A stretch of 64,000 nt of DNA, taken from Porphyra umbilicalis (Eukaryota > Rhodophyta > Bangiophyceae > Bangiales > Bangiaceae). Below are positions 1-64,000 of this stretch, in pieces; within the stretch, counting starts at the first letter, position 1, and each line of letters opens with the position of its first letter. Below the pieces are notes generated by a model. It worked only from the letters and a program-made list of their open reading frames with translations. It had not been told where the DNA came from and ran no database searches. The position numbers were made by a program, and so were the translations under genes. Location of the stretch: positions 1 through 64,000 of the forward strand of contig KV919146.1 of the NCBI GenBank assembly GCA_002049455.2, given 5' to 3'.

Positions 1-266
1 CTTAAGTACACAATACAATCACCCTGGTCAAATAGTTTTAGCGTTCAACTCATGCATAGAACACTCACGCTATTGGACAAGCCTTTTTTGGCGACCGTTA
101 CGAGCAACGAATTATGAGACTGGAGCTTCCGAGCCGGCTTCCTCGGCGTACAGTCATCGAAGGTCCATCGAAGATCCATCGAAAGCATGCCTCGATGGGG
201 TTCTCAAGGCCCATCGAAGCCCCATCGAGAATCCTTCTCGATGGAGATTCCTGCCGGGCCGACGAT
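1..266. mobile_element. Right end of a CATCGA-rich inverted-repeat DNA element (family 1), cut by the window edge
   Basis: This stretch matches 22065-22315 closely, including the shared run ACACTCACGCTATTGGACAA and a series of CATCGA motifs on both strands. It ends at 266 in CCTGCCGGGCCGACGAT, the inverted complement of the left end of the full copy at 20711. It is therefore the right part of the same element, with its left part outside the window. No coding capacity is visible. The superfamily is not known. Confidence 0.7.
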
Positions 267-597
267 TGTGAGCGATGTGGCCTCTGTGTCCCGCCACGTC
301 GGCGGGTTTTTGGACGAAGTGCCTTCTCAGCACAAAAAGCGCTCGTGTCCTACGCGTGATCGACTTGAAAGATTGTCTTTCGCTGCCGTGCTTGTTTCGT
401 GAGCGCTGCACAACGCTCAGGATCGGTGATTGCCAACTTCCCGGAGATGGGCGGTCGATGCCAGTCTAAAATACTTCATGTATCCTTTCCAAAATATGAT
501 TCATGTAACTCGGGTATGTCACTGTGGCTCGGACCGGACTGCGAGGTTTTTGGGAGAACGGCTGTAGACAGAAAGCTTGCGAGATGGTTGTTCTTTC
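267..597. other. No gene seen
   Basis: Unique sequence between two small elements. Only short frames without recognisable motifs occur here. Confidence 0.6.
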
Positions 598-1000
598 TAT
601 CCAGATCCCCGAATTTGTCCTGGTGAACAGAGACAGACTTGCGGACCGACTCTCTCCACCAATCAGATGCGCCTCTGGGACTGACTTGGTGCTCCTGATT
701 GCTTACATGTGCCCATGCAGCCTGGAAATCAACATCAGATCCTCTTCTTTTCTGCACTTCTGGCGAGGATACAGTGGAAAATCTCAAGATTTTGCGTGGG
801 CAGCTTGCTCCGTGCCAAGAAAAGCGGATCAAGCGGCAACAAACAGTGAGTTCCGCTGGATGCAAGGTCCTGGTACCGAATGCGGGCTTTTTATTGGCTT
901 CGATGCCTTCTTACTGTCGTTTTAGACCAATAGAGTGCTCTTATTCAGAGTCAGTCTCTGTCTCTGTCCCCCAGGACAAAATTTGGGGATCAGCTATATA
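598..1000. mobile_element. About 400-bp MITE (family 2), copy 1
   Basis: One of three copies in the window (others 25160-25562 and 29595-29994). The ends are inverted repeats built on GATCCCC, TTGTCCTGG and ACAGAGAC. The right end reads GGACAAAATTTGGGGATCAGC. The terminal bases are more worn here than in the other copies, so the exact limits are approximate. It has no coding capacity and must rely on a transposase from elsewhere. Confidence 0.75.
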
Positions 1001-1104
1001 TTTAGTGGGACATTCAGCGTTGGGTGCGTTGGTGTCTGTCTCTGGTGGGCCTGAACATGCGTCGCCGCCAGAGGTTTTAATGCGTGAGATCCACATGTAA
1101 ATAG

Positions 1105-2135
1105 TAGGTGTGCACGGGCCACCCCCGCCCCCACAAAGGTTGTCATTTACCGAGCGGTACGATTTTCTGTACCGTTTACCGGGCGGTATACCGGTATACC
1201 GATATCGTATCGGTATCTCGGTATCATAACTTCTTAAGTAATTCCGATTCTCGGCACTCGACCGGGCTGCCCACTGTCCCCGAACCAGCGGAACCACACA
1301 GACCAAGCCCTTCCCAGGCCCACTCGACCCCATCCCTTCACCCCCACGCCCATGTCTTCCAACGCACGCCAAACCGCACCGTTTAATCATCACGCACCAA
1401 GGCAAGCATGTCCACAGCAAACTGCTCCCCCGTCCTGCTCCCAACCAAGTGACGCAGGGGAAACCCAATGCAGTAGGCGACCCAGTAGTTCGACGCGCTA
1501 CCATCGCCCCGCGTGTAGCGCTCGCCCGTCCGTCGAAACGCCTTCCACACGGACATTGTCGTGGCCTGCATCGTCATGCAGGGGAGGGGGTACGGAGGGG
1601 TACAAGCAGAGGATGGGAAAAGCAAAAGGGCAGGCAGAGGAGTGCAGAGGAGTGCGCGCACGGAGACAGGATGCTCAACGGTATGGGTGGGGAAGCGGGA
1701 GAGCGTCGTGCACGTGCCGCTGTGCGAGGCAGAGCGCGGCGAGCGGCCGTTGCGCGGAGCTGTCCGGACTGGTGCCGCTTCGATCCGGTGCCTGGCGTCT
1801 GCGCCGCAGGCCCAGCTGAGCCCAAGCAAGGCTGCTTGGCGAGTGACTGTGAGCAGGTGTGGCCACGGGGCCAGGTGGACTGGGGTGGTATGCCAGGCTG
1901 TGGTACCCGATGCGCCGACGAACGTAGGTGGCCTGTTGCCAGTCAGGGACAGGTCAGTCGGCAGGGGGGGGGGAGGTCTCCAAACATTAAATACTTTATC
2001 ATCACCGTACCGAATCATACCGACCTGTGGGTATGTGGAAAATACCGTTTACCGATCGGGATACCGATTGTTACCGATTTCGTGTACCGACCGAATTTAC
2101 CGATCTGCCAACCTTACCCCCACCCCTCCGCCATC
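1105..2135. mobile_element. Probable hAT-type remnant with TACCG-rich ends
   Basis: Both flanks (1150-1235 and 1985-2105) are dense in TACCG/CGGTA motifs, as in the subterminal regions of Ac-like hAT elements. The left end may start TAGGTGTGCACGGG at 1105. I could not find a matching 8-bp target duplication, so the limits are uncertain. On the minus strand about 1383-1570 encodes a short peptide with VWKAF and, further on, YWVAYCIGF. This is reminiscent of a BED finger with its second cysteine lost. No transposase core remains. Confidence 0.4.
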
Positions 2136-2351
2136 AACCCAACCGCGGCCCGCAGGGGCGGTCATCCCTCACCCACGTGAAGCCACCATCCGAGCGCAAC
2201 CACAGGTGGTTGTCCGTGATCCCCCTCGCACCGCGCGCCGGTCGTGGCGGCGCTCCCAGACTAGCCGACGGACGCACGACGGGGGCGGGGGACCACAACA
2301 TGAATTGACCGTCCGCCACGCCTGGTCCGCCGCGGCGACCGTGGCGTGGCG

Positions 2352-2389
<38 letters not shown>

Positions 2390-2874
2390 GGCGGCGGCGG
2401 CAGTGGCGGCGGCGGCGGCTGGCCCCGGCGGCGGCCACCGCACTCGCGCCGCCGTCGATGAGGTGCGGCGGGCCGTGTAGCGCGCCGCGCCCGCGGTCGC
2501 CGCGGAGCTCCCCCCGCGACCACGAGCCGCAGGCGAGGGGGGGAGGGGGCGGCAGGGGGGGCTCCCCTCTGGCCGCCCGTTGCGCTGCCACGCCGACCGA
2601 TCGGCGGGGCGGCCGGGCTCGCGGCTGGGGCGACCGCCACGGCGCACGCCGACCAACCGACCCCGTCGGCCCGTCCCGGCTGCCACGATCGGGCGGGTGG
2701 CGCCCAAAGTCGTCCCCTCCCCCCCGCCGCCCACCTGCTCGTGGCGCCCGGCGCGCCACGGCCACCCACCGCCGCCGGCGTGGGTCCCCGTGGCACAGGC
2801 GGCGGCCACTCCCCCCCGGGCAGATTGCCCACATCGGCGGCGACCGACGAGCCCCCCATCTCCGCCACTGCTCG
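2136..2874. repeat. GC-rich low-complexity region with GGC runs
   Basis: This stretch upstream of the FG-GAP gene holds GGC/GCC runs, especially 2350-2432. All six frames are open for long stretches simply because stop codons are rare in such sequence, so I call no gene. It may contain the promoter and 5' leader of the downstream gene. Confidence 0.5.
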
Positions 2875-4325
2875 ATGGTGGCTTGCCGCGGTGGCGGCCG
2901 TCACAGCGACGGCAGCGGGCGCGGCAAGGGCGGCGGCGGCGGCGGTGGCGGCGGCGGCGGCGCCCAGAGCCGCCGGTTGCGACGGGTGTGGCCCCCCCTC
3001 GCGGCCGCGGTTGTCGCGGCTGCGCTTGTGGCGGCTGCCGTGCCCGCAGCGGTGACCGCCCGCGTCGGCGCCACCGTGTGGCCGACGGCGACGTCGACGC
3101 TCCATTGGGCGGCCGTGTGCCGCGCGGTCGACCCCCCCGTGCCCGTCACGCGCACTATCCCCGAGCGCGGCGGCGGTCGCTGCCCGCCGCCCGCCGCCTT
3201 TGGCACCGCCCACGTGCGGCTCGGCGTGGCGCCGCCCGCCCGCGGCGACGGCGGTGGAAGTGACGGCGGCGGGGGCGTGACCACCTATGCCACTTCGACG
3301 GCCACGGCGGCGGGGGGTGACGTGTACATTACGCGCGTGGCGGCCGACGGGAGGGTGCTGTCGGCCACGCCGCTGCGGGCGCGCCTCGCGGGCACGTACG
3401 GCGGCGCCGTGCGCCGCGTTGCGGCGGTCGGGCCCGCCGTAACGGCGGTGGGGGATGTGGATGGGGATGGCACGACCGACGTTGCCGTGTCGGCGGTCGT
3501 GGCTGTCGCCGACGGGCGGTGGGTCAGCGGCATATTTGTCGTGTGCCTCACCCCGGGGGGGGACGTGCAGACTGCCAATGTGTTGTTGCTCGCGCCGGGC
3601 TTTGGGTGCCCCGCAGGCAGCTCCCTACCGTGCACCCACACAGTGGCGGGCGTTGGAGATGTAGATGGCGACGGTGTGCCCGACGTGGCCGTCGCCTCCA
3701 ACTGGCGGTCCGTCGCGCTCGTCACCCTCTCCCGCGTCGCGGCGGGCAACCTGAAGGCCGTCTCTGCGCTTCGCCGCTCCTGGTACCTCGACGATGGTCG
3801 GGTCAAGGAAGCGCCCCCACCCGCCACCATTGTCGGCGTGGGTGACGTGGACGGCGACGGCGTGCCTGACGTGGTGCTCAACGACCCGTGGTACCGCCGC
3901 GGCCGCGGCGCGCTCATCATGCTGCACCTCACCGCCGACGGGGGCGTCGCGTCGGAGCACCGTCTCTCTGGCCACGGTCGGGGGGAGGGCGGCTTGCCGG
4001 CGGGATTTGGGGGTGGACCGGGCGCCTGGTGGGGCGCCGTGTTGGCCTTTGGCGGCGTCGCCGCCGACGGGCAGCCGCTGCTCGTGGCGGGCAACCTTGA
4101 GCGGGTGGGGGTCGATTTTTTGGTGCTGCACCGCGGCCGCCGCGGGCGCGTCGACCGCACGCTCGCCGCGACGCTTCCGCTGCCGGTCGTGGCGGTGAGT
4201 GGGGTGAGCGTTGGCGCGCCCGCCAAGGGCGGCGGGAGGGGGGGTTGGTGGGGGGCGGGGGGGGGGCCCTCTCCGTGCCAGACCCGTCGGGGACGAGCGT
4301 GCGGACGTACACTTTTGCCGTCTAG
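2875..4325 (+). CDS. Membrane-anchored FG-GAP repeat (integrin-alpha-like) protein
   Basis: The predicted protein has about 480 residues. It starts with a short Gly/Arg-rich stretch, then one hydrophobic Ala/Val segment (residues about 39-61) that would act as a signal anchor. Three FG-GAP calcium-binding loops of the form GDVDGDG follow, starting near residues 193, 261 and 323, each continuing into a DVAV/DVVL strand. In this family such loops sit between the blades of a beta-propeller. The ATG at 2875 is the last in-frame start before the hydrophobic segment; the open frame itself runs further upstream through low-complexity DNA. The main frame runs into G-rich sequence after about 4230. 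A neighbouring frame reads SVRTYTFAV then TAG at 4323-4325, so one base seems lost or gained in a G run around 4230-4265. Likely an extracellular or cell-wall-facing protein; the ligand is unknown. Confidence 0.65.
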
Positions 4326-6340
4326 GCGGTGGGGGGGTGGGGGGTGGTGCGGGGGGGGGTTGGGGGGGGAGGGGGAGGAGGGCGTGTGCCTGCGCGATCG
4401 CGCAAAGAAATCACCAGGATGGTGATGGCGTTTTCTCGGCTCTAGTGCTGCTTGGTCGTCGACGGCCTGCCGCCGTGCACGGAGCGCGCGGCGGCGGGCG
4501 CGGCGTCTCTCGTGGTGTGGCGGGCGCGCCTCGGTGAGGAGTGCACCCCTGGACGGGTTGGCGCGCTGTTGATTTGGGTCGCCTCTGTGTCCGACCGCTC
4601 GGCGAGCGCCGGTCGATGGTGCGGTGGCGCCCGCGTCGAGCGTCGACGGCGACCACCCACGCCCAGTTAAGACGGGTCAGATCCGGACTTCAGGATTCTG
4701 GCTCATCTATTGGCTACATAGGCTGTTGTAAGCACTTTCCAACGTGTTGCACTGGTTTGGTGTACGTGGCATGCGTATTGTTCTTCGTGTCTAATATTTA
4801 GCTCCCGTGTCTCAGCATCCCATCTGAGGTGGCCATATCGCATCTTGTGGGAGCCCCATTTTTCGCGGTCTCTTGCACCGTCCGCCTCATTCAGACAAAA
4901 AAAAGTCGGCCGATGCAGCCGGTCGCATGCCCGAGACGACTTCGCGCTGGCACTCGATCGAGAACGAAGGCGGTGATGCACCGCATCACCACTTGTTTTC
5001 GGCCCGGAAAAGCCGGCAGGGGGCACGGTGCCCAACTTGCGGCTTGTCTTCGAAGAAAAATAGCGGCAGCAAAGTAAGAGTGTCTGATCACCACACCTGT
5101 GCTCCCCGGAGCCCATGGAGATTTATTGACCAGGGATGGGCGCGCTCACTGCGACGCACTGTGCAAACGACAGACAGAGTACGGTACATATGAAGAAATA
5201 GCAGCGGCAGCAGGCACAGCGGAGGAGGTGTCAGAATCGCGTAACAAACCACGCAGCATTGATCAGCGTGAAAACCTCCATAAGACTGCATAAACGACGG
5301 TAAAAGGACCTTCTGGTTCACGCTTGGCTCAGAGCCATATGTACGAATCATTGCGCGCCCAGCGGCGGGGGGTTTGGCGGCGGCGGACGACGACGAAATG
5401 GCAGGACGGGGGCAAGCGACAAAAACTCCGCCGGCGCGGAAGAAAGAGGAAGAAACACACTGCGGTATCAGCAGGACAATTCCTGGGGTCCGGGGGGATC
5501 GGTAAAGACAGTGGGGCAGGAGCAAGACAGACGTTCGTAGCAGTGACAAGGGGATCAACTGCGCCCGAAACTGAGGTCCACTCTGGGGGAAATTCTTACG
5601 TGGCTGCTGTAAAGCAGCAACGTGTCTCAATCCTGATGTCCGCCCTTAACTGGGCGTGCACCGACGCCGTGTCTGACGACCGCCCGATGCGGCCACTCCC
5701 GGCAACGCGGGCGCGGCGCGCCGGGCGCGGGGTGGTGGAGGCGCGCCCCTGTACCGCCACCCCCGACGGGCGCCCGGCCGCGCAGACGGCGAGCCGCCAG
5801 TAAGACGGTTCAATAGACGTCGAAACGGGCACGACGCGGGGGGGGGCGTTCCGAGGGCACACGTATTGCTTTCGAGGGGGGCTATCTCGCAACATTAACT
5901 ACTTGACACTTATTGTCGCATAGTTGTAACAACTCTATATTTGACGTCATGCTGCTGCAAAAGATCCGACTGTCTTGTGCCAACCAGGAACCAAAACGTG
6001 ACCGGTTTCAGGGGGGTCGTGCTCGCCACAGGGGAGCGTTCAATAAGGTCGGTGCGATACGGGGGTTCAGCGTGCGGTGACCGACTGCCTGCGCCAAAGC
6101 GGGGGTGAGCACGAGTAGCTCTGCTCACGAGACAACCGCACCTCAACAACCACCACGGCGCCGCCGCCCGTGTCAACAGGGACACCCCGTCTGTGTCCTA
6201 TCGCGCACCTTGCGTTGTGTCTTCGTCTTCACGCGCCGCGCACGACGCGAGCGTGCTTCTTGCACAGCTTCTAGTGTGCCGCTGTTGTGACCTTCTCGTT
6301 GCTCCACGCGCCGGGCGTGTGTGTCCGTGCTCTATCGAGA
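4326..6340. other. No gene recognised
   Basis: About 2 kb of mixed composition. The longest open stretch (minus strand, 5088-5630) has no motif and an ordinary chance length for this GC content. The left end of the Harbinger-type unit that follows probably lies here, but I could not identify its terminal inverted repeat. Confidence 0.5.
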
Positions 6341-7603
6341 ATGGTGTCTGCACGCCGAGAGGAGATTTGTCGCCTCCGGGCGCTGCTGAAGCGGGCGACC
6401 TTTGTCGTCGCGTTGCAGCATTCGGGCACAGTTTCACCGCGGTGTGTCTTTGCTGAGTTGGGGATGCTGTTGGTTGCGGTGCGCACACACCAGCGCCTCA
6501 CTCACCTGCTGGCGACTCGGTACATGCTCTCCCGTCGCAATCGCATTCCCAAGTCTGGGGACTGGAGAGATAGGGTGCTGCACGCACTGCCACCCTTGTA
6601 CTTTCGCGCGCATCTGCGTGTAGAGGCGAGCACGTTTGAGTACCTTGTGTCTCGTTTGGACTTGACGGCGTCTGATATTTTTTATCCGCCGTCCGGACGG
6701 CCGCAACTATCCGTCCGTATACAGCTCGCAATTGCTCTGTTTCGGTTCGGCCACTATGGCAACGCGGCGTCTGTTATAGTCGTGGCTCAGCGCTTCGGGG
6801 TTTCCCCAGGAACTGTAGTCAATGCGACCAAGCGGGTTTTGTCGGCCATTTTGCGTTGGGAGGCCGACGAAGTCCGTTGGCCTACTGCTGCCGAGCGCCA
6901 AGCGCATGCGCGGCAGTCCGAGGAGAGGTATGGGTTTAGGGGGTGCATTGGGGCGGTTGATGGCACTACCATTCCTTTTGCGTACGCCCCTAGCGTTGAC
7001 CCGTGGTGTTTTTTCGACAGGCACAAGCGCTACAGCGTGAATGTACTGATTTCCTGTGATTGGGACCTACGGATCACGAGCGTGGTCCAAGGCTTTACGG
7101 GCGCGGTGCCTGACACGGTGGTGCAAGCAGCTGCCCCATGGCATATTTACCCAGAGCGGTACTTCTCCCCTGGCCAATACCTTTTGGGTGACAAGGGTAT
7201 GCTGGGGTCTGTTCGCGTGCTTCTACCTCACAAGGGGCCAGCGGCCTATATCCGTGCCAACCGCAACTACAACTACCAGCATGCACGGCGCCGCATTTCG
7301 GCCGAGAAGGTCATTGGTGTACTCAAGGGGCGCTTTGCCAGTCTCAAGGAGCTACGGGCACCAGTGGCGTCGGATGCTGATTTTACCAGACTAATGGAGT
7401 GGGTGGCGGTTTGCGCCACGCTCCACAACGTTTGCATTCGGCTTGGCGACACGTCCCCTGAAGTGGCCGTGGACGCGGCCGACGTGGCCAACGCGGCGCC
7501 CGGATCCGCGGTGCCTCTCCCCGCGGCGGCAAGTGCCGCGAGAAGCCGCGTGCAGCAGCAAGTGTTGCAGTACATGATTGCCCACGGTCGCTACCACTGG
7601 TGA
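6341..7603 (+). CDS. PIF/Harbinger-type transposase (DDE_Tnp_4 family), intact
   Basis: A 420-residue transposase. The first ATG of the open frame is at 6341; the frame extends upstream only through GTG. The DDE catalytic triad is visible: D207 in GAVDGTTI, D284 in LLGDKGM, and E322 in AEKVIGVLKGRF. The spacing fits the DDE_Tnp_4 (endonuclease DDE superfamily) group. An N-terminal helical region with SVRIQLAIALFRFGH and a helix-turn-helix-like RFGVSPGTVVNATK (before residue 180) suits DNA binding. The C-terminus is Ala-rich. There are no stops or shifts, so it could be recently active. Its partner gene lies tail to tail 66 bp downstream on the other strand, the usual two-gene plan of PIF/Harbinger elements. 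The enzyme would excise and insert its element, normally with a 3-bp target duplication; I did not find the element ends. Confidence 0.92.
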   Translation: MVSARREEICRLRALLKRATFVVALQHSGTVSPRCVFAELGMLLVAVRTHQRLTHLLATRYMLSRRNRIPKSGDWRDRVLHALPPLYFRAHLRVEASTFEYLVSRLDLTASDIFYPPSGRPQLSVRIQLAIALFRFGHYGNAASVIVVAQRFGVSPGTVVNATKRVLSAILRWEADEVRWPTAAERQAHARQSEERYGFRGCIGAVDGTTIPFAYAPSVDPWCFFDRHKRYSVNVLISCDWDLRITSVVQGFTGAVPDTVVQAAAPWHIYPERYFSPGQYLLGDKGMLGSVRVLLPHKGPAAYIRANRNYNYQHARRRISAEKVIGVLKGRFASLKELRAPVASDADFTRLMEWVAVCATLHNVCIRLGDTSPEVAVDAADVANAAPGSAVPLPAAASAARSRVQQQVLQYMIAHGRYHW

Positions 7604-7669
7604 TGTGTTCGATTGGATGTTTTTTTTTTTTCCGCACCAGCATATTACTTTAAAAATAATAATAAAATG
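7604..7669. terminator. Shared 3' region of two convergent transposon genes
   Basis: Only 66 bp separate the two stop codons. The interval holds a run of T residues and an AT-rich AATAATAATAAAA with AATAAA at 7661-7666 on the plus strand. It probably supplies 3'-end processing for the transposase and perhaps also for the opposing gene. Confidence 0.45.
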
Positions 7670-9505
7670 TCACTGCCGATGGGCTGCCATCTCGGCAGCC
7701 AGCATGTCTTTGAACATCTGGTTATCCGGCTCGGCCAGGATGAGCTTCGTCAGGTTGGCCACACGCGCAGTATGCCTTTCGTCCGACTTGGCGCACAGCT
7801 CGCGGTCGGCGCGTCGACTGCTCTCGATCATGTTGGCCGTGATCGCCGCCAACACCTCCCCCATGGCCTTGTTCGCCTGGGTGGCCGCAGCTGCGGGCTG
7901 ACCGTCACGGCCAGACCGCCCACTCGCGCCCCCAGGGGCAACAGCAAGCGGTGGCTGCAGCAGAGCGGCCGCCGCTGCCCGCCGTCCCCCGTCTGGCAAC
8001 TCCATGGTGCCTCCCCCAGGAGATGTGGTCCCCCCCAGAGCCCTGCGCGCCCCCACACAATGCCTGGACGCCGAACCAGTGCCGAAAGAAGGCGCCCCCA
8101 CCGGGGCCTCCTCATCCAGGCCCACGTCCCCCTCCATCAAGTCCTCCTCGTCCGCTCCGGCGTCCTCGTGGTTCTCACACACGTCCGACGTGTCCTCAAA
8201 CATGCTGCCGCCCGCGTCTTCGTCTGCCGCGGGCGCCCTCCCGGATGATGCTGGTGGCACGGGAGGTAGGGCACCGCTGACGCGGATGCCCGACCGACGG
8301 GGGGTACCGACGTACCGCATCGTGTTGTCAGCGAGTTGGAGAATCTCGTCGACATCTTGGACCGAGCCATGCCAATCTCGAGCCTTTTTCAGAACAATTT
8401 GACGCACGGCGGCCGCCTCCTGCTCCCCCGTCGTCCCCGTCAGGCCCCGCACCGACTCGGCCGCGGTGTGAAGGTCTTGTGCAGCCCTGACTACGCGGCA
8501 AAGCGCCAGAGAATCCCGGCCAATGGAGGCCAGCGTCATGGGCGGCTCGGCCGCGTCGCTGCGTGAGGCCTCGAGGCCACCCGCCGCAGACCCCGACTCA
8601 GCGTGCCCGGCGTCTGCCGCCGCTGACTCCGCCGTCCCTCCAGCTTCTGACCCCGACGCACCGGCGGCACGTCCTACCGCCGACGATCCCAGCGTCGCCG
8701 CCGCCGCGGACACGGCGGTGGCCGCCGCGTCTTGACCGTCCATGTCCGCCTTGAGCAAGTCGCTCATAATGTTGGACAAATGTAGTTGGAGGCTTCTAGA
8801 TGATGACCCGTGGGACGCAACGCGAAAAGCGACCTCATCTGCCCACTTGGAGACGACAAACAGCCGCTCGTCCATGGTCACCATGACCCCACGAACTGAG
8901 GCACCGTCGCCGGCTTCGTCATTGGCGCCGCGTTGCGCACGACTGCGGCCGCGCCCAGCACCAACTCGACCACGGCCCCGGCCGCCCTGGCCTCGTCCCC
9001 GTCCACCACCACTGCGGCCGCGTCCGCGGCCGCTGCCGCTGTTGGGAACACCACCGGCGCGGCGGGCAACGCCGCCTCGAGACACGCCCTTCGACGGTCC
9101 GCCGCGCCCACGGCGGGCTGGGACACGTGGAGAGCGCTCGTCATCTTGAGGTGCCGTGGCCCGAGACCCCGCCACATTCTCGTGCAACACGTCGTCCTCA
9201 ATTTGTGAGGCGAGGTCGTTGATCGTGGGGGAGCAACGCGCCACGTGGGCGTCCCCGTCGCTGTCGTGATGGCGTGCATCGTCGGCATCTTGCGCTCGCG
9301 TGTCTGCAAATACATGACGAGGGGGATCGTTGTGGTCGGCGATATCACCGCCACGGAAGCGGGGGGAGAGCCTTGCAGCGACAGCCGACGTAGCGGCTGT
9401 TGGCGCGGGTGCACCACCACCAACGTCGGTGGTGGTGGTGCCACCAACCCCGCCCCCCACTGCCGCCGCCGCCGCCGCCGCTGCCGCCGCCGCCGCGGCC
9501 ATCAT
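7670..9505 (-). CDS. RG-rich second protein of the Harbinger-type unit, function unknown
   Basis: Starting at the ATG pair at 9505/9502 gives a 611-residue protein. It has a poly-Ala start, an acidic/His-rich segment, then an RG/RGG-rich block (about residues 130-190) of the kind that binds nucleic acid. A folded-looking region follows with MVTMDERLFVVSKWADEVAF and SLQLHLSNIMSDLLKADMDG. A Ser/Ala-rich linker and a helical C-terminus (NKAMGEVLAAITANMIESSR) complete it. The open frame extends upstream to 10198, but that part is made of a tandem duplication and Cys-rich low-complexity sequence. PIF/Harbinger elements normally carry a Myb/SANT-like helper in this place. I see no tryptophan pattern of a Myb repeat here, so this may be a divergent or replacement helper. 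It could also be an unrelated gene caught next to the transposase. Confidence 0.6.
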   Translation of the reverse strand: MMAAAAAAAAAAAAAVGGGVGGTTTTDVGGGAPAPTAATSAVAARLSPRFRGGDIADHNDPPRHVFADTRAQDADDARHHDSDGDAHVARCSPTINDLASQIEDDVLHENVAGSRATAPQDDERSPRVPARRGRGGPSKGVSRGGVARRAGGVPNSGSGRGRGRSGGGRGRGQGGRGRGRVGAGRGRSRAQRGANDEAGDGASVRGVMVTMDERLFVVSKWADEVAFRVASHGSSSRSLQLHLSNIMSDLLKADMDGQDAAATAVSAAAATLGSSAVGRAAGASGSEAGGTAESAAADAGHAESGSAAGGLEASRSDAAEPPMTLASIGRDSLALCRVVRAAQDLHTAAESVRGLTGTTGEQEAAAVRQIVLKKARDWHGSVQDVDEILQLADNTMRYVGTPRRSGIRVSGALPPVPPASSGRAPAADEDAGGSMFEDTSDVCENHEDAGADEEDLMEGDVGLDEEAPVGAPSFGTGSASRHCVGARRALGGTTSPGGGTMELPDGGRRAAAAALLQPPLAVAPGGASGRSGRDGQPAAAATQANKAMGEVLAAITANMIESSRRADRELCAKSDERHTARVANLTKLILAEPDNQMFKDMLAAEMAAHRQ

Positions 9506-9595
9506 TGCGTACGACACCACGCACCACTTCACCACCAACGCCCCCCGACCACCGTAGGCCACACTCTCTCCCAGCGCGCGACACCCCTCGTAGGC

Positions 9596-9800
9596 CTTGG
9601 CACGGCCAACGGGAGCGTGCAACCACCGTGGGAGACAATGGCACGCACGGGGGACGATGAAGATTCTCAAGCAATAGGTGTTCTCGATGCACCAGGCCTT
9701 GGCACGGCCAACGCAAGCGCTCAACCAGCGTGGGAGACAACGGCACGCACGGGGGACGAGGAAGAATCTCAAGCAATAGGTGTTGGCGATGCACCGGGGT
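9596..9800. repeat. Tandem duplication, unit about 111 bp
   Basis: Two copies start with TGGCACGGCCAACG near 9597 and 9709. Each contains GGGAGACAA, CACGCACGGGGGACGA and CAAGCAATAGGTGTT. They lie just upstream of the likely start of the minus-strand gene at 9505 and may be part of its promoter or leader. Confidence 0.8.
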
Positions 9801-10269
9801 GGAGGGGGGGCCAGCAGTGCTGTGATGGTGCACGCCTTGGGGGCGGCGGTGTGATGCCGCCGGAAAGAGGAGAGGGGGGGAAGCCGGCGTCGCAATAAGA
9901 GCACCAGTACAAAAATGGGGGGCGGGGAAACTCGGCGAGAGCCAGGGTGGGCGGGGAAACAAAGTGGTGTGAAAGGAAAGATACGGTGCAAGAGGTGGGC
10001 AACGAGTGGAACACCAGCCAGGCTCGTGCATAAAAAATTGCTCGTGGATCTATACACGCGCCGGTACACCGCTGCGCTTGATGCTACCGCCGACGAGCGC
10101 AGGCACCGACACAGCACCGGGCCACAGGTACAAAGAGAAAACAAAGCTGCGTGTGCTCGTACAACCGGGTCGAGCGAGACAACATGCGCGCTGCGCACGT
10201 CCGCTGCAGGGAGAGTAGATCAGCCGCGCACCGTCATGGGTGCCTGTGACGGCTGTGAGGGTGCAGGTG

Positions 10270-10690
10270 GTCGCACAGGCGACTCGAAACGCATCCGTAC
10301 GGCGGCTGTGGGGGGGGCGGGGCGCGGTGGCGACCCGAAACCCGCCCGTGCGGCGTCCGTGGGGGGTGCGGGGCGCGCTGATGACCCGCGATCCGCGCGT
10401 GTGGCGGCTGTGAGGTGCGCGGGCGCAGTGGCGACCCGAAACCCGCCCGTGCGGCGGTTGTGAGGGGTGCGGGGCGCGCTTACGACCCGCGATCCGCGCG
10501 TGTGGCGGCTGGGAGGCGCATGGGGCGCGGTGGTGTCCCGAAACCCGTCCGTGCGGCGGTTGTGAGGGGTGCGGGGCGCGCTTACGACCCGCGATCCGCG
10601 CATGTGGCAGCTGGGAGGTGCGCGGGGCGCTGTGGCGACCCGAAACCCGTCCGTGCGGCAGCTGTGGGGGGTGTGGCGCGCGCCGGCATT
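10270..10690. repeat. Minisatellite, period about 102 bp (two half-units of about 51 bp)
   Basis: GAAACCCG followed by the (C/T)CCGTGCGGC motif recurs at 10337, 10438, 10540 and 10642, each alternating with a half-unit containing GACCCGCGATCCGCG. The period is close to 34 codons. One minus-strand frame (10861-10220) stays open through all copies with a repeating GFRVATAP...RVVSAPRTPHN pattern, but nothing else supports a gene. Confidence 0.85.
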
Positions 10691-11192
10691 CGGGACGGCT
10701 GCGGGGCGCACCGGCAACCCGTGGTGGGTGGTGGGGCTGGCGCAGTTGCGATCCGCCGCCCCTGTGTGTCCGAACCGTGTGGGCGGCCGAGCGGATCGAT
10801 GCAGGCCACGGTTTCCATAATGGAGGGCTGCCGTGTGGCCATGCAAGGAACGCTTGCGCAACCAGTGTGATTGTCCTTCCTGCCGTAGAAAATCGGAGGG
10901 CGGCCTCGGAGATCCACGACTTCCACTGACCGTGCCCTCATTTGCATCGTCTCGAATTCAAGTGCGGACTGCATAGCCGTACGCGTGATCCTAAATCCAA
11001 TTCTGTTCGTATTTAGGAACCCTTGGGCACCCCCTGAAGTGGTCCAGCGACCCCCTCCAAACAGGGCTTCAACCGTTGTTGAACCAGCCTAGTGTGAAGA
11101 TGTCAAAGAAGGTTGCCCGCCGCGCAGTGGGGCCAAACCCGGGTACCTTACAGATTCGTGTTTTCGTGCTAAATGCGTGCGCGCACGGGTGT
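10691..11192. other. No gene recognised
   Basis: Mixed-composition sequence between the minisatellite and a hAT element. The right end of the Harbinger-type unit may lie here, but I found no clear terminal repeat. Confidence 0.5.
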
Positions 11193-11200
11193 CGCACGCG

Positions 11201-12601
11201 TAGGGTTGCCCAACTGGTTCATCGTAATTGGTTAAAACTGGTTTACATTGGGTAAAAATCGGACATCGCTTGCAAACTAGTTTCGGATGCAAAATATTGG
11301 TTAAACTGGTTGTTTTTTAAATACGGAACAGTTGCGGTCACGTGACCGGAATTGTCCCAGTTCTTTGGCGTTAAGTGCGTGACGAGTCCCAACTTGATGA
11401 CGCGTGCACGACCAGATCCGACGACTCGTGTCTTCGTCTCTCACACCGGCCCCGTCGCCGACGCTTCCCGTGCGGCGAGCCCACCATGGCTCCACCAGTA
11501 GCCCTGCCGCCCGCGGCTGCCTCAGAACCTGCTACTACGACGACCACAGCCACACCAACGCCGCCACCTGCGGCTCCAACCCCGTCAGATGGCGACGACG
11601 GCTCGACCGGTGGCCTTCCCCTGGCACCCCGTGCATCCTGACAGGTACCAGAGGGGTCTGTTTGGGGACCCGTGCCGCAAGGCAAGAAGAAGAGTCCTGT
11701 GTACGCCTACTTTGTCTGTGAGTTCAATAAGGACGGGAGCGGGGCCGTTGACCCGACACGGTACATCTGCGTTCACAAGGACCACAACAGCCATCCCGTT
11801 CGCGTGGCGCATTGCAAAGTTACCGCCAACCTCGAGCAGCATCTGGTCGGCAAGCACGGCGTGACCGTGTCTTCCACGCATGTGGGTGGGCACGCGGCGG
11901 GTGAACGAAGCTGTGGGCCTCGTGGCGGTGGCCCTGCGGTCGCCAACGCAAGCCCATTGCCGCGCAGAGGAGACAGATGCTCGTGTCAGACGCGCTGCAC
12001 ACAGGCAGCATCACATGTACTGGCAGCTCGAGCGACGTCCACATATCACCTTCAAACGTATCACCTACAAACACACACGACCACAATTCCATGTATCATA
12101 CCATGCGGCTGAACGTGATGATGAGGAATGATGCCACAACCCTATGCGGTTCAGTAGACGGATGCGTACAAGAAGTCAAAGACCAGCGTGGGTACAGCAC
12201 ATGGCACCAGTGACCAACCGACGACAGAGCGTTCGGCGGGGGCGCGAGGAGGGAGGTAGACTTGCAACGGGCTCGTTAGGCGTGGCACCGAGAGCAACAG
12301 AGAGAACGGAAAAGGATAGGGTGGGGGGGGGACGAGTGTGGCGATTGGGTCGGCGTGGCCTGGGAGAGTGGATTGCCCATGCCCGGGATGGGCCAACACG
12401 GCTGAGATTTCCGTGCGGGCTGTCCGTGCACCTGTCACCTCTTGGGTGGCTGCGACCCACTCGCTGCGGAGCCACAGACACCCAGTCTCATTTGTGGCTG
12501 GCGCTCGCCCTTGCCCAACTCACCAGTTTAAAAACTGGATATTGCCTACCGAACACATCGGATGAACTGGTTCGGCCGCGCGAACCAATGGGGAAGCCCT
12601 A
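11201..12601. mobile_element. Non-autonomous hAT element with exact 8-bp target duplication
   Basis: The ends are TAGGGTTGCCCAACTGGTTC on the left and its imperfect inverse on the right (16 of 20 bases match). The element is flanked by the identical octamer CGCACGCG at 11193-11200 and 12602-12609. TAGGG-type ends with 8-bp duplications are diagnostic of hAT. AACTGGTT and related motifs recur just inside both ends, a typical transposase-binding arrangement. The 1.4-kb interior keeps only a fragment of a finger-type domain and no DDE core or dimerisation domain, so it must be moved in trans. Confidence 0.92.
11672..11890 (+). pseudogene. BED-type zinc-finger remnant of a hAT transposase
   Basis: The frame reads KKKSPVYAYFVCEFN, then YICVHKDH and later ANLEQHLVGKHG. 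The last motif is the helix and paired histidines of a BED finger. Upstream, the frame with ATG at 11495 is a Pro/Thr-rich leader that stops at 11641; nearby bases in another frame read DRYQRGLFGDP, so a shift or a small intron separates them. The rest of the transposase is absent. It supports the hAT assignment of the surrounding element. Confidence 0.55.
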
Positions 12602-12609
12602 CGCACGCG

Positions 12610-15095
12610 TGTCGCACGGCCTGACATCCGTGCGCGGATGTCTGTGTTTCGGCCTATTCTGCAGGCAAGATGTAAATCTCGAACATTTATCGCGCTCTTG
12701 CCAACAGATGCAGTGTCATGTGGGTTGGTCACGCGGCGCAAGATGTTTCATGCCGAGCACATAATGTTCGCTCATGCCAGCCTCGCTTGACACGAAAAGT
12801 AGGTGAGCCCCGCACAGATCCAAGCACGAACAGTGCGTGGCCGCCATGTTTCTGCACAACATCCATGCGCCGGCGCGCACACCGATTGATCAAATCCTGT
12901 TGAAGACAAGGATCTTGCCTGTTCACGTACAAGCTGAATTGTCTGGTGAGCACGCTTTGATACCTCAGCTTGTGCACAGTTCATGCCGGCGGAGCGCACG
13001 ATGTGTCGTCCAGGCGCACGAGGCGGGTGCAGGCGACATCAAATCAAGTGCTGCAGTTCACTCGTAGTGGCGGCGGCGGGGGAGGCGGCGGCGGCGTCCG
13101 CGGCGGCGGCGGCGGCGCTGGAAACGGGGTTGGCCGCTGCGGCAGCAGCGTCGCGCGATGCCGACCGGCGGCGGCGGCGGCGGCGGCCGCGCTGCCGTCG
13201 CGACGGCGGGCTGTCGGTGGCATCGGCGCCGGTCCCGACAATGGCTGGGGCGGGGGGGTGGGGGACCATTCAAAAGCCGGGGAGTCGGCTAGGGGTGCCT
13301 GCGTAGCAAGGGAGCAAAAAGGGGTGGGGGGGGGGGGGGGTAAAGGGGGGGGAAGGGGGGGGGAGGGCCGCCACCTCGCGGTTCGTGCCGTGTCGCCGAG
13401 GGGGGAGACGCGGAGCCGGTCGGCGCGAGAGGCAGGGGGGGGGGTGGGGGGGCAGGGGGGGAGAGGCTCTGCCCACCTAGCCGCGACGCCACCCCACGGG
13501 GCACCGCCAGCCTCTGGAGAAGCGGTGACGACGGGGTGGAGGTGGATGCTCGATATTCCCGGCCAAGACGGGTCACGAAGGATTTCCTGCTGGACCACAT
13601 GTGCACGAGTAGTCGGTGCCAACAGACCGCGCGTGCGTTTCCATGTGGTCAGTGGCACGCCTCGTATGTGACAGGCTCGCTCTGTGCCTTCGCAACGCGC
13701 ATAGAAACTGGGCTATTTATTCAAGCAACAAACGTGTGTGATCCGTGAGCTCACGGGTTCAATCTATGCAAAAAAGACAAGATACACCACACAAAAACCG
13801 TTCCCAGCATCAAATACCTTACGTCCTGTGTTCAAAGTATGACGCCCTGTCAGAGTGTTGTCGCATAGAACACCACTCGTGCAGACACAAATTTGGACTC
13901 GTTTGCATACATGTTGTTTCAATCTTTGTTTGGTGAGGTCACGGACCATGTTGCCAAAAGCCCGAAGTGTGGTACCTTCTCACAAACTTGTTGCTCGCAA
14001 TCCTCTTGCCACAGCGTCGTAAGGGCGCGTCCACCAACGTGCGTTCGACGCTATGTTTACGACACGTTGGAGAGACGTGGCATACATGGTGCGACGTGGC
14101 CGAACAAGTGTTGGTGGAAGCAGAAAGGCCTTCGAGCGCGTCCTCGTTTGGCGCTAGATTGAATATCCAGCAGTTATTGCAATCGAGTAAGTCCTTTACA
14201 TTCAAAGATGAATCGCGTCGAACGCGAGTCGACCGTTCGCATATCATATCGGGGGTGATATAGGAACGTCTGGGAGCCGTTCGACGCCCAAAACGCAACT
14301 TGGAAGGCCAATGTGGTGTTTTGGAGCTTCGAAATCACTCAAACGACAATCGCCAACGCTTTCAAGAGCGTGCCACGTGCGGGGTGTACGATCGGTGGGG
14401 ATGACCGAGAATGACGAGGCATGAGCGATGCCGTGGAATGAAGCCACATGTGATTTCGTGATGCCCTGGCGCGTCCGACAGTGGCCCACCGGTCCATGGC
14501 TGGGGGCGGCGGCTCACACTGGCGACCCGGTCCACGTCGGGCCCCGGTCGGCTGTCGCAGAGATATCGGGACGGGTGGTCCCCGCGGCCACTGCAAGACG
14601 CCGCCATGTGTCAGCAGCAGGTACTAGTCACGTGGCCAGCGGGCCCCTGGAAAGCGGGTGATGGGACGTCGCGTGGGTACACGTCTGGTAGAATTTCGAC
14701 CGAGAAGCGTTCGGGCACGAGTGTGATGGAAAGGTGACGGCCGGCCTGCGCGAAGCGTCAGTACGTGACGGGTGCCCATGACACGCAGGCCGATGGTCGT
14801 TTGTCACATGGTGGCATGTCTCGCGAAGCTGTGGGCGATGCAGGGCATGTGATTCATCAGCCGGTCACATTTCAGACGGTGCGACGATGCAGGGTGCGTC
14901 AAACGTCCGGCGATCATTCTACAGACAGTGCGTGACGCATGATCAAGAAACGGGCCAGCGCGCCGAGGCGTGGAGCGGCTGACCACACCGTGGCTCAGCC
15001 ATAGGACGGTCGGTGTGAGGCCCCTTGTTTTTTGTATGGATCAAGAGGGTCACCCTCACGTACGTCGCTGTTTTCGGGGGGAGGAGAACCCCGCA
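12610..15095. other. No gene recognised; G-rich low complexity at 13060-13470
   Basis: This 2.5-kb stretch has GGC runs (13070-13200) and long poly-G runs (13310-13470). Frames across the runs (for example plus 12983-13306 and minus 13658-13044) give Ala/Arg- or Pro-rich strings without domain signatures. The left end of the second Harbinger-type element is expected in or after this stretch but was not found. Confidence 0.5.
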
Positions 15096-15099
15096 GGCA

Positions 15100-15510
15100 C
15101 CTGGCGATGGCGGCAGGGACAGGTCCCCTCCCAGCAGCCCCAGATTTCGGGGTGCTCGGTGGCAAGCACTGTGTGAAAGACTTGTTTCGGGCGTGGGGAG
15201 CGGCTAGCCGCACGGCAGCCGCCGCAGCGACCGGAACCCCTCCCAGCCGGCCCAGTTTTGACAATCATCGACGGCCACAGGTGCGCGGAGGGCCGATTCG
15301 GGGGGTGGGGAGAAGCGATCAGGATGCCGGCAGCCACGATGGCCGGAACCCCTCCACACTGGCCTGAAATTGAGGTCCTCGACTGCCACCTGTGCCTGGA
15401 TGGCCGATTTACGGGGTGGGGACAGGTGAGCCCCACGGGGGCGGCCACAGCGCGCTGCCCACCTCCCCCAGTGGCCCCAGTTTCGATGGTGGTCGAGGCG
15501 CACGGGTGAA
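15100..15510. repeat. Degenerate minisatellite, period about 112 bp
   Basis: Related units begin near 15117, 15233 (GGAACCCCTCCCAGC), 15345 (GGAACCCCTCCACAC) and about 15455. Each holds a GGCC-CAGTTT/CTGAAATT stretch and a CGGGGTGGGGA motif. Copies differ at many positions, so the array is old. It lies just upstream of the decayed transposase gene and may be in the subterminal region of that element. Confidence 0.65.
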
Positions 15511-15765
15511 CGACAAGGAGCCGAAGGCTTATGTAATGGCACTGACCCGTACCATCGACCAGGCCCACCGACCCATCATCGCACCGCGTCCCCTGCACCC
15601 GGCGTCCGCACCACGACACCACACATCCACCCATGCGGCGTGCGTGAATGACCACTATGCCCTCCCCCATTCCCCGTCCCCGTGCCATGCGCCTGCAAGT
15701 CGCCCCCCTGCCCCCTGAACCTCTGCCCCGCCCCCGTGCCCGCCAACCTCGCGTGTCGTGCGACC

Positions 15766-17212
15766 ATGCAGCCTGCGGACGTTATGGACGACGACCTTGA
15801 GCTGGCCTCTGTCCTTTCCGTGAGCGCGTCGATGACTATGACGCGCTTGCGCACCCTGTGCCTGGAGGTGCGCCGCTCTGTGGCGGTCCGACGCCGGCGC
15901 CGGCGGCGATGCTCGCTGCCCGGTCACGTCGTGAACCTGGAGCGCGGGTTCGACATGGGCGTTAAGCGCATTATAATGGACTACTTTGGGTGGCAAGGAC
16001 GGCCGCCCCTGTACGGGGATAAGGTGTTCACCCGGCGCTTTCGCGTCGGCAGAGACGTCTTCCTGGAGATGTATGACAAGCTGCGTGGCCGCTCCTTCTG
16101 GCGTCAAGACGTCAACGCCACGGGGAGGCCACAGTCGCACGCGCTGCGGAAAGTGGTGGGCGCCTTCCGCGTGCTAGCTTACGGCGAGACCTACGACCGC
16201 GCGGACGAGTACGCACGATTGAGCAAGGCCACCATCACTATCGCCGTCCACAAGCTCATCGACTTTGTCGTGAAGCAGTACGCCGCCTCGTACCTGCGCG
16301 CGCCCTCAGACGCGGAGCTGCGCGTCGTCCTGGACCGGAACAAGGCGCGCGGATTTCCCGGCTGTATCGGCTCAATCGATTGCTCGCATCGGCGGTGGCG
16401 CTCGTGCCCGACGGCGCAGCACGGCCAGTAACAGAACCGCAAGAGCTACCGCTCGGTTGTTCTCGTGACTGTGTGAGACGAGGACCTGTACGTATGGCAC
16501 GTGAACGTTGTGGCGGAGGGCAGCAACAACGACGTCAACATGCTCAAGCTGTCACCCCTCTACCATGCCATCGTTGCCGGCATCTGGCCGCTTTGAACGA
16601 TGAGGTTTACCGCCAACAACCGGACGCGCACGATGGCGTACTACCTTGCCGACGGAATCTACCCGCGGTACGCATTTTTCGCCACCCCCTACTCTGACGC
16701 CGGTACGCCCAAGAAGCTGCACGTACAATCGCCTACAAGAAGCCCTACGCAAAGATGTTGAGCGCCTTCATGCAGTCCTCACGGGGCACTTCAACGTGTT
16801 GCTCCACCCCGCACGATTCACCACGGTTGAGAAACTCCGACAAGCGGCGCGGGCGGTCACGATTTTGCACATCATCATGGTCAAGCGGAATCGTCACAGC
16901 TACGTGAGCGTGCGCCGCGTAGCGGCGAGGCTGTACGCAGACGTGGCCAACGACAGCGCCGACGACGGCGCGGCGGACGTGGCGGCGGCCGCAGGGGAAG
17001 CGGCCGCCGCCATGCATGAGCAAGACCCTGACCCTGTCCCAGAGCAGCTCGTGGGTATTCCGGTGAACAATTCCTTCAATGCAGAGGGTACTCTGCTCTA
17101 CTCCGTTGAGGAGCGGCAGCAGACCCTTGACCGCGATGGGCTGTTGCGGGACGACTGGGCTGAGCACATCTTTCCCAACCGCGAACAGTTCCTGCTGCCC
17201 TACACAGAGTGA
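15766..17212 (+). pseudogene. Second PIF/Harbinger-type transposase (Plant_tran-like), decayed
   Basis: From the ATG at 15766 the protein starts MQPADVMDDDLELA. It contains the plant-type PIF signatures FTRRFRVGRDVFLEMYD, RGFPGCIGSIDCSHRRW (first catalytic Asp at 16378-16380), WHVNVVAEGSNNDVNML, YYLADGIYPRY (second Asp, about 16635-16660) and RKDVERLHAVL (catalytic Glu, about 16750-16765). The frame is broken by TAA at 16429 and TGA at 16474, then by at least two shifts between about 16560 and 16740; the C-terminal frame runs to TGA at 17210-17212. All three catalytic residues are still visible, so decay is moderate. It differs clearly from the intact transposase at 6341. Its last 73 bp recur at 35634 at the start of block B. 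Confidence 0.85.
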
Positions 17213-18525
17213 TGCTCGTCTTGAAGCTTGTAAAGTCTTTTTTTCCTCCCGCTGTGCGGTTTTCTTTTTCCTACAAGCGACCCGTGTACTTCGTTTTCGA
17301 AAGGGGAAGATGACTTTGGACCCTGTCTGTGCGGGTTGCACGGTGCGCGTGGTAGTGCGACTGACTTCCTAGCGGCCATACGTCCGTGTCGTCGTGCTGG
17401 TGTGCGAGTCCGTTCTCAGAGCAGCGTCCCTCCCCACGACAGCGAGGGCGACTCAGAACATAATAGGTCACGTAGCAAGGTCTGGTAGCAACGGCGATAG
17501 CGCGCACCGTCACCGCAATCGGAATGAGGGCACACTGGTAGGAGTGCAGGGGCTGAACGGCGACCTCCTTGCGCTATTGACTGAAGGGGCCGCCAAGCCA
17601 AGAACCGTCCGTTTTTCAATTGGCACGGCCCCGTGCCTGCGGGGCGACATCGGATGTGCGTGACCGCTGTATGCGTGTAGCACACTAGCGTGGGTGCGGC
17701 TCACATGCGCAGTCCGCGAGGGCGCGAATTTCCAAGCGCCGTTGTCGTTGGCTTTCGCACATCGGTCCTTTGGCTCCGTGGATCGGGCCTCGTCACATCC
17801 TCATCAAGAGATCAGCGCAGCTGCGAGTGGGCGTGTGCCGCATGCAGTCCCACGTCTCTCGCGAGTACCACTCACGAGTGCCACTCACGAGTGCCACGCC
17901 CTACACGCACCAATATGATTGGGTGTGATAGCGTCGCAAATATCTTGGTTCCAATCTTACCATGCAATGTAACCAGTACAGCGCCCTGAATGGCACTTGA
18001 GAAGCGTGCTGTGTAATCATTTTCTGTTGCTCTCAACTGATGTCGGTAACTATGTAAGTATTCCGTGCCGTCAACGGGGGTGTGCTGGTCAGTGCTTGTA
18101 CCAAAGGCCGTGATTGGGCTCGCATTGCCCACACAGCTCGAAAAAGGGCGTGATGCACGACCCTAGCTGCGAGAGTTCGTCGCTTAAGTCGCCATTCGGG
18201 CAGCATCATTTGTACAGAAATGCGCCGACGGATCCGTAAACGGGCTTATACGGCTGCGTGAGGACCTAGCAAGCTGGACGGATGTCTAGTACTTTCCCGA
18301 CCCGGCTGGGAGAGACGCGCGTGAGCACGCGGTAGCGGCCCTGATTTGTATTTGTGTGGTGGGGGTGCGTGTATTGAGGCCCGCATCAGCTCACACCTCG
18401 TGCTCGCATGTGAGAGCACCAGATCCGTTGCGCTGCGAAACTCGTGTGGCCTGCAACGCTTTGACCGGGCTTCCCCTTCCGCACCGTGCGCGTGTTCCAT
18501 GGGCCGGCCCCACAACGGCATAAAG

Positions 18526-19508
18526 ATGGCGAGTGCCCCACCACCTCCACCTCCCCCCCCTTCTTCATCACGCAGCATTTTTCTCGCCGCGTATCGCGCC
18601 CTGCTGCCGGCGAATCGTTGGCTGTAGGGCTCTTCACTGGACGCCGGCGAGGCGGCGCCCGTGTCGTCCTCGACGCAACTGGTGGATACAGTGGCCCTGC
18701 CGGTGGCCGCGTGGGCGGCTGCGGAGGGCGCGGGTGGTGGAGCAGCTGTGCCTCTTTCGCGTGCTGGTGCGGCCACCGCGGTGGCCGTGCCAGCGGCCGC
18801 CGCCGCGGCCGTGCGGGCTTTCGCGCCCGCCACCGCGCCTGCTGCCGAGCCTGCCGCAGCGCGTGCTGCCGAGCCCTCCGACGCGCCGGCCGCCGCGGCC
18901 GTGCCGGCGGCCTTGCCGGACGTTGCCGCCTCGGCCGTTCCGGCGGCCTTACCGGCAGCTGGCGCCGTAGCTGTGCCGGCGGCCGCCGCCGCGGCCATGG
19001 AAGCTGTCGCGCCCGCCGCCGAGCCCGCCGCCGCACCCGCCGCTGTGTCAGTCGCCGAGCCCGCCGCTGCGGCCGTGCCGGGGGCTTGCCGGAAGTCGGC
19101 GCTGCGACCTTCCCGGCGGGCGACGCTGCGGCCGTGCCAGCAGTGGCGTGTGACGGACGGTACGCAGCACCGACCGTCGCATCTCCGACTGCATCTGAGG
19201 CGGCGTCCTCACCAGTGTCCGATGACATCTCGGCGGTAGAGGTGGCCGCTGTGCGGCTACCTGCTGTGGTCGATTTGGAGCAGGAGGAGGAGAGGACGGC
19301 GCACGCCATGGCGGTGGCGGCCGCTCTTCGGGCGCGGGCGGCGGCGGCCGTGGCCGTCGGTCGACGCTTCACGCGCTCGATGGAGAGGCCGCCGGTTCTG
19401 AGCAAGCCGCGTCGTAGTGTGCAGCGTGGGAGGAGTAGCAGGCGGGAGCGCCGCGTGCAAGGGTACCGACGGTTCATTGACTATGAGAGGCGAGATGTAC
19501 GCGTTTGA
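18526..19508 (+). pseudogene. Ala-rich element protein, broken copy A
   Basis: This is the counterpart of the open gene at 37067. It starts [12 protein letters not shown], meets an in-frame TAG at 18625-18627, and loses frame again around 19080. The C-terminal frame to 19508 reads SMERPPVLSKPR and ends RRFIDYERRDVRV, extending past the position where copy B stops. The two copies together suggest a longer ancestral C-terminus. Composition is dominated by Ala, Val and Pro. Confidence 0.6.
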
Positions 19509-19625
19509 AGATGGGCGACACTTTTTTCAAGGAAAAAAAAGCCCGTGAGGGCAAAAAAATCTTTCCTTCCGTCGTACAACTATACCCACTCAAGCGGAGA
19601 AGCACACAAAGAAGGGAACGCACTA

Positions 19626-20080
19626 CTAGCTGCCGCTTCCAAAGATGTCACCGAGGTCGTTGTCAGGGTCATCACTCTCCTCAAAGCCTGCAGCGACCTC
19701 CCTAGAAGAAGACGAGGAGCCATAGATGGTGCGGGTCGGTATGCGGCGCAGTTTCACCGCACGTTGGCGGCGGTGGTTATGGGGGCTAGGCGCGGCTGAG
19801 GACGAGGACGCTGCGCCAGTGCGGCCACGGCGGGCGCGGCGCAGAAGCTCGTCCTCCTCTTCAGAGTCTGGGTCTTTGGGCGTGGTGTGCTGCGGCGCTG
19901 TTTCCTTGGCGAGCCGTAGAGCAGCAACTGCCTCTTGCATCATGGACGCCACGTGGGACGGCGTCTTGTTGAATGCCACCTTCTTGGTGGGCATGTACGC
20001 CGTGCGCCTCGAAGCCGGGCAGGCTTCGAGTGCCGCTGCTCGACGCGTCTGGCTTCGGTGGTCATCCCGGTCCACAACGA
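19626..20080 (-). pseudogene. C-terminal remnant of the Myb/SANT-like element gene, copy A
   Basis: About 150 codons match the last part of the minus-strand gene of block B (38351-38818), including KKVAFNKTPS, MMQEAVAALR, PKDPDSEEEDELLRRARR and a Ser-rich tail with EESDDPDNDL. Everything upstream, including the DNA-binding domain, is missing because 3.4 kb is deleted at 20080. It can no longer make a working helper protein. Confidence 0.75.
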
Positions 20081-20404
20081 AGCCCCTTGCCTCACATTGA
20101 CCTTCGCACGCTCACTGCTGGTCATGGTCTGGCGTGGGCCGCGTTCACAACTTGCAGCACATCCCGCTCTTTGTTTTCACTCGGCAACACGCCTTGAAAG
20201 TAAATCCTGTCGGACATACTTGTTCAATAATCTGATATATTCTGGATAGAATCCGTAGTCTTCTTCATATCCTTTTTGTATCGGCTGTGGATATGTATCT
20301 TATCCGTATTCAATAATTTGCGGCAAAATCTTATCTGATTCAAAAACTGCTGGTGTTGAGTATATCTGAGTGGTCACAAATTTGGCAGATTCATAAGCCC
20401 CTGT
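20081..20404. other. AT-rich filler at the deletion in block A
   Basis: These 324 bp sit where block B has 38819-42242. The left third is of ordinary composition. About 20200-20400 is strongly AT-rich (for example TTCAATAATCTGATATATTC), unlike any other stretch of this length in the window. It holds repeated TATCTGATTC/ATCCGTATTC-like motifs. No open frame of note. It may be a fragment of another transposon or organelle-like DNA used in end joining. Confidence 0.7.
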
Positions 20405-20710
20405 CCGAGACACGCGCAGGGGTGACGTCGCAGGCCGCCGTGGGGATGGGCGACACTTGGAAGGTCTGCGCGGGGACCGGGCAGGCGGCCGCTACGCTGC
20501 GGCCGCCACTGTTCCTGCAGCCTCTGTCTCTCAGTACACCACGACCGCGTGGACGGGCCAACCTGAGCGTTCTCGACTGGTGGGCCACGGCAACGGGCGG
20601 GCGCACCCTGGCGGGACTGTGGAGATTGTGTAGGTTACTGGTCCCGAGTGGCCGCGCCTGGACGACCTGGCGTGGTTTACACTGCGGACCACCGTATTAT
20701 AACCACGAGC

Positions 20711-22315
20711 ATCGTCGGCCCGGCAGGAAATCACATCGAGCATGCATCGGGCTGCATCGACCATCGAAACCGGCATTCGATGGGCGTTTTTGGGCCCTTC
20801 CGAGTCACCATCGAAGTGCATCGCCCGATGGACACACAGCCGTTGACAGGAACCCAACAGCACGTCCGTTACTTCCTCACGGTCTGCGCCGAGAGTCTTG
20901 ACCGCCGTTACAGCTAGCATTAAGCACGGGCACTCTCGCGAATGATTGGTCCAGCTGCTTTCCCCGTTGGATAAGGGACAGATCTTGCTCCGACAGGTAT
21001 GCTGCTTACTGTGGAGGGGCACTGTAAATGTAATGCAACGGGAATGTGAGCAGCAGGGTGCGGCATCCACGACGTGCTTATCTGCTCAAGGACCAAGCGG
21101 GGCCGCCAGAGCGATCGGGCTTGACTTATGTATCTGAGAATCGCTCGCGAGGAGATGGCCGCCAGCAAGGCGCGGTCTTATACTGTAGCGGGCTGACCCT
21201 TCTCTGCTTGCGCGTCTTTGGCCCTGCCGGGCGGGCATGCTCGGGGGGGGCCCTGCCCCTACGGCGCCTTGTCCCCCACCACCCAGACCGTCGCCACCCG
21301 AGCGGCCGCCGCCGCCCCCGTCGGTGGCGGTGGCGGTCGCGAGCGGGAGGAGCTTCCCCATCCCCCCCGGGCGGATGTGGCGGCGAGGTGCCCCGCCCCC
21401 CCCACCCCGTTACACGCCGTCGCCGACCGCCTCGTCGTTGGCGTGAACGCGCGCCCTCAGCGCCGCCCTCCCGTCCGACGTGCCTGTGATCCGCGCGGCG
21501 CTGGCGCGGCCGATGTGCGACCCCCGCCGGGCTCCGGCGTGGCGACGCTACCGCTACACGTTCGCGGTGGGGGGGAGGGGGGATGGGGGCGTTGGCGTGT
21601 TTGCCTGCCACCGTTTGTGGCACCTGTCCGGTCCGTCTGGCAGCAGCGGTGGCGCGTTCGCCCCCTCGTCGGCAGCCGCGCCGGCCCTCGTCTGTTGCTA
21701 CCGCCGTTGGCGTCGGGTTCTAAGGCCGTCGGCGCGGGGAGCGCACAGGGCGGGCGGAGGTCCCTAAACAGGCGGACGGATTCCGCAAAGGGGGCACCAC
21801 GCGGCGTCGCGGCGACGGTGGCCCGACCGCCGCCGCTGGATCGCCTGGCGCCCCGCCGCGGGCGTAGCTGGGGCGAGAAAGCGCCTTGGGGTGGTCGCTA
21901 ACCACGGCGACAGAGCGGCCGGGGGAGCTGTCCCGCCCCGTGACGGGGCGCCGGCAACGGTAGCGGGAGGGTGTGCCGGGGTCGCGTGCTGGCGTGCTGT
22001 CGGGGATTGCCCTGTGTCGGCCTAATTGCAATGACGCTCCGCGTCCATTACGTACCAAAATACGGTTCACCCTGGTCAAACAGTTATTGCGTTCAACTCA
22101 GTAATAGAACACTCACGCTATTGGACAAACCTCTTGCTGCGACCGTCACAAGCGACGAATCATGGGAGCGGAGATTCTGAGCCGGCTTCCTCGGCGTACA
22201 GTCATCGAGGGTTCATCGAAGATCCACCGAAAGGGCGCGTCGATGGGGTTCTCAAGGCCCCACCGGAAGCCATCGAGAATCCTTGTCGATGGATGTTTCC
22301 TGCCTGGCCGACGAT
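20711..22315. mobile_element. Inverted-repeat DNA element (family 1), complete copy inserted in block A
   Basis: The element starts ATCGTCGGCCCGGCAGGAAA and ends with its near-perfect inverse (TTTCCTGCCTGGCCGACGAT), with CATCGA motifs clustered inside both ends. Block B has the uninterrupted site at about 42548-42551 (GAGCACGTCGGCG), which fixes the insertion. A 2-bp duplication (AT, versus AC in the empty site) is possible but not certain. The interior 21190-21960 is much more GC-rich than the ends and may be captured host DNA. No transposase is visible. The right end is shared with 1-266. Confidence 0.85.
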
Positions 22316-23157
22316 GTCGGCGCGGCCCTAGACGGTGGACCCGAAAATCCCGTTCCATCCAATCGGTGTCGCTCCAGACAGGTGGCTGCATGCCCGGATC
22401 TGGCTTGATACCTTGTGATCCTCAATGAACCACCGCCATCACGGATGGCACAGGTGAACAGGTGTCCAGCCGCCCAAGTTGTCACGAGATAATGGTCAGA
22501 TCTCAGGCAGCCGATGCCTGACGTCAACCAATTGGGCGAAGCAACATCATTATGGGTGTTCCGTGGCTGCCTTACTAACACGAAAGCACTCAAGAACGCT
22601 CCCAAAAGCCACCTCTTCTGTCACAGTCTTGGCAGACACTGTTGGTATCGGAAACGCATCACCCCACCGCTCACGTTTGGGCCGCACGCGGCCACCCACG
22701 CACGAAGGTGCCAATGCCCAACGTCCTGCACAGTGAAGCACCGTACGCAGGACATAGGCCGAACACAGGGCCATCCAGCGCCACGCTCGCGGAGACACAC
22801 CGGCCTCTTTTTGGTGCACATCTCCTGTGGCTCGCGGCTGACAGTTGGCCTGACGAGCCGTGGCAGTGGGGTGGCGGCTGACGGCTAACTGCTTGACACA
22901 CGACCGGTTGTCCGCTAAAGACGCAGACGGACACCATGTATTCAGGTGGCCCGCGCACCCGACCCACATGCTATTTTCCTCAACCACGCAGGCGCCACGC
23001 AAGGGGTCGCCCGTGCTCGCCGGCAGGTTCCGCTCCGTCAGTAGGCCACAGTCTGGGGCACACCGCGATGAAAAGCGAAGACCGCCAATTGGCTGCGCTC
23101 GGCGGTTGCCCGTGCGACTCTATATCCCCGGCCGCGGCCTGTGCAGCCGCCTAGAGC

Positions 23158-23439
23158 ATGGCTGCGGCCGCGCCCCTGGTGGCCCTCTTTTCCAGCTTTG
23201 CGGGCGGAGCGCCTCGGCCATTGACGGCGCGCGCCGCGGACGCAACACGCAGCCGCGTGCGGCGATCTGGCACATGGGCTGTCGCGGTGCCCGCAGCCAC
23301 CGAGTGTGGGGCTGCCCACGCCGCCGACACGGCCGTGCCCCCAGTGAACCTCGTTGTGAGCTGGGCAGGTGGCGACCGGCTCATGGTGCGCCACGTGGAG
23401 GCCTCCAAGCGGCCGCGCACGGGGACTTTGGCGAGTTAG
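23158..23439 (+). CDS. Small open frame in the block spacer, doubtful
   Basis: A 93-codon frame starts at an ATG that follows a CTATAT motif by about 40 bp. It reads MAAAAPLVALFSSF and later ECGAAHAAD and LVVSWAGGDRLMVRHVEA. Block B keeps the second half (PPVHLVVSWAGGDRHMVRHVEAA, about 43960-44060) but in a frame different from its own ATG at 43870. The conserved half may be a fossil exon. No family is recognised. Confidence 0.25.
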   Translation: MAAAAPLVALFSSFAGGAPRPLTARAADATRSRVRRSGTWAVAVPAATECGAAHAADTAVPPVNLVVSWAGGDRLMVRHVEASKRPRTGTLAS

Positions 23440-23709
23440 AGGCGGCTGCCGCTGCGGATTGTGGGGCCGCCAATATAGAGACGGCGGCCGCCCCCCCCGC
23501 GCGAGACTTCGACAGCTTTCTCAGTGAGCGGCGCGCAGCTGACAGCGCGGACGCGCGCCGCTCTATTTCAGCCACAGTGCGGCCGTTGACTTCAGGATTG
23601 ACCGGCCGCAGTGGCCGGCCGCACGGAAGTGGGGACCGCAGCCCCCCGTGAGATTCATTTCCAGCTTGGCAAGCGTACAGCGCGCTGCTGACTTTGCGCG
23701 CTGTTGAGG

Positions 23710-24150
23710 TCGCAACGCGGCCGCATGCAGCGCCGCCGCGCACCCAGCCACGCTCCACACCGTCGCGCCATTGGCCGCGCTCGCCGACCCCCCTGTCCGG
23801 CCGGCGGCACTGGGCCTGTGCTCGGCCACACAACGGCGGCGGCGGCGCGCCCCGCCAGCGCGGCACCCGCACGTCTCACCCGCGCTTCTTTGCGCTCGGC
23901 CGCTGGCGCCCCGCCCACGGTGCGCGCCGCGGCGGGCGCCACGCGGCCGCATGCTGCGCCGCAGTGGACGCGGCCACGCCCCACGCCGTCGCGCCATTAG
24001 CCGGGCCCGGCGGCCCTCCCTGTGTGGCTGTCGGCACGGAGTCTGTGCCCGGCCGCGCAACGGCGGCGGCCGCGCGGCCCGCCTGCGCGGCACTCGTTCC
24101 TCTTTCCCGCGCTTTTGTACGCTTGGCGGCCAGCCCAGTGGCGCGTCGGC
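23710..24150. repeat. 226-bp minisatellite, block A (about 2 copies)
   Basis: GGCCGCAT starts units at 23719 and 23945, a period of 226 bp. Units contain GCGCCATTGGCC, GCCGGCGGCAC and TTTGCGCTCGGCCGCTGGCG. 226 is not a multiple of three, so frames rotate through the array and the long open frames here are not evidence of coding. Confidence 0.85.
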
Positions 24151-24234
24151 CGCCTTCGGTGCCGCCCCCGCGTCTGCTGTCTTTCCCGCCTCCTTCGCAG
24201 AGGTAGCCACTGCCGCCAGCGGGGGTGATGTTGG

Positions 24235-24498
24235 TTGCAGGGGGGGTTTGGCGCTTTCGCGGCTGCCGCGCGAGTGCTACTCTGTGTGGGGCGGGGGGCT
24301 GTGCTCCCATTGACTGGGTTGGGGTTGGGGGCGACGGCGGCCGAGGCGGGCTGTAGGGGGGGGGGGGGGGGGGGGGCGGACGCTCAGTCGGCCCAGTTTC
24401 TGGAGGCGGCGGCGTTGCTTGGCATGAGCCACACCGTTGGGTATACGGGCGGTCCGGTGGTGGTGGGGTTGATCGAGGGGGTATCGCGATTGCCTAGA
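24235..24498 (+). CDS. Hydrophobic coding fragment, copy A
   Basis: In both blocks the sequence just after the minisatellite encodes LPLTGLGLGA, an Ala/Gly stretch, LEAA.L.GMSHTVGY and GGPVVVGLI. Most of the other differences between copies are conservative, which suggests this was once protein-coding. It looks like one or two membrane helices from a larger protein, possibly a captured host exon. No start codon or family can be assigned. In A the frame continues beyond, but the shared, protein-like part ends about 24498. Confidence 0.3.
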
Positions 24499-25159
24499 GG
24501 CCGGCTTGGGCAAGACCTTCAGGAGGGAGCGGGTGCGCTGTTCATGGGAGGGAACGGGGGCATGACGAGAGGTGCGAGCCAGCTGGGGAGGGGCAGTGTG
24601 GCCGCGGGAAGCGGCAGTGGTCTGGCAGTGGTGCGTCTTTGTCCCACAAACAAACTGGGGTGCTTTCCTCTCCTTCTCAAGCAAGCGAGCAGCGCGGGGC
24701 CGAGGGTGGGCTGCAACTCGGTCAGTGGGGGAAGAGACCCCCGACTGGTCCTGTCCGACGGGGACTTCGACTCCGCGGCGGCTCTTTCTTTCCCGACAGG
24801 GCCAGATACCTCGGCGACACAGGGGCGCACAAATGGTATTGTGGGCCACTGCACGCTGAGTGCCCTTGAGCCGTTCTCCCAAATATTTCCGCATGCCAAC
24901 TGTGGCAAAAAAGTTTCAAATCAGCCTCTACGACCATGTAGAGGCCGATTTTGGAAAACTTTGGGGACAATTGCAGTGCGGGATTTTTGGGAGATTGGCT
25001 ATAAATCAAAGAATTACAGTTTACCCCTTCCAGGAGCCGCAGGAGGACGGGTCGCTCGAATATGGAAGGGATCCGAATGTCCTGCCGAGGTTTCTAATAT
25101 CTATCGATAACCTCCAAAAAAAGGCGGTTGCAGAGAGAATGGAGGCAAAGCCGACGACA

Positions 25160-25562
25160 TATTGCTGATCCTCGAATATTGTCCTGGTGAACAGAGACTG
25201 ACTTGCGGACCGACTGTCTCCCCCAATCAGATGCGCCCCTGGGACTGACTTGGTGCTTCTGGTTGCTTACATGTGCCCATACAGCCTGGAAATCGACATC
25301 AGCTCCTTTTCTTTTCCGCGCTTCTGGCGAGGAGAAAGTAGAAAGTCTCCAGATCTCGCGTGGGCGGCTTGCTTCGCGCCAAGGAATGCTGATCAAGTGG
25401 CAGCAAGCAGTGAGTTCTGCTGGATGCACGGTCCCGGCTCCGAACGCGGGCTTTCTCATGGCTTCGATGCCTTCTTACTGTCGTTTTAGACGAATAGAGT
25501 GCTCTTATTCAGAGTCGGTCTCTGTCTCTGTCCCCTAGGACAAAATTTGGGGATCAGCAATA
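25160..25562. mobile_element. MITE (family 2), copy 2, with empty site in block B
   Basis: The ends are TATTGCTGATCC and GGATCAGCAATA, with inverted repeats continuing about 45 bp (TTGTCCT, GACAGAGAC). Block B lacks it: there CCGACGTCACAG continues directly to TGGCTGTTCGACAAGCC (46263-46305). A TA at each end (25160-25161, 25561-25562) is compatible with a TA target duplication of Tc1/mariner or Stowaway type. Confidence 0.9.
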
Positions 25563-26045
25563 GCATAGAGAAGAAGACGGATCGGCCGTTCGACGAGCCA
25601 CGATCGAATTATCGGCTGAGAGTTGCCGCTAGTAATCTTGCAAGCCAATCCGCGTGTCTTGCAGCAGTCACGCAGAGCCATTGCAACCCACAATGAGATT
25701 TCCTGAGATTTTTGGGCCGCTTGCTTGGGCCAGAAGAGGGCATGAAGAGGGCTCTGGGCCAGACCTGTGTTTTCTCATGAGATCAACAAATTTCTTCAGA
25801 TTTCTTGAGATCCTGATGAGCGTTTCGAGTGCGCAGAGCTGCATGATGAGACTATGTAAGGAGCCCGCGTGATTTTTAGCCATTTCATTGGGCCACGTAC
25901 GCTGTCGAATCATTGCAACCACTCTGCAACCACCATGTATTGGATGTCGGCATTGATACCGTCGCTTGACCTCAATATGCGTACGCTCTCACCTACATCC
26001 ACTTACCCAGACAAGGCGCACTACAGAGGCTATGGACAAGGCCCA

Positions 26046-28290
26046 CTACAGACGCTGGCGCTTCTCGAGCCTCTCGGCGGACGCCACAAGCTCCCGTACC
26101 CGACGACGGCGCCTCATATCAGTCTCGTCACCGCCACCCTGAACGGGCATGTACCACCCGTACCCCACGCGACCATTCCTCTGCCCACCAGCGGCATGCG
26201 GCGCATGCGGCACACGTGAAGTGCCTGCTGCGTGACCGTGCACCTCCACACCAAAGCTGGCGAGGTGGGATGCAACATGCTGACGTGACGAGCACGTCAG
26301 TAACTTGGGCTTGACAGCCACGTTCATGCCCTCCATCACCTGCACAGAAGACACCGACTTGCCCCTGGCTCCAGGCGCGCCGCGGAGAGGACCTGCCGCC
26401 GCCCCAGCCCCAAGGGCACTCCGCAGCGGCACGGGAGCGGGAACAGAAGGCAGAAGGCCGGTGCCCACCGTCGCCAGTGGTGCGGGGGCGCGTCCCGCAC
26501 GCGCTTCAGCCAGCACGCGCTGGCACGACGACCGCCAATCTACTGCATTCAGGTCCTCCACAGCGTCGGTCTCTGACATGAGCCCAGTACTACCCATTGG
26601 CAAGGGTGCGCCATCCGACACGACGGCGGCCGACGTCTTGCTTTCCGACGCGACGGTGGCGGACGTTTTGATCTCCGACGCGACGGCGGCCGACGTCTTG
26701 AACTCCACGTCGGAAGACGTCGACGCGCTGTCGTCCGACGGCAGTCAATTCCGAGCCCAAGGATCGGATAAGCCAAGATGTCGAAGAAGACATCGTGGGC
26801 GTCGGCGCATAGTGAGGAGAGATCGTTGTGGACTTGTTCGACGTGCACGAGCCAGTCGCGCCGCTGTACGCGACGGCCTTAACGGCGGCCGCTGCTTCTG
26901 TCTTGACGGAGGGCGCCGCCTTCGTCTCGACGGCGGCCGCCACCGCGCCCGCGAGCGGATGCTCCTCCACGGCGGCCGCGGCCGCCGCCGCCTCTGCCCT
27001 GGAGGCGGCCGCCACTGCGCCCGCCAGCGCCTGCTCCTCCCCGGCTGCAAAGTAAACGGCCTTAACAGCGGCCGCTGCTGCGCCCGCGAGCGGCCGCTCG
27101 TCCGAAGCAGCCGCCGATGCCTCGGCCTTGACGAGGGCCGCCGCCTCGGCCTTGACGATGGCCGCCGCCTTGACCTTGACGACGGCCGCCGCCTTGACCT
27201 TCACGGCGGCGGCCACCGCGCCCGCCAGCGGCTGCATCTCCCCTGTCTCGACCTAGATGGCGGCTGCCGCCAAAGCCTCGACGGCGGCCGCCAGCGCGCC
27301 CGCTAGCGGCCGCTCCTCCACGGCGTCCGCCGCCTCGGCCTTGACGGCGTCCGTCACCGCTCCCACGAGCGACTGCTCCTCCGCCGCGGACGCCACCTCT
27401 GCCTTGGCGATGGCAGCTGCGACCGCCTTGACAGCGGCCGCCGCAGCGCCCGCGAGGGGCTGCCCTTCCACGGCGGCCGCCACAGCGCCCGAGAGCTGCT
27501 GCTGCACCGTGACGGCCGCCACCCCGTCCTTGTAGGTGGCCTCCGCCAGGTGCCTGACGGCGGCCGCCGCCGCCCGGTACTTGACGGCGGCCGCCGCCGC
27601 GACCGCGCGCAGATGCCCCTCCGGGGCAGCCGCCGCCTCCGTCTTTACGGCAGCCGCTGCAGCGCACGCGAGCTGCTGCTCCTCCGCGGCGGCCGCCGTC
27701 ACCGCCTTGACGGCGGCCGCCATGGTACCTGCGCCCGGATGCTTCTCCGCATTCGCCTTGACGGTGTCCGCCGCGTTATTATTGAGGGCTGCCGCCGCCT
27801 TGCCTGCAGGTTGCTGCTCCACCACGGCGGCCGACGCCTCTACCTTGACGGCAGCCGCCGCCTGCTTCTTGAAGGCGGCTGCCGCCTGATTCTTGACGGC
27901 GGCCACCGCCTCCGTCTTGATGGCGCCGCCACCCAACGCCCCAGTCTTGAGGGCGGCTGCCACCGCTCCCACCTGCAGCTGCATCGCCGCGGCCGGTGCC
28001 ACCGCTGTTGAGCCGCCGGGCGTCGCGGCGGCTCGAAGGCGTTGACGCCGCATTACCTTTGTTGTACCAGCCTCTCGGCCGCTCTCGATGGCCCTCGCGA
28101 GGTCCTTCTCCCGCTCGCGCGCAGCCTTTAGTGCCACGGCCGCGTCGCGCGCCGCCGTGGACGCCGCTGCGGCTTCAGCGCGCAGCCGCGTGGCCTCTGC
28201 ACACGCGAAGGCGATGCCTTGTACTGTGCTGGCCGCCAGCGGCGTGACACGCGCCCGGCCGGTGTCGCCCGCACTCGAACAGGAATCCAT
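26046..28290 (-). pseudogene. Lys/Ala-repeat element protein, broken copy A
   Basis: Counterpart of the open gene at 46752-49382. It starts at the ATG 28290 (MDSCSSAGDTGRARVTPLAA) and runs 345 codons through VKAEAAAA-type repeats to a TAG at 27253-27255. Repeat-coding sequence resumes from about 27237, and a further shift near 26700 leads into the conserved C-terminus (DWRSSCQRVLAEARAG ... RRRRRVRELVASAERLEKRQRL split by other residues) ending at 26046. It is shorter than copy B by roughly 0.4 kb of repeats. Confidence 0.7.
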
Positions 28291-29300
28291 GGCAACACTC
28301 CGTGCGCGGGCGCGTACGCGGCGCCGCGCGTGCGTGGACGTCGGAAAAGGTGGTAGGGGTGTGGGGGGGGGGAGAGACGCGCACGGCTACAAAGGCGGGT
28401 GGGTAGTGGAGCTCTCCTGGACATATCGGTGCCGGACCACAACGAATGAAGCTCCCCTACACCGACCGGCACCGACAGCACGTGCGTGCGTCATGCCGAC
28501 CTCGATCTCAGCTGACTGGCGCCCCGAAAGGCGCCACGTGCACGTTGACCACATAGAGAAAGCAGTCAATCGCTGCACCATCCGCGTGCACGGTGCCTGG
28601 ACGGCTGACGCGTGCCTCCCAGCCAAAGCAAAACAATACCGTCTGCCGGTGACATCTGACTACAATCCACGGCTCATTTTGGTGCATGCGGGGGTCGCCG
28701 TGGGGCATCTCTCGCGTGGAACTGGTCCTCAATCACAGCGGTACTACAACCCCGCTCGGGCATCCCGTCGCGGGCATGGACCACCAGCACACGCGCACCT
28801 CAACGTTAGAGACGTCGGGCCGCAGTAGGGACCCCCGTCAGGCGCCGGATTGTGCCAGATTGCGCCAAAGCCTCTTGGACTCCAGACTTGGCACGTGGTG
28901 GACACAGTCGTGGCACGACGATCGCGCCGACGACCGGGGTTTCGGGCCATATTGGCCATGTCAACAACGAACGTGTCCCCTTCAATCACACGATCGGTGC
29001 CGGTCTGCGCGTCGATCGCGGCGGAATCGCAGCCGGCGGCCCTCTTTCCTACATGTGGCGTACTATGGAATCCAGAGCGAACGGATTGTGACCGGCAGTC
29101 TTACACCGACTCTGTTTGCATGTTTACCAATGATCCCTCCAATGTGTTCTTCTTTTGCTGTTAGTAGCCCCCGTTCTGCCTACCTGCATTGCGAATCTTT
29201 GCTCGTCCGTCGAACGCTGTCGCGGACCCAATCAGATGCGCTCACGTGGCACTTTCATTTAACCATTCGAGTGTCCCAAACGGTACGTTGGTGGCTCCGC

Positions 29301-29594
29301 GCTAACGAGGACACAGGGAGACGGATGCTCGTCCTTTTTTAATCCGAGCCACAAGATCGAGGAAGTCACAATATAGGCCTGCGGCCCGATTTGCTCACGC
29401 AGCCACATCGATTCTGGAGGTCGGCGTGACAGGAAATTGGGATCGTCCCCCAGTGATCCTCAGATCAAGTAACGGAGCTCCCCGGGGTTTTCTGGTGGAC
29501 CGTCCTAGCCTAATCTCAAACTGAGAATAGGATAGGGCGATATCTATGACGCAAGACCGTCCTGGAAACAGTCCCGACGGTGGCGTTCGGACTT
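29301..29594. other. No gene recognised
   Basis: Unique sequence after the right edge of block A and before a MITE. Short frames only. Confidence 0.6.
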
Positions 29595-29994
29595 TATTGC
29601 TGAAGCCCGAATTCTGTACTGGTGGACAGAGACTGACTTGCGGACCGACCCTCTCCACCAATCAGATGCACCCCTGGGACTGACTTAGTGCTCCTGATTG
29701 CTTATTTGTGCCCATAAAGCCTGGAAAGCAACATCAGCTCCTCTTCTTTTCTGCACTTCTGGCGAGGAGACAGTATAAAATCTCAAGATCTCGCGTGGGC
29801 AGCCTGTTCCGTGCCAAGAAATGCTGATCCAGCGGCAACAAACTGTGAGTTCTGCTGGATGCAAGGTCCCGGCTCCAAACGCGGGCTTTCTATTGGCTTC
29901 GATGCCTTCTTACTGTTTAAAACCAATATAGTGCTCTTATTCAGAGTCAGTCTCTGTCTCTGCACCCCAGGACAAAATTCGGGGATCAGCAATA
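29595..29994. mobile_element. MITE (family 2), copy 3
   Basis: Begins TATTGCTGAAGCCCGAATTC and ends GGGGATCAGCAATA, with the same internal sequence as the copies at 598 and 25160. It is nearer to 25160 than to 598 at its ends. Its terminal TA is shared with the start of a second small MITE. Confidence 0.88.
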
Positions 29995-30126
29995 CAGTGC
30001 GTTCTCGTTATAAGAGAATCGTTTACAAAAGAATATGGGTCGCGAGTCTTCCTTTCCAGCCCGTGTGGGCCACTTTTTTTTTCGTATTGAGCCGAATCAG
30101 CTGTCTCTTGTAACGAGAACGCACTG
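29995..30126. mobile_element. 132-bp Tc1/mariner-type MITE abutting the previous one
   Basis: Perfect or near-perfect inverted ends CAGTGCGTTCTCGTTA and TAACGAGAACGCACTG, flanked by TA at 29993-29994 and 30127-30128. CAGT ends with a TA duplication are typical of Tc1/mariner. It has no coding capacity. Confidence 0.9.
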
Positions 30127-30128
30127 TA

Positions 30129-30632
30129 CTCAGGATCATCCTTGAAATCAAATGAGGATGACTGGAGGTCTGTTGCGCAGATGGTCTGCCGGATCAAATC
30201 GAGAACCGATCGGCGCCTTGGGCGCTGGGGGGGCTAGAAATTCCTGGCCAATGAGCACACGAAGGCCGTCCGCCGGTGGTCCACCTTACAGGACGTGTCC
30301 TTGGTACCTTTCCCATTGTCAGAAAGGGGGATTGGTGCAGAGTGTTCGAGCCGGGAATCTCCCGAGCAGCTCCAGCTCGTGCCGATCAGTAGATCAGAGC
30401 CTCCCTCGCCAAAAGTACACCGAGGTGAGCCTCCGTTGATGCTTGAAGTGCCACACCGCAGTCCAATTGTGCCGGTGTCTTGTGCCTTGGGCCCTTGATC
30501 TCGCTGTGTATCCCCGTCAAACAAGTCCTCGGCTGTGTCCCTCTTGGTGCTCCTACGGGCGTGCGTATGCGGTGTTAACGTGCAGTGTCGGAGACTGTGC
30601 TACGCACGGAAGGGCACCCTTTCCTGGTCGCC
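30129..30632. other. No gene recognised
   Basis: Mixed-composition sequence upstream of a transposase remnant. It may include the 5' end of that element, but no terminal repeat was found. Confidence 0.5.
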
Positions 30633-32518
30633 ATGAAGCGTCGCAGGCGCGGTCCACGAGGTTCTACGTTTCATAATCTCACTGATGCCAACCTGATTCA
30701 TTTGCAAGCACCTCCCACGAACTCGGGTGCTGCAGAGCATGATGTCGGCCGTGAAGGCGACGGTGGGGGCTTGGCAGGCGGACCCCAACCTGTCACTGGC
30801 AGAGCGATACCACGAGCGTCCGATATGGAGAAGTACGACGACGTCGCCCTGTCATAAGAATCTGAAGCAGATGCTTACCCATCAGACGACACAGTATATT
30901 TTTAGTGCATGTGAGCACCCTGATGAGGGGTTTGCAACACGCCGCGAGTTCTTATGTTTTGGGTTCTTCTATGGGCGAGTGCGCGTGACGCTCAGACAGT
31001 ATGACATGATGCGAGAGGCCGAGAACTCCTTCATCCCGCAAGAGGAGTGGCCCTGGAGGTGGCGCTTACGGCACTCGCGCAAGCACATGCCGAAATCTGC
31101 CATACCACTGCGAAGAGAAATGACCACAAATCAGCTTCCCGTTGGAAAAGGAAGAGCCTTGCAAAAACTGCCCGACGCAGTCGTGTTGTACATTTCTTTC
31201 TCAGAGCACGTGAACCGGGACTTTGGAGATCCCAAGACGGCGGCTTTTTTTCACAATAAAGAGGAATCGTGCATGGGCACAGCTGAGCGGCCTGCAGAGT
31301 TTTATCAAACTGTAGTGGCCAGCGATCCCGCGACGTATTACGTGAAGAACGTCCTGTTCCGAGACCGGTACAGGTACGACATTGGATTAATCGCCCAGGT
31401 CTCTCTTGATACAGCTACGACGTTTAAGGCCAGTCTGATCAGCACAGCCATTGCTTGTGACGGCAGCTTCACGACGTCCGCGTCCACGTATGCTCCCAGA
31501 GCGCACTTCGCCTTAGGGACTCCCTCGCGCAGTTTTCTGCTCTTCCTGATGTCGTACCGCGCGCGAACTGGGCACCATGCTTCACCGAACAACGAAGATT
31601 TACTTTGCGGTTCACGCAGTCCGGTGGCGTACTTGTTCTTGCCGTGAAATCATTAGCCACGATGGAACAAGCCTTGTAGACCGCCTTTACGTCGCTACGG
31701 CCACTGAAGCGCTCGCAGGCGGCAGAGCCCCCTGAGTGTGCTCTCCCGGAAAAAGACTCCTACATGCTGTACATTTCATTGTACCTTGATGAATTCAGCG
31801 TGTACAAGCGTCGACGGGGAAGCCTGGAGGGCTACTATGGAGCATACACATGTCTCAGCATCAAGGATTGTGCGTTTTCTGTTCGTCCACTGTATTATTT
31901 GCCACCAGGAGCCAACCCGGAAGCACTGCTCAAGCGTGTGGTGGAAGACGTACTCCCCACGAGCAGGGAAGGTGCTCACGTGCATTATGCCGTCATAAAG
32001 CAGAACGTGGTAGTTCGTGTGGACCTGTGTCTTGGTATTTCAGATTATCCTACGGCTGCAAAAGTTTCCAACTCGGTCGGTGCCCCAGGCATAGAGCACT
32101 GCACTAGCTGCGACATTGTCCAATTGAAAACCACTTCAGCTCGGAAAGAGCGAGCCATGAGCAGCACGACCTCTTTTGACGTTATGGACTCTCGTTACTC
32201 TCGAGCGCAAGAGCGGACTGCGCTGATCATGTCGGCCGTGAAGAGCTCTCTGCGTCTTGAAGAGGCACGGGGTCCCGGGAGTTTCGACATACACGAGCAT
32301 GCGGTTGTCGCTCCCTCACACCTTCTCTCCTACAACATCGGGTCGAACATTGTAATGGAAGCCTACGATGCCTTTTCAGTAGAGCAACGGGACTCATTCA
32401 CGAAGCAGATGCGTCGCTGTGCGAAGTATGTCCCGACGCACACAGTCTTGTCGTCGTTCGAGCCTGAAAAAATGTGTGGCACAACCCTCTCAATGTCAAA
32501 CTATGCAGTGCTGCTCAC
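30633..32518 (+). pseudogene. tnp2/CACTA-like transposase remnant, interrupted
   Basis: Reading starts at an ATG (MKRRRRGPRGSTFHNL), changes frame, and continues to a stop at 31647. It resumes in a further frame at about 31764. The last part (about 250 codons) has SLYLDEFSVYKRR, YYLPPGANPEALLKRVVEDV, and DYPTAAKV followed by HCTSCDI. This order (Asp-Phe element, P-G element, D-P-K and C-x-x-C) resembles the tnp2 transposases of CACTA-like elements, chiefly the fungal-type branch. The resemblance is by motif only. The frame is cut at 32518 by an LTR retrotransposon; its downstream half is not in the window. Confidence 0.5.
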
Positions 32519-33165
32519 TGTAGTACTACGAGGCCCCCTATGCGCCAGGGGGCCACCGCGGGGACGTCGGCGACGACGGGGGACGCGGTCCCCGACGTGG
32601 GGTGGCGACGCCAGCGGCGATGGCGGCCGACGGGGCGGCTACGCGGGGGTCGGGGCGAGGGGGCGGCCCCGCTGACCGGCTCGGGCCACCCGGGGAGCGT
32701 ACCCGACCCGCCGCGCCCGGCGCGCGGGCCCCGCGGGAGGCCGGATTGGTTCGCCCGAGAGGGCGCTGGCGCGCCCGAGAGGGCGCGGCAGGCGACGGCC
32801 GACCGGGCGCCACGCGGCGGGTGCAGCGCGTTTCGCGCGGGATGGTTTCTCCCGCTCGTCTGTAATGATCGCCTCGGGGGACTTGACATGCATGGAGGGA
32901 ATTATCTGCATTGGTTGGTGACGGCCCGGGTCAATTCCCATTTGGGGAAATTGGGCCCAGGCGACGGTTTTCGCCCTTTTAGGACGAAGGGCGACGACGG
33001 CGGGAGGCACCGTCGTCGCCGGCAAGTAAACCGTGTCTTGATGTCTTGGCGTTTCGATCGGCCCGACTTTCCGGACCTCGAGTCCCATAGCCTGTGTCGC
33101 GCGAGCGGCTAAGACGACCGTTACTTCCCTCCTCTCGAGGTAACCCCATAGATTTTGGTACTACA
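32519..33165 (+). repeat. 5' long terminal repeat
   Basis: It starts TGTAGTACTACG and ends GGTACTACA, so it has 8-bp inverted tips (TGTAGTAC/GTACTACA) and the usual TG...CA limits. Two bases further, TGGCGCTCCGGG could be the primer-binding site; the complementary tRNA was not identified. The LTR is GC-rich in its first half. Confidence 0.75.
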
Positions 33166-33313
33166 TTTGGCGCTCCGGGTGAGACCCGCTGTACGCACGC
33201 CGTGCGTGTCGCGGATCGACACCTCTTTCGGTACCAAAAGTCGGGGGACCCTCGTTGATTTTACTGCGGTGCGCTGACGGAGGACATCCGATCGATTCGC
33301 GGGCCCCGCTTCC

Positions 33314-35631
33314 ATGGCTCGCGGATCTTCCTCATCTTCCTTGGTTGACGGGGGCGCTCATTCGTTTGAGATGCCCGGCACTAGCCTGGTGACGGACGCG
33401 CCACCGGCGGGATACCCCGGGGCAACACCGGCCTTGGGCGCCGTGGCCCCCGTTGGGGGTGGAAGGGCGGTCCCGGTTGGCGGCAGTGGTACGGTGGCGG
33501 GTGAGTCGAACTCCTTGTCCGAGGACACCGGCCGCACGCCGACCACCGGGGCTCGTCCTTCTCCCGGCGCGGGACGGACGTCCACGCTGATGGAGCCCCA
33601 GGCAGGGGGTGCGGGGGTTCACCCTTTCCCCCTGGACGGGCAGCGTCTGGAAGGGGCGCCGCCCGCTGGCCCTCCCCGCGTGGACGCGGTGGGCAGATCA
33701 TCGGGAACCTTAGTTGGCGGGACCCCCGCGGGCCGGGGGCCGCGTCGACCAATGGACGCGCTTTCGCTGGAGGAGGACGAGCGGCAGCGCCGGGAATTAC
33801 AGCGAGCGTTCGGGGTCACCCCGGAAGAGGTGGCCCGGGCCCGGTGGCAGAAGAACACCCGGGACCACTGGTTACTGGACGCACCGGCCGGGGCGGGCGG
33901 GTCGGGGCCCAGCCTGCAGGGGGTCGGCGGAGCCGCGGCTCCAGGACCACCTCGGGCGGCGGCCGACCCCGGGCACCTGCGCCACTTGGCGCAGGTGTTC
34001 CGCGACGCCGCGGAGGAGGCGTCGACCGCGGCATCGGACGAGACCCCGGTCCCGGGGCGAGGCGAGGCCGTGGCCCTGGCCCTCGCGGCGGCCCAGGGCC
34101 CTTCCCCTGGGACCGCGAGCGCGGGCGGACCGGCACCCTCGGAACCCGGGTCAGGCACGTCCGGGGAGCGCCCCCGGACGTGGGGCGCTACCCGGACGGG
34201 GTCCGCCTTGACGGTGACTGCCTTGCCGGCCGCGCACCCTGCGCGGCCGTGGTCCCGGAGGGGCGCCGAGCGTCGACACCCGAAGGCGGTTCCCTCTCAG
34301 GGCCACCGACGGCGTCGGCACGCTCGACGGGTGCCGTCACCCTAATCGTCGGGGCCCCCCTCATCGACCAAGAGTGACGGGAGTCCGTCGAGCTCGTCCT
34401 CCGCCTCCAGTGGGGCGGAGTCGACGAACAGCAGCGACGGATGGACCTCGTCCTCCTCCCTCGGCAGTGACCCCGGGGCAACACGCCGCCGACGGCGGGC
34501 ACGGGCGGCCGACAAGCGGCCACACCGGGCCCTAGTACAAGAGGCGCTGCGCGCCTTTCTGCAGAAGCAGCGGAAGGACACGGTGGTCGACCCCCGCTTC
34601 AAGGGGCTTCTGTCGCCGGAACGGTACCGGCTCGCGCAGCGAGGAGGCCGCCTACACCTCCCGCGAGGCAATTCCATCCGCGGCATCCACGCGGACGTCA
34701 AGGCCTTGATGCATACCTCGCGGCAGTTTGCGGGCGACACCCCGTTGGGGTTGGTGGCGTTCCTTGGGAACTTCCAGACGGCATGCGACGGCAGCGGGCT
34801 GAACGAGGGTACGGCAGTGACACTGCAGCAGTACTTCGTTACGAGCGAGGTGCTCGGGGTGCTCCAGCGCGCCAAGGACACCCACGCCTCGCGGCAGCTC
34901 ACGTACAAACGCGCGGTTCACGCCCTACTCAACGAAAACCTCGACGGGGACGACCTGGTGGACCACCTCCAGGCCCTCATCCAAGCATCTCAAGAGAAGT
35001 GGGAAGACGAGCACGAGTGCGCGAACCGCATCCTCGATGCTCACCGTGCCTTGGGCTCGGTCCAACAAGAGGCCGAGCTGAAGAGTATCCTACTCAAGGG
35101 CGGTGGACGGGAAGTCCGGGCCCTGGGGCGGAGCTTCAACACCCAGGGCCGGACCTTCCCCAAGCTGCGCAAGTTTCTTGCCAAGACGGGAGCGGCCACC
35201 CGGGAGGCCCGGGGGGTCAAGCTCCAGGACAAGCCCAAGAGGAGACCCTCCCGGTCGGTCGGCGGCGAAGAACAGGAGCCCCGTCGGACCCGGCGGGCGG
35301 CATCCGTCGCCCTCCCGGTGGAAGCAGCCTCGGCCGCGGCCGCTCTGTCCGTCACGGACTACGGTACCGAAGCGGAGTGGGCCGAGTGGGCCGCGGTGTT
35401 GGCCGCGTCGGGGACGCTCGTTGAGAACGAGTCCCCGGGCGACGTCCCGGTATTACCGGTGGACAGTCTGCCGCAAGCGTCGGGCTGGCAACAGCAGCCC
35501 GCTTGGGGCGGGCGCCCGGAGTTGTACCCCGTTCACACGGGGGCGGGGCGCGGGCGCGGTACCCTGGCGCCGGGAACCCCGGTGCCTCCACGGGCGGGAA
35601 CCGTCTTCCCGCACTCTAATCGCCCCTGCGT
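33314..35631 (+). pseudogene. Gag-like region of the LTR retrotransposon
   Basis: Begins at an ATG 149 bp after the LTR. The first part is Gly/Pro/Ala-rich; the later part is helical and capsid-like, with IHADVKALMHTSRQF, LGLVAFLGNFQ and YKRAVHALLNENLDG. No zinc knuckle is seen before the region ends at the N. It appears broken, with roughly one interruption. Confidence 0.6.
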
Positions 35632-35632
35632 N
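35632..35632. other. Single ambiguous base (N) at an abrupt sequence junction
   Basis: Left of the N is the Gag-like region in clean sequence. Two bases to the right, at 35634, block B starts in the middle of the transposase tail (GCTGTTGCGGGACGAC, as at 17140). An N exactly at a change of identity suggests a joined or collapsed repeat in the assembly rather than a natural breakpoint. Confidence 0.85.
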
Positions 35633-37066
35633 AGCTGTTGCGGGACGACTTGGCTGAGCATATCTTTCCCAACCGCGAACAGTTCCTGCTACCCTACACA
35701 GGGTGATGCTCGTCTTGGTGCTTGTAAAGGTTTTTTTTCCTCCCGCTGTGCGGTTTTTTTTTCCTACAAGCGAGGTTTTTTTTCCTACAAGCGACCCGTG
35801 TACTTCGTTTTCGAAAGGGGAAGATGACTTTGCACCTGTCTGCGGGTTGCACGGTCGCGTGGTAGTGCGACCGACTTCCTAGCGGCCATACGTCCGTGTC
35901 GTCATGCTGGTGTGCGAGTCCGTTGTCAGTGTAGCGTCCCTCCCACGACAACGAGGGCGACTCAGAACATAAGCGGTCAGGTAGCAAGGTCTCGTAGCAA
36001 AGGCGATAGCGCGCACCGCCACCGCCATGAGAATGAAGGCACACTGGTAGGAATGCAGGAGCTGAACGGCGACCTCCTCGCGCTGTTGACTGAAGGGGCC
36101 ACCAAGCCAAGAACCGTTGGCACGGCCCCGTGCCTGCGGGGCGACATCGGATGTGCGTGACCGCTGTATGCGTGCAGCACACCAGCGTGAATGCGGCTCA
36201 CATGCGCAGTCCGCGAGGGCGCGTATTTCCAAGTGCCCTGGTCGTTGGCTTCCGCCCAGCGGTCCTTGGGCTCCGTGAATCGGGCCTCGTCACATCCTCA
36301 TCAATAGATCCGCGCAGCTGCGAGTGGGCGTGTGCCGCGTGCAGTCCCACGTCTTTCGCGAGTGCCACTCGCGAGTGCCACGCCCTGCACCCACCAATAT
36401 GATTGGGTGTGATAGCGTCCTAAATATGCAGTGCCACGCCCTGCACGCACCAATATGATGGGGTGTGATAGCGTCGTAAATAGCTTGGTTCCAAACTTAC
36501 CATTCAATGTAACCAGTACAGCGCCCTGAATGGCACGTGAAGAAGCGTGCTGTGAAATAATTTACTGGTTGCTCTCATCTGATGTCGGTAACTATGTAAG
36601 TTGTCCGTGCCGTCAACGGGGGTTTGCTGGTCAGCGCTTGTACCAAAGGCCGTGATTAGGCAAGCATCGCCCACCCAGCTTGAAAAGGGGCGTAATGCGC
36701 GACCCTAGCTGCGAGAGCTCGTCGCGTAAGTCGCAATTCGGTCAGCACCATTTGTACAGAAATGCGCCGACGGATCCGTACGCGGGCTTATCAGGCTGCG
36801 TGAGGAGCTAGCAAGCAGGACGGATGTCTAGTACTTCCCCGACCCGGCTTGGAGAGACCCGCGTGAGCACGCGGTAGCGGCCCTGATTTGCATTTGTGTG
36901 GTGGGGGTGCTTGTATTGAGGCCCGCATCAGCTCGCACCTCGCGCTCGCACGTGAGAGCACCAGATCCGTTGCGCTGCGACACTCGTGTGGCCCGCAACG
37001 CTTTAACCGGGCTTCCCATCCCGCACCGTGCACGTGTTGCATGGCTGGCCCCACGGCAGCATAGAG

Positions 37067-38176
37067 ATGGCGAGTGCCCCACCGCCTCCACCTCCCCCCC
37101 CTTCTCCATCACGCAGCGTTTTGCTCGCCGCGTATCGCGCCCTGCTGCCGGCGAAGCGTTGGCTGTCGGGTTCCTCGCTGGACGCCGCCGAGGCGGCGCC
37201 CGAGTCCTCCACGACGCAACAAGCCGATACGGTGGCCCTGCCGGTGGCCGCGTGGGCGGCTGCGGAGGGCGCGGGTGGTGGAGCAGCTGTGCCTCTTGCG
37301 CGTGCTGGTCCGGCCACCGCGGTGGCCGTGCCAGCGGCCGCCGCCGCGGCCGTGCGGGCGGTCTCGCCCGCCGCCGCGCCTGCTGCCGAGCCCGCCGCAG
37401 CGCGTGCTGCCGAGCCCGCCGCCGCGCCGGCCGGCGCGGCCTTTCAGGCGGCCTTGCCGGACGTTGCCGCCTCGGCCGTTCCGGCGGCCTTGCCGGCAGC
37501 TGGCGCCGTAGCTGTGCCGGCGACCGCCGCCGCGGCCATGGGGGCTGTTGCGCCCGCCGCCGCGCCTGCTGACGAGCCCGCCGCAGCGCGTGCTGCCGAG
37601 CCCGCCGCCGCGCCTGCCGCCGCGGCCGTGCCGGCGGCCTTGCCGGACGTTGCCGCCTCGGCCGTTCCGGCGGCCTTGCCGGCAGCTGGCGCCGTAGCTG
37701 TGCCGGCGGCCGCCGCCGCGGCCATGGGGGCTGTCGCGCCCGCCGCCGAGCCCGCCGCCGCACCCGCCGCTGTGTCAGTCGGCGAGCCCGCCGCTGCGGC
37801 CGTGCCGGCGGCCTTGCCGGAGGTCGGCGCAGCGACCGTCCCGGCGGGCAACGCTGCGGCTGCGCCAGCAGCGGCGTGTGACGGACGGTCCGCAGCAGCG
37901 ACCGCCGCATCTCCGACTGCATCGGAGGCGGCGTCCTCCCCAGCATCCGATGAAAGCTCGGCGGTAGAGGTGGCCGCTGTGCGGCCACCTGCTGTGGTCG
38001 ATTTGGAGCAGGACGAGGAGAGGACGGCGCACGCCATGGAGGTGGCGGCCGCTCTTCGGGCGCGGGCGGCGGCGGCCGTGGCCGTCGGTCGGCGCTTCAC
38101 GCGCTCGATGGAGAGGCCGCCGGTTCTGAGTAAGCCGCGTGGTGGTGTGCAGCGTGGGAGGCGTAGCAGGCGGTAG
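37067..38176 (+). CDS. Ala-rich protein of the duplicated element, open copy B
   Basis: A 369-residue frame from the ATG at 37067 ([17 protein letters not shown]). After a short N-terminal segment with LLAAYRALLPAKRWL it is built of Ala/Val/Pro strings (AALPDVAASAVPAALPAAG). It then has an acidic stretch (SAVEVAAVRPPAVVDLEQDE) and an Arg-rich end with RRFTRSMERPPVLSKPR. One internal segment is duplicated in frame (units at 37454 and 37640, 186 bp = 62 codons). Copy A has the unit once. A TAG at the end of B truncates about 20 residues that copy A still encodes. The gene is between the transposase tail and the convergent Myb-like gene, so it may be a third gene of the element. Function unknown. 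Confidence 0.5.
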   Translation: MASAPPPPPPPPSPSRSVLLAAYRALLPAKRWLSGSSLDAAEAAPESSTTQQADTVALPVAAWAAAEGAGGGAAVPLARAGPATAVAVPAAAAAAVRAVSPAAAPAAEPAAARAAEPAAAPAGAAFQAALPDVAASAVPAALPAAGAVAVPATAAAAMGAVAPAAAPADEPAAARAAEPAAAPAAAAVPAALPDVAASAVPAALPAAGAVAVPAAAAAAMGAVAPAAEPAAAPAAVSVGEPAAAAVPAALPEVGAATVPAGNAAAAPAAACDGRSAAATAASPTASEAASSPASDESSAVEVAAVRPPAVVDLEQDEERTAHAMEVAAALRARAAAAVAVGRRFTRSMERPPVLSKPRGGVQRGRRSRR

Positions 38177-38350
38177 CGCCGCGTGCAGGGATACCGACGG
38201 TTCATTGACTATGAGAGGCGAGATGTACGCGTTTGAAGATGGGCGACACTTGTTTCAAGGAAAAAAAAACCCGTAAGGGCAAAAAAACCTTTCCTTCCGT
38301 CGTACAACTATACCCACTCAAGCGCAGAAGCACACAAAGAAGAGAACGTC

Positions 38351-41300
38351 CTACTCGCTGCCGCTGCCAGAGATGTCATCGAGGTCGTTGTCAGGGTCAT
38401 CACTCTCCTCAAAGCCTGCAGCGACCTCACTGGAAGAAGACGAGGAGCCATAGATGGTGCGGGTTGGTATGCGGCGCCGATTCACCGCACGCTGGCGGCG
38501 GTGGGTAGGGGGGCTAGGCGCCGATGAGGACGAGGACGCGGCGCCAGTGCGGCGGCGTCGGGCGCGGCGCAGAAGCTCGTCCTCCTCGTCAGAGTCTGGG
38601 TCTTTGGGCGTGGTGCGCTGCGACGCTGTGTCCTTGGCGCGCCGGAGAGCCGCAACTGCCTCTTGCATCATGGTCGCCACGTCGGACGGCGTCTTGTTGA
38701 ATGCCACCTTCTTGGTGCGCATGGACGCCGTGCCCCTCGACGCCGGGCAGGCGTCGAGTGCCGCTGCCCGACGCGTCTGGCTTCGGTGGTCATCCCCGTC
38801 CACAACGATGACGTCGGACGCAAATGCATCGCCATGGTGCACCGGATTGGATGCGGCCGCCGATGTGGTTCGTCCGTCGGCCGCGTGCGCGGCCGCCTCA
38901 CGACGCATGCGGGCGGCCGCTTCTGCACCCTTGCGCTTCGCCTCGTCTTGGGCCTTGTCTATGTGCGCCGGCCGCCGCACCTTGCCATGCGCGTCGTCGA
39001 TGCGCACCCCCTGCGTTACCTTGTGTCGCGCCGTCCCGTTGCTTGGCAACCTGTCTCGCTTGTCACGCATGGAAGGTGTCGCGCCCACGTCAACCATCGC
39101 CACGGTGAATGTGTCCTCCCCAAATATAGTCCAGCAAGGTAGATGTCTGGGACTTGGGGCGCGCGACCGTCTGGCGACCGCTAACGTCGCTGGTCTGCGT
39201 CGCGGCCACAGCGGCCGCAACTGCGGCCCCCACAGCTGGGTCAGGCACGCGCGTGCTCGTTGGAGAGGACCGCGAGCTCGGAGTTGCGGCGTCCGCGACG
39301 CCACCACAAGTTGGACCGGTTGCGGCGTCCGCGCGGCCGCCACGAGTTGGACGGTTGGCCGCGGTACCAGCGGCCGCTCGAGCTCGACACGGACGCTCAG
39401 CGGCCGCCTTGGCCACGTCATACCCCCCGCTCCGTCGAGAAGCTTCTATGGCGGCCTTTAGGGAGGCTGCACGAGCAGCCGCAGAAGCAGCACGATCGGT
39501 CGTCTGCTCGTCTGGTACGTCGCGCCGGGGCGGCTCGACGACGTCGCCGTCCTTGACTTGGTCTTCGTCCTCCGTCGCGGCCGCCCCGCCGGCGGCGGCG
39601 TCCGTCAGCCGCAACCGCCGCTGGAGCTGCCCCCGTAACCATGCCTCTCCTTCTGGTGTGGCTCGTACGTGGGGCTGTGACCAAAAGGCCACGTCATTCT
39701 GGTCCCGCATCATAGAGTTGCGCTCAGCTGACGACTTGGCGAGCGAAGCCAACGCATCGATGTGAGCGGCGGATACCCGAGCGTGCTCCGCCGCCTCTCG
39801 TGCATCCCGGCGCATTGCTGCTTTGGCGGCCTTGGTACCTACAGGCAGGTCAGTCAAACCAGCGGCCGACGGCGGCCGTTTGCGGCCGCCGCTGGCTGTC
39901 TCCTTGTCGTCCGTTGCTGTCAGGCTAGGATCTCCATAGACCTTGTACCGCATCTTCTTGAGGGTATTGATGGACTCCTCCGGGCTGAACTTGGGGAAGT
40001 GACGCAGGTAGGTCCACACCAGGTAGAAAAGGCACTGCGTGGCCGCCTCCTCCCGGCGCACGCCGGCGTAAGGGTCGTTGTTGTTGTACAGCGCTACGGC
40101 GGCCATGTCCATGTCTGCCTCCGTCGGCGACCCCGTCAATTCCCGCTGATGCGCGGAGATGAGGCATCCATTGAGTTTGTGGACGGCGTTGGTGATGTCA
40201 TAGCGGAACATGCGCTCAATGCGCTTGTCCGACCGCTCCAGGCGCTTGTCCAACTCGGGGAGGTCGGCCTTGATCATTAAAACGCGGATGTTGACGACCA
40301 TCTTGTCGTAGAAGGCTTGCATACCCTGGCAGGTCCCGAGCACAGGGTCTGTCGTCGTCTGCCCCCACCCCTTACCAACGCAGAGCGCCTCATTCGCCGT
40401 CCACGCAATGCTGCGGCTGCTGCCCTTCTTGGGCACGGGCCCAACGATTTCAAGCGCCTCGCTCGCCCGCCGAGAGGCATCCGCCTCCACCGCTGCCATG
40501 ATAGCCGAGTCTTCCCGGGAGTTGAGTGACGCAGCGGCCGCGTCCGCGGCTGCCGCGCCATCCGCATCACTGGAGGCCTCCGCAGGGGAGGCCAAAGCAC
40601 CACGTGCTACGCGTCCGACGACGGGGGGCAGAGCTTGTCGGCCTCCTTCTGGTTGTCCTCCTCGTCCGTCGGATGGGGGGGCCGTTGGTTCTGCTGAAGC
40701 CATTGCTGCCGCCATTGCGCGGACAAGGCCGCCTCCTCGTCTGCTGCCGACGGGGACGCTGCCGCAGAGCTGGCGAGCTTTTCCAGCAGCGAACCGACGA
40801 AGTCCGTGCGCACCGTCGGTGTCCGGCGCACTTTCCCCGTCTCGTCGCCTGCTGAGCTCGGCTCCGCTAATGGCGACGGCGTCGGGATCTCCTGGTGTGG
40901 CGGATGCGTCGGAGATCTCCCTGCGGCCGCCTCCCGCGGCGGCCGCGCCGCACGTGCCGCAGGTGGCTCCGGCGGTTGTGACGTGGGAGGCCGCTGGCCT
41001 GCCGCGACGTGCGGCCTCGGAGGGGTCGTCGCCCGTTGGTCCCCGTACTGCAGGCGTGCCCAGGGCGGAGTCACCGGCCTGGCTGGCGGAGGCGTCAGTG
41101 GCCGCTGGCGCTGCTCCAGCGGCCACCAATCTCTTGGCTGCCACTGCGGCTGCGGCCGCTGCGGCGGCGGCCCTTCCGCCCGCGCTGCCTCTTGACGGTG
41201 AAACTCGTTGGGCAGGCGGGGCGGGGGCCGCCCGTACCACTTCGCCTCTTGGTGAAGAACCTCCCCGTACGGCGGACGGGGCGAGCCCCAACGACGGGGC

Positions 41301-42098
41301 AAATGGTGTGGAAGGGCGTACTCCGCGGGCGTGGGACCCGACCGAGGCGGAGGCGTTCGAGAGGGACCGAGACCGCGGCGGGGAGAGCCCCACCGAGGGT
41401 AAGAAGCACGAGGGAGAGGGTGTGAGGGGCGTCGGGATTCCCACAGAGGGGGGGAAACACGGGGGGGATGGTAGGGCGCGTGAGGGGAGGTCCACCGCGG
41501 GGGAGAGGCGCGTGGTGGGGAGTACACCGGGCCTGGAAAGCTCCACCGAGTGGGCGAGGCGCGTGAAGGGCCGCACGCCGAGACACACCGAGGGGGAGAT
41601 GTGTGAGGAGGGGCCAGTGGCTCGTGCACGTGTCGGTGCACTTGGTCCAGGAGCGGTCGGTGCCCCACTGGTTGCACAGCGTGCGGCGGCCGCTGCGGCT
41701 GCAGCGGCCGCACCGGCGGCCGCAGCGGCCGCTGAGGCGGCGACAGCGGCCGCAAAGGCGCTACGCTCGACCCGTGAGTCGGAAAAGACTGACCCGCCTG
41801 CGTCGTCGGCCGCACAACGCGCGACACGGCCGCCGCCGACCACGGGCAAAGGCACTCGGGCGGGCACAGAGGGTGGTGCGGGCCGATGTCCTGCGCCCGC
41901 CGGCACATGACGCACAGCTGACGCAGCCCGCGCCGCCGCTTCGTCCTGCTGATATAGGGCAGAGGAGGCCCATAACACCAGTGCGGACGCCTCGGCGGAG
42001 GCGGTGGCGGCGGCGGGGGGGGAGGGGGGCAGTCCATGTTGGGGTGGAGCGGGGAGAACAGTGCGCGAGGTCGCCTGCGAGGTCCGCCGCGGCAACAT
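38351..42098 (-). CDS. Myb/SANT-like (Harbinger ORF1-type) protein, one frameshift
   Basis: From the ATG at 42098 a long Ala/Pro/Ser-rich N-terminal half leads to a recognisable domain (about residues 555-690): SIAWTANEALCVGKGWGQ, DPVLGTCQGMQAFYDKM, ERMFRYDITNAVHKLNG and LTGSPTEADMDMAAVALY. This pattern of a Trp start, GT-x-Q, a conserved R-x-x-x-I and a late ALxxY is that of the trihelix/Myb-SANT and NAM-associated proteins that accompany plant PIF transposases. A helical region with a QPHVRATPEGEAWL motif follows. The frame ends at about 39090, but its neighbour continues FGEDTFTVAMVDVG to TAG at 38351-38353. One base is therefore extra or missing near 39120-39135. Convergent with the upstream transposase, as expected for a helper that brings the transposase to element ends. 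Only the last 150 codons survive in block A. Confidence 0.75.
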
Positions 42099-42482
42099 GC
42101 GCGCGCGCACGTCGTGGCGGCGGAGTCCGTCGGTCGATGGAAATGAGAAAGGTGTGATCGCCGACGTCCGTTCGCATACCCTTCACAAACAGAGGTCCGT
42201 CACACAAGAAGGCTCACTCCAGATGCGCCCAGACGGTTATATCCGAGACACGCGCAGGGGTGACGTCTCAGGCCGCCGTGGGGATGGGTGACGCTTGGAA
42301 GGTCTGCGCGGGAACCGGGCAGGCGGCCGCTACGCTGCGGCCGCCACTGTTCCTGCAGCCTCTGTCTCACAGTACACCACGACCGCGTGGACGGGACAAC
42401 CTGAGCGTTCTCGACTGGTGGGCCACGGCAGCGGGCGGGCCCACCCTGGCGGGACTGTGGTGATTATGTAGGTTGCTGGTCC

Positions 42483-43468
42483 CGAGGAGCCGCGCCCGGA
42501 CGTCCTGGAGTGGTTTACACTGCGGACCAGCGTCTTAAAACGACGAGCACGTCGGCGCGGCCCTCGCCGGTGGACCCGAAAATCCCGTTCCATCCAATCG
42601 GTGTCGCTCCAGACAGGTGGCTGCATGCCCGGATCTGGCCAGATACCTTGTGATCCTCATTGACCCACCGCCATCACGGATGGCACAGGTGAACAGGTGT
42701 CCGGCCGCCCAAGTTGTCACGAGATAATGGTGAGATCTCAGTCAGCCGATGGCTGACGTCAACCAATTGGGCGACGCAACATCTGATTGGGTATTCCGTG
42801 GCTGTCTCACCAACACAAAAGCACTCAAGCACGCTTCCAAAAGCCACCTCTTCTGTCACAGTCTTTATAGACATTGTTGGCATCGGAAAGGCATGGCCCC
42901 ACCGCTCACGTTTTGGCCCCACGCGGCCACCCACGCACGAAGGCGCCAATGCCCACCGTCCTGCACAGGGGAGCACCGTACGCAGGACATAGGCCCGAGA
43001 AGCCGCGCCCGGACGTGCAAGCGTGGGTTACACTGCGGACGACCGTCTCAAAACGACGAGCACCATCCAATCAGTGTCGCTCCAGACAGGTGGCTGCATG
43101 CCCGGATCTGGCCAGATACCTTGTGATCCTCAATGACCCACCGCCATCACGGATGGCACAGGTGAACAGGTGTCCGGCCGCCCAAGTTGTCACGAGATAA
43201 TGGTGAGATCTCAGTCAGCCGATGGCTGACGTCAACCAATTGGGCGACGCAACATCTGATTGGGTATTCCGCGGCTGTCTCACCAACACGAAAGCACTCA
43301 AGCACGCTTCCAAAAGCCACCTCTTCTGTCACAGTCTCGGCAGACACTGTTGGTATCGGAAACGCATGGCCCCACCGCTCACTTTTTGGCCTCACGCGGA
43401 CAACCACGCACGAAGGCGCCAATTCCCTTCGTCCTGCACAGTGGAGCACCGTACGCAGGACATAGGCC
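42483..43468. repeat. Direct duplication of about 513 bp in block B
   Basis: CGAG(G/A)AGCCGCGCCCGGACGT starts units at 42483 and 42996. Both contain TTACACTGCGGAC, CAGACAGGTGGCTGCATGCC and the CAACCAATTGGGCGACGCAAC stretch in split form. The second unit lacks about 40 bp. Block A has a single copy (22330-22770). No gene is apparent. Confidence 0.85.
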
Positions 43469-44351
43469 GAACACAGGTCCATCCAGCGCCACGCTCGCGG
43501 AGACATACAGTTCTCTTTGTGGTGCACATCTCACGCGGCTCGCGGCTGACAGTTGGCCTGACGAGCCGTGGCAGTGGGGTGGCGGCTGACGGCTAACTGA
43601 TTGACGCACGACCTGTTGTCCGCAACAGACGCAGACGGACACCACGTATTCAGGTGGCCCGCGCACCCGACCCACATGCTGTTTTCTTCAACCACGCAGG
43701 CGCCACGCGAGGGGTCGCCCGTGCTCGCCGGCAGTTGCCGCTCCGTCAGGAGGCTACAGGCTGGGGCACACCGCGATGAAAAGCGACGGCCGCCAAGTGG
43801 CCGCGCGCGGCCACGAGTTGCCCGTGCGGCTCTTTACCCCCGGCCGCGGCCTAAGCGGCCGCCTAGAGCATGGCCGCGGCCGCGCCCCTCGTGGCCCTCC
43901 TTGCTAGCTGGCTCACGGGCTGTCGCGGTGCCCGCAGCCACCGAGTGTGGGGCCGCCCACGCCGCCGAAGCGGCCGGGCCCCCGGTGCACCTCGTTGTGA
44001 GCTGGGCAGGCGGCGACCGGCACATGGTGCGCCACGTGGAGGCCGCCAAGCGACCGCGCGCGGGGTCTTTGGCGCGTCGGGGGCGCCTGCCGCCGCGGAT
44101 TGTGGGGCCGCCAATATAGAGACGGCGGCCGCGCCCCCCGCGCGAGTCTTCGCCAGCTTTCTCAGCGAGCGGCGCGCAGCCGACAGCACGGACGCGCGCC
44201 GCTCTATTTTAGCCCCAAGCGCGGCCGCCGACTTCAGGATTGGCCGGCCGCAGTGGCCGGCCCCACGGAAGTGGGGACCACAGCCCCCCGTTAGACTCAT
44301 TTACAGCTTGGCGAGCGGACAGCGAGCTACTGACTTCGCACGCTGTGGAGG

Positions 44352-45250
44352 TCGCAACGCGGCCGCATGCAGCGCCGCCGCGCACCCAGCCACGCCCCCT
44401 GCCGTCGCGCCATTGGCCGGGCCCGCCGCCCCCCCTATGCGGCCGGCGGCACGGGGCCTGTGCTCGGCCACACCACGGTGGCGGCCGCGCGCCCCACCCG
44501 CGCGGCACCCACAAGTCTCGCGCGCGCTTCTTTGCGCTCGGTCGCTGGCGCCGCGCCCACGGTGCGCGCCGCGTCGGGCGCCACGCGGCCGCATCCTGCG
44601 CCGCAGCGAACGCGGCCACGCCCCACGCTGTCGCGCCATTTGCCGGGCCCGTCGGCCCCCCTGTCCGGCCAGCGACACGGGGCCTGTGCTCGGCCACACC
44701 ACGGTGGCGGCCGCGCGCCCCACCCGCGCGGCACCCGCAAGTCTCGCCTGCGCGTCTTTGCGCTCGGTCGCTGGCGCCCCGCTCACGGTGCGCGCCGCGG
44801 CGGGCGCCACGCGGCCGCATGCTGCGCCGCAGCGGACGCGGCCACGCCCCGCGCCGTCGCGCCATTGGCCGGGCCCGCCGCCCCTCCCTGTGCGGCCGGC
44901 GGCACGGGTTCTGTGCCCGGCCGCGCAACGGCGGCGGCCGCGCGCCCCGCCCGCGCGGCACCCGCACGTCTCACCCGCGCTTCTTTGCGCTCGGCCGCTG
45001 GCGCCCCGCCCACGGTGCGCACCGCGGCGGGCGCCACGCGGCCGCATGCTGCGCCGCAGCGGACGCGGCCACGCCCCGCGCCGTCGCGCCATTGGCCGGG
45101 CCCGCCGCCCCTCCCTGTGTGGCCGGCGGCACGGGTTCTGTGCCCGGCCGCGCAACGGCGGCGGCCACGCGCCCCGCCCGCGCGGCACCCGCACGTATGG
45201 CCCGCGCTTCTGTACGCTTGGCGGCGAGCCCAGTGGCGCGGCGGCCGCCT
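44352..45250. repeat. 226-bp minisatellite, block B (about 4 copies)
   Basis: GGCCGCAT starts units at 44361, 44587, 44813 and 45040. Unit sequence matches the array of block A, with twice the copy number. Three plus-strand frames and one minus-strand frame are open for 300-570 codons here; since the period is not a multiple of three, this is a composition effect. Confidence 0.9.
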
Positions 45251-45318
45251 TCCGCGCCGCCCCCGCGTCTGCCGTCTTCCCCGCCTCCTTCGCCTCCTTC
45301 GCCACTGCCACCAGCTGG

Positions 45319-45582
45319 GGTGGTGTTGGTTGCGGGAGGGGGTTGGGCACTTTCGCGGCCGCCGCGCAAGTGCTACTCTGTGTTGGGGGGGGGGCTGTGC
45401 TCCCATTGACTGGGTTGGGGTTGGGGGCGGTGGCGGCCGAGGCGGGCGGGGGGGGGGGGGTGGGGGGGGGGGCGGACGCTGTGTCGGCCCAGTGGCTGGA
45501 GGCGGCGGTGTTGGTCGGCATGAGCCACACCGTTGGGTATGCGGGCGGTCCGGTGGTGGTGGGGTTGATCGCGGGGGTGTAG
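45319..45582 (+). CDS. Hydrophobic coding fragment, copy B
   Basis: Reads VGCGRGLGTFAAAAQVLLCV, LPLTGLGLGAVAAEAG, a poly-Gly stretch, then WLEAAVLVGMSHTVGYAGG and VVVGLIAGV before TAG at 45580-45582. It corresponds to 24235-24498 in block A. Likely the C-terminal end of a small membrane protein or of a captured exon. Confidence 0.3.
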   Translation, partial: GGVGCGRGLGTFAAAAQVLLCVGGGAVLPLTGLGLGAVAAEAGGGGGVGGGADAVSAQWLEAAVLVGMSHTVGYAGGPVVVGLIAGV

Positions 45583-46751
45583 CGATTGCCTAGAGGCCGT
45601 CTTGGGGAAGACCTTCAGGAGGGAGCGGGTGCGCTGCCGGTGGGAGGGAACGGGGGGAACCCTGCATGACGAGAGGTGCGAGCCAGCTGGGGAGGGGCAG
45701 TGGTCACAGGAAGCCGCAGCGGTGTGGCAGTGGTGGGTTTTTGTCCCACAAACAAACTAAGGTGCTTTCCTCTCCTTCTCTAGCAAGCGAGCAGCGCGGG
45801 GCCGAGGGTGGGCTGCAACTTGGTCAGTGGGGGGAGAGACCCCCGACTGGTCCTGTCCGACGGGGACTTCGACTCCGCGGCGGCTCTTTCTTTCCCGACA
45901 TGGCCAGCTACTTCGGCGACACAGGGGTGCACCAACGAGGGGATGGTATTGTGGGCCACTGCACGCTGGGTGCCCTACAGCCGTTCTCCCATAACTTCCG
46001 CATGCCAACTGTGGCAAAAGAGTTTAAAATCAGCCTCTACGACCACGTAGAGGCCGATATGGAAAACTTTGGGGACAGTTGCAGTGCGGGATTTTTGGGA
46101 GATCGGCTGTACAACAAAGAATTATAGTTTACCCTACCCAGGAGCCGCAGGAGGACGGGTCGGTCGAACTTGGAAGGGATTCGAATGTCCTGCCAGCCGA
46201 GGTTTCGAATATCTATTGCTAACCTGCAAAAAAGGGCGGTTGCAGAGAGAAGGGAGGCAAAGCCGACGTCACAGAAAAGATGTCGGAGTGGCTGTTCGAC
46301 AAGCCACGATCGAACTATCGGCTGAGAGTTGCCGCCAGTAATCTTGTAAGCCAATCAGCGTGTCTTGCACCAGTCACGCAGAGCCATTGCAACCCACAAT
46401 GAGATTTCCTGAGATTTTTGGGCCGCTTGCTTGGGCCAGGAGAGGGCATGGAGAGGGTTCTGGGCCAGACCTGTGTTTTCTCATGAGATCAACAAACTTC
46501 TTCAGATTTCTTGAGATCCTGATGAGCGTTTTCAGTGCGCAGAGCTGCATGATGAGACTGTGTAAGGAACTCGCATGATTTCTAGCCTTTCCATTGGTCC
46601 ACGTACGCTGTCGAATGATTGCAACCACTCTGCAACCACCATTTTTTGGAGGTTAGCATTAATACCGTCCCTCTATCTCAATATGCGTACGCTCTCACCT
46701 ACACCCACTTACACAGACAAGACGCACTACAGAGGCTATGGAAAAGGCGCA

Positions 46752-49382
46752 CTACAGACGCTGGCGCTTCTGGAGCCTCCCGGCGGACGCCGCAAGCTCC
46801 CGCACCCGACGACGGCGCCTAATATCAGTCTCGTCACCGCCACCGTGACCGTGCATGTACCACTCGTACCCCACGCGACCATCCCTCTGCCCACGAGCGG
46901 CATGCGGCGCATGCGGCACACGTGCAGTGCCTGCTGCGTGACCGTGCACCTCCACACCAAAGCTGGCGAGGTGGCATGCGACGTGCTGACGTAAAGAGCA
47001 CGTCAGTGACTTGGGCTTGACAGCCACATTCATGCCCTTCATCACCTGCACAGAAAACACCGACTTGCCCCTGGCTCCAGGCGCGCCGCGAAGAGGAGCT
47101 GCCGCTGCCCCAGCCCCGAGGGCACTCCGCAGCGGCACGGCAGCGGGAACAGCCGGCAGTAGGCCGGTGCCTACCGTCGCCAGTGGTGCGGGGGCGCGTC
47201 CCGCACGCGCTCCAGCCAGCACGCGCTGGCACGATGACCGCCAATCGATGGCACTCATGTCCTCCACAGCGTCGGTCACTGACATGTGCCTAATGCCACC
47301 CACTGGCGAGGGTACCGACGCGACGGCGGCCGACGTCTTGCTCTCCGACGCGACGGCGGCCGACGTCTTGAACTCCGCGTCGGTAGACGTCGACGCACTG
47401 TCGTCCGACGGCAACCATTCCGAGCCCGAGGATGGGACAAACCAAGATGTCGAAGACGATATCGTGGGCGTCGGCGCATAGTAAGGAGAGACCGTTTTGG
47501 ACTCGTACGACGTGCACGAGGCCGTCGAGCCGCTTTGCGCGACGGCCTTGACGGCGGCCGCTGCTTCTGTCTTGACGGAGGCCGCCGCCTCTGACTCGAC
47601 GGCGGCCGCAACCGCGCCCGCGAGCGGATGCTCCTCCACGGCGGCCGCCGCCGCCTCTGCCCTGAAGGCGGCCGCCACTGCGCCCGCCAGCGCCTGCTCC
47701 TCCGCGGCTGCCGAGGAAACGGCCTTCACAGCGGCCGCTGCCGCGCCCGCGAGCGGCAGCTCGTCCGCAGCAGCCGCCGCCGCCTCGGCCTTGACGATGG
47801 CCGCCGCGTTGACCTTGACGACGGCCTCCGCCTTGACCTTCACGGCGGCGGCTACCGCGCCCGCCAGCGGCTGCACCTCCCCCGTCTCGGCCTCGATGGC
47901 GGCCGCCGCCACAGCCTCGATGGCGGCCGCCACCGCGCCCGCGAGCGGCTGCTCCTCCACGGCGGCCGCCGCCTGGGCCTTGACGGCGTCCGTCACCGCT
48001 CCCACGAGCGACTGTTCCTCCGCCGCGGACTCCACCTCTGCCTTGGCGATGGCTGCTGCCACCGCCTTGACGGCGGCTGCCGCAGCGTCCGCGAGGGGCT
48101 GCTTCTCCGCAGCGGCCGCCACAGCTGCCGCGAGCTGCCGCTGCACCGTGGCGGCCGCCACATCGTCCTTGAAGGTGGCCTCCGCCATGTGCTTGACGGC
48201 GGCCGCCGCCGCCTGGTACTTGAAGGCGGCCGCCACCGCGCCCGCGCGCAGATGCTCCTTCGCAGCGGCCGCCGCCTCCGCCTTGACGGCGGCCGCCACG
48301 GCGCCCGCGACCGGCTGCCTTTCCGCGGCGGCCGCCGCCTCCGCCTTGACGGCGGCCGCCGCCTCCACCTTGACGGCGGCCGCCACGGCGCCCGCGACCG
48401 GCTGCCTTTCCGCGGCGGCCGCCGCCTCCGCCTTGACGGCGGCCGCCGCCTCCACCTTGACGGCGGCCGCCATCGCGCCCGCGACCGGCTGCCTCTCCGT
48501 CTTCACCTTGACGGCGGCCGCCGCCGCCTGGTACTTGACAGCGGCCGCCGCCGCGCCCGCGCGCGGATGCCCCTCCGCGGCGGCCGCCGCCTCCGCCTTT
48601 ACGGCGGCCGCTGCAGCGCACGCGAGCTGCTGCTCCTCCGCGGCGGCCGCCGCCACCGCCTTGACGGCGGCCGCCATGGCGCCCGCGCCCGGCTGCTTCT
48701 CCGCCTTCACCTTGACGGCGGCCGCCGCCGCCTGGTACTTGACGGCGGCCGCCGCCGCGCCCGCGCGCGGATGCCCCTCCGCGGCGGCCGCCGCCTCCGC
48801 CTTGACGGCGGCCGCTGCAGCGCACGCGAGCTGCTGCTCCTCCGCGGCGGCCGCCGCCTCCGCCTTGACGGCGGCCGCCATGGCGCCCGCGCCCGGCTGC
48901 TTCTCCGCATTCGCCTTGACGGCGGCCGCCGCCTTGTTCTTGAGGCCTGCCGCCGCCGCGCCCGCAGGCTGCTGCTCCACCACGGCGGCCGCCGCCTTCA
49001 CCTTGACGGCAGCCGCCGCCTTGTTCTTCTGCCCTGTATTGAGGGCGGCCGCCACCGCTCCCACTTGCAGCTGCATCGCCGCGGCCGGCGCCGACGCCGT
49101 TGAGCCGCCGGGCGACGCGGCGGCTTGAAGGCGCTGACGCCGCAGTACCTCTTTTGTACCGGCTTTCCGGCCGGTCTCGATGGCCCACGCGCGGTCCTTC
49201 TCCCACTCGCGCGCAGCCTTCAGTGCCACGGCCGCGTCGCGCGCCACCGTGGATGCCGCTGCGGCTTCGGCGCGCAGCCGTGTGGCCTCTGCACACGCGC
49301 GCGCGATGCCTCGTACTGTGCTGGCCGCCAGCGGCGTGACACGCGCCCGGCCGGTGTCGCCCGCTCTCGAAGAGGAATCCAT
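46752..49382 (-). CDS. Lys/Ala-repeat protein of the duplicated element, open copy B
   Basis: An 876-residue frame from the ATG at 49382 (MDSSSRAGDTGRARVTPLAA). Residues about 15-100 are helical and coiled-coil-like (ARACAEATRLRAEAAAAS). A long central part repeats VKAEAAAA and QPLAGAVAAAVK motifs. At DNA level this shows an 84-bp unit (48290-48480) and a 204-bp unit (starts 48501 and 48705), both multiples of three. The repeats resemble histone-H1- or LEA-type Lys/Ala helices that could bind DNA. The C-terminus is non-repetitive: DAVEDMSAIDWRSSCQRVLA, CHLASFGVEVHGHA and an Arg-rich end with RRRRRVREL and LQKRQRL. Frame is kept for 2.6 kb despite repeat turnover, which argues for coding. No transposase lies beside it other than that of the duplicated unit. 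Role unknown. Confidence 0.6.
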   Translation of the reverse strand: MDSSSRAGDTGRARVTPLAASTVRGIARACAEATRLRAEAAAASTVARDAAVALKAAREWEKDRAWAIETGRKAGTKEVLRRQRLQAAASPGGSTASAPAAAMQLQVGAVAAALNTGQKNKAAAAVKVKAAAAVVEQQPAGAAAAGLKNKAAAAVKANAEKQPGAGAMAAAVKAEAAAAAEEQQLACAAAAAVKAEAAAAAEGHPRAGAAAAAVKYQAAAAAVKVKAEKQPGAGAMAAAVKAVAAAAAEEQQLACAAAAAVKAEAAAAAEGHPRAGAAAAAVKYQAAAAAVKVKTERQPVAGAMAAAVKVEAAAAVKAEAAAAAERQPVAGAVAAAVKVEAAAAVKAEAAAAAERQPVAGAVAAAVKAEAAAAAKEHLRAGAVAAAFKYQAAAAAVKHMAEATFKDDVAAATVQRQLAAAVAAAAEKQPLADAAAAAVKAVAAAIAKAEVESAAEEQSLVGAVTDAVKAQAAAAVEEQPLAGAVAAAIEAVAAAAIEAETGEVQPLAGAVAAAVKVKAEAVVKVNAAAIVKAEAAAAAADELPLAGAAAAAVKAVSSAAAEEQALAGAVAAAFRAEAAAAAVEEHPLAGAVAAAVESEAAASVKTEAAAAVKAVAQSGSTASCTSYESKTVSPYYAPTPTISSSTSWFVPSSGSEWLPSDDSASTSTDAEFKTSAAVASESKTSAAVASVPSPVGGIRHMSVTDAVEDMSAIDWRSSCQRVLAGARAGRAPAPLATVGTGLLPAVPAAVPLRSALGAGAAAAPLRGAPGARGKSVFSVQVMKGMNVAVKPKSLTCSLRQHVACHLASFGVEVHGHAAGTARVPHAPHAARGQRDGRVGYEWYMHGHGGGDETDIRRRRRVRELAASAGRLQKRQRL

Positions 49383-50402
49383 GGCCACTCGCCGTGCGCC
49401 GGCGCGTACGCGGCGCCGCGTGTGCGTGGACGTCGGAGGATGGGGTGGGGGTGGGGGGGGGCGGGAAGACGCGCGCGGCGACAAAGGCGGGTGGGTAGCG
49501 GAGCTCTCCTGGACATATCGGTGCCGGATCACAACGGATGGAGCTCCCCTACACCGACCGGCGCCGACAGCACGTGCGTGCGTCATGCCGACTTCGACCT
49601 CAGCTGACTGGCACCCCGAGAGGCGCCACGTGCACGTTGACCACATATAGAAAACAGTCAATCGCTGCACCATCTGCGTGCACGGTGCCTGGACGGCTGA
49701 CGCGTGCCTCCCAGGGGAAGCAAAACAATACCGTCTGCCGGTGACATCTGACTACAATCGAGGCACTGCCACGGCTCGTTTTGGTGCCTGTGGGGGTCGC
49801 CGTGGGGCCTCTCTCGCGTGGAACTGGGCCTCAATCACAGCGGTGCAACACCCCCGCTCGGGCATCCCGTCGCGGGCATGGACCACCAGCACACGCGCAC
49901 ATCAACGTTGGAGCCCTCGGGCTGCAGGAGGGACCCCCGTCAGGCGCCAGATTGTGCCAGATTGCGCCAGAGCCTCTTGGACGCCAGACTTGGCACGTGG
50001 TGGACACAGTCGTGGCACGACGATCGCGCCGACGACCGGGTTTTCGGGCCATATTGGCCATGTCAACTACGAACGTGTCCCCTTCAATCACACGATCGGT
50101 GTCGGTCTGCGCGTCGATCGCGGCGGAATCGCAGCCGGCGGCCCTCTTTCCTACATGTGGCGTACTATGGAATCAAGAGCGAACGGATTGCGACCGGCAG
50201 TCTTTCACCGACCCTGTTCGCATGTTCACCGATGATCCCTCCAATGTGTTACTCTTTCGCTTGTAGTAGCCCCCTTTCTGCGTAACTCCATTGCGGATCT
50301 TTGCTCGTCCGTCGAACGCCGTCGCGGACCCAATCAGATGCACTCACGTGGCACTTTCATTTAACCATTCGAGTGTCCCAAACGGCACGTTGGTGGCTCC
50401 GC

Positions 50403-51589
50403 CCTGAGTATTGCACCAACGGCTACGAAACTTTCCCGTGTTATAGGATAGTGGGTGGACGTTGCCTCGACAAAAAATGGCGCTATGAATCTCGAGTACC
50501 CGGGAGCTAGCTGTCGGTGAGTGTCATTCATGAAGCGCTGGACCCGCCGGCGGCGCTCTGATCTCGTGGCGCAACGCAGAATTGACAGATATCGGCTTAC
50601 ACATCGAGTGTGCAGGGGCCTGGAGGGCAATCTGAATCGGTTAGAAGCCCCCCTACTACATTTGGGATCGAGCGGGGACACACTTGCAAGAATCGGACCC
50701 CTGCTAGAGAGCAGCGCTTCACTTTTTGGGTGACCCCCTGTCGCTTCACAAGACCGCCGAGCTACGACGCCACTTCGCTGCCGAGCAACAACCACGACTC
50801 AGCCAGTCGAGCGACGACGAGCATTGCGCCGCTGCTTTGGACGCACGGGAGGCCTCCGTGCGGCGAGTCACGCCGCAGATGCAGCACCATACCACCAAGA
50901 CCGTCTTGCCTTAAAAGAGGACGTAGTGCACGTGGACGTGGGTGGGGTGGGTTTAGTAGATTCCTTTCAACGACATAGCATACAGCGCGCTCGAATGCCT
51001 CTCCCCATCAATCATGGCCGACAAAGCACACTCAACTCGCCAGCTGCACGCAATGCCCAACATTCACTGGATTCACTGGCCAAAGGTCGCGTCACGTGAA
51101 ACTAGCGTGACACACATTTTGTTTTGGGCATCACTCCCGGTCCGCCATTTGAAAGGCATAGCAAATCCGCCCAAGTGCGACGATGCAGCCATCGTACTGT
51201 CAACACAATCGTGCAATTCCCGATTTGAAAACAACGATCTCAGCTTGAAAATAGCGTGATACACACCCAGTTTTGGCCATCTTGACCAGTACAGCCGAGT
51301 TCCTCGGCTGAATTCGCTTTTAGCGTCATCGCGACCCTTCCAACGTCGACACGCCCTCAGATCCCGAATGCAGACTGCCACCTCTGAAACGGAGAGCAAG
51401 TCCCGTGATTTAAGTATATGTGTGCATCACTACACTTTGAGAGCACCCTGTCCTAAAGGCCAGGGAACTCGTGTGGCTTGAAATCGAATACGCTAATTTT
51501 GTGGGAACTCTTCCTCAATGGATTCCCCGGCATCCGTCGCCACCAGCGGGATCCCATCGGCGCGGAGTGATCCCGTATGCCGCGCGCCC
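50403..51589. other. No gene recognised
   Basis: Moderately AT-richer sequence between the right edge of block B and the host-gene island. Short frames only. An ATG at 51518 opens a frame into the C-rich array, but the better start for the following gene is at 51850. The promoter of that gene probably lies here. Confidence 0.5.
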
Positions 51590-51835
51590 CCCCCGCCGCC
51601 GCCACCACCGCCGCCACCGCCCCCGCCCCCCGCCGCCCGTCCGCGCGCGCGTCCCCGCCCGCGTCCCCCCCCCCCCCGCGCCACCCCCCCCCCCGCGCCA
51701 CCCCCCCCCCGCGCCACCCCCCCCCCGCGCCACCCCCCCCCGCGCCACCCCCCCCCCCCGCGCCACCCCCCCCGCGCCACCCCCCCCCCGCGCCACCCCC
51801 CCTCCCCCGCGCCCCCCCCCCTGCGTTCAGCTGCC
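51590..51835. repeat. C-rich satellite (CGCGCCA plus C-run units)
   Basis: About a dozen short units of CCCCGCGCCA joined by runs of 7-11 C, immediately upstream of the likely mnmE start. The complementary G-rich strand could form G-quadruplexes. Copy number in such sequence is prone to assembly error. Confidence 0.85.
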
Positions 51836-51849
51836 CGCCGCTACCTACC

Positions 51850-54213
51850 ATGCGGTTTGCGTTTGTCACGTCCGTCGCCGTCGCCACCGCCCGCTCCGCG
51901 TCGCGCGCGGCCGTCGGGCGGCCGCCGGCGGCGCAGTTGGGCGCGCACCCCCCCCTCCCCCCCCCCCCCCGGCGGCCGCGCACGGCGCGGCTGGTGGCGT
52001 CGGGCACCCCCCCCCCGCCCCCCCCCCAGCATCCTCCGCCGGCGGTGTACCGCCTCCCCCCCCCCCCCGCCACCACCGCCGCCCGCGTCGCCGTCGCGGG
52101 GCTCTTCCCGCTCACCGCCTTTTTTCCGGGCGGAGGGGTGCCCCGCCCCCCCCCTCCATGGGCACGCCGCCCCCCCCGCTGGGGGTGGCGCCGCCCCCAC
52201 CGGCGGGCGTCGATGGTCCCCCTGCGCCTGGGCTCGCCGCCGCCCGTCCCCCGCGCCAGAGGGCGCCGCCGACACGATCTTTGCGCTGTCCTCGGCGCCG
52301 GGCGTGGCGGGCGTGGCCGTGTTTCGCATCTCGGGGCCGGCCGCTGGGGCGTCGTTGCTCGCGCTGACGCGCCGGCGGGCGCTGCCGACGCCCCGCGTGG
52401 CGACGCTCGTCAGCCTGTATGCGCCACCGCCGGCGGGCGACGGCGCGGCTGCGGCGGCGGCGACGGCGGCTCCCGACGCGTCGGCGGCACCCCCCCCCCC
52501 TCCCACCCCCCACCCCCCCCCGGCGGACCTCCTCGACCGCCCCTCGTCCTCTGGTTCCCCGCCCCCGCCTCCTTTACCGGCGAAGACGTTGTCGAACTCC
52601 ACGTGCACGGGTCCGCGGCGGTCACCGCGCGGTGACGGCCGCGCTCGCCGCCTCCCCGCAACCCGCCCCGCGGGCCGCGGCGAATTCACCGCCGCGCGCT
52701 CGCCGGCGGCCGCCTCGACTTGACCGAAGTGGAGGGCCTCGCCGACCTCCTCGCCGCCGACACGCCGACCCAGCGGCGGGCGGCGCTCGCGCAACTCGGG
52801 GGCACCCTCCGCCGCCTCTACGCGCGGTGCGCGGGGAGCTGACCGCACTCTCCGCACGGCCGAGGCGGTGCTCGATTTTGGGGAGGAGGGGGGCTCGCCG
52901 ACGCGGCGCTCTACGCGGGCCTCGTGCCGCGCGTGGCCGCGCTGCGGGCGGAAATGGTCGGTCACCTGGCCGACGGGCGCGTCGGCGAGCGCGTGCGGGG
53001 GGGGTGGGGGTGGCGGTGCTCGGGCGCCCAACGCCGCAAGTCGACGCTCGTCAATGCGCTCGCGCGGCGGCCCGCGGATTGTGTCGGGGGAGGCGGGCAC
53101 GACGCGGGATGTGGTGGCGGTGCCCCTCGAGGTGGGGGGGTGAGCGTCACCGTGCGGGATACGGCGGGCGTGCGGCGCGATGGGGGGGAGGGGGTCCGCG
53201 GTGGTGGGGGGGCGAGCGCGAGGGCATCCGCCGCGCGCGTGCGGCGGCCGTGCGGCCGACGTGGTGGTGTTTGTGCTGGATGCGGCGGTGGCGGCGGGGA
53301 AGGGGGGGACCCCGACGCGGACGCTGCGTGGGCGGCGCTCGCCGACGTGTGCGGCGCCCCGCCGGGGGGGGGGGACACGGCCACCGCCGACCATGCCGGG
53401 GATGCGGCGGCCGTTGAGGGCGCCGACGCGGGGCGCTGCGACGTCGACGCCGACGCCGACGCCGAGGCGGCCGCCGACGCGGCCTACACGGCGCTCGGTG
53501 GCGCGCCCGCCCCCCCCGTCACGCTCGACACCTTCCGAAGAGGCGGCAGAGGCGGGGTACGCCCCCCCCATGTGCTCCTCGTCGCAAACAAGGCGGACCT
53601 CCTCGACGGCCCCGCCGCGGCGGCGGCGGTCGTCGACGCCGCCACCCGCTTTGCGGCGCTCTCCCCGGCGCCCGCCGCGGCGGTGGCCGTGTCCCTCACG
53701 GCGGGCGGCGGCGGCCGCAACGGCGCTCCTGCGCTTCCTCGAGGGGCGCCGTGCGGTTCCCTGGCGGGGCAGCCCCCCGCTGGGGGGGGGGGTGGGGGGA
53801 CGTCGACGCGGCCGCCCGCGTCTACCACCAACCGCGTCGTGGGTGGGCGGCGGGGGGGGGTGGGGGGCGCCCGCGCCGGCGACGGACCAGTGGCGGCGGT
53901 GGCGGCATGCGCGAAGCGGCGGTCATTACCGCGCGCGCGTCACCGGCGGCACGTGACGGCGGCGGTGGCGGCGCTCGACGCCTTCCTCGCCGGCCGCTCG
54001 CGGCGGCCGACCGCCGCGTCCGCCGCTGCCGATGACGCGGTCGCCGCCGAGTCGGTCGCCGCCGACGAGGCCGACTGCGCGTACGGTCTGCCAATGGACG
54101 TAGCGGCCGAGGAGCTCCGCACCGCGTCGCGGGCGGTGGCGGAGATTACGGGCGCGGTGCCGGTGGAGGCAGTGCTCGACGTAGTCTTTCGTGAGTTTTG
54201 CATTGGCAAGTAG
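51850..54213 (+). CDS. mnmE: tRNA uridine 5-carboxymethylaminomethyl modification GTPase MnmE (TrmE), organelle type
   Basis: MnmE with MnmG modifies C5 of the wobble uridine (U34) of certain tRNAs, using a folate cofactor; in algae this occurs in plastids and/or mitochondria. The start at 51850 gives [20 protein letters not shown], a good organellar transit peptide. Recognised parts in order: folate-binding domain [20 protein letters not shown] (52271), [14 protein letters not shown] (about 52570), [20 protein letters not shown] (52720-52790), G1 region before KSTLVNAL (53035), switch [12 protein letters not shown] (53098), DTAGVRR (53157), NKADLLDG (53588) and the family-defining C-terminus FCIGK at 54199-54213. 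The parts fall in different frames: several one-base shifts are needed, including one inside the P-loop where PNA is followed by a GC instead of the expected GGC. They lie in G/C runs. With every motif intact at residue level, assembly indels are more likely than loss. Convergent with SRP19, 283 bp apart. Confidence 0.9.
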
Positions 54214-54496
54214 GCGGGCCGCGGGGGGGGGGGCGCCGGCGGGTCGCCCGCGTGCGCCCCGGTCGCCCGCCCGTGCCCGCGCGACCGCGCTGCCGCGCGC
54301 TCGGCCTGCGCCGCGAGCCGCCCGGCGGGGCAGCCAACCCCTCCCCCCGCCCCCCCCCCCCTCGACAACCAGGCCCTCGCTGTCTGTCCCCCGGTGGCAC
54401 CGCCCGTGTCGCTGCCCACCCCCGCGCGCGCGTCGCGCGGAGCGGGACCCCCCCCCCCCCCCCGGCTTGCGCGGCGCGCGCGGCGGGTCGGGCGCG

Positions 54497-55731
54497 TCAG
54501 CGCTTGGCCTTGCCCTTTTTTCCCCCTTTTTTTTGTTCCCCTTGGCCCCGAGCCGGCCGACGAGGAGCGCGCCGCCGCCGCCGGCGCTGGCGCCGCCGGC
54601 CGCCGCGGGGCCTTGGTCGGCTTGCCGCCCGTCGGCTTTGCGCCTTCGAGTTTGGCGCGCACCTCGCGGATGTGGGGGATGGCGGCGGCAATGGCCACGT
54701 ACAAGTCGCGACCTGCGGGCCCGGGGGGGAAAGATGAGTGAGGTGCCCGTTGGGGGGGAATGCAGAGCAGCAACAAACGAGAGAGCAAGAATCGAGAAGC
54801 GACGCCCGCGTTAGCCCATGACAGGGGGCGACGACGTGACGTACAATGGCCAAGCCGGCGCACAGACGTCCCGTGTCCAGCGGCGGCACCGCCAGCTCAG
54901 CACCTGGAGCCGTGCGACAGCCCGCCCCACCCCCGCCCCTCCCCCCACGCCACCGGCCCCATCCAACTCTACCGGCCTGCCCTCACCCCCCCCCCCCCCC
55001 CTATGCACGTACGACACGGAGCTGCGGGTGAATGGGCACCTTTGGCGTCACGCGCGTGTTCCACAACTGCACGCGGATGCGGCCGCGGTTGAAAAAGTCC
55101 CGCGGGTGCACCTTGTCCTCGAGGCAACCGAGACGCCCAAACGCCGCGCGGCCGCAAAGAGGTCACCGACGGTGGGGGCGGCGACGGCGGCGGCTTTGGG
55201 GATTTTGCGCCCCTGCGCGGGCGCCGCCGGTGGTGACGGTGGTGGCGGCCATCGGCGGGGCGGCGGCGGCGGCGGCGGCGGGGCGTGACGGGGGGGGGAG
55301 CGAGGGGAGGGGGGCCACGGCACAAAGCGAGCAACACCAACCGGGGCGAGCGGCGTTGCCAGTAGTCTGTGTCAGACGCGGCACTTCCCCCAGCCGAGGT
55401 GCCCGTGTAGAGCGATCACTGGTGCCGCCCCGCCGTGGCAGCGCCGCCGCGTCGCGCGGGGAGCGGCCACACCGGGCACGGGGCCAACCCCCCCCACCCA
55501 GGAAACAAACAAAATGGCGCCCGGGGCAAGAAAAATCTCTCCAGCTGCGCCGTCTGCGAATCCCTCACAAGGAAAGCTTCTCCCCCCGCCACCTGGCCGG
55601 CTGACCCCCGCCCCCCGCGGCCGACGCACCTTGGCAAACGAATAGTCGGCGTTGAGGTAGGCGGGGTACACCACCACCCACCGCGAGTCGTCGACTTGGA
55701 GCTGGCCACTTGGGCGCTGTGAGGACGCCAT
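54497..55731 (-). CDS. SRP19: Signal recognition particle 19 kDa subunit, three exons
   Basis: SRP19 binds the SRP RNA in the nucleolus and allows SRP54 to join the particle that targets secretory proteins to the ER. Exon 1 (55731-55630, 34 codons) starts MASSQRPSGQLQ and has WVVVYPAYLNADY, the hallmark N-terminus. The donor is AAG|GTGCGT. Exon 2 (55212-55013) starts GRKIPKAAAVAAPTVGDLF after a GCGCAG acceptor. In a shifted frame it continues LEDKVHPRDFFNRGRIRVQL, ending before a GTACGT donor. Exon 3 (54712-54497) reads RDLYVAIAAAIPHIREVRAK, then a basic low-complexity tail ending KKGKAKR and TGA. One base seems missing in exon 2 (before LEDK), one more in the Lys-rich tail, and the phase at the second intron is not settled. 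About 172 residues, near the 144 of human. Divergent from the BTB gene upstream. Confidence 0.82.
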
Positions 55732-56545
55732 GACGGCGCGTGCGGACAGGAAGCAGACGGGAACAAGGGGAATGGAGGGGGAAAAAAAGAGGGGATGGAG
55801 GGCGCGCCAGGCCAGGTCGGTGGCAGCAGAGAGCGGGTGGCCGACAAAGATGGTCGGTGCACCGTCGGACGCGGGACGACTTGACGACTCGAGAGCCGCA
55901 GGCGACGCGAATTCTCGGCTGTCAGTCCTGCCGACAGACGCACAAGTTGCGTGGCGTCACCCGACCCATCGGCTCAAGTGGCACTTGTTGGACGAATTGT
56001 GCTGGATGACGAGGTCGCGGAAACTTGGCGACAGAGAGTCGACTTGGTCCTTGTCACCCCGCGCGCGACTCGTTGGTGGCCGCGTCTGCTCTGTGGGGAG
56101 CTCGGCGGCGACAATGGCCGCCAGGGCCCTTGTGCTTGGTGCCCAACGCGGCGCTGGGCTGGGCTAGTCCTTTTGACCTCTGACGGTGGCGACGTTGGCG
56201 TCGGTAGTGCCGGTGGCGGAGGGGGGCAGTGCGCGCGGCAGCGGCTGGCCGCTGGCGGGCGCAACGGTGCGCGGTCGCGGGCGGGCCCTCGGAGCGCGGT
56301 CCGTACCGTTTCTCGGGCGGTCGGTGCTGGTATGTTTGCCACGGGGTTGCTGGTGGGGGTCACCGTGGTCGCTTTGTGGGGCTGGTTGTATCCGTCGCTC
56401 GCGAGTTTGTCCCGCTCAAGTCAGCGGTTGTGGCCCCGCCCCGTTCTTTTTTGTGGCTTGGCGTGCCTGACCCCCGTGCTCCTCTGGTCCCCCTGCCGCC
56501 TTTGTGTCTGCTGCTGTGGCTCTACCTGTGTTCTCACCTGCACAG
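55732..56545. promoter_or_regulatory. Intergenic region between divergent SRP19 and BTB gene 1
   Basis: The two genes start 815 bp apart on opposite strands, so this stretch should hold both promoters. I see no clear TATA box. Several frames are open but carry no motif. Confidence 0.45.
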
Positions 56546-58195
56546 ATGCAGACACCTGTGCGGTCTTGTCTACTGGACATTGGCGGTGGGTGCGCGCCGC
56601 TCGGCGCTTGTGCTATGGGGGAGGACGCACACGCCTCGCTACGAGTCCTCCTGCAAGCGCAAAAGTGTCTCATGGGCGACGCTGAGACGGCCGACTGCGT
56701 TGTGGTGGTCCAAGACGTGGAGTTTGCGTGCCACCGGTGTCTCCTGGCGGGGACAAGCACCTTCTTCCGAGCCATGCTCTTTACGTCGGGGATGCGGGAG
56801 CAGACGCAACGGCGAGTGGTGCTGGAAGAGCTGTCGTTGCCCATTTGGGAGGTGGTACATGAGTACCTCTACACTCGACAGGTACGTGGTAACGGTCATG
56901 TGTGCCAGGCAACCGCGTGGCGAGGCGCGTGGTGCTTGTGACCGTGTGCCTGTGTGTCCTTGCTGCCCTGTGGGTTCTGACACGTCTTCCATTCTCGTTA
57001 TTGCCTGGCTCCCTGTGTTGCTTGCTGCCCACCCCTGCCATACGTTGGTCATCTCTCTCCTCAGGTGTCCGACGCACTCTTTCATGGGTTTCATCAACGC
57101 ACGGCTGGGGAGGAGGACTGCCTGCTGTCGACCATGAACGCCGCGGAGCGCTTTGACTTGCCCGCCCTCATGGACGCCGCCTCGGCCGCCATGGTCCACC
57201 GCATGCGCACCGTCGACGCGGCGCCGCGCCTCGCCAACGCGTGGTCGCGGTACGCGTGTCCCCCCCGTGGGGTGGTCGTGGAGGCTGCGCTCGAGACGCT
57301 GCGGCAGGACTTTGTCGTTGCCAGCGGCGGCCACGGCCTGTGCGGCCTCCCCGTCGAGTGCCTCACCATCCTCCTCCGCGCCGACGACTTGGACGTGGCG
57401 GACGAGGACACGGTGCTGGCCATTGTGCTACGCGTCCTCGGCTGCGCCGCGCACGCGCCGCCGGTCGACGCGGGGTGGGTGGCCGCGCTGCTCGGCTGCG
57501 TGCGGTGGGGCCTCGTCACCCCGTCCCTGGTGTTGGGCTTGCGGGAGGGCCGACGCGTGGCCGGCGCGGCGCCGACGCCCGACGGGTACCCGGGCGTGCC
57601 GCGGCGGGGCGCTGACGCACTTCCTCGACGACGCGATGCGGGTGCGCCTCGACGCGCAAGACAGCCACTTTTTGGCCGCCGCCCGCCCGCGGTGCGGCTC
57701 CGAGTGGCCATTCACCTGGTGGCCGCCGTCGACGTCGGCGCCCCCGTCGCCGTCGGCCGCAGCCCGCCGGCGCTCGCGCACTGGGCCGACTGGCAGGTGG
57801 TGGCCGACTGGGCGTGCCCCCCGCCGCGGGTGCTCGGCGCCCTTTCGGTCACCCTCCGCGTGCGCAGCGCGCTCGGCGACTACGCGGCGCACGTGCCGTC
57901 GCCGCCCGTGGCCGTGACGGGGGCGGTCGTTGCCTACACCCTCCCGCACGCGTGGCCCAATGGGGAGGTGCCGACCGACGCCGACTGCTTTTTTGCGTCG
58001 CCCGTCGGTCCCGCGCCAAGCAGCCGATCAAGGCGGCGGGGGCGTGGCAAACCGTCCACACCGTCGCCGTGGGGGGGCGGCTGTGCGCGCGGCGCTCGCG
58101 GGGGTCGCCGCTGACGCGGGGGCGCGTGCCGCGGGTTGGACCCGACGTGCCACGTCGGCGTTGGCGTGTGGCTGCAACTGCGTGTGGCCGGCTGA
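56546..58195 (+). CDS. BTB/BACK-domain protein, copy 1 (two exons)
   Basis: Exon 1 (56546-56881) starts MQTPVRSCLLDIGG; an internal ATG at 56612 (MGEDAHASLRVLLQAQ) is an alternative start matching copy 2 better. It carries the BTB core DAETADCVVVVQDVEFACHR, FRAMLFTSGMREQTQ and VVHEYLYTRQ. The 183-bp intron 56882-57064 has CAG|GTACGT and CTCCTCAG borders, phase 0. Exon 2 continues VSDALFHGFH, the BACK-like region with GLCGLPVECLTILL and WVAALLGCVRWGLV, and a C-terminal domain (HLVAAVDVGAP, WADWQVVADW). It ends DPTCHVGVGVWLQLRVAG and TGA at 58193-58195. Frame changes near 57600, 57700 and 58005-58150 are needed to follow the similarity to copy 2; the first two compensate. BTB/BACK proteins usually link substrates to cullin-3 ubiquitin ligase. 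No Kelch repeats are present. Confidence 0.82.
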
Positions 58196-58299
58196 GGGGG
58201 GGTGGGGGGCAGGGCGGGTGGGAGTGGGTTCGGCCTAGTTCGAGCAGCTGGGCCGTTGGGGTGTGGCGCGTAGCTGCTGAGCGACTGTCTGCGACATTT

Positions 58300-59238
58300 T
58301 CACAACCCTTTTGTTGCTGCATTTTGTCCCTTTTTGTGCACCCCCCCTATCTCGACCAGGATGACGAGCTGGCATGGGTTCCTGTCCAACCGCGAGAGAG
58401 ATGTCAAGACTGTGCGCCATGCCGTGCGCAAGAGTCGTGCTGTGGTCGGCCACTCTGCAGATGCCAACACCGTCTCGCTCTCCCGCCAGGCGACCATGTC
58501 GCCGTCGGTGAGTGCCGCGACGCGGGCATCTTTTCGGAATCGGGGAGGTTTGCCTCGCACGCTCACCACGCTTCCATCGACGGCGTCAGTGATGGTTGTG
58601 TGGGCGACAGCTGTCGCCCACACAACCATCACTGCCACAGCTGCAGCTGTGGCGTGGAGTAGGTTGCGACCGTGCGCGCGGGTGAATGAAAGAGCTGAGC
58701 CGGGGTCGGTGGGAAATGGGGGGTAGGCTGTATCGACGTCATCTGCAGAACCCATGCCAGTCACGCCGCCAGCAACGCGGACGCTCCGGCTGCCGCCGGC
58801 AACTGGTAAGAGCGTAGACGAGCTCTTCCCCACTGCCACGCACAACGTGAAGAGGCAATTGAACAGAACGGAGGGCAACTCAATCGTGCCGCGGAGGAGG
58901 CGCAGCCGGACGAGACAGTGCGCGGTACGTATCGTCATTGCGTGACGTTGCCATTTCCTCCCCGTCAGTCTGCACGTCGACGGTGCGTCACGATTAGATC
59001 GGTCGCGTGATGATGGATGCGGCGTCGATTTGCCAATCAATTTCCACCATTTTGCCACTCTGTGCACTGGTCCAGCTGGCCCGCGATGCTTCCCCGTGAC
59101 AATGCGCCTGTGTGTCTCCCACCACCGCGCGCCAGTCGCGCCTCGTCGTCGCGCTGTCAACACGGGCTCGGCGCTGCGCATCCCGCGCTGCTCGTCGCTG
59201 ATGTTGTCGTTGTGCCCCGCGTCGGCGGCCGTTGTCAT
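58300..59238 (-). other. 312-codon open frame between the BTB genes, doubtful
   Basis: From the ATG at 59238 (MTTAADAGHNDNISDEQRG) the minus strand is open for 312 codons through less GC-rich sequence than the flanks. It crosses the 48-bp palindrome, where both strands read MVVWATAVAHTTIT. A hydrophobic stretch near the middle (LFNCLFTLCVAVG) could be a membrane segment. No family is recognised. It may be chance, since the stop-codon density of the window is low. Confidence 0.25.
58587..58652. repeat. Perfect 48-bp palindrome followed by an 18-bp palindrome
   Basis: The arms 58587-58610 (CAGTGATGGTTG...GGGCGACAG) and 58611-58634 are exact reverse complements with no loop. Directly next, 58635-58652 (CCACAGCTGCAGCTGTGG) is a second perfect palindrome. 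They could extrude as adjacent cruciforms or bind a dimeric factor. Confidence 0.97.
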
Positions 59239-59665
59239 GGTCGCCACCGCCGGGTGTGCGGCGCGGGGCGCTCGGTGGGGGTCGTAGCGGTTGAGGCGCG
59301 CGTTGGCGACCCCGGCAGCGCCAGCTGTGGTCGATTGGGGTACGTGGCAGTGCCTGTGATGGGGGGAGGGTAGGAAGGGCGGCGAAGGGTTGGTCTTCGT
59401 GCCGGTGAGGCGGCTACGCGGAGTATGTAAAGGAGCTCGTTTGTGGTCGGCCTACCGATGGCGTTCCAATGTGTGCTTGTCGACGTGCCGCTGTCTTCCC
59501 TCTCCACTTGACATTTCTCCTTTTGACTTTTCCTCGCCACCCGCCCCCTTCCCCTCGTTCCCCGGCCGTTGTGCCGGGTGCTGCATCCTTGCCATCTCCT
59601 TTTTTTCGCGGTTGTGGGGCAAAGACAGACACGCGCGGCGACGGCGGGTGGTGTGCGCAGCCTCC

Positions 59666-60727
59666 ATGCGTTTGACCATGGACCGCCCCGATGAGTCCAC
59701 CGTGCTCCTTGCCGTGCAGCGGGGCCTCAAGGGCGATGCCGACACGGCCGACTGCACGGTCGTCGTCCAAGGCACCGAGTTCCGGTGCCACCGGTGCATC
59801 CTCGCCGCCGCGAGCTCCGTCTTTCGCGCCATGCTCTTTTCCGCGGGCATGCGGGAGCAGACGCAGCAGCACATCCAAATGCGGGACCTGTCCACCCCCG
59901 TGTGGCAAGTGCTCCACGAGTACCTCTACACCCGGCACATGGACGAGCCGCTCTTCCGCCGGTGGAACGTCGAGGCGGGCGGGGAGGACAAGCTGCTCGC
60001 GCTCATGAGCGCCGCCGAGCGCTTGTGCTTGGCGCCCCTCGCCGCCGCGGCGAGCCGCACCATGGCGTCGGCCATGCCCGTCGCCGCCGCCGCCCCCCGC
60101 CTGCGCACCTGCTGGGCGCACTTTGCGAGTCCCCCCCGGCGGGCGGTCGTCGTGGCCGCCCTCGACACCCTCCGCTCCAACCTCCCCGTCGCCGCCGCCG
60201 GCCACGGCTTGTGTGGCCTTCCCGTCGCCGTGCTGACGCTCCTCCTCGGCTGCGACGATGTCGCCGCCGCCGACGAGGATGAGGTCCTCGACGTGGTGCT
60301 GCGGCTCGTCACGTGCGCGGCGCACGCGCCGCCGCTCGACGAGGGGTGGGTGGCGGCGCTCCTCGGGTGCGTGCGGTGGGGGCGCGTCGGGGCGGCGCGG
60401 ATCCTCGCCCTCCTCCACGCTGCGCGCGCCGCGTCGGCGGCGGGGTCGGCGTCGCTCGCTTTGCCCCCCGCGTCTGCGGCTGGGCTGGGGGTTGGGGTCA
60501 TCCCCCGCCGCCTCCTCGACGCCTGCCTCGACGACGCGCTGCGGGTGCGGCTTGGGGGCCCGGTCGCCGCCCACTTTTTGGCCGGCGGCCGCCGCCGCTT
60601 TGGCGCCTCCTCCCCCCTGCACCTCGTCGCCGCCGTCGACGTGCGGGGGGACGTTGGCTTTGCGCGGAGCGCGCCTCTGATCACCCGCTGGGCCGAGTGG
60701 CAAGTGACGGCGCGGTGGGCCCACCGG

Positions 60728-60765
<38 letters not shown>

Positions 60766-61240
60766 GTCCGCCGCCGCGGGGAAAGGCGCCGGCGGCTTGG
60801 ACGTGACGCTCCGCAAGCGGAGCGCCCTCGCCGCCGCCGGCTGGGCGCTCCCACCCCCGTCACCGTCGGCGGCGGCCGTCACGGGCACGATGGCGGCGTA
60901 TCGGGTCGGCTCGGCGACCGGCGACGGGCGGGTGCCGGTGGCGGAGCGGTTTTTCGTGGCGCCGCTCGCGCCGTCGGGTGCGCCGGCGGCGGCCGATGGA
61001 GGGGGCGACGGCGGCGGCGGGGGGGGGGGGGAGGGGGAGAGGGAGGGGAGGGGGAGGGGAGGGGCGGGGGGGGGTGGAGGGGGCGGCTGGACGGTCGTCC
61101 AAACCCTGACGGTCGACGCTGCCGCCGTGCGAGCGGTGCTCGCGGCGGCGCCGCCCGCGCGCGCCGGGGGGGGCGCCCCGTGGGACCCGTCCCGCCACGT
61201 CGGCGTGGCCGTTTGGTTCCAAGACGCAGACGGGACGTAG
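59666..61240 (+). CDS. BTB/BACK-domain protein, copy 2 (intronless)
   Basis: A 524-residue uninterrupted frame. The start at 59666 (MRLTMDRPDESTVLL) is preferred; 59678 is the next ATG. The BTB domain covers about residues 25-125 (DADTADCTVVVQGTEFRCHR, FRAMLFSAGMREQTQQH, VLHEYLYTRH). A BACK-like helical region follows (MSAAERLCLAPLAAAA, HGLCGLPVAVLTLLLG, GWVAALLGCVRWGRV). The C-terminal domain (PLHLVAAVDVRGDV, WAEWQVTARWA, VAERFFVAPL, WTVVQTLTVDA) is shared with copy 1 and ends HVGVAVWFQDADGT. Two poly-Gly inserts (GGC run at 60727-60765; G run at 61015-61085) are absent from copy 1. It lies 1.47 kb downstream in the same direction. It has no intron where copy 1 has one. Likely role as a cullin-3 adaptor; substrate unknown. 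Confidence 0.9.
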
Positions 61241-62569
61241 GGTGCCGGCGGGGGGGGGGGGCGCCGCTGCCCGCCCGCCCGGCAGCGTGCGCCCGCGGCG
61301 GGTGCCGCCGAGGGGCCGGTCGTGTAGCGAGGTGCCGCCGCCGCCGTGGCCACTGCGCTCGTCAAGGCCCGTTTTCATAGGACCATCCCCCTCTGTTTCA
61401 TGTGCGGCGCCACCCATCGCGAGCGCCCCGTCCCGATACGGTCGGCCCGCCCCCGCCCACCCGCGGCCCACACGCGCACCCCCACCGCGCACGTGAGCCG
61501 CACTCGACGTGGCGTCGCCCGCGGTTCTCCACCGACAACCCCCGCCCGCCGCACGCAGCGTCGCCAGGCGCACGACGTTGCGGGCGCCGAGCGCGGCCAA
61601 AGCGGCCGGCGCGTCGGGGCGCTGACAGCGTGGACGCTGCGGCCGCAGCCGGCCGTGCCCGCCAGTCACGCGGGGGGCGGTGGCGCCGGCGGCCGCGCGC
61701 GCGGCAGCGGCCGGGGGGGGCCCTCGGTCCGTGTGCCCGACGACAGCGTGGCACGCCGGGGGGGGGGGGGGAGGCCAGCCGCCGTCACCGCCGAGGCACG
61801 CCCCGTCGGGGAGGGGTGGGGGGGACCCCTGGACCCCGCCTGCGTGCACCGGCCGGTGCGGGTGGCGGCGGGGGGCGGGGAGGGTCACCCCCCCGGCCCC
61901 CGTCAGAGGCGTGCCGCCGGCCGCGTCGGTGCGCGGCCGCGTCGCCGCCCGCCGTCTGCGGTCCGCGGCGCGGCGGCGCCGCCGTCGGTGGGGCGGTGGG
62001 GACACGGCGGGGGCCTCACGGGGCCGCCGCCGCCGCCGCGGCGGAGGGGCGGGCGACGGCTGCGGCGGGGGGCGGTGCCCCCCACCGCCGCCGCGGCAGC
62101 CGCCCCATGGCCCCCGTCGTGGGAACCGTCGGCGCGGCCGACGCACGCGTGCCGGCGGTGGTCGTCTGCACGCTCCCCCCGCCCGCCGCCGCCACAGCGC
62201 CCGCGCGCGGGTGGGTGCGCCCTTCCCCCCCCCCCCCGCGGTGGTGGCGTGCCCCGCGCCAGCGGGGTGGCCGCCTCGAAATGCCGTCGCCTGCTGCGCG
62301 GTCCACCCCGGTGCATTCGCCGCCGGGATGGCCGTCTGCATCGGGCCACCTCCAGCCCCAAGCGTGACGGCGGTGCGCACAGCAACGGCAGCTGCCGCAG
62401 GTACCCTCGCCGGCGGCTTCCGCGTGCGTGTGGCTGCTGCCTAAATTTAGGGCCCCCTGCGGCGCATTTCCCGCCGTGCTGTGGCCCGCCTTGACGTGCA
62501 TGCCAGCAGCCGCCCGAGCCCATGACTGTGCACCGCTGTTCCGTACCGGCGTCGTCATTGCGGGGCTGG
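61241..62569. other. GC-rich region with a possible broken extracellular-protein gene
   Basis: Long G and C runs make all frames open. Near the end, plus-strand frames read PRNAVACCAVHPGAFAAG, SVTAVRTATAAAAGTLAG followed by GFRVRV, and after a shift RAHDCAPLFRTGVVIAGLAL. The TAVRTATAA...GTL.GGF pattern is loosely like secreted repeat proteins with filamin-type domains. An ATCAAG|GTACAAAT donor-like site at 62582-62587 follows. No start or domain is secure, so no gene is called. Confidence 0.3.
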
Positions 62570-64000
62570 CACTGCACACCATCAAGGTACAAATCAGTGT
62601 GACCTCGAGAGTGGCCCCGGTATGCACTAACTCCCTCTCTTTGGTCCGCCATGGCCGACAGCAGGTGACGCGGTGGTGCGCCTCTGCGGCACCAGCACGA
62701 GGTCGTTCTGGTGCATGCGGCGCAATGGGGGATTCTTTAGTGTTTGGTTGTATTTATGAGCATTTGATCCGCCTCGAAACGTCCACATTCTTCAGCCATT
62801 GGCACACACGTCGTATATGACGGCATTATTACGAATAAACTCGTGTGAGCACGCATCGTGCGCCACGTAGCGCCGCGTACGTCATGCTCTGGACGCCCAC
62901 CGGTGCCAAGCCACTTCCGACCGTCCACAGCTTGTTTATGACACATCATACCGGTGGATACACCCATGTGGGGGCGCGTAGCAAGCATCCACGTGATGCA
63001 CGACACAAGAACGGCTGACAGCACACAGCGCGGCCCTGGCATGGGTTGATGGCGGCAGGTAAGCATCGTACAAATGTTCAGGAGGTCCGCTGTGGCCAGC
63101 GCACCCGTCACTTGGTGGTGGTTGCGCGTCAACCAACCGTTGGAGGGGGGGCCCAGAAGTATGGTGGGGCGCCTCACCCCTCTCAGACGGGCCTTGAGGG
63201 GGGGTTGCGGGTAATTCCAGCTCACTGCACACCATCAAGGTACAAATCAGTGTGACCTCGAGAGTGGCCCCGGTATGCACTAACTCCCTCTCTTTGGTCC
63301 GCCATGGGCGACAGCAGGTGACGCGGTGGTGCGCCTCTGCGGCACCAGCACGAGGTCGTTTTGGTGCATGCGGCGCAATGGGGGATTCTTTAGTGTTTGG
63401 TTGTATTTATGAGCATTTGATCCGCCTCGAAACGTCCACATTCTTCAGCCATTGGCACACACGTCGTATATGACGGCATTATTACGAATAAACTCGTGTG
63501 AGCACGCATCGTGCGCCACGTAGCGCCGCGTACGTCATGCTCTGGACGCCCACCGGTGCCAAGCCACTTCCGACCGTCCACAGCTTGTTTATGACACATC
63601 ATACCGGTGGATACACCCATGCGGGGGCGCGTAGCAAGCATCCACGTGGTGCACGACACAAGAACGGCTGACAGCACACAGCGCGGCCCTGGCATGGGTT
63701 GATGGCGGCAGGTAAGCATCGCACAAATGTTCAGGAGGTCCGCTGTGGCCAGCGCACCGTCACTTGGTGGTGGTTGCGCGTCAACCAACCGTTGGAGGGG
63801 GGGGCCCCAGAAGTATGGTGGGGCGCCTCACCCCTCTCAGACGGGCCTTGAGGGGGGGTTGCGGGTAATTCCAGCTCACTGCACACCATCAAGGTACAAA
63901 TCAGTGTGACCTCGAGAGTGGCCCCGGTATGCACTAACTCCCTCTCTTTGGTCCGCCATGGGCGACAGCAGTGACGCGGTGGTGCGCCTCTGCGGCACCA
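62570..64000. repeat. Tandem macrosatellite, unit about 653 bp, running off the window
   Basis: CACTGCACACCATCAAGG marks unit starts at 62570, 63223 and 63877. The units are nearly identical; differences are a few single bases and one-base length changes in G runs. Each unit holds GTATTTATGAGCATTTGATC and CGTATATGACGGC. Minus-strand frames of 130-160 codons are conserved between units only because the DNA is. The array continues past 64000. Confidence 0.95.

Follow-up and report, generated by a model that had tools for sequence, protein, structure and literature searches.

What is the multi-gene unit that occurs twice within this stretch of the Porphyra umbilicalis genome: one unusually large PIF/Harbinger-type element carrying additional genes, or nested transposons duplicated as a segment? 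The first-pass annotation of the window (the whole 64,000-base stretch analysed, positions 1 to 64,000 of contig KV919146.1) had left both readings standing. PIF/Harbinger elements are usually a few kilobases long and the superfamily is known mostly for small elements. Our analysis supports the first reading in part, through a pair of candidate ends and a transposase domain in one copy. We incline, if only slightly, to the view that the unit is one large PIF/Harbinger-type DNA transposon with accessory genes, and that its second copy is a second insertion.

We compared the window with itself and recovered the proposed colinear chain between positions 17140–29300 (copy A, plus strand) and 35634–50402 (copy B, plus strand, without its left end), the main pieces of which are 87.6–93.1% identical. 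The repeat itself is certain. A global MAFFT alignment of both blocks paired unrelated inserts, and piecewise alignments were used instead, giving 9,670 columns in four segments with identities of 92.8%, 93.4%, 91.7% and 91.0%. Thus, the earlier size of close to 9.8 kb per block holds. Omitted from these columns were A 20081–20403, A 20725–22326, B 38809–42241 and B 42996–43468, the last being the second copy of a local duplication. With three tandem arrays masked, the copies diverge by 8.1% (610 of 7,544 columns). The values for five segments along the unit, 7.6, 7.6, 9.1, 8.5 and 7.6%, show no detectable difference (chi-square p 0.32), and this evenness suggests that the unit was most likely copied once, as one piece. 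The window has a GC content of 66%, many short GC-rich tandem repeats, a single N and, over its 64,000 bases, no Rfam match at gathering score. Chance low-complexity similarity might be suspected in DNA of this composition, but the two copies align at 91.9% over about 7.5 kb of unmasked sequence and share one common edge. This refutes such an explanation, to which we attach practically no weight.

The two margins of the unit differ in quality. Both copies finish in GTTGGTGGCTCCGC and then diverge, as expected from the sharp right edge described previously. As a check on dispersal, the right flanks (29301–35631 and 50403–64000) were compared and gave no match (word size 7, E 1e-3), while the left flank of copy B is lost at the N (position 35632). 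The first-pass annotation had also begun copy B at this point; that edge does not stand as an edge of the unit. The homology starts two bases past the N and lies within the transposase gene, and so is not an end of the unit. With only one N in 64,000 bases, its location within two bases of where the homology starts is difficult to account for other than by a seam, and we consider position 35632 to be probably an assembly seam. The position and orientation of copy B relative to copy A depend on it. Thus, the duplication stands, while its direct orientation rests on this apparent seam, and, with copy B beginning at what looks like a join, any size given for the element is provisional. The sequence to the left of the N had no match to the left part of copy A, in which positions 12466–17133 are without a counterpart in copy B.

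The same observations bear on an assembly artefact, in which diverged alleles or unrelated contigs would have been joined at the N and the same-chromosome duplication would be false. Besides the proximity of the N to the homology edge, an ORF open on its left and a transposase on its right would fit such a join. Alleles would normally share flanks, however, and the right flanks here are unmatched; a divergence of 8.1% is also high for alleles on general expectation. We regard an artefact as quite unlikely, and its effect would fall mainly on where copy B is placed and less on whether it is a second copy. The ORF that is open up to the N (34346–35631, plus strand) had no usable Pfam match (best E 0.18); by eye, we take it to be retrotransposon gag-like.

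Next, we searched for the left end of the element. The first-pass annotation had suggested looking upstream of 15766 for a left edge with a matching inverted repeat and a 3-bp duplication, and a candidate was found at 12466, the only site in the upstream scan (positions 20–17139) with a 10-bp inverted match to the right end and the same outer 3 bp. Here, the putative left end of copy A reads GCGGAGCCAC, with GCT just outside it. The putative left terminal inverted repeat, GCGGAGCCACAGAC (12466–12479, plus strand), matches the right terminal inverted repeat of copy A (29287–29300, minus strand) perfectly over the first 10 bp, at 12 of 14 and at 16 of 30 positions. Identical putative target-site duplications, GCT, lie outside at 12463–12465 and 29301–29303. 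Copy B shares the right edge, and its right terminal inverted repeat lies at 50389–50402 (minus strand). Terminal inverted repeats and a 3-bp target-site duplication, as in PIF/Harbinger elements, are therefore observed in copy A only, the one copy in which both ends are visible; for this copy, we consider the ends of the element probable. The target GCT fits neither TNA (classic) nor ANT (Pangu), which weighs against a Harbinger-type element; we regard the target motif as a trait of subgroups and assign the element to neither of these two.

The site at 12466 draws its weight from the right end at 29300, which had been fixed beforehand by the homology between the copies. Under a first-order Markov model, 0.06 matching 10-mers were expected upstream, and none of 400 simulations had a 10-mer match together with the duplication. 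When right edges were instead sampled from the window itself as a control, 13 of 4,000 had a partner with 10 bp plus 3 bp, as did 188 right-end positions out of 45,990 in a larger control; 46 of these 188, the true one included, were not low-complexity by a dinucleotide rule. A blind position in window DNA has such a partner in 0.1–0.4% of cases. In a scan with 16-bp ends, 14 GC-rich pairs reached 14 or more matches out of 16 along with a 3-bp duplication; these outscore the pair 12466/29300, which was absent from them. When the right end was left free, 25 pairs (10 bp plus 3 bp) were found between 9000–15649 and 17300–29399, of which 23 were dropped as low-complexity by the dinucleotide rule. 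The sole other survivor joins 12879 with 22369 (42604 in copy B), just past the Myb-like gene described below, with CGC outside.

This second pair outlines an alternative: a smaller Harbinger, for example 12879–22369 with the transposase, the Ala-rich gene and the Myb-partner-like gene, might lie inside a segment duplicated up to 29300/50402, the enclosing segment being host DNA or nested transposons. The terminal pair with CGC on both sides is consistent with this, as is the absence of a Pfam match at either end of the Lys/Ala-repeat gene, and autonomous Ectocarpus Harbingers and Nuwa elements are described with two genes, transposase and partner (PMC12477816 and PMC12730594). However, scaling from the control of 45,990 positions predicts about five non-low-complexity pairs of this kind by chance, and 12879/22369 matches at 10 of 14 positions versus 12 of 14 for 12466/29300. 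A scan for conserved nested elements in copy A, requiring 10 bp and a duplication of 3 bp or more, left a single internal pair that was not low-complexity, and this pair is not mappable to copy B. Furthermore, a segmental duplication leaves the edge of the duplication itself bearing an inverted repeat and a 3-bp duplication, for which the blind chance is that of the control. We judge a smaller Harbinger within a duplicated segment to be rather unlikely, and the following description treats 12466–29300 as one putative element.

The identity of the transposase is certain. In copy A, a decayed PIF/Harbinger-type DDE transposase occupies 15652–17212 (plus strand; the first coordinate marks where the open frame begins and not an assigned start codon). 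Three consecutive pieces exceed the 22-bit cut-off of PF04827 (Plant_tran): 15652–16428 (E 2.7e-11, 43.9 bits), 16603–16758 (E 2.4e-6, 27.8 bits) and 16604–17209 (E 1.2e-7, 32 bits). In-frame stops at 16429, 16474 and 16594 are followed by a frame change. The transposase previously assigned to the unit is thereby confirmed as a family, while the two blocks share only its last 23 codons and stop (35635–35706 in copy B, plus strand); the rest is in copy A, within 15652–17212. This tail gave one unusable match among PDB sequences (E 0.37) and no relatives in viral contigs or in bacterial and archaeal genome contigs. A second Harbinger-like transposase lies elsewhere in the window, in a 442-codon ORF at 6275–7600 (plus strand; PF13359, DDE_Tnp_4, E 5.4e-24). 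Its resemblance to the first is remote, with 27% identity across 137 columns (E 3.8e-6), and among the nine GC-rich pairs returned as its candidate terminal repeats none was convincing.

Facing the transposase on the minus strand is a gene region that resembles the DNA-binding partner of Harbinger transposases. In copy B it spans 38354–42182 and consists of an ORF of 1,030 codons (39093–42182) and a second ORF (38354–39445) that overlaps it and has an acidic tail. The 1,030-codon stop-free stretch exceeds those in all 300 simulated sequences (maximum 613). The only family listed for the partner-like ORF is PF14303 (NAM-associated C-terminal domain), below its cut-off of 27.7 bits throughout: E 0.033 and 15.5 bits for the whole ORF, E 0.0024 and 19.1 bits for a 299-residue part, and, as the best value, E 4.7e-4 and 21.5 bits for a 151-residue part. 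Residues 562–794 alone returned only GATase (E 0.25); this piece cuts the PF14303 stretch (722–829), which pieces containing the whole stretch recover. We take PF14303 to be a domain of Harbinger partner proteins, and, by eye, the middle part of the ORF resembles the Harbinger Myb/SANT partner. No Myb or SANT model matched the ORF in the Pfam scans. The Myb-like segment gave no fold model good enough for a structure search (mean pLDDT 37.9). None of its 12 matches among PDB sequences was usable, the best being to a DUF4200 protein at E 0.0055, and no relatives were found in viral contigs. The Myb/SANT-like gene proposed earlier is thus moderately supported by PF14303, below cut-off, and is mostly present in copy B only; we regard a partner gene as plausible. 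Copy A has lost most of it, keeping 455 bp of the overlapping acidic-tail ORF as a 3′ remnant (19626–20080, minus strand). At the site of the missing part, the 323 bases of A 20081–20403 have no detected match in copy B.

The other two genes are rich in repeats. The Ala-rich gene is open in copy B (37067–38176, plus strand, 369 residues, assigned from repeat phase and third positions) and has a stop after 33 codons in copy A (18526–19448, plus strand, its end set by alignment to copy B). The Lys/Ala-repeat (KA) gene is likewise open in copy B (46755–49382, minus strand, 876 residues, from its ORF and repeat phase) and is frameshifted relative to it in copy A (26049–28290, minus strand). The KA protein of copy B is 35.5% alanine with a pI of 9.4. 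Its stop-free stretch of 999 codons exceeds those of all 300 simulated sequences (maximum 701); the longest stretch of the Ala-rich gene, 399, falls within simulation (maximum 467). The KA C-terminus had no relatives in viral contigs, and B 46270–47377 had none in a plasmid search. Including the transposase and the Myb-partner-like gene, all four genes of copy A are broken or mostly missing; at least this copy is decayed.

We then examined whether these frames bear marks of translation. All 178 repeat pairs in KA and all 29 in the Ala-rich gene were in phase; these pairs overlap, and the counts are therefore not independent. A 227-bp tandem array in copy B (44353–45218) was dismissed as a gene, with one of seven repeat pairs in phase, and is probably noncoding. 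Among repeat units, 44% of differences fall at third positions in the Ala-rich gene and 34%, no excess, in KA. Of the indels between the copies, 8 of 12 within the two repeat genes have lengths divisible by three, compared with 3 of 24 in the remaining sequence (Fisher p 0.0018), an excess that partly reflects repeat-unit lengths. Third positions hold 83 of 215 differences in KA, 24 of 57 in the Ala-rich gene and 17 of 34 in the acidic tail. The pooled figure, 124 of 306 (40.5%), gives a two-sided p of 0.009, and the excess per gene is weak (one-sided p 0.06, 0.10 and 0.03, respectively). No phase pattern was visible by eye in 300-bp windows of the alignment. From these sequence comparisons we see weak to moderate support for translation of the genes during the divergence of the two lineages.

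Two insertions distinguish copy A from copy B. The larger, 1,605 bp (20711–22315), has 21-nt inverted repeats that are 95% complementary; its right end resembles positions 2–266 of the window, and a clean target duplication was not readable. The smaller, 403 bp (25160–25562), has 42-nt inverted repeats that are 83% complementary and is flanked by ACA and GCA where copy B has TCA. Both occur in copy A only, at sites uninterrupted in copy B, and thus post-date the split of the copies. The smaller insertion is one of three related copies of an element of about 400 bp (604–998, 25160–25562 and 29595–29994) whose 42-nt inverted repeats begin with TATTGCTGA; of these, the copy at 604–998 seems shortened at its left. 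Between copies A and B lies a weak match to a CACTA-type tnp2 (31680–32672, plus strand, PF02992, E 6.5e-4, below cut-off). Elsewhere, the window holds a 968-codon ORF with FG-GAP repeats (1519–4422, plus strand, PF01839, E 5.3e-12) and, at 56981–61237 (plus strand), BACK (PF07707, E 4.7e-6) and BTB/POZ (PF00651, E 9.2e-16) domains in separate ORFs. Together with the plant-type transposase, these domains suggest eukaryotic DNA. Parts of 56669–57517 resemble parts of 59726–60388, and the window ends in a tandem repeat (62570–64000) with a 653-bp offset and 98.8% identity.

Comparison with known systems indicates where the putative element would be conventional and where it would depart. Harbinger transposition requires two proteins and produces a 3-bp duplication, according to PMC2836001. 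Canonical PIF/Harbinger and Nuwa elements share with the unit a PF04827-type DDE transposase, terminal inverted repeats, a 3-bp target duplication and a probable DNA-binding second gene. The facing transposase and partner-like ORF match the tail-to-tail genes of Ectocarpus Harbingers, whose targets are TNA or ANT (PMC12477816). Unlike the usual PIF/Harbinger element, the putative element would measure about 15–19 kb, has two further repeat-rich genes and is flanked by GCT rather than TNA or ANT. PMC12730594 describes Harbinger relatives with added genes, as here: HarbingerS, with a SET methyltransferase, and PHISTA, with a TET/JBP dioxygenase and a third protein, as well as the Myb/SANT partner of Nuwa elements. 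The additional genes here are of low complexity, unlike those of HarbingerS and PHISTA, and neither a SET nor a TET/JBP domain appeared in the selected ORFs of the unit, a subset of its frames, that were scanned against Pfam. By the same source, PHISTA also differs in its TA duplications and in third proteins that lack a Myb/SANT domain. Polintons/Mavericks and the KDZ, EnSpm and Sola-1 elements of Ectocarpus (>10 kb) are large and hold several genes, as here, but their transposases differ (PMC6431247 and PMC12477816). In its coverage of giant transposons, the main text of PMC6431247 contains neither "Harbinger" nor "PIF", and a giant Harbinger with these genes was not recognised among titles and abstract openings of the open-licence papers searched. 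The right end, used as a DNA pattern, was absent from viral contigs and from bacterial and archaeal genome contigs; relatives were sought in bacterial and archaeal, viral and plasmid collections, where silence says little.

We propose that copy A is an element of 16,835 bp (12466–29300), or about 14.8 kb without its two later insertions, and that copy B would represent another insertion of this family, with its left part cut off at the apparent seam. The left part of copy A together with copy B gives an upper size of 19,443 bp. From left to right, such an element would carry the DDE transposase and the Ala-rich gene on the plus strand, then the Myb/SANT-type partner-like gene and the KA gene on the minus strand; the right-most 1 kb or so, after KA, would be without a recognised gene. 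If it was mobile in the past, the DNA-binding partner may have recognised the ends of the element and the transposase would have cut them and pasted the element by a 3-bp staggered cut, with the two repeat-rich proteins as passengers or accessories. A bolder reading, which we hold as a tentative possibility, is a giant Harbinger lineage of 15–19 kb with a GC-rich target and two permanent low-complexity accessory proteins that serve the element. In that lineage, the Ala-rich protein and the 876-residue Lys/Ala/Glu-repeat protein might act, for example, as scaffolds that bind DNA ends or chromatin.

The locus also serves as a warning: where DNA is rich in repeats, a join marked by a single N can mimic the edge of an element. 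If the ends assigned here are right, PIF/Harbinger elements can reach giant size and bear two additional repeat-rich genes. This would widen the superfamily and would offer an example for studying how accessory proteins serve a cut-and-paste transposon.
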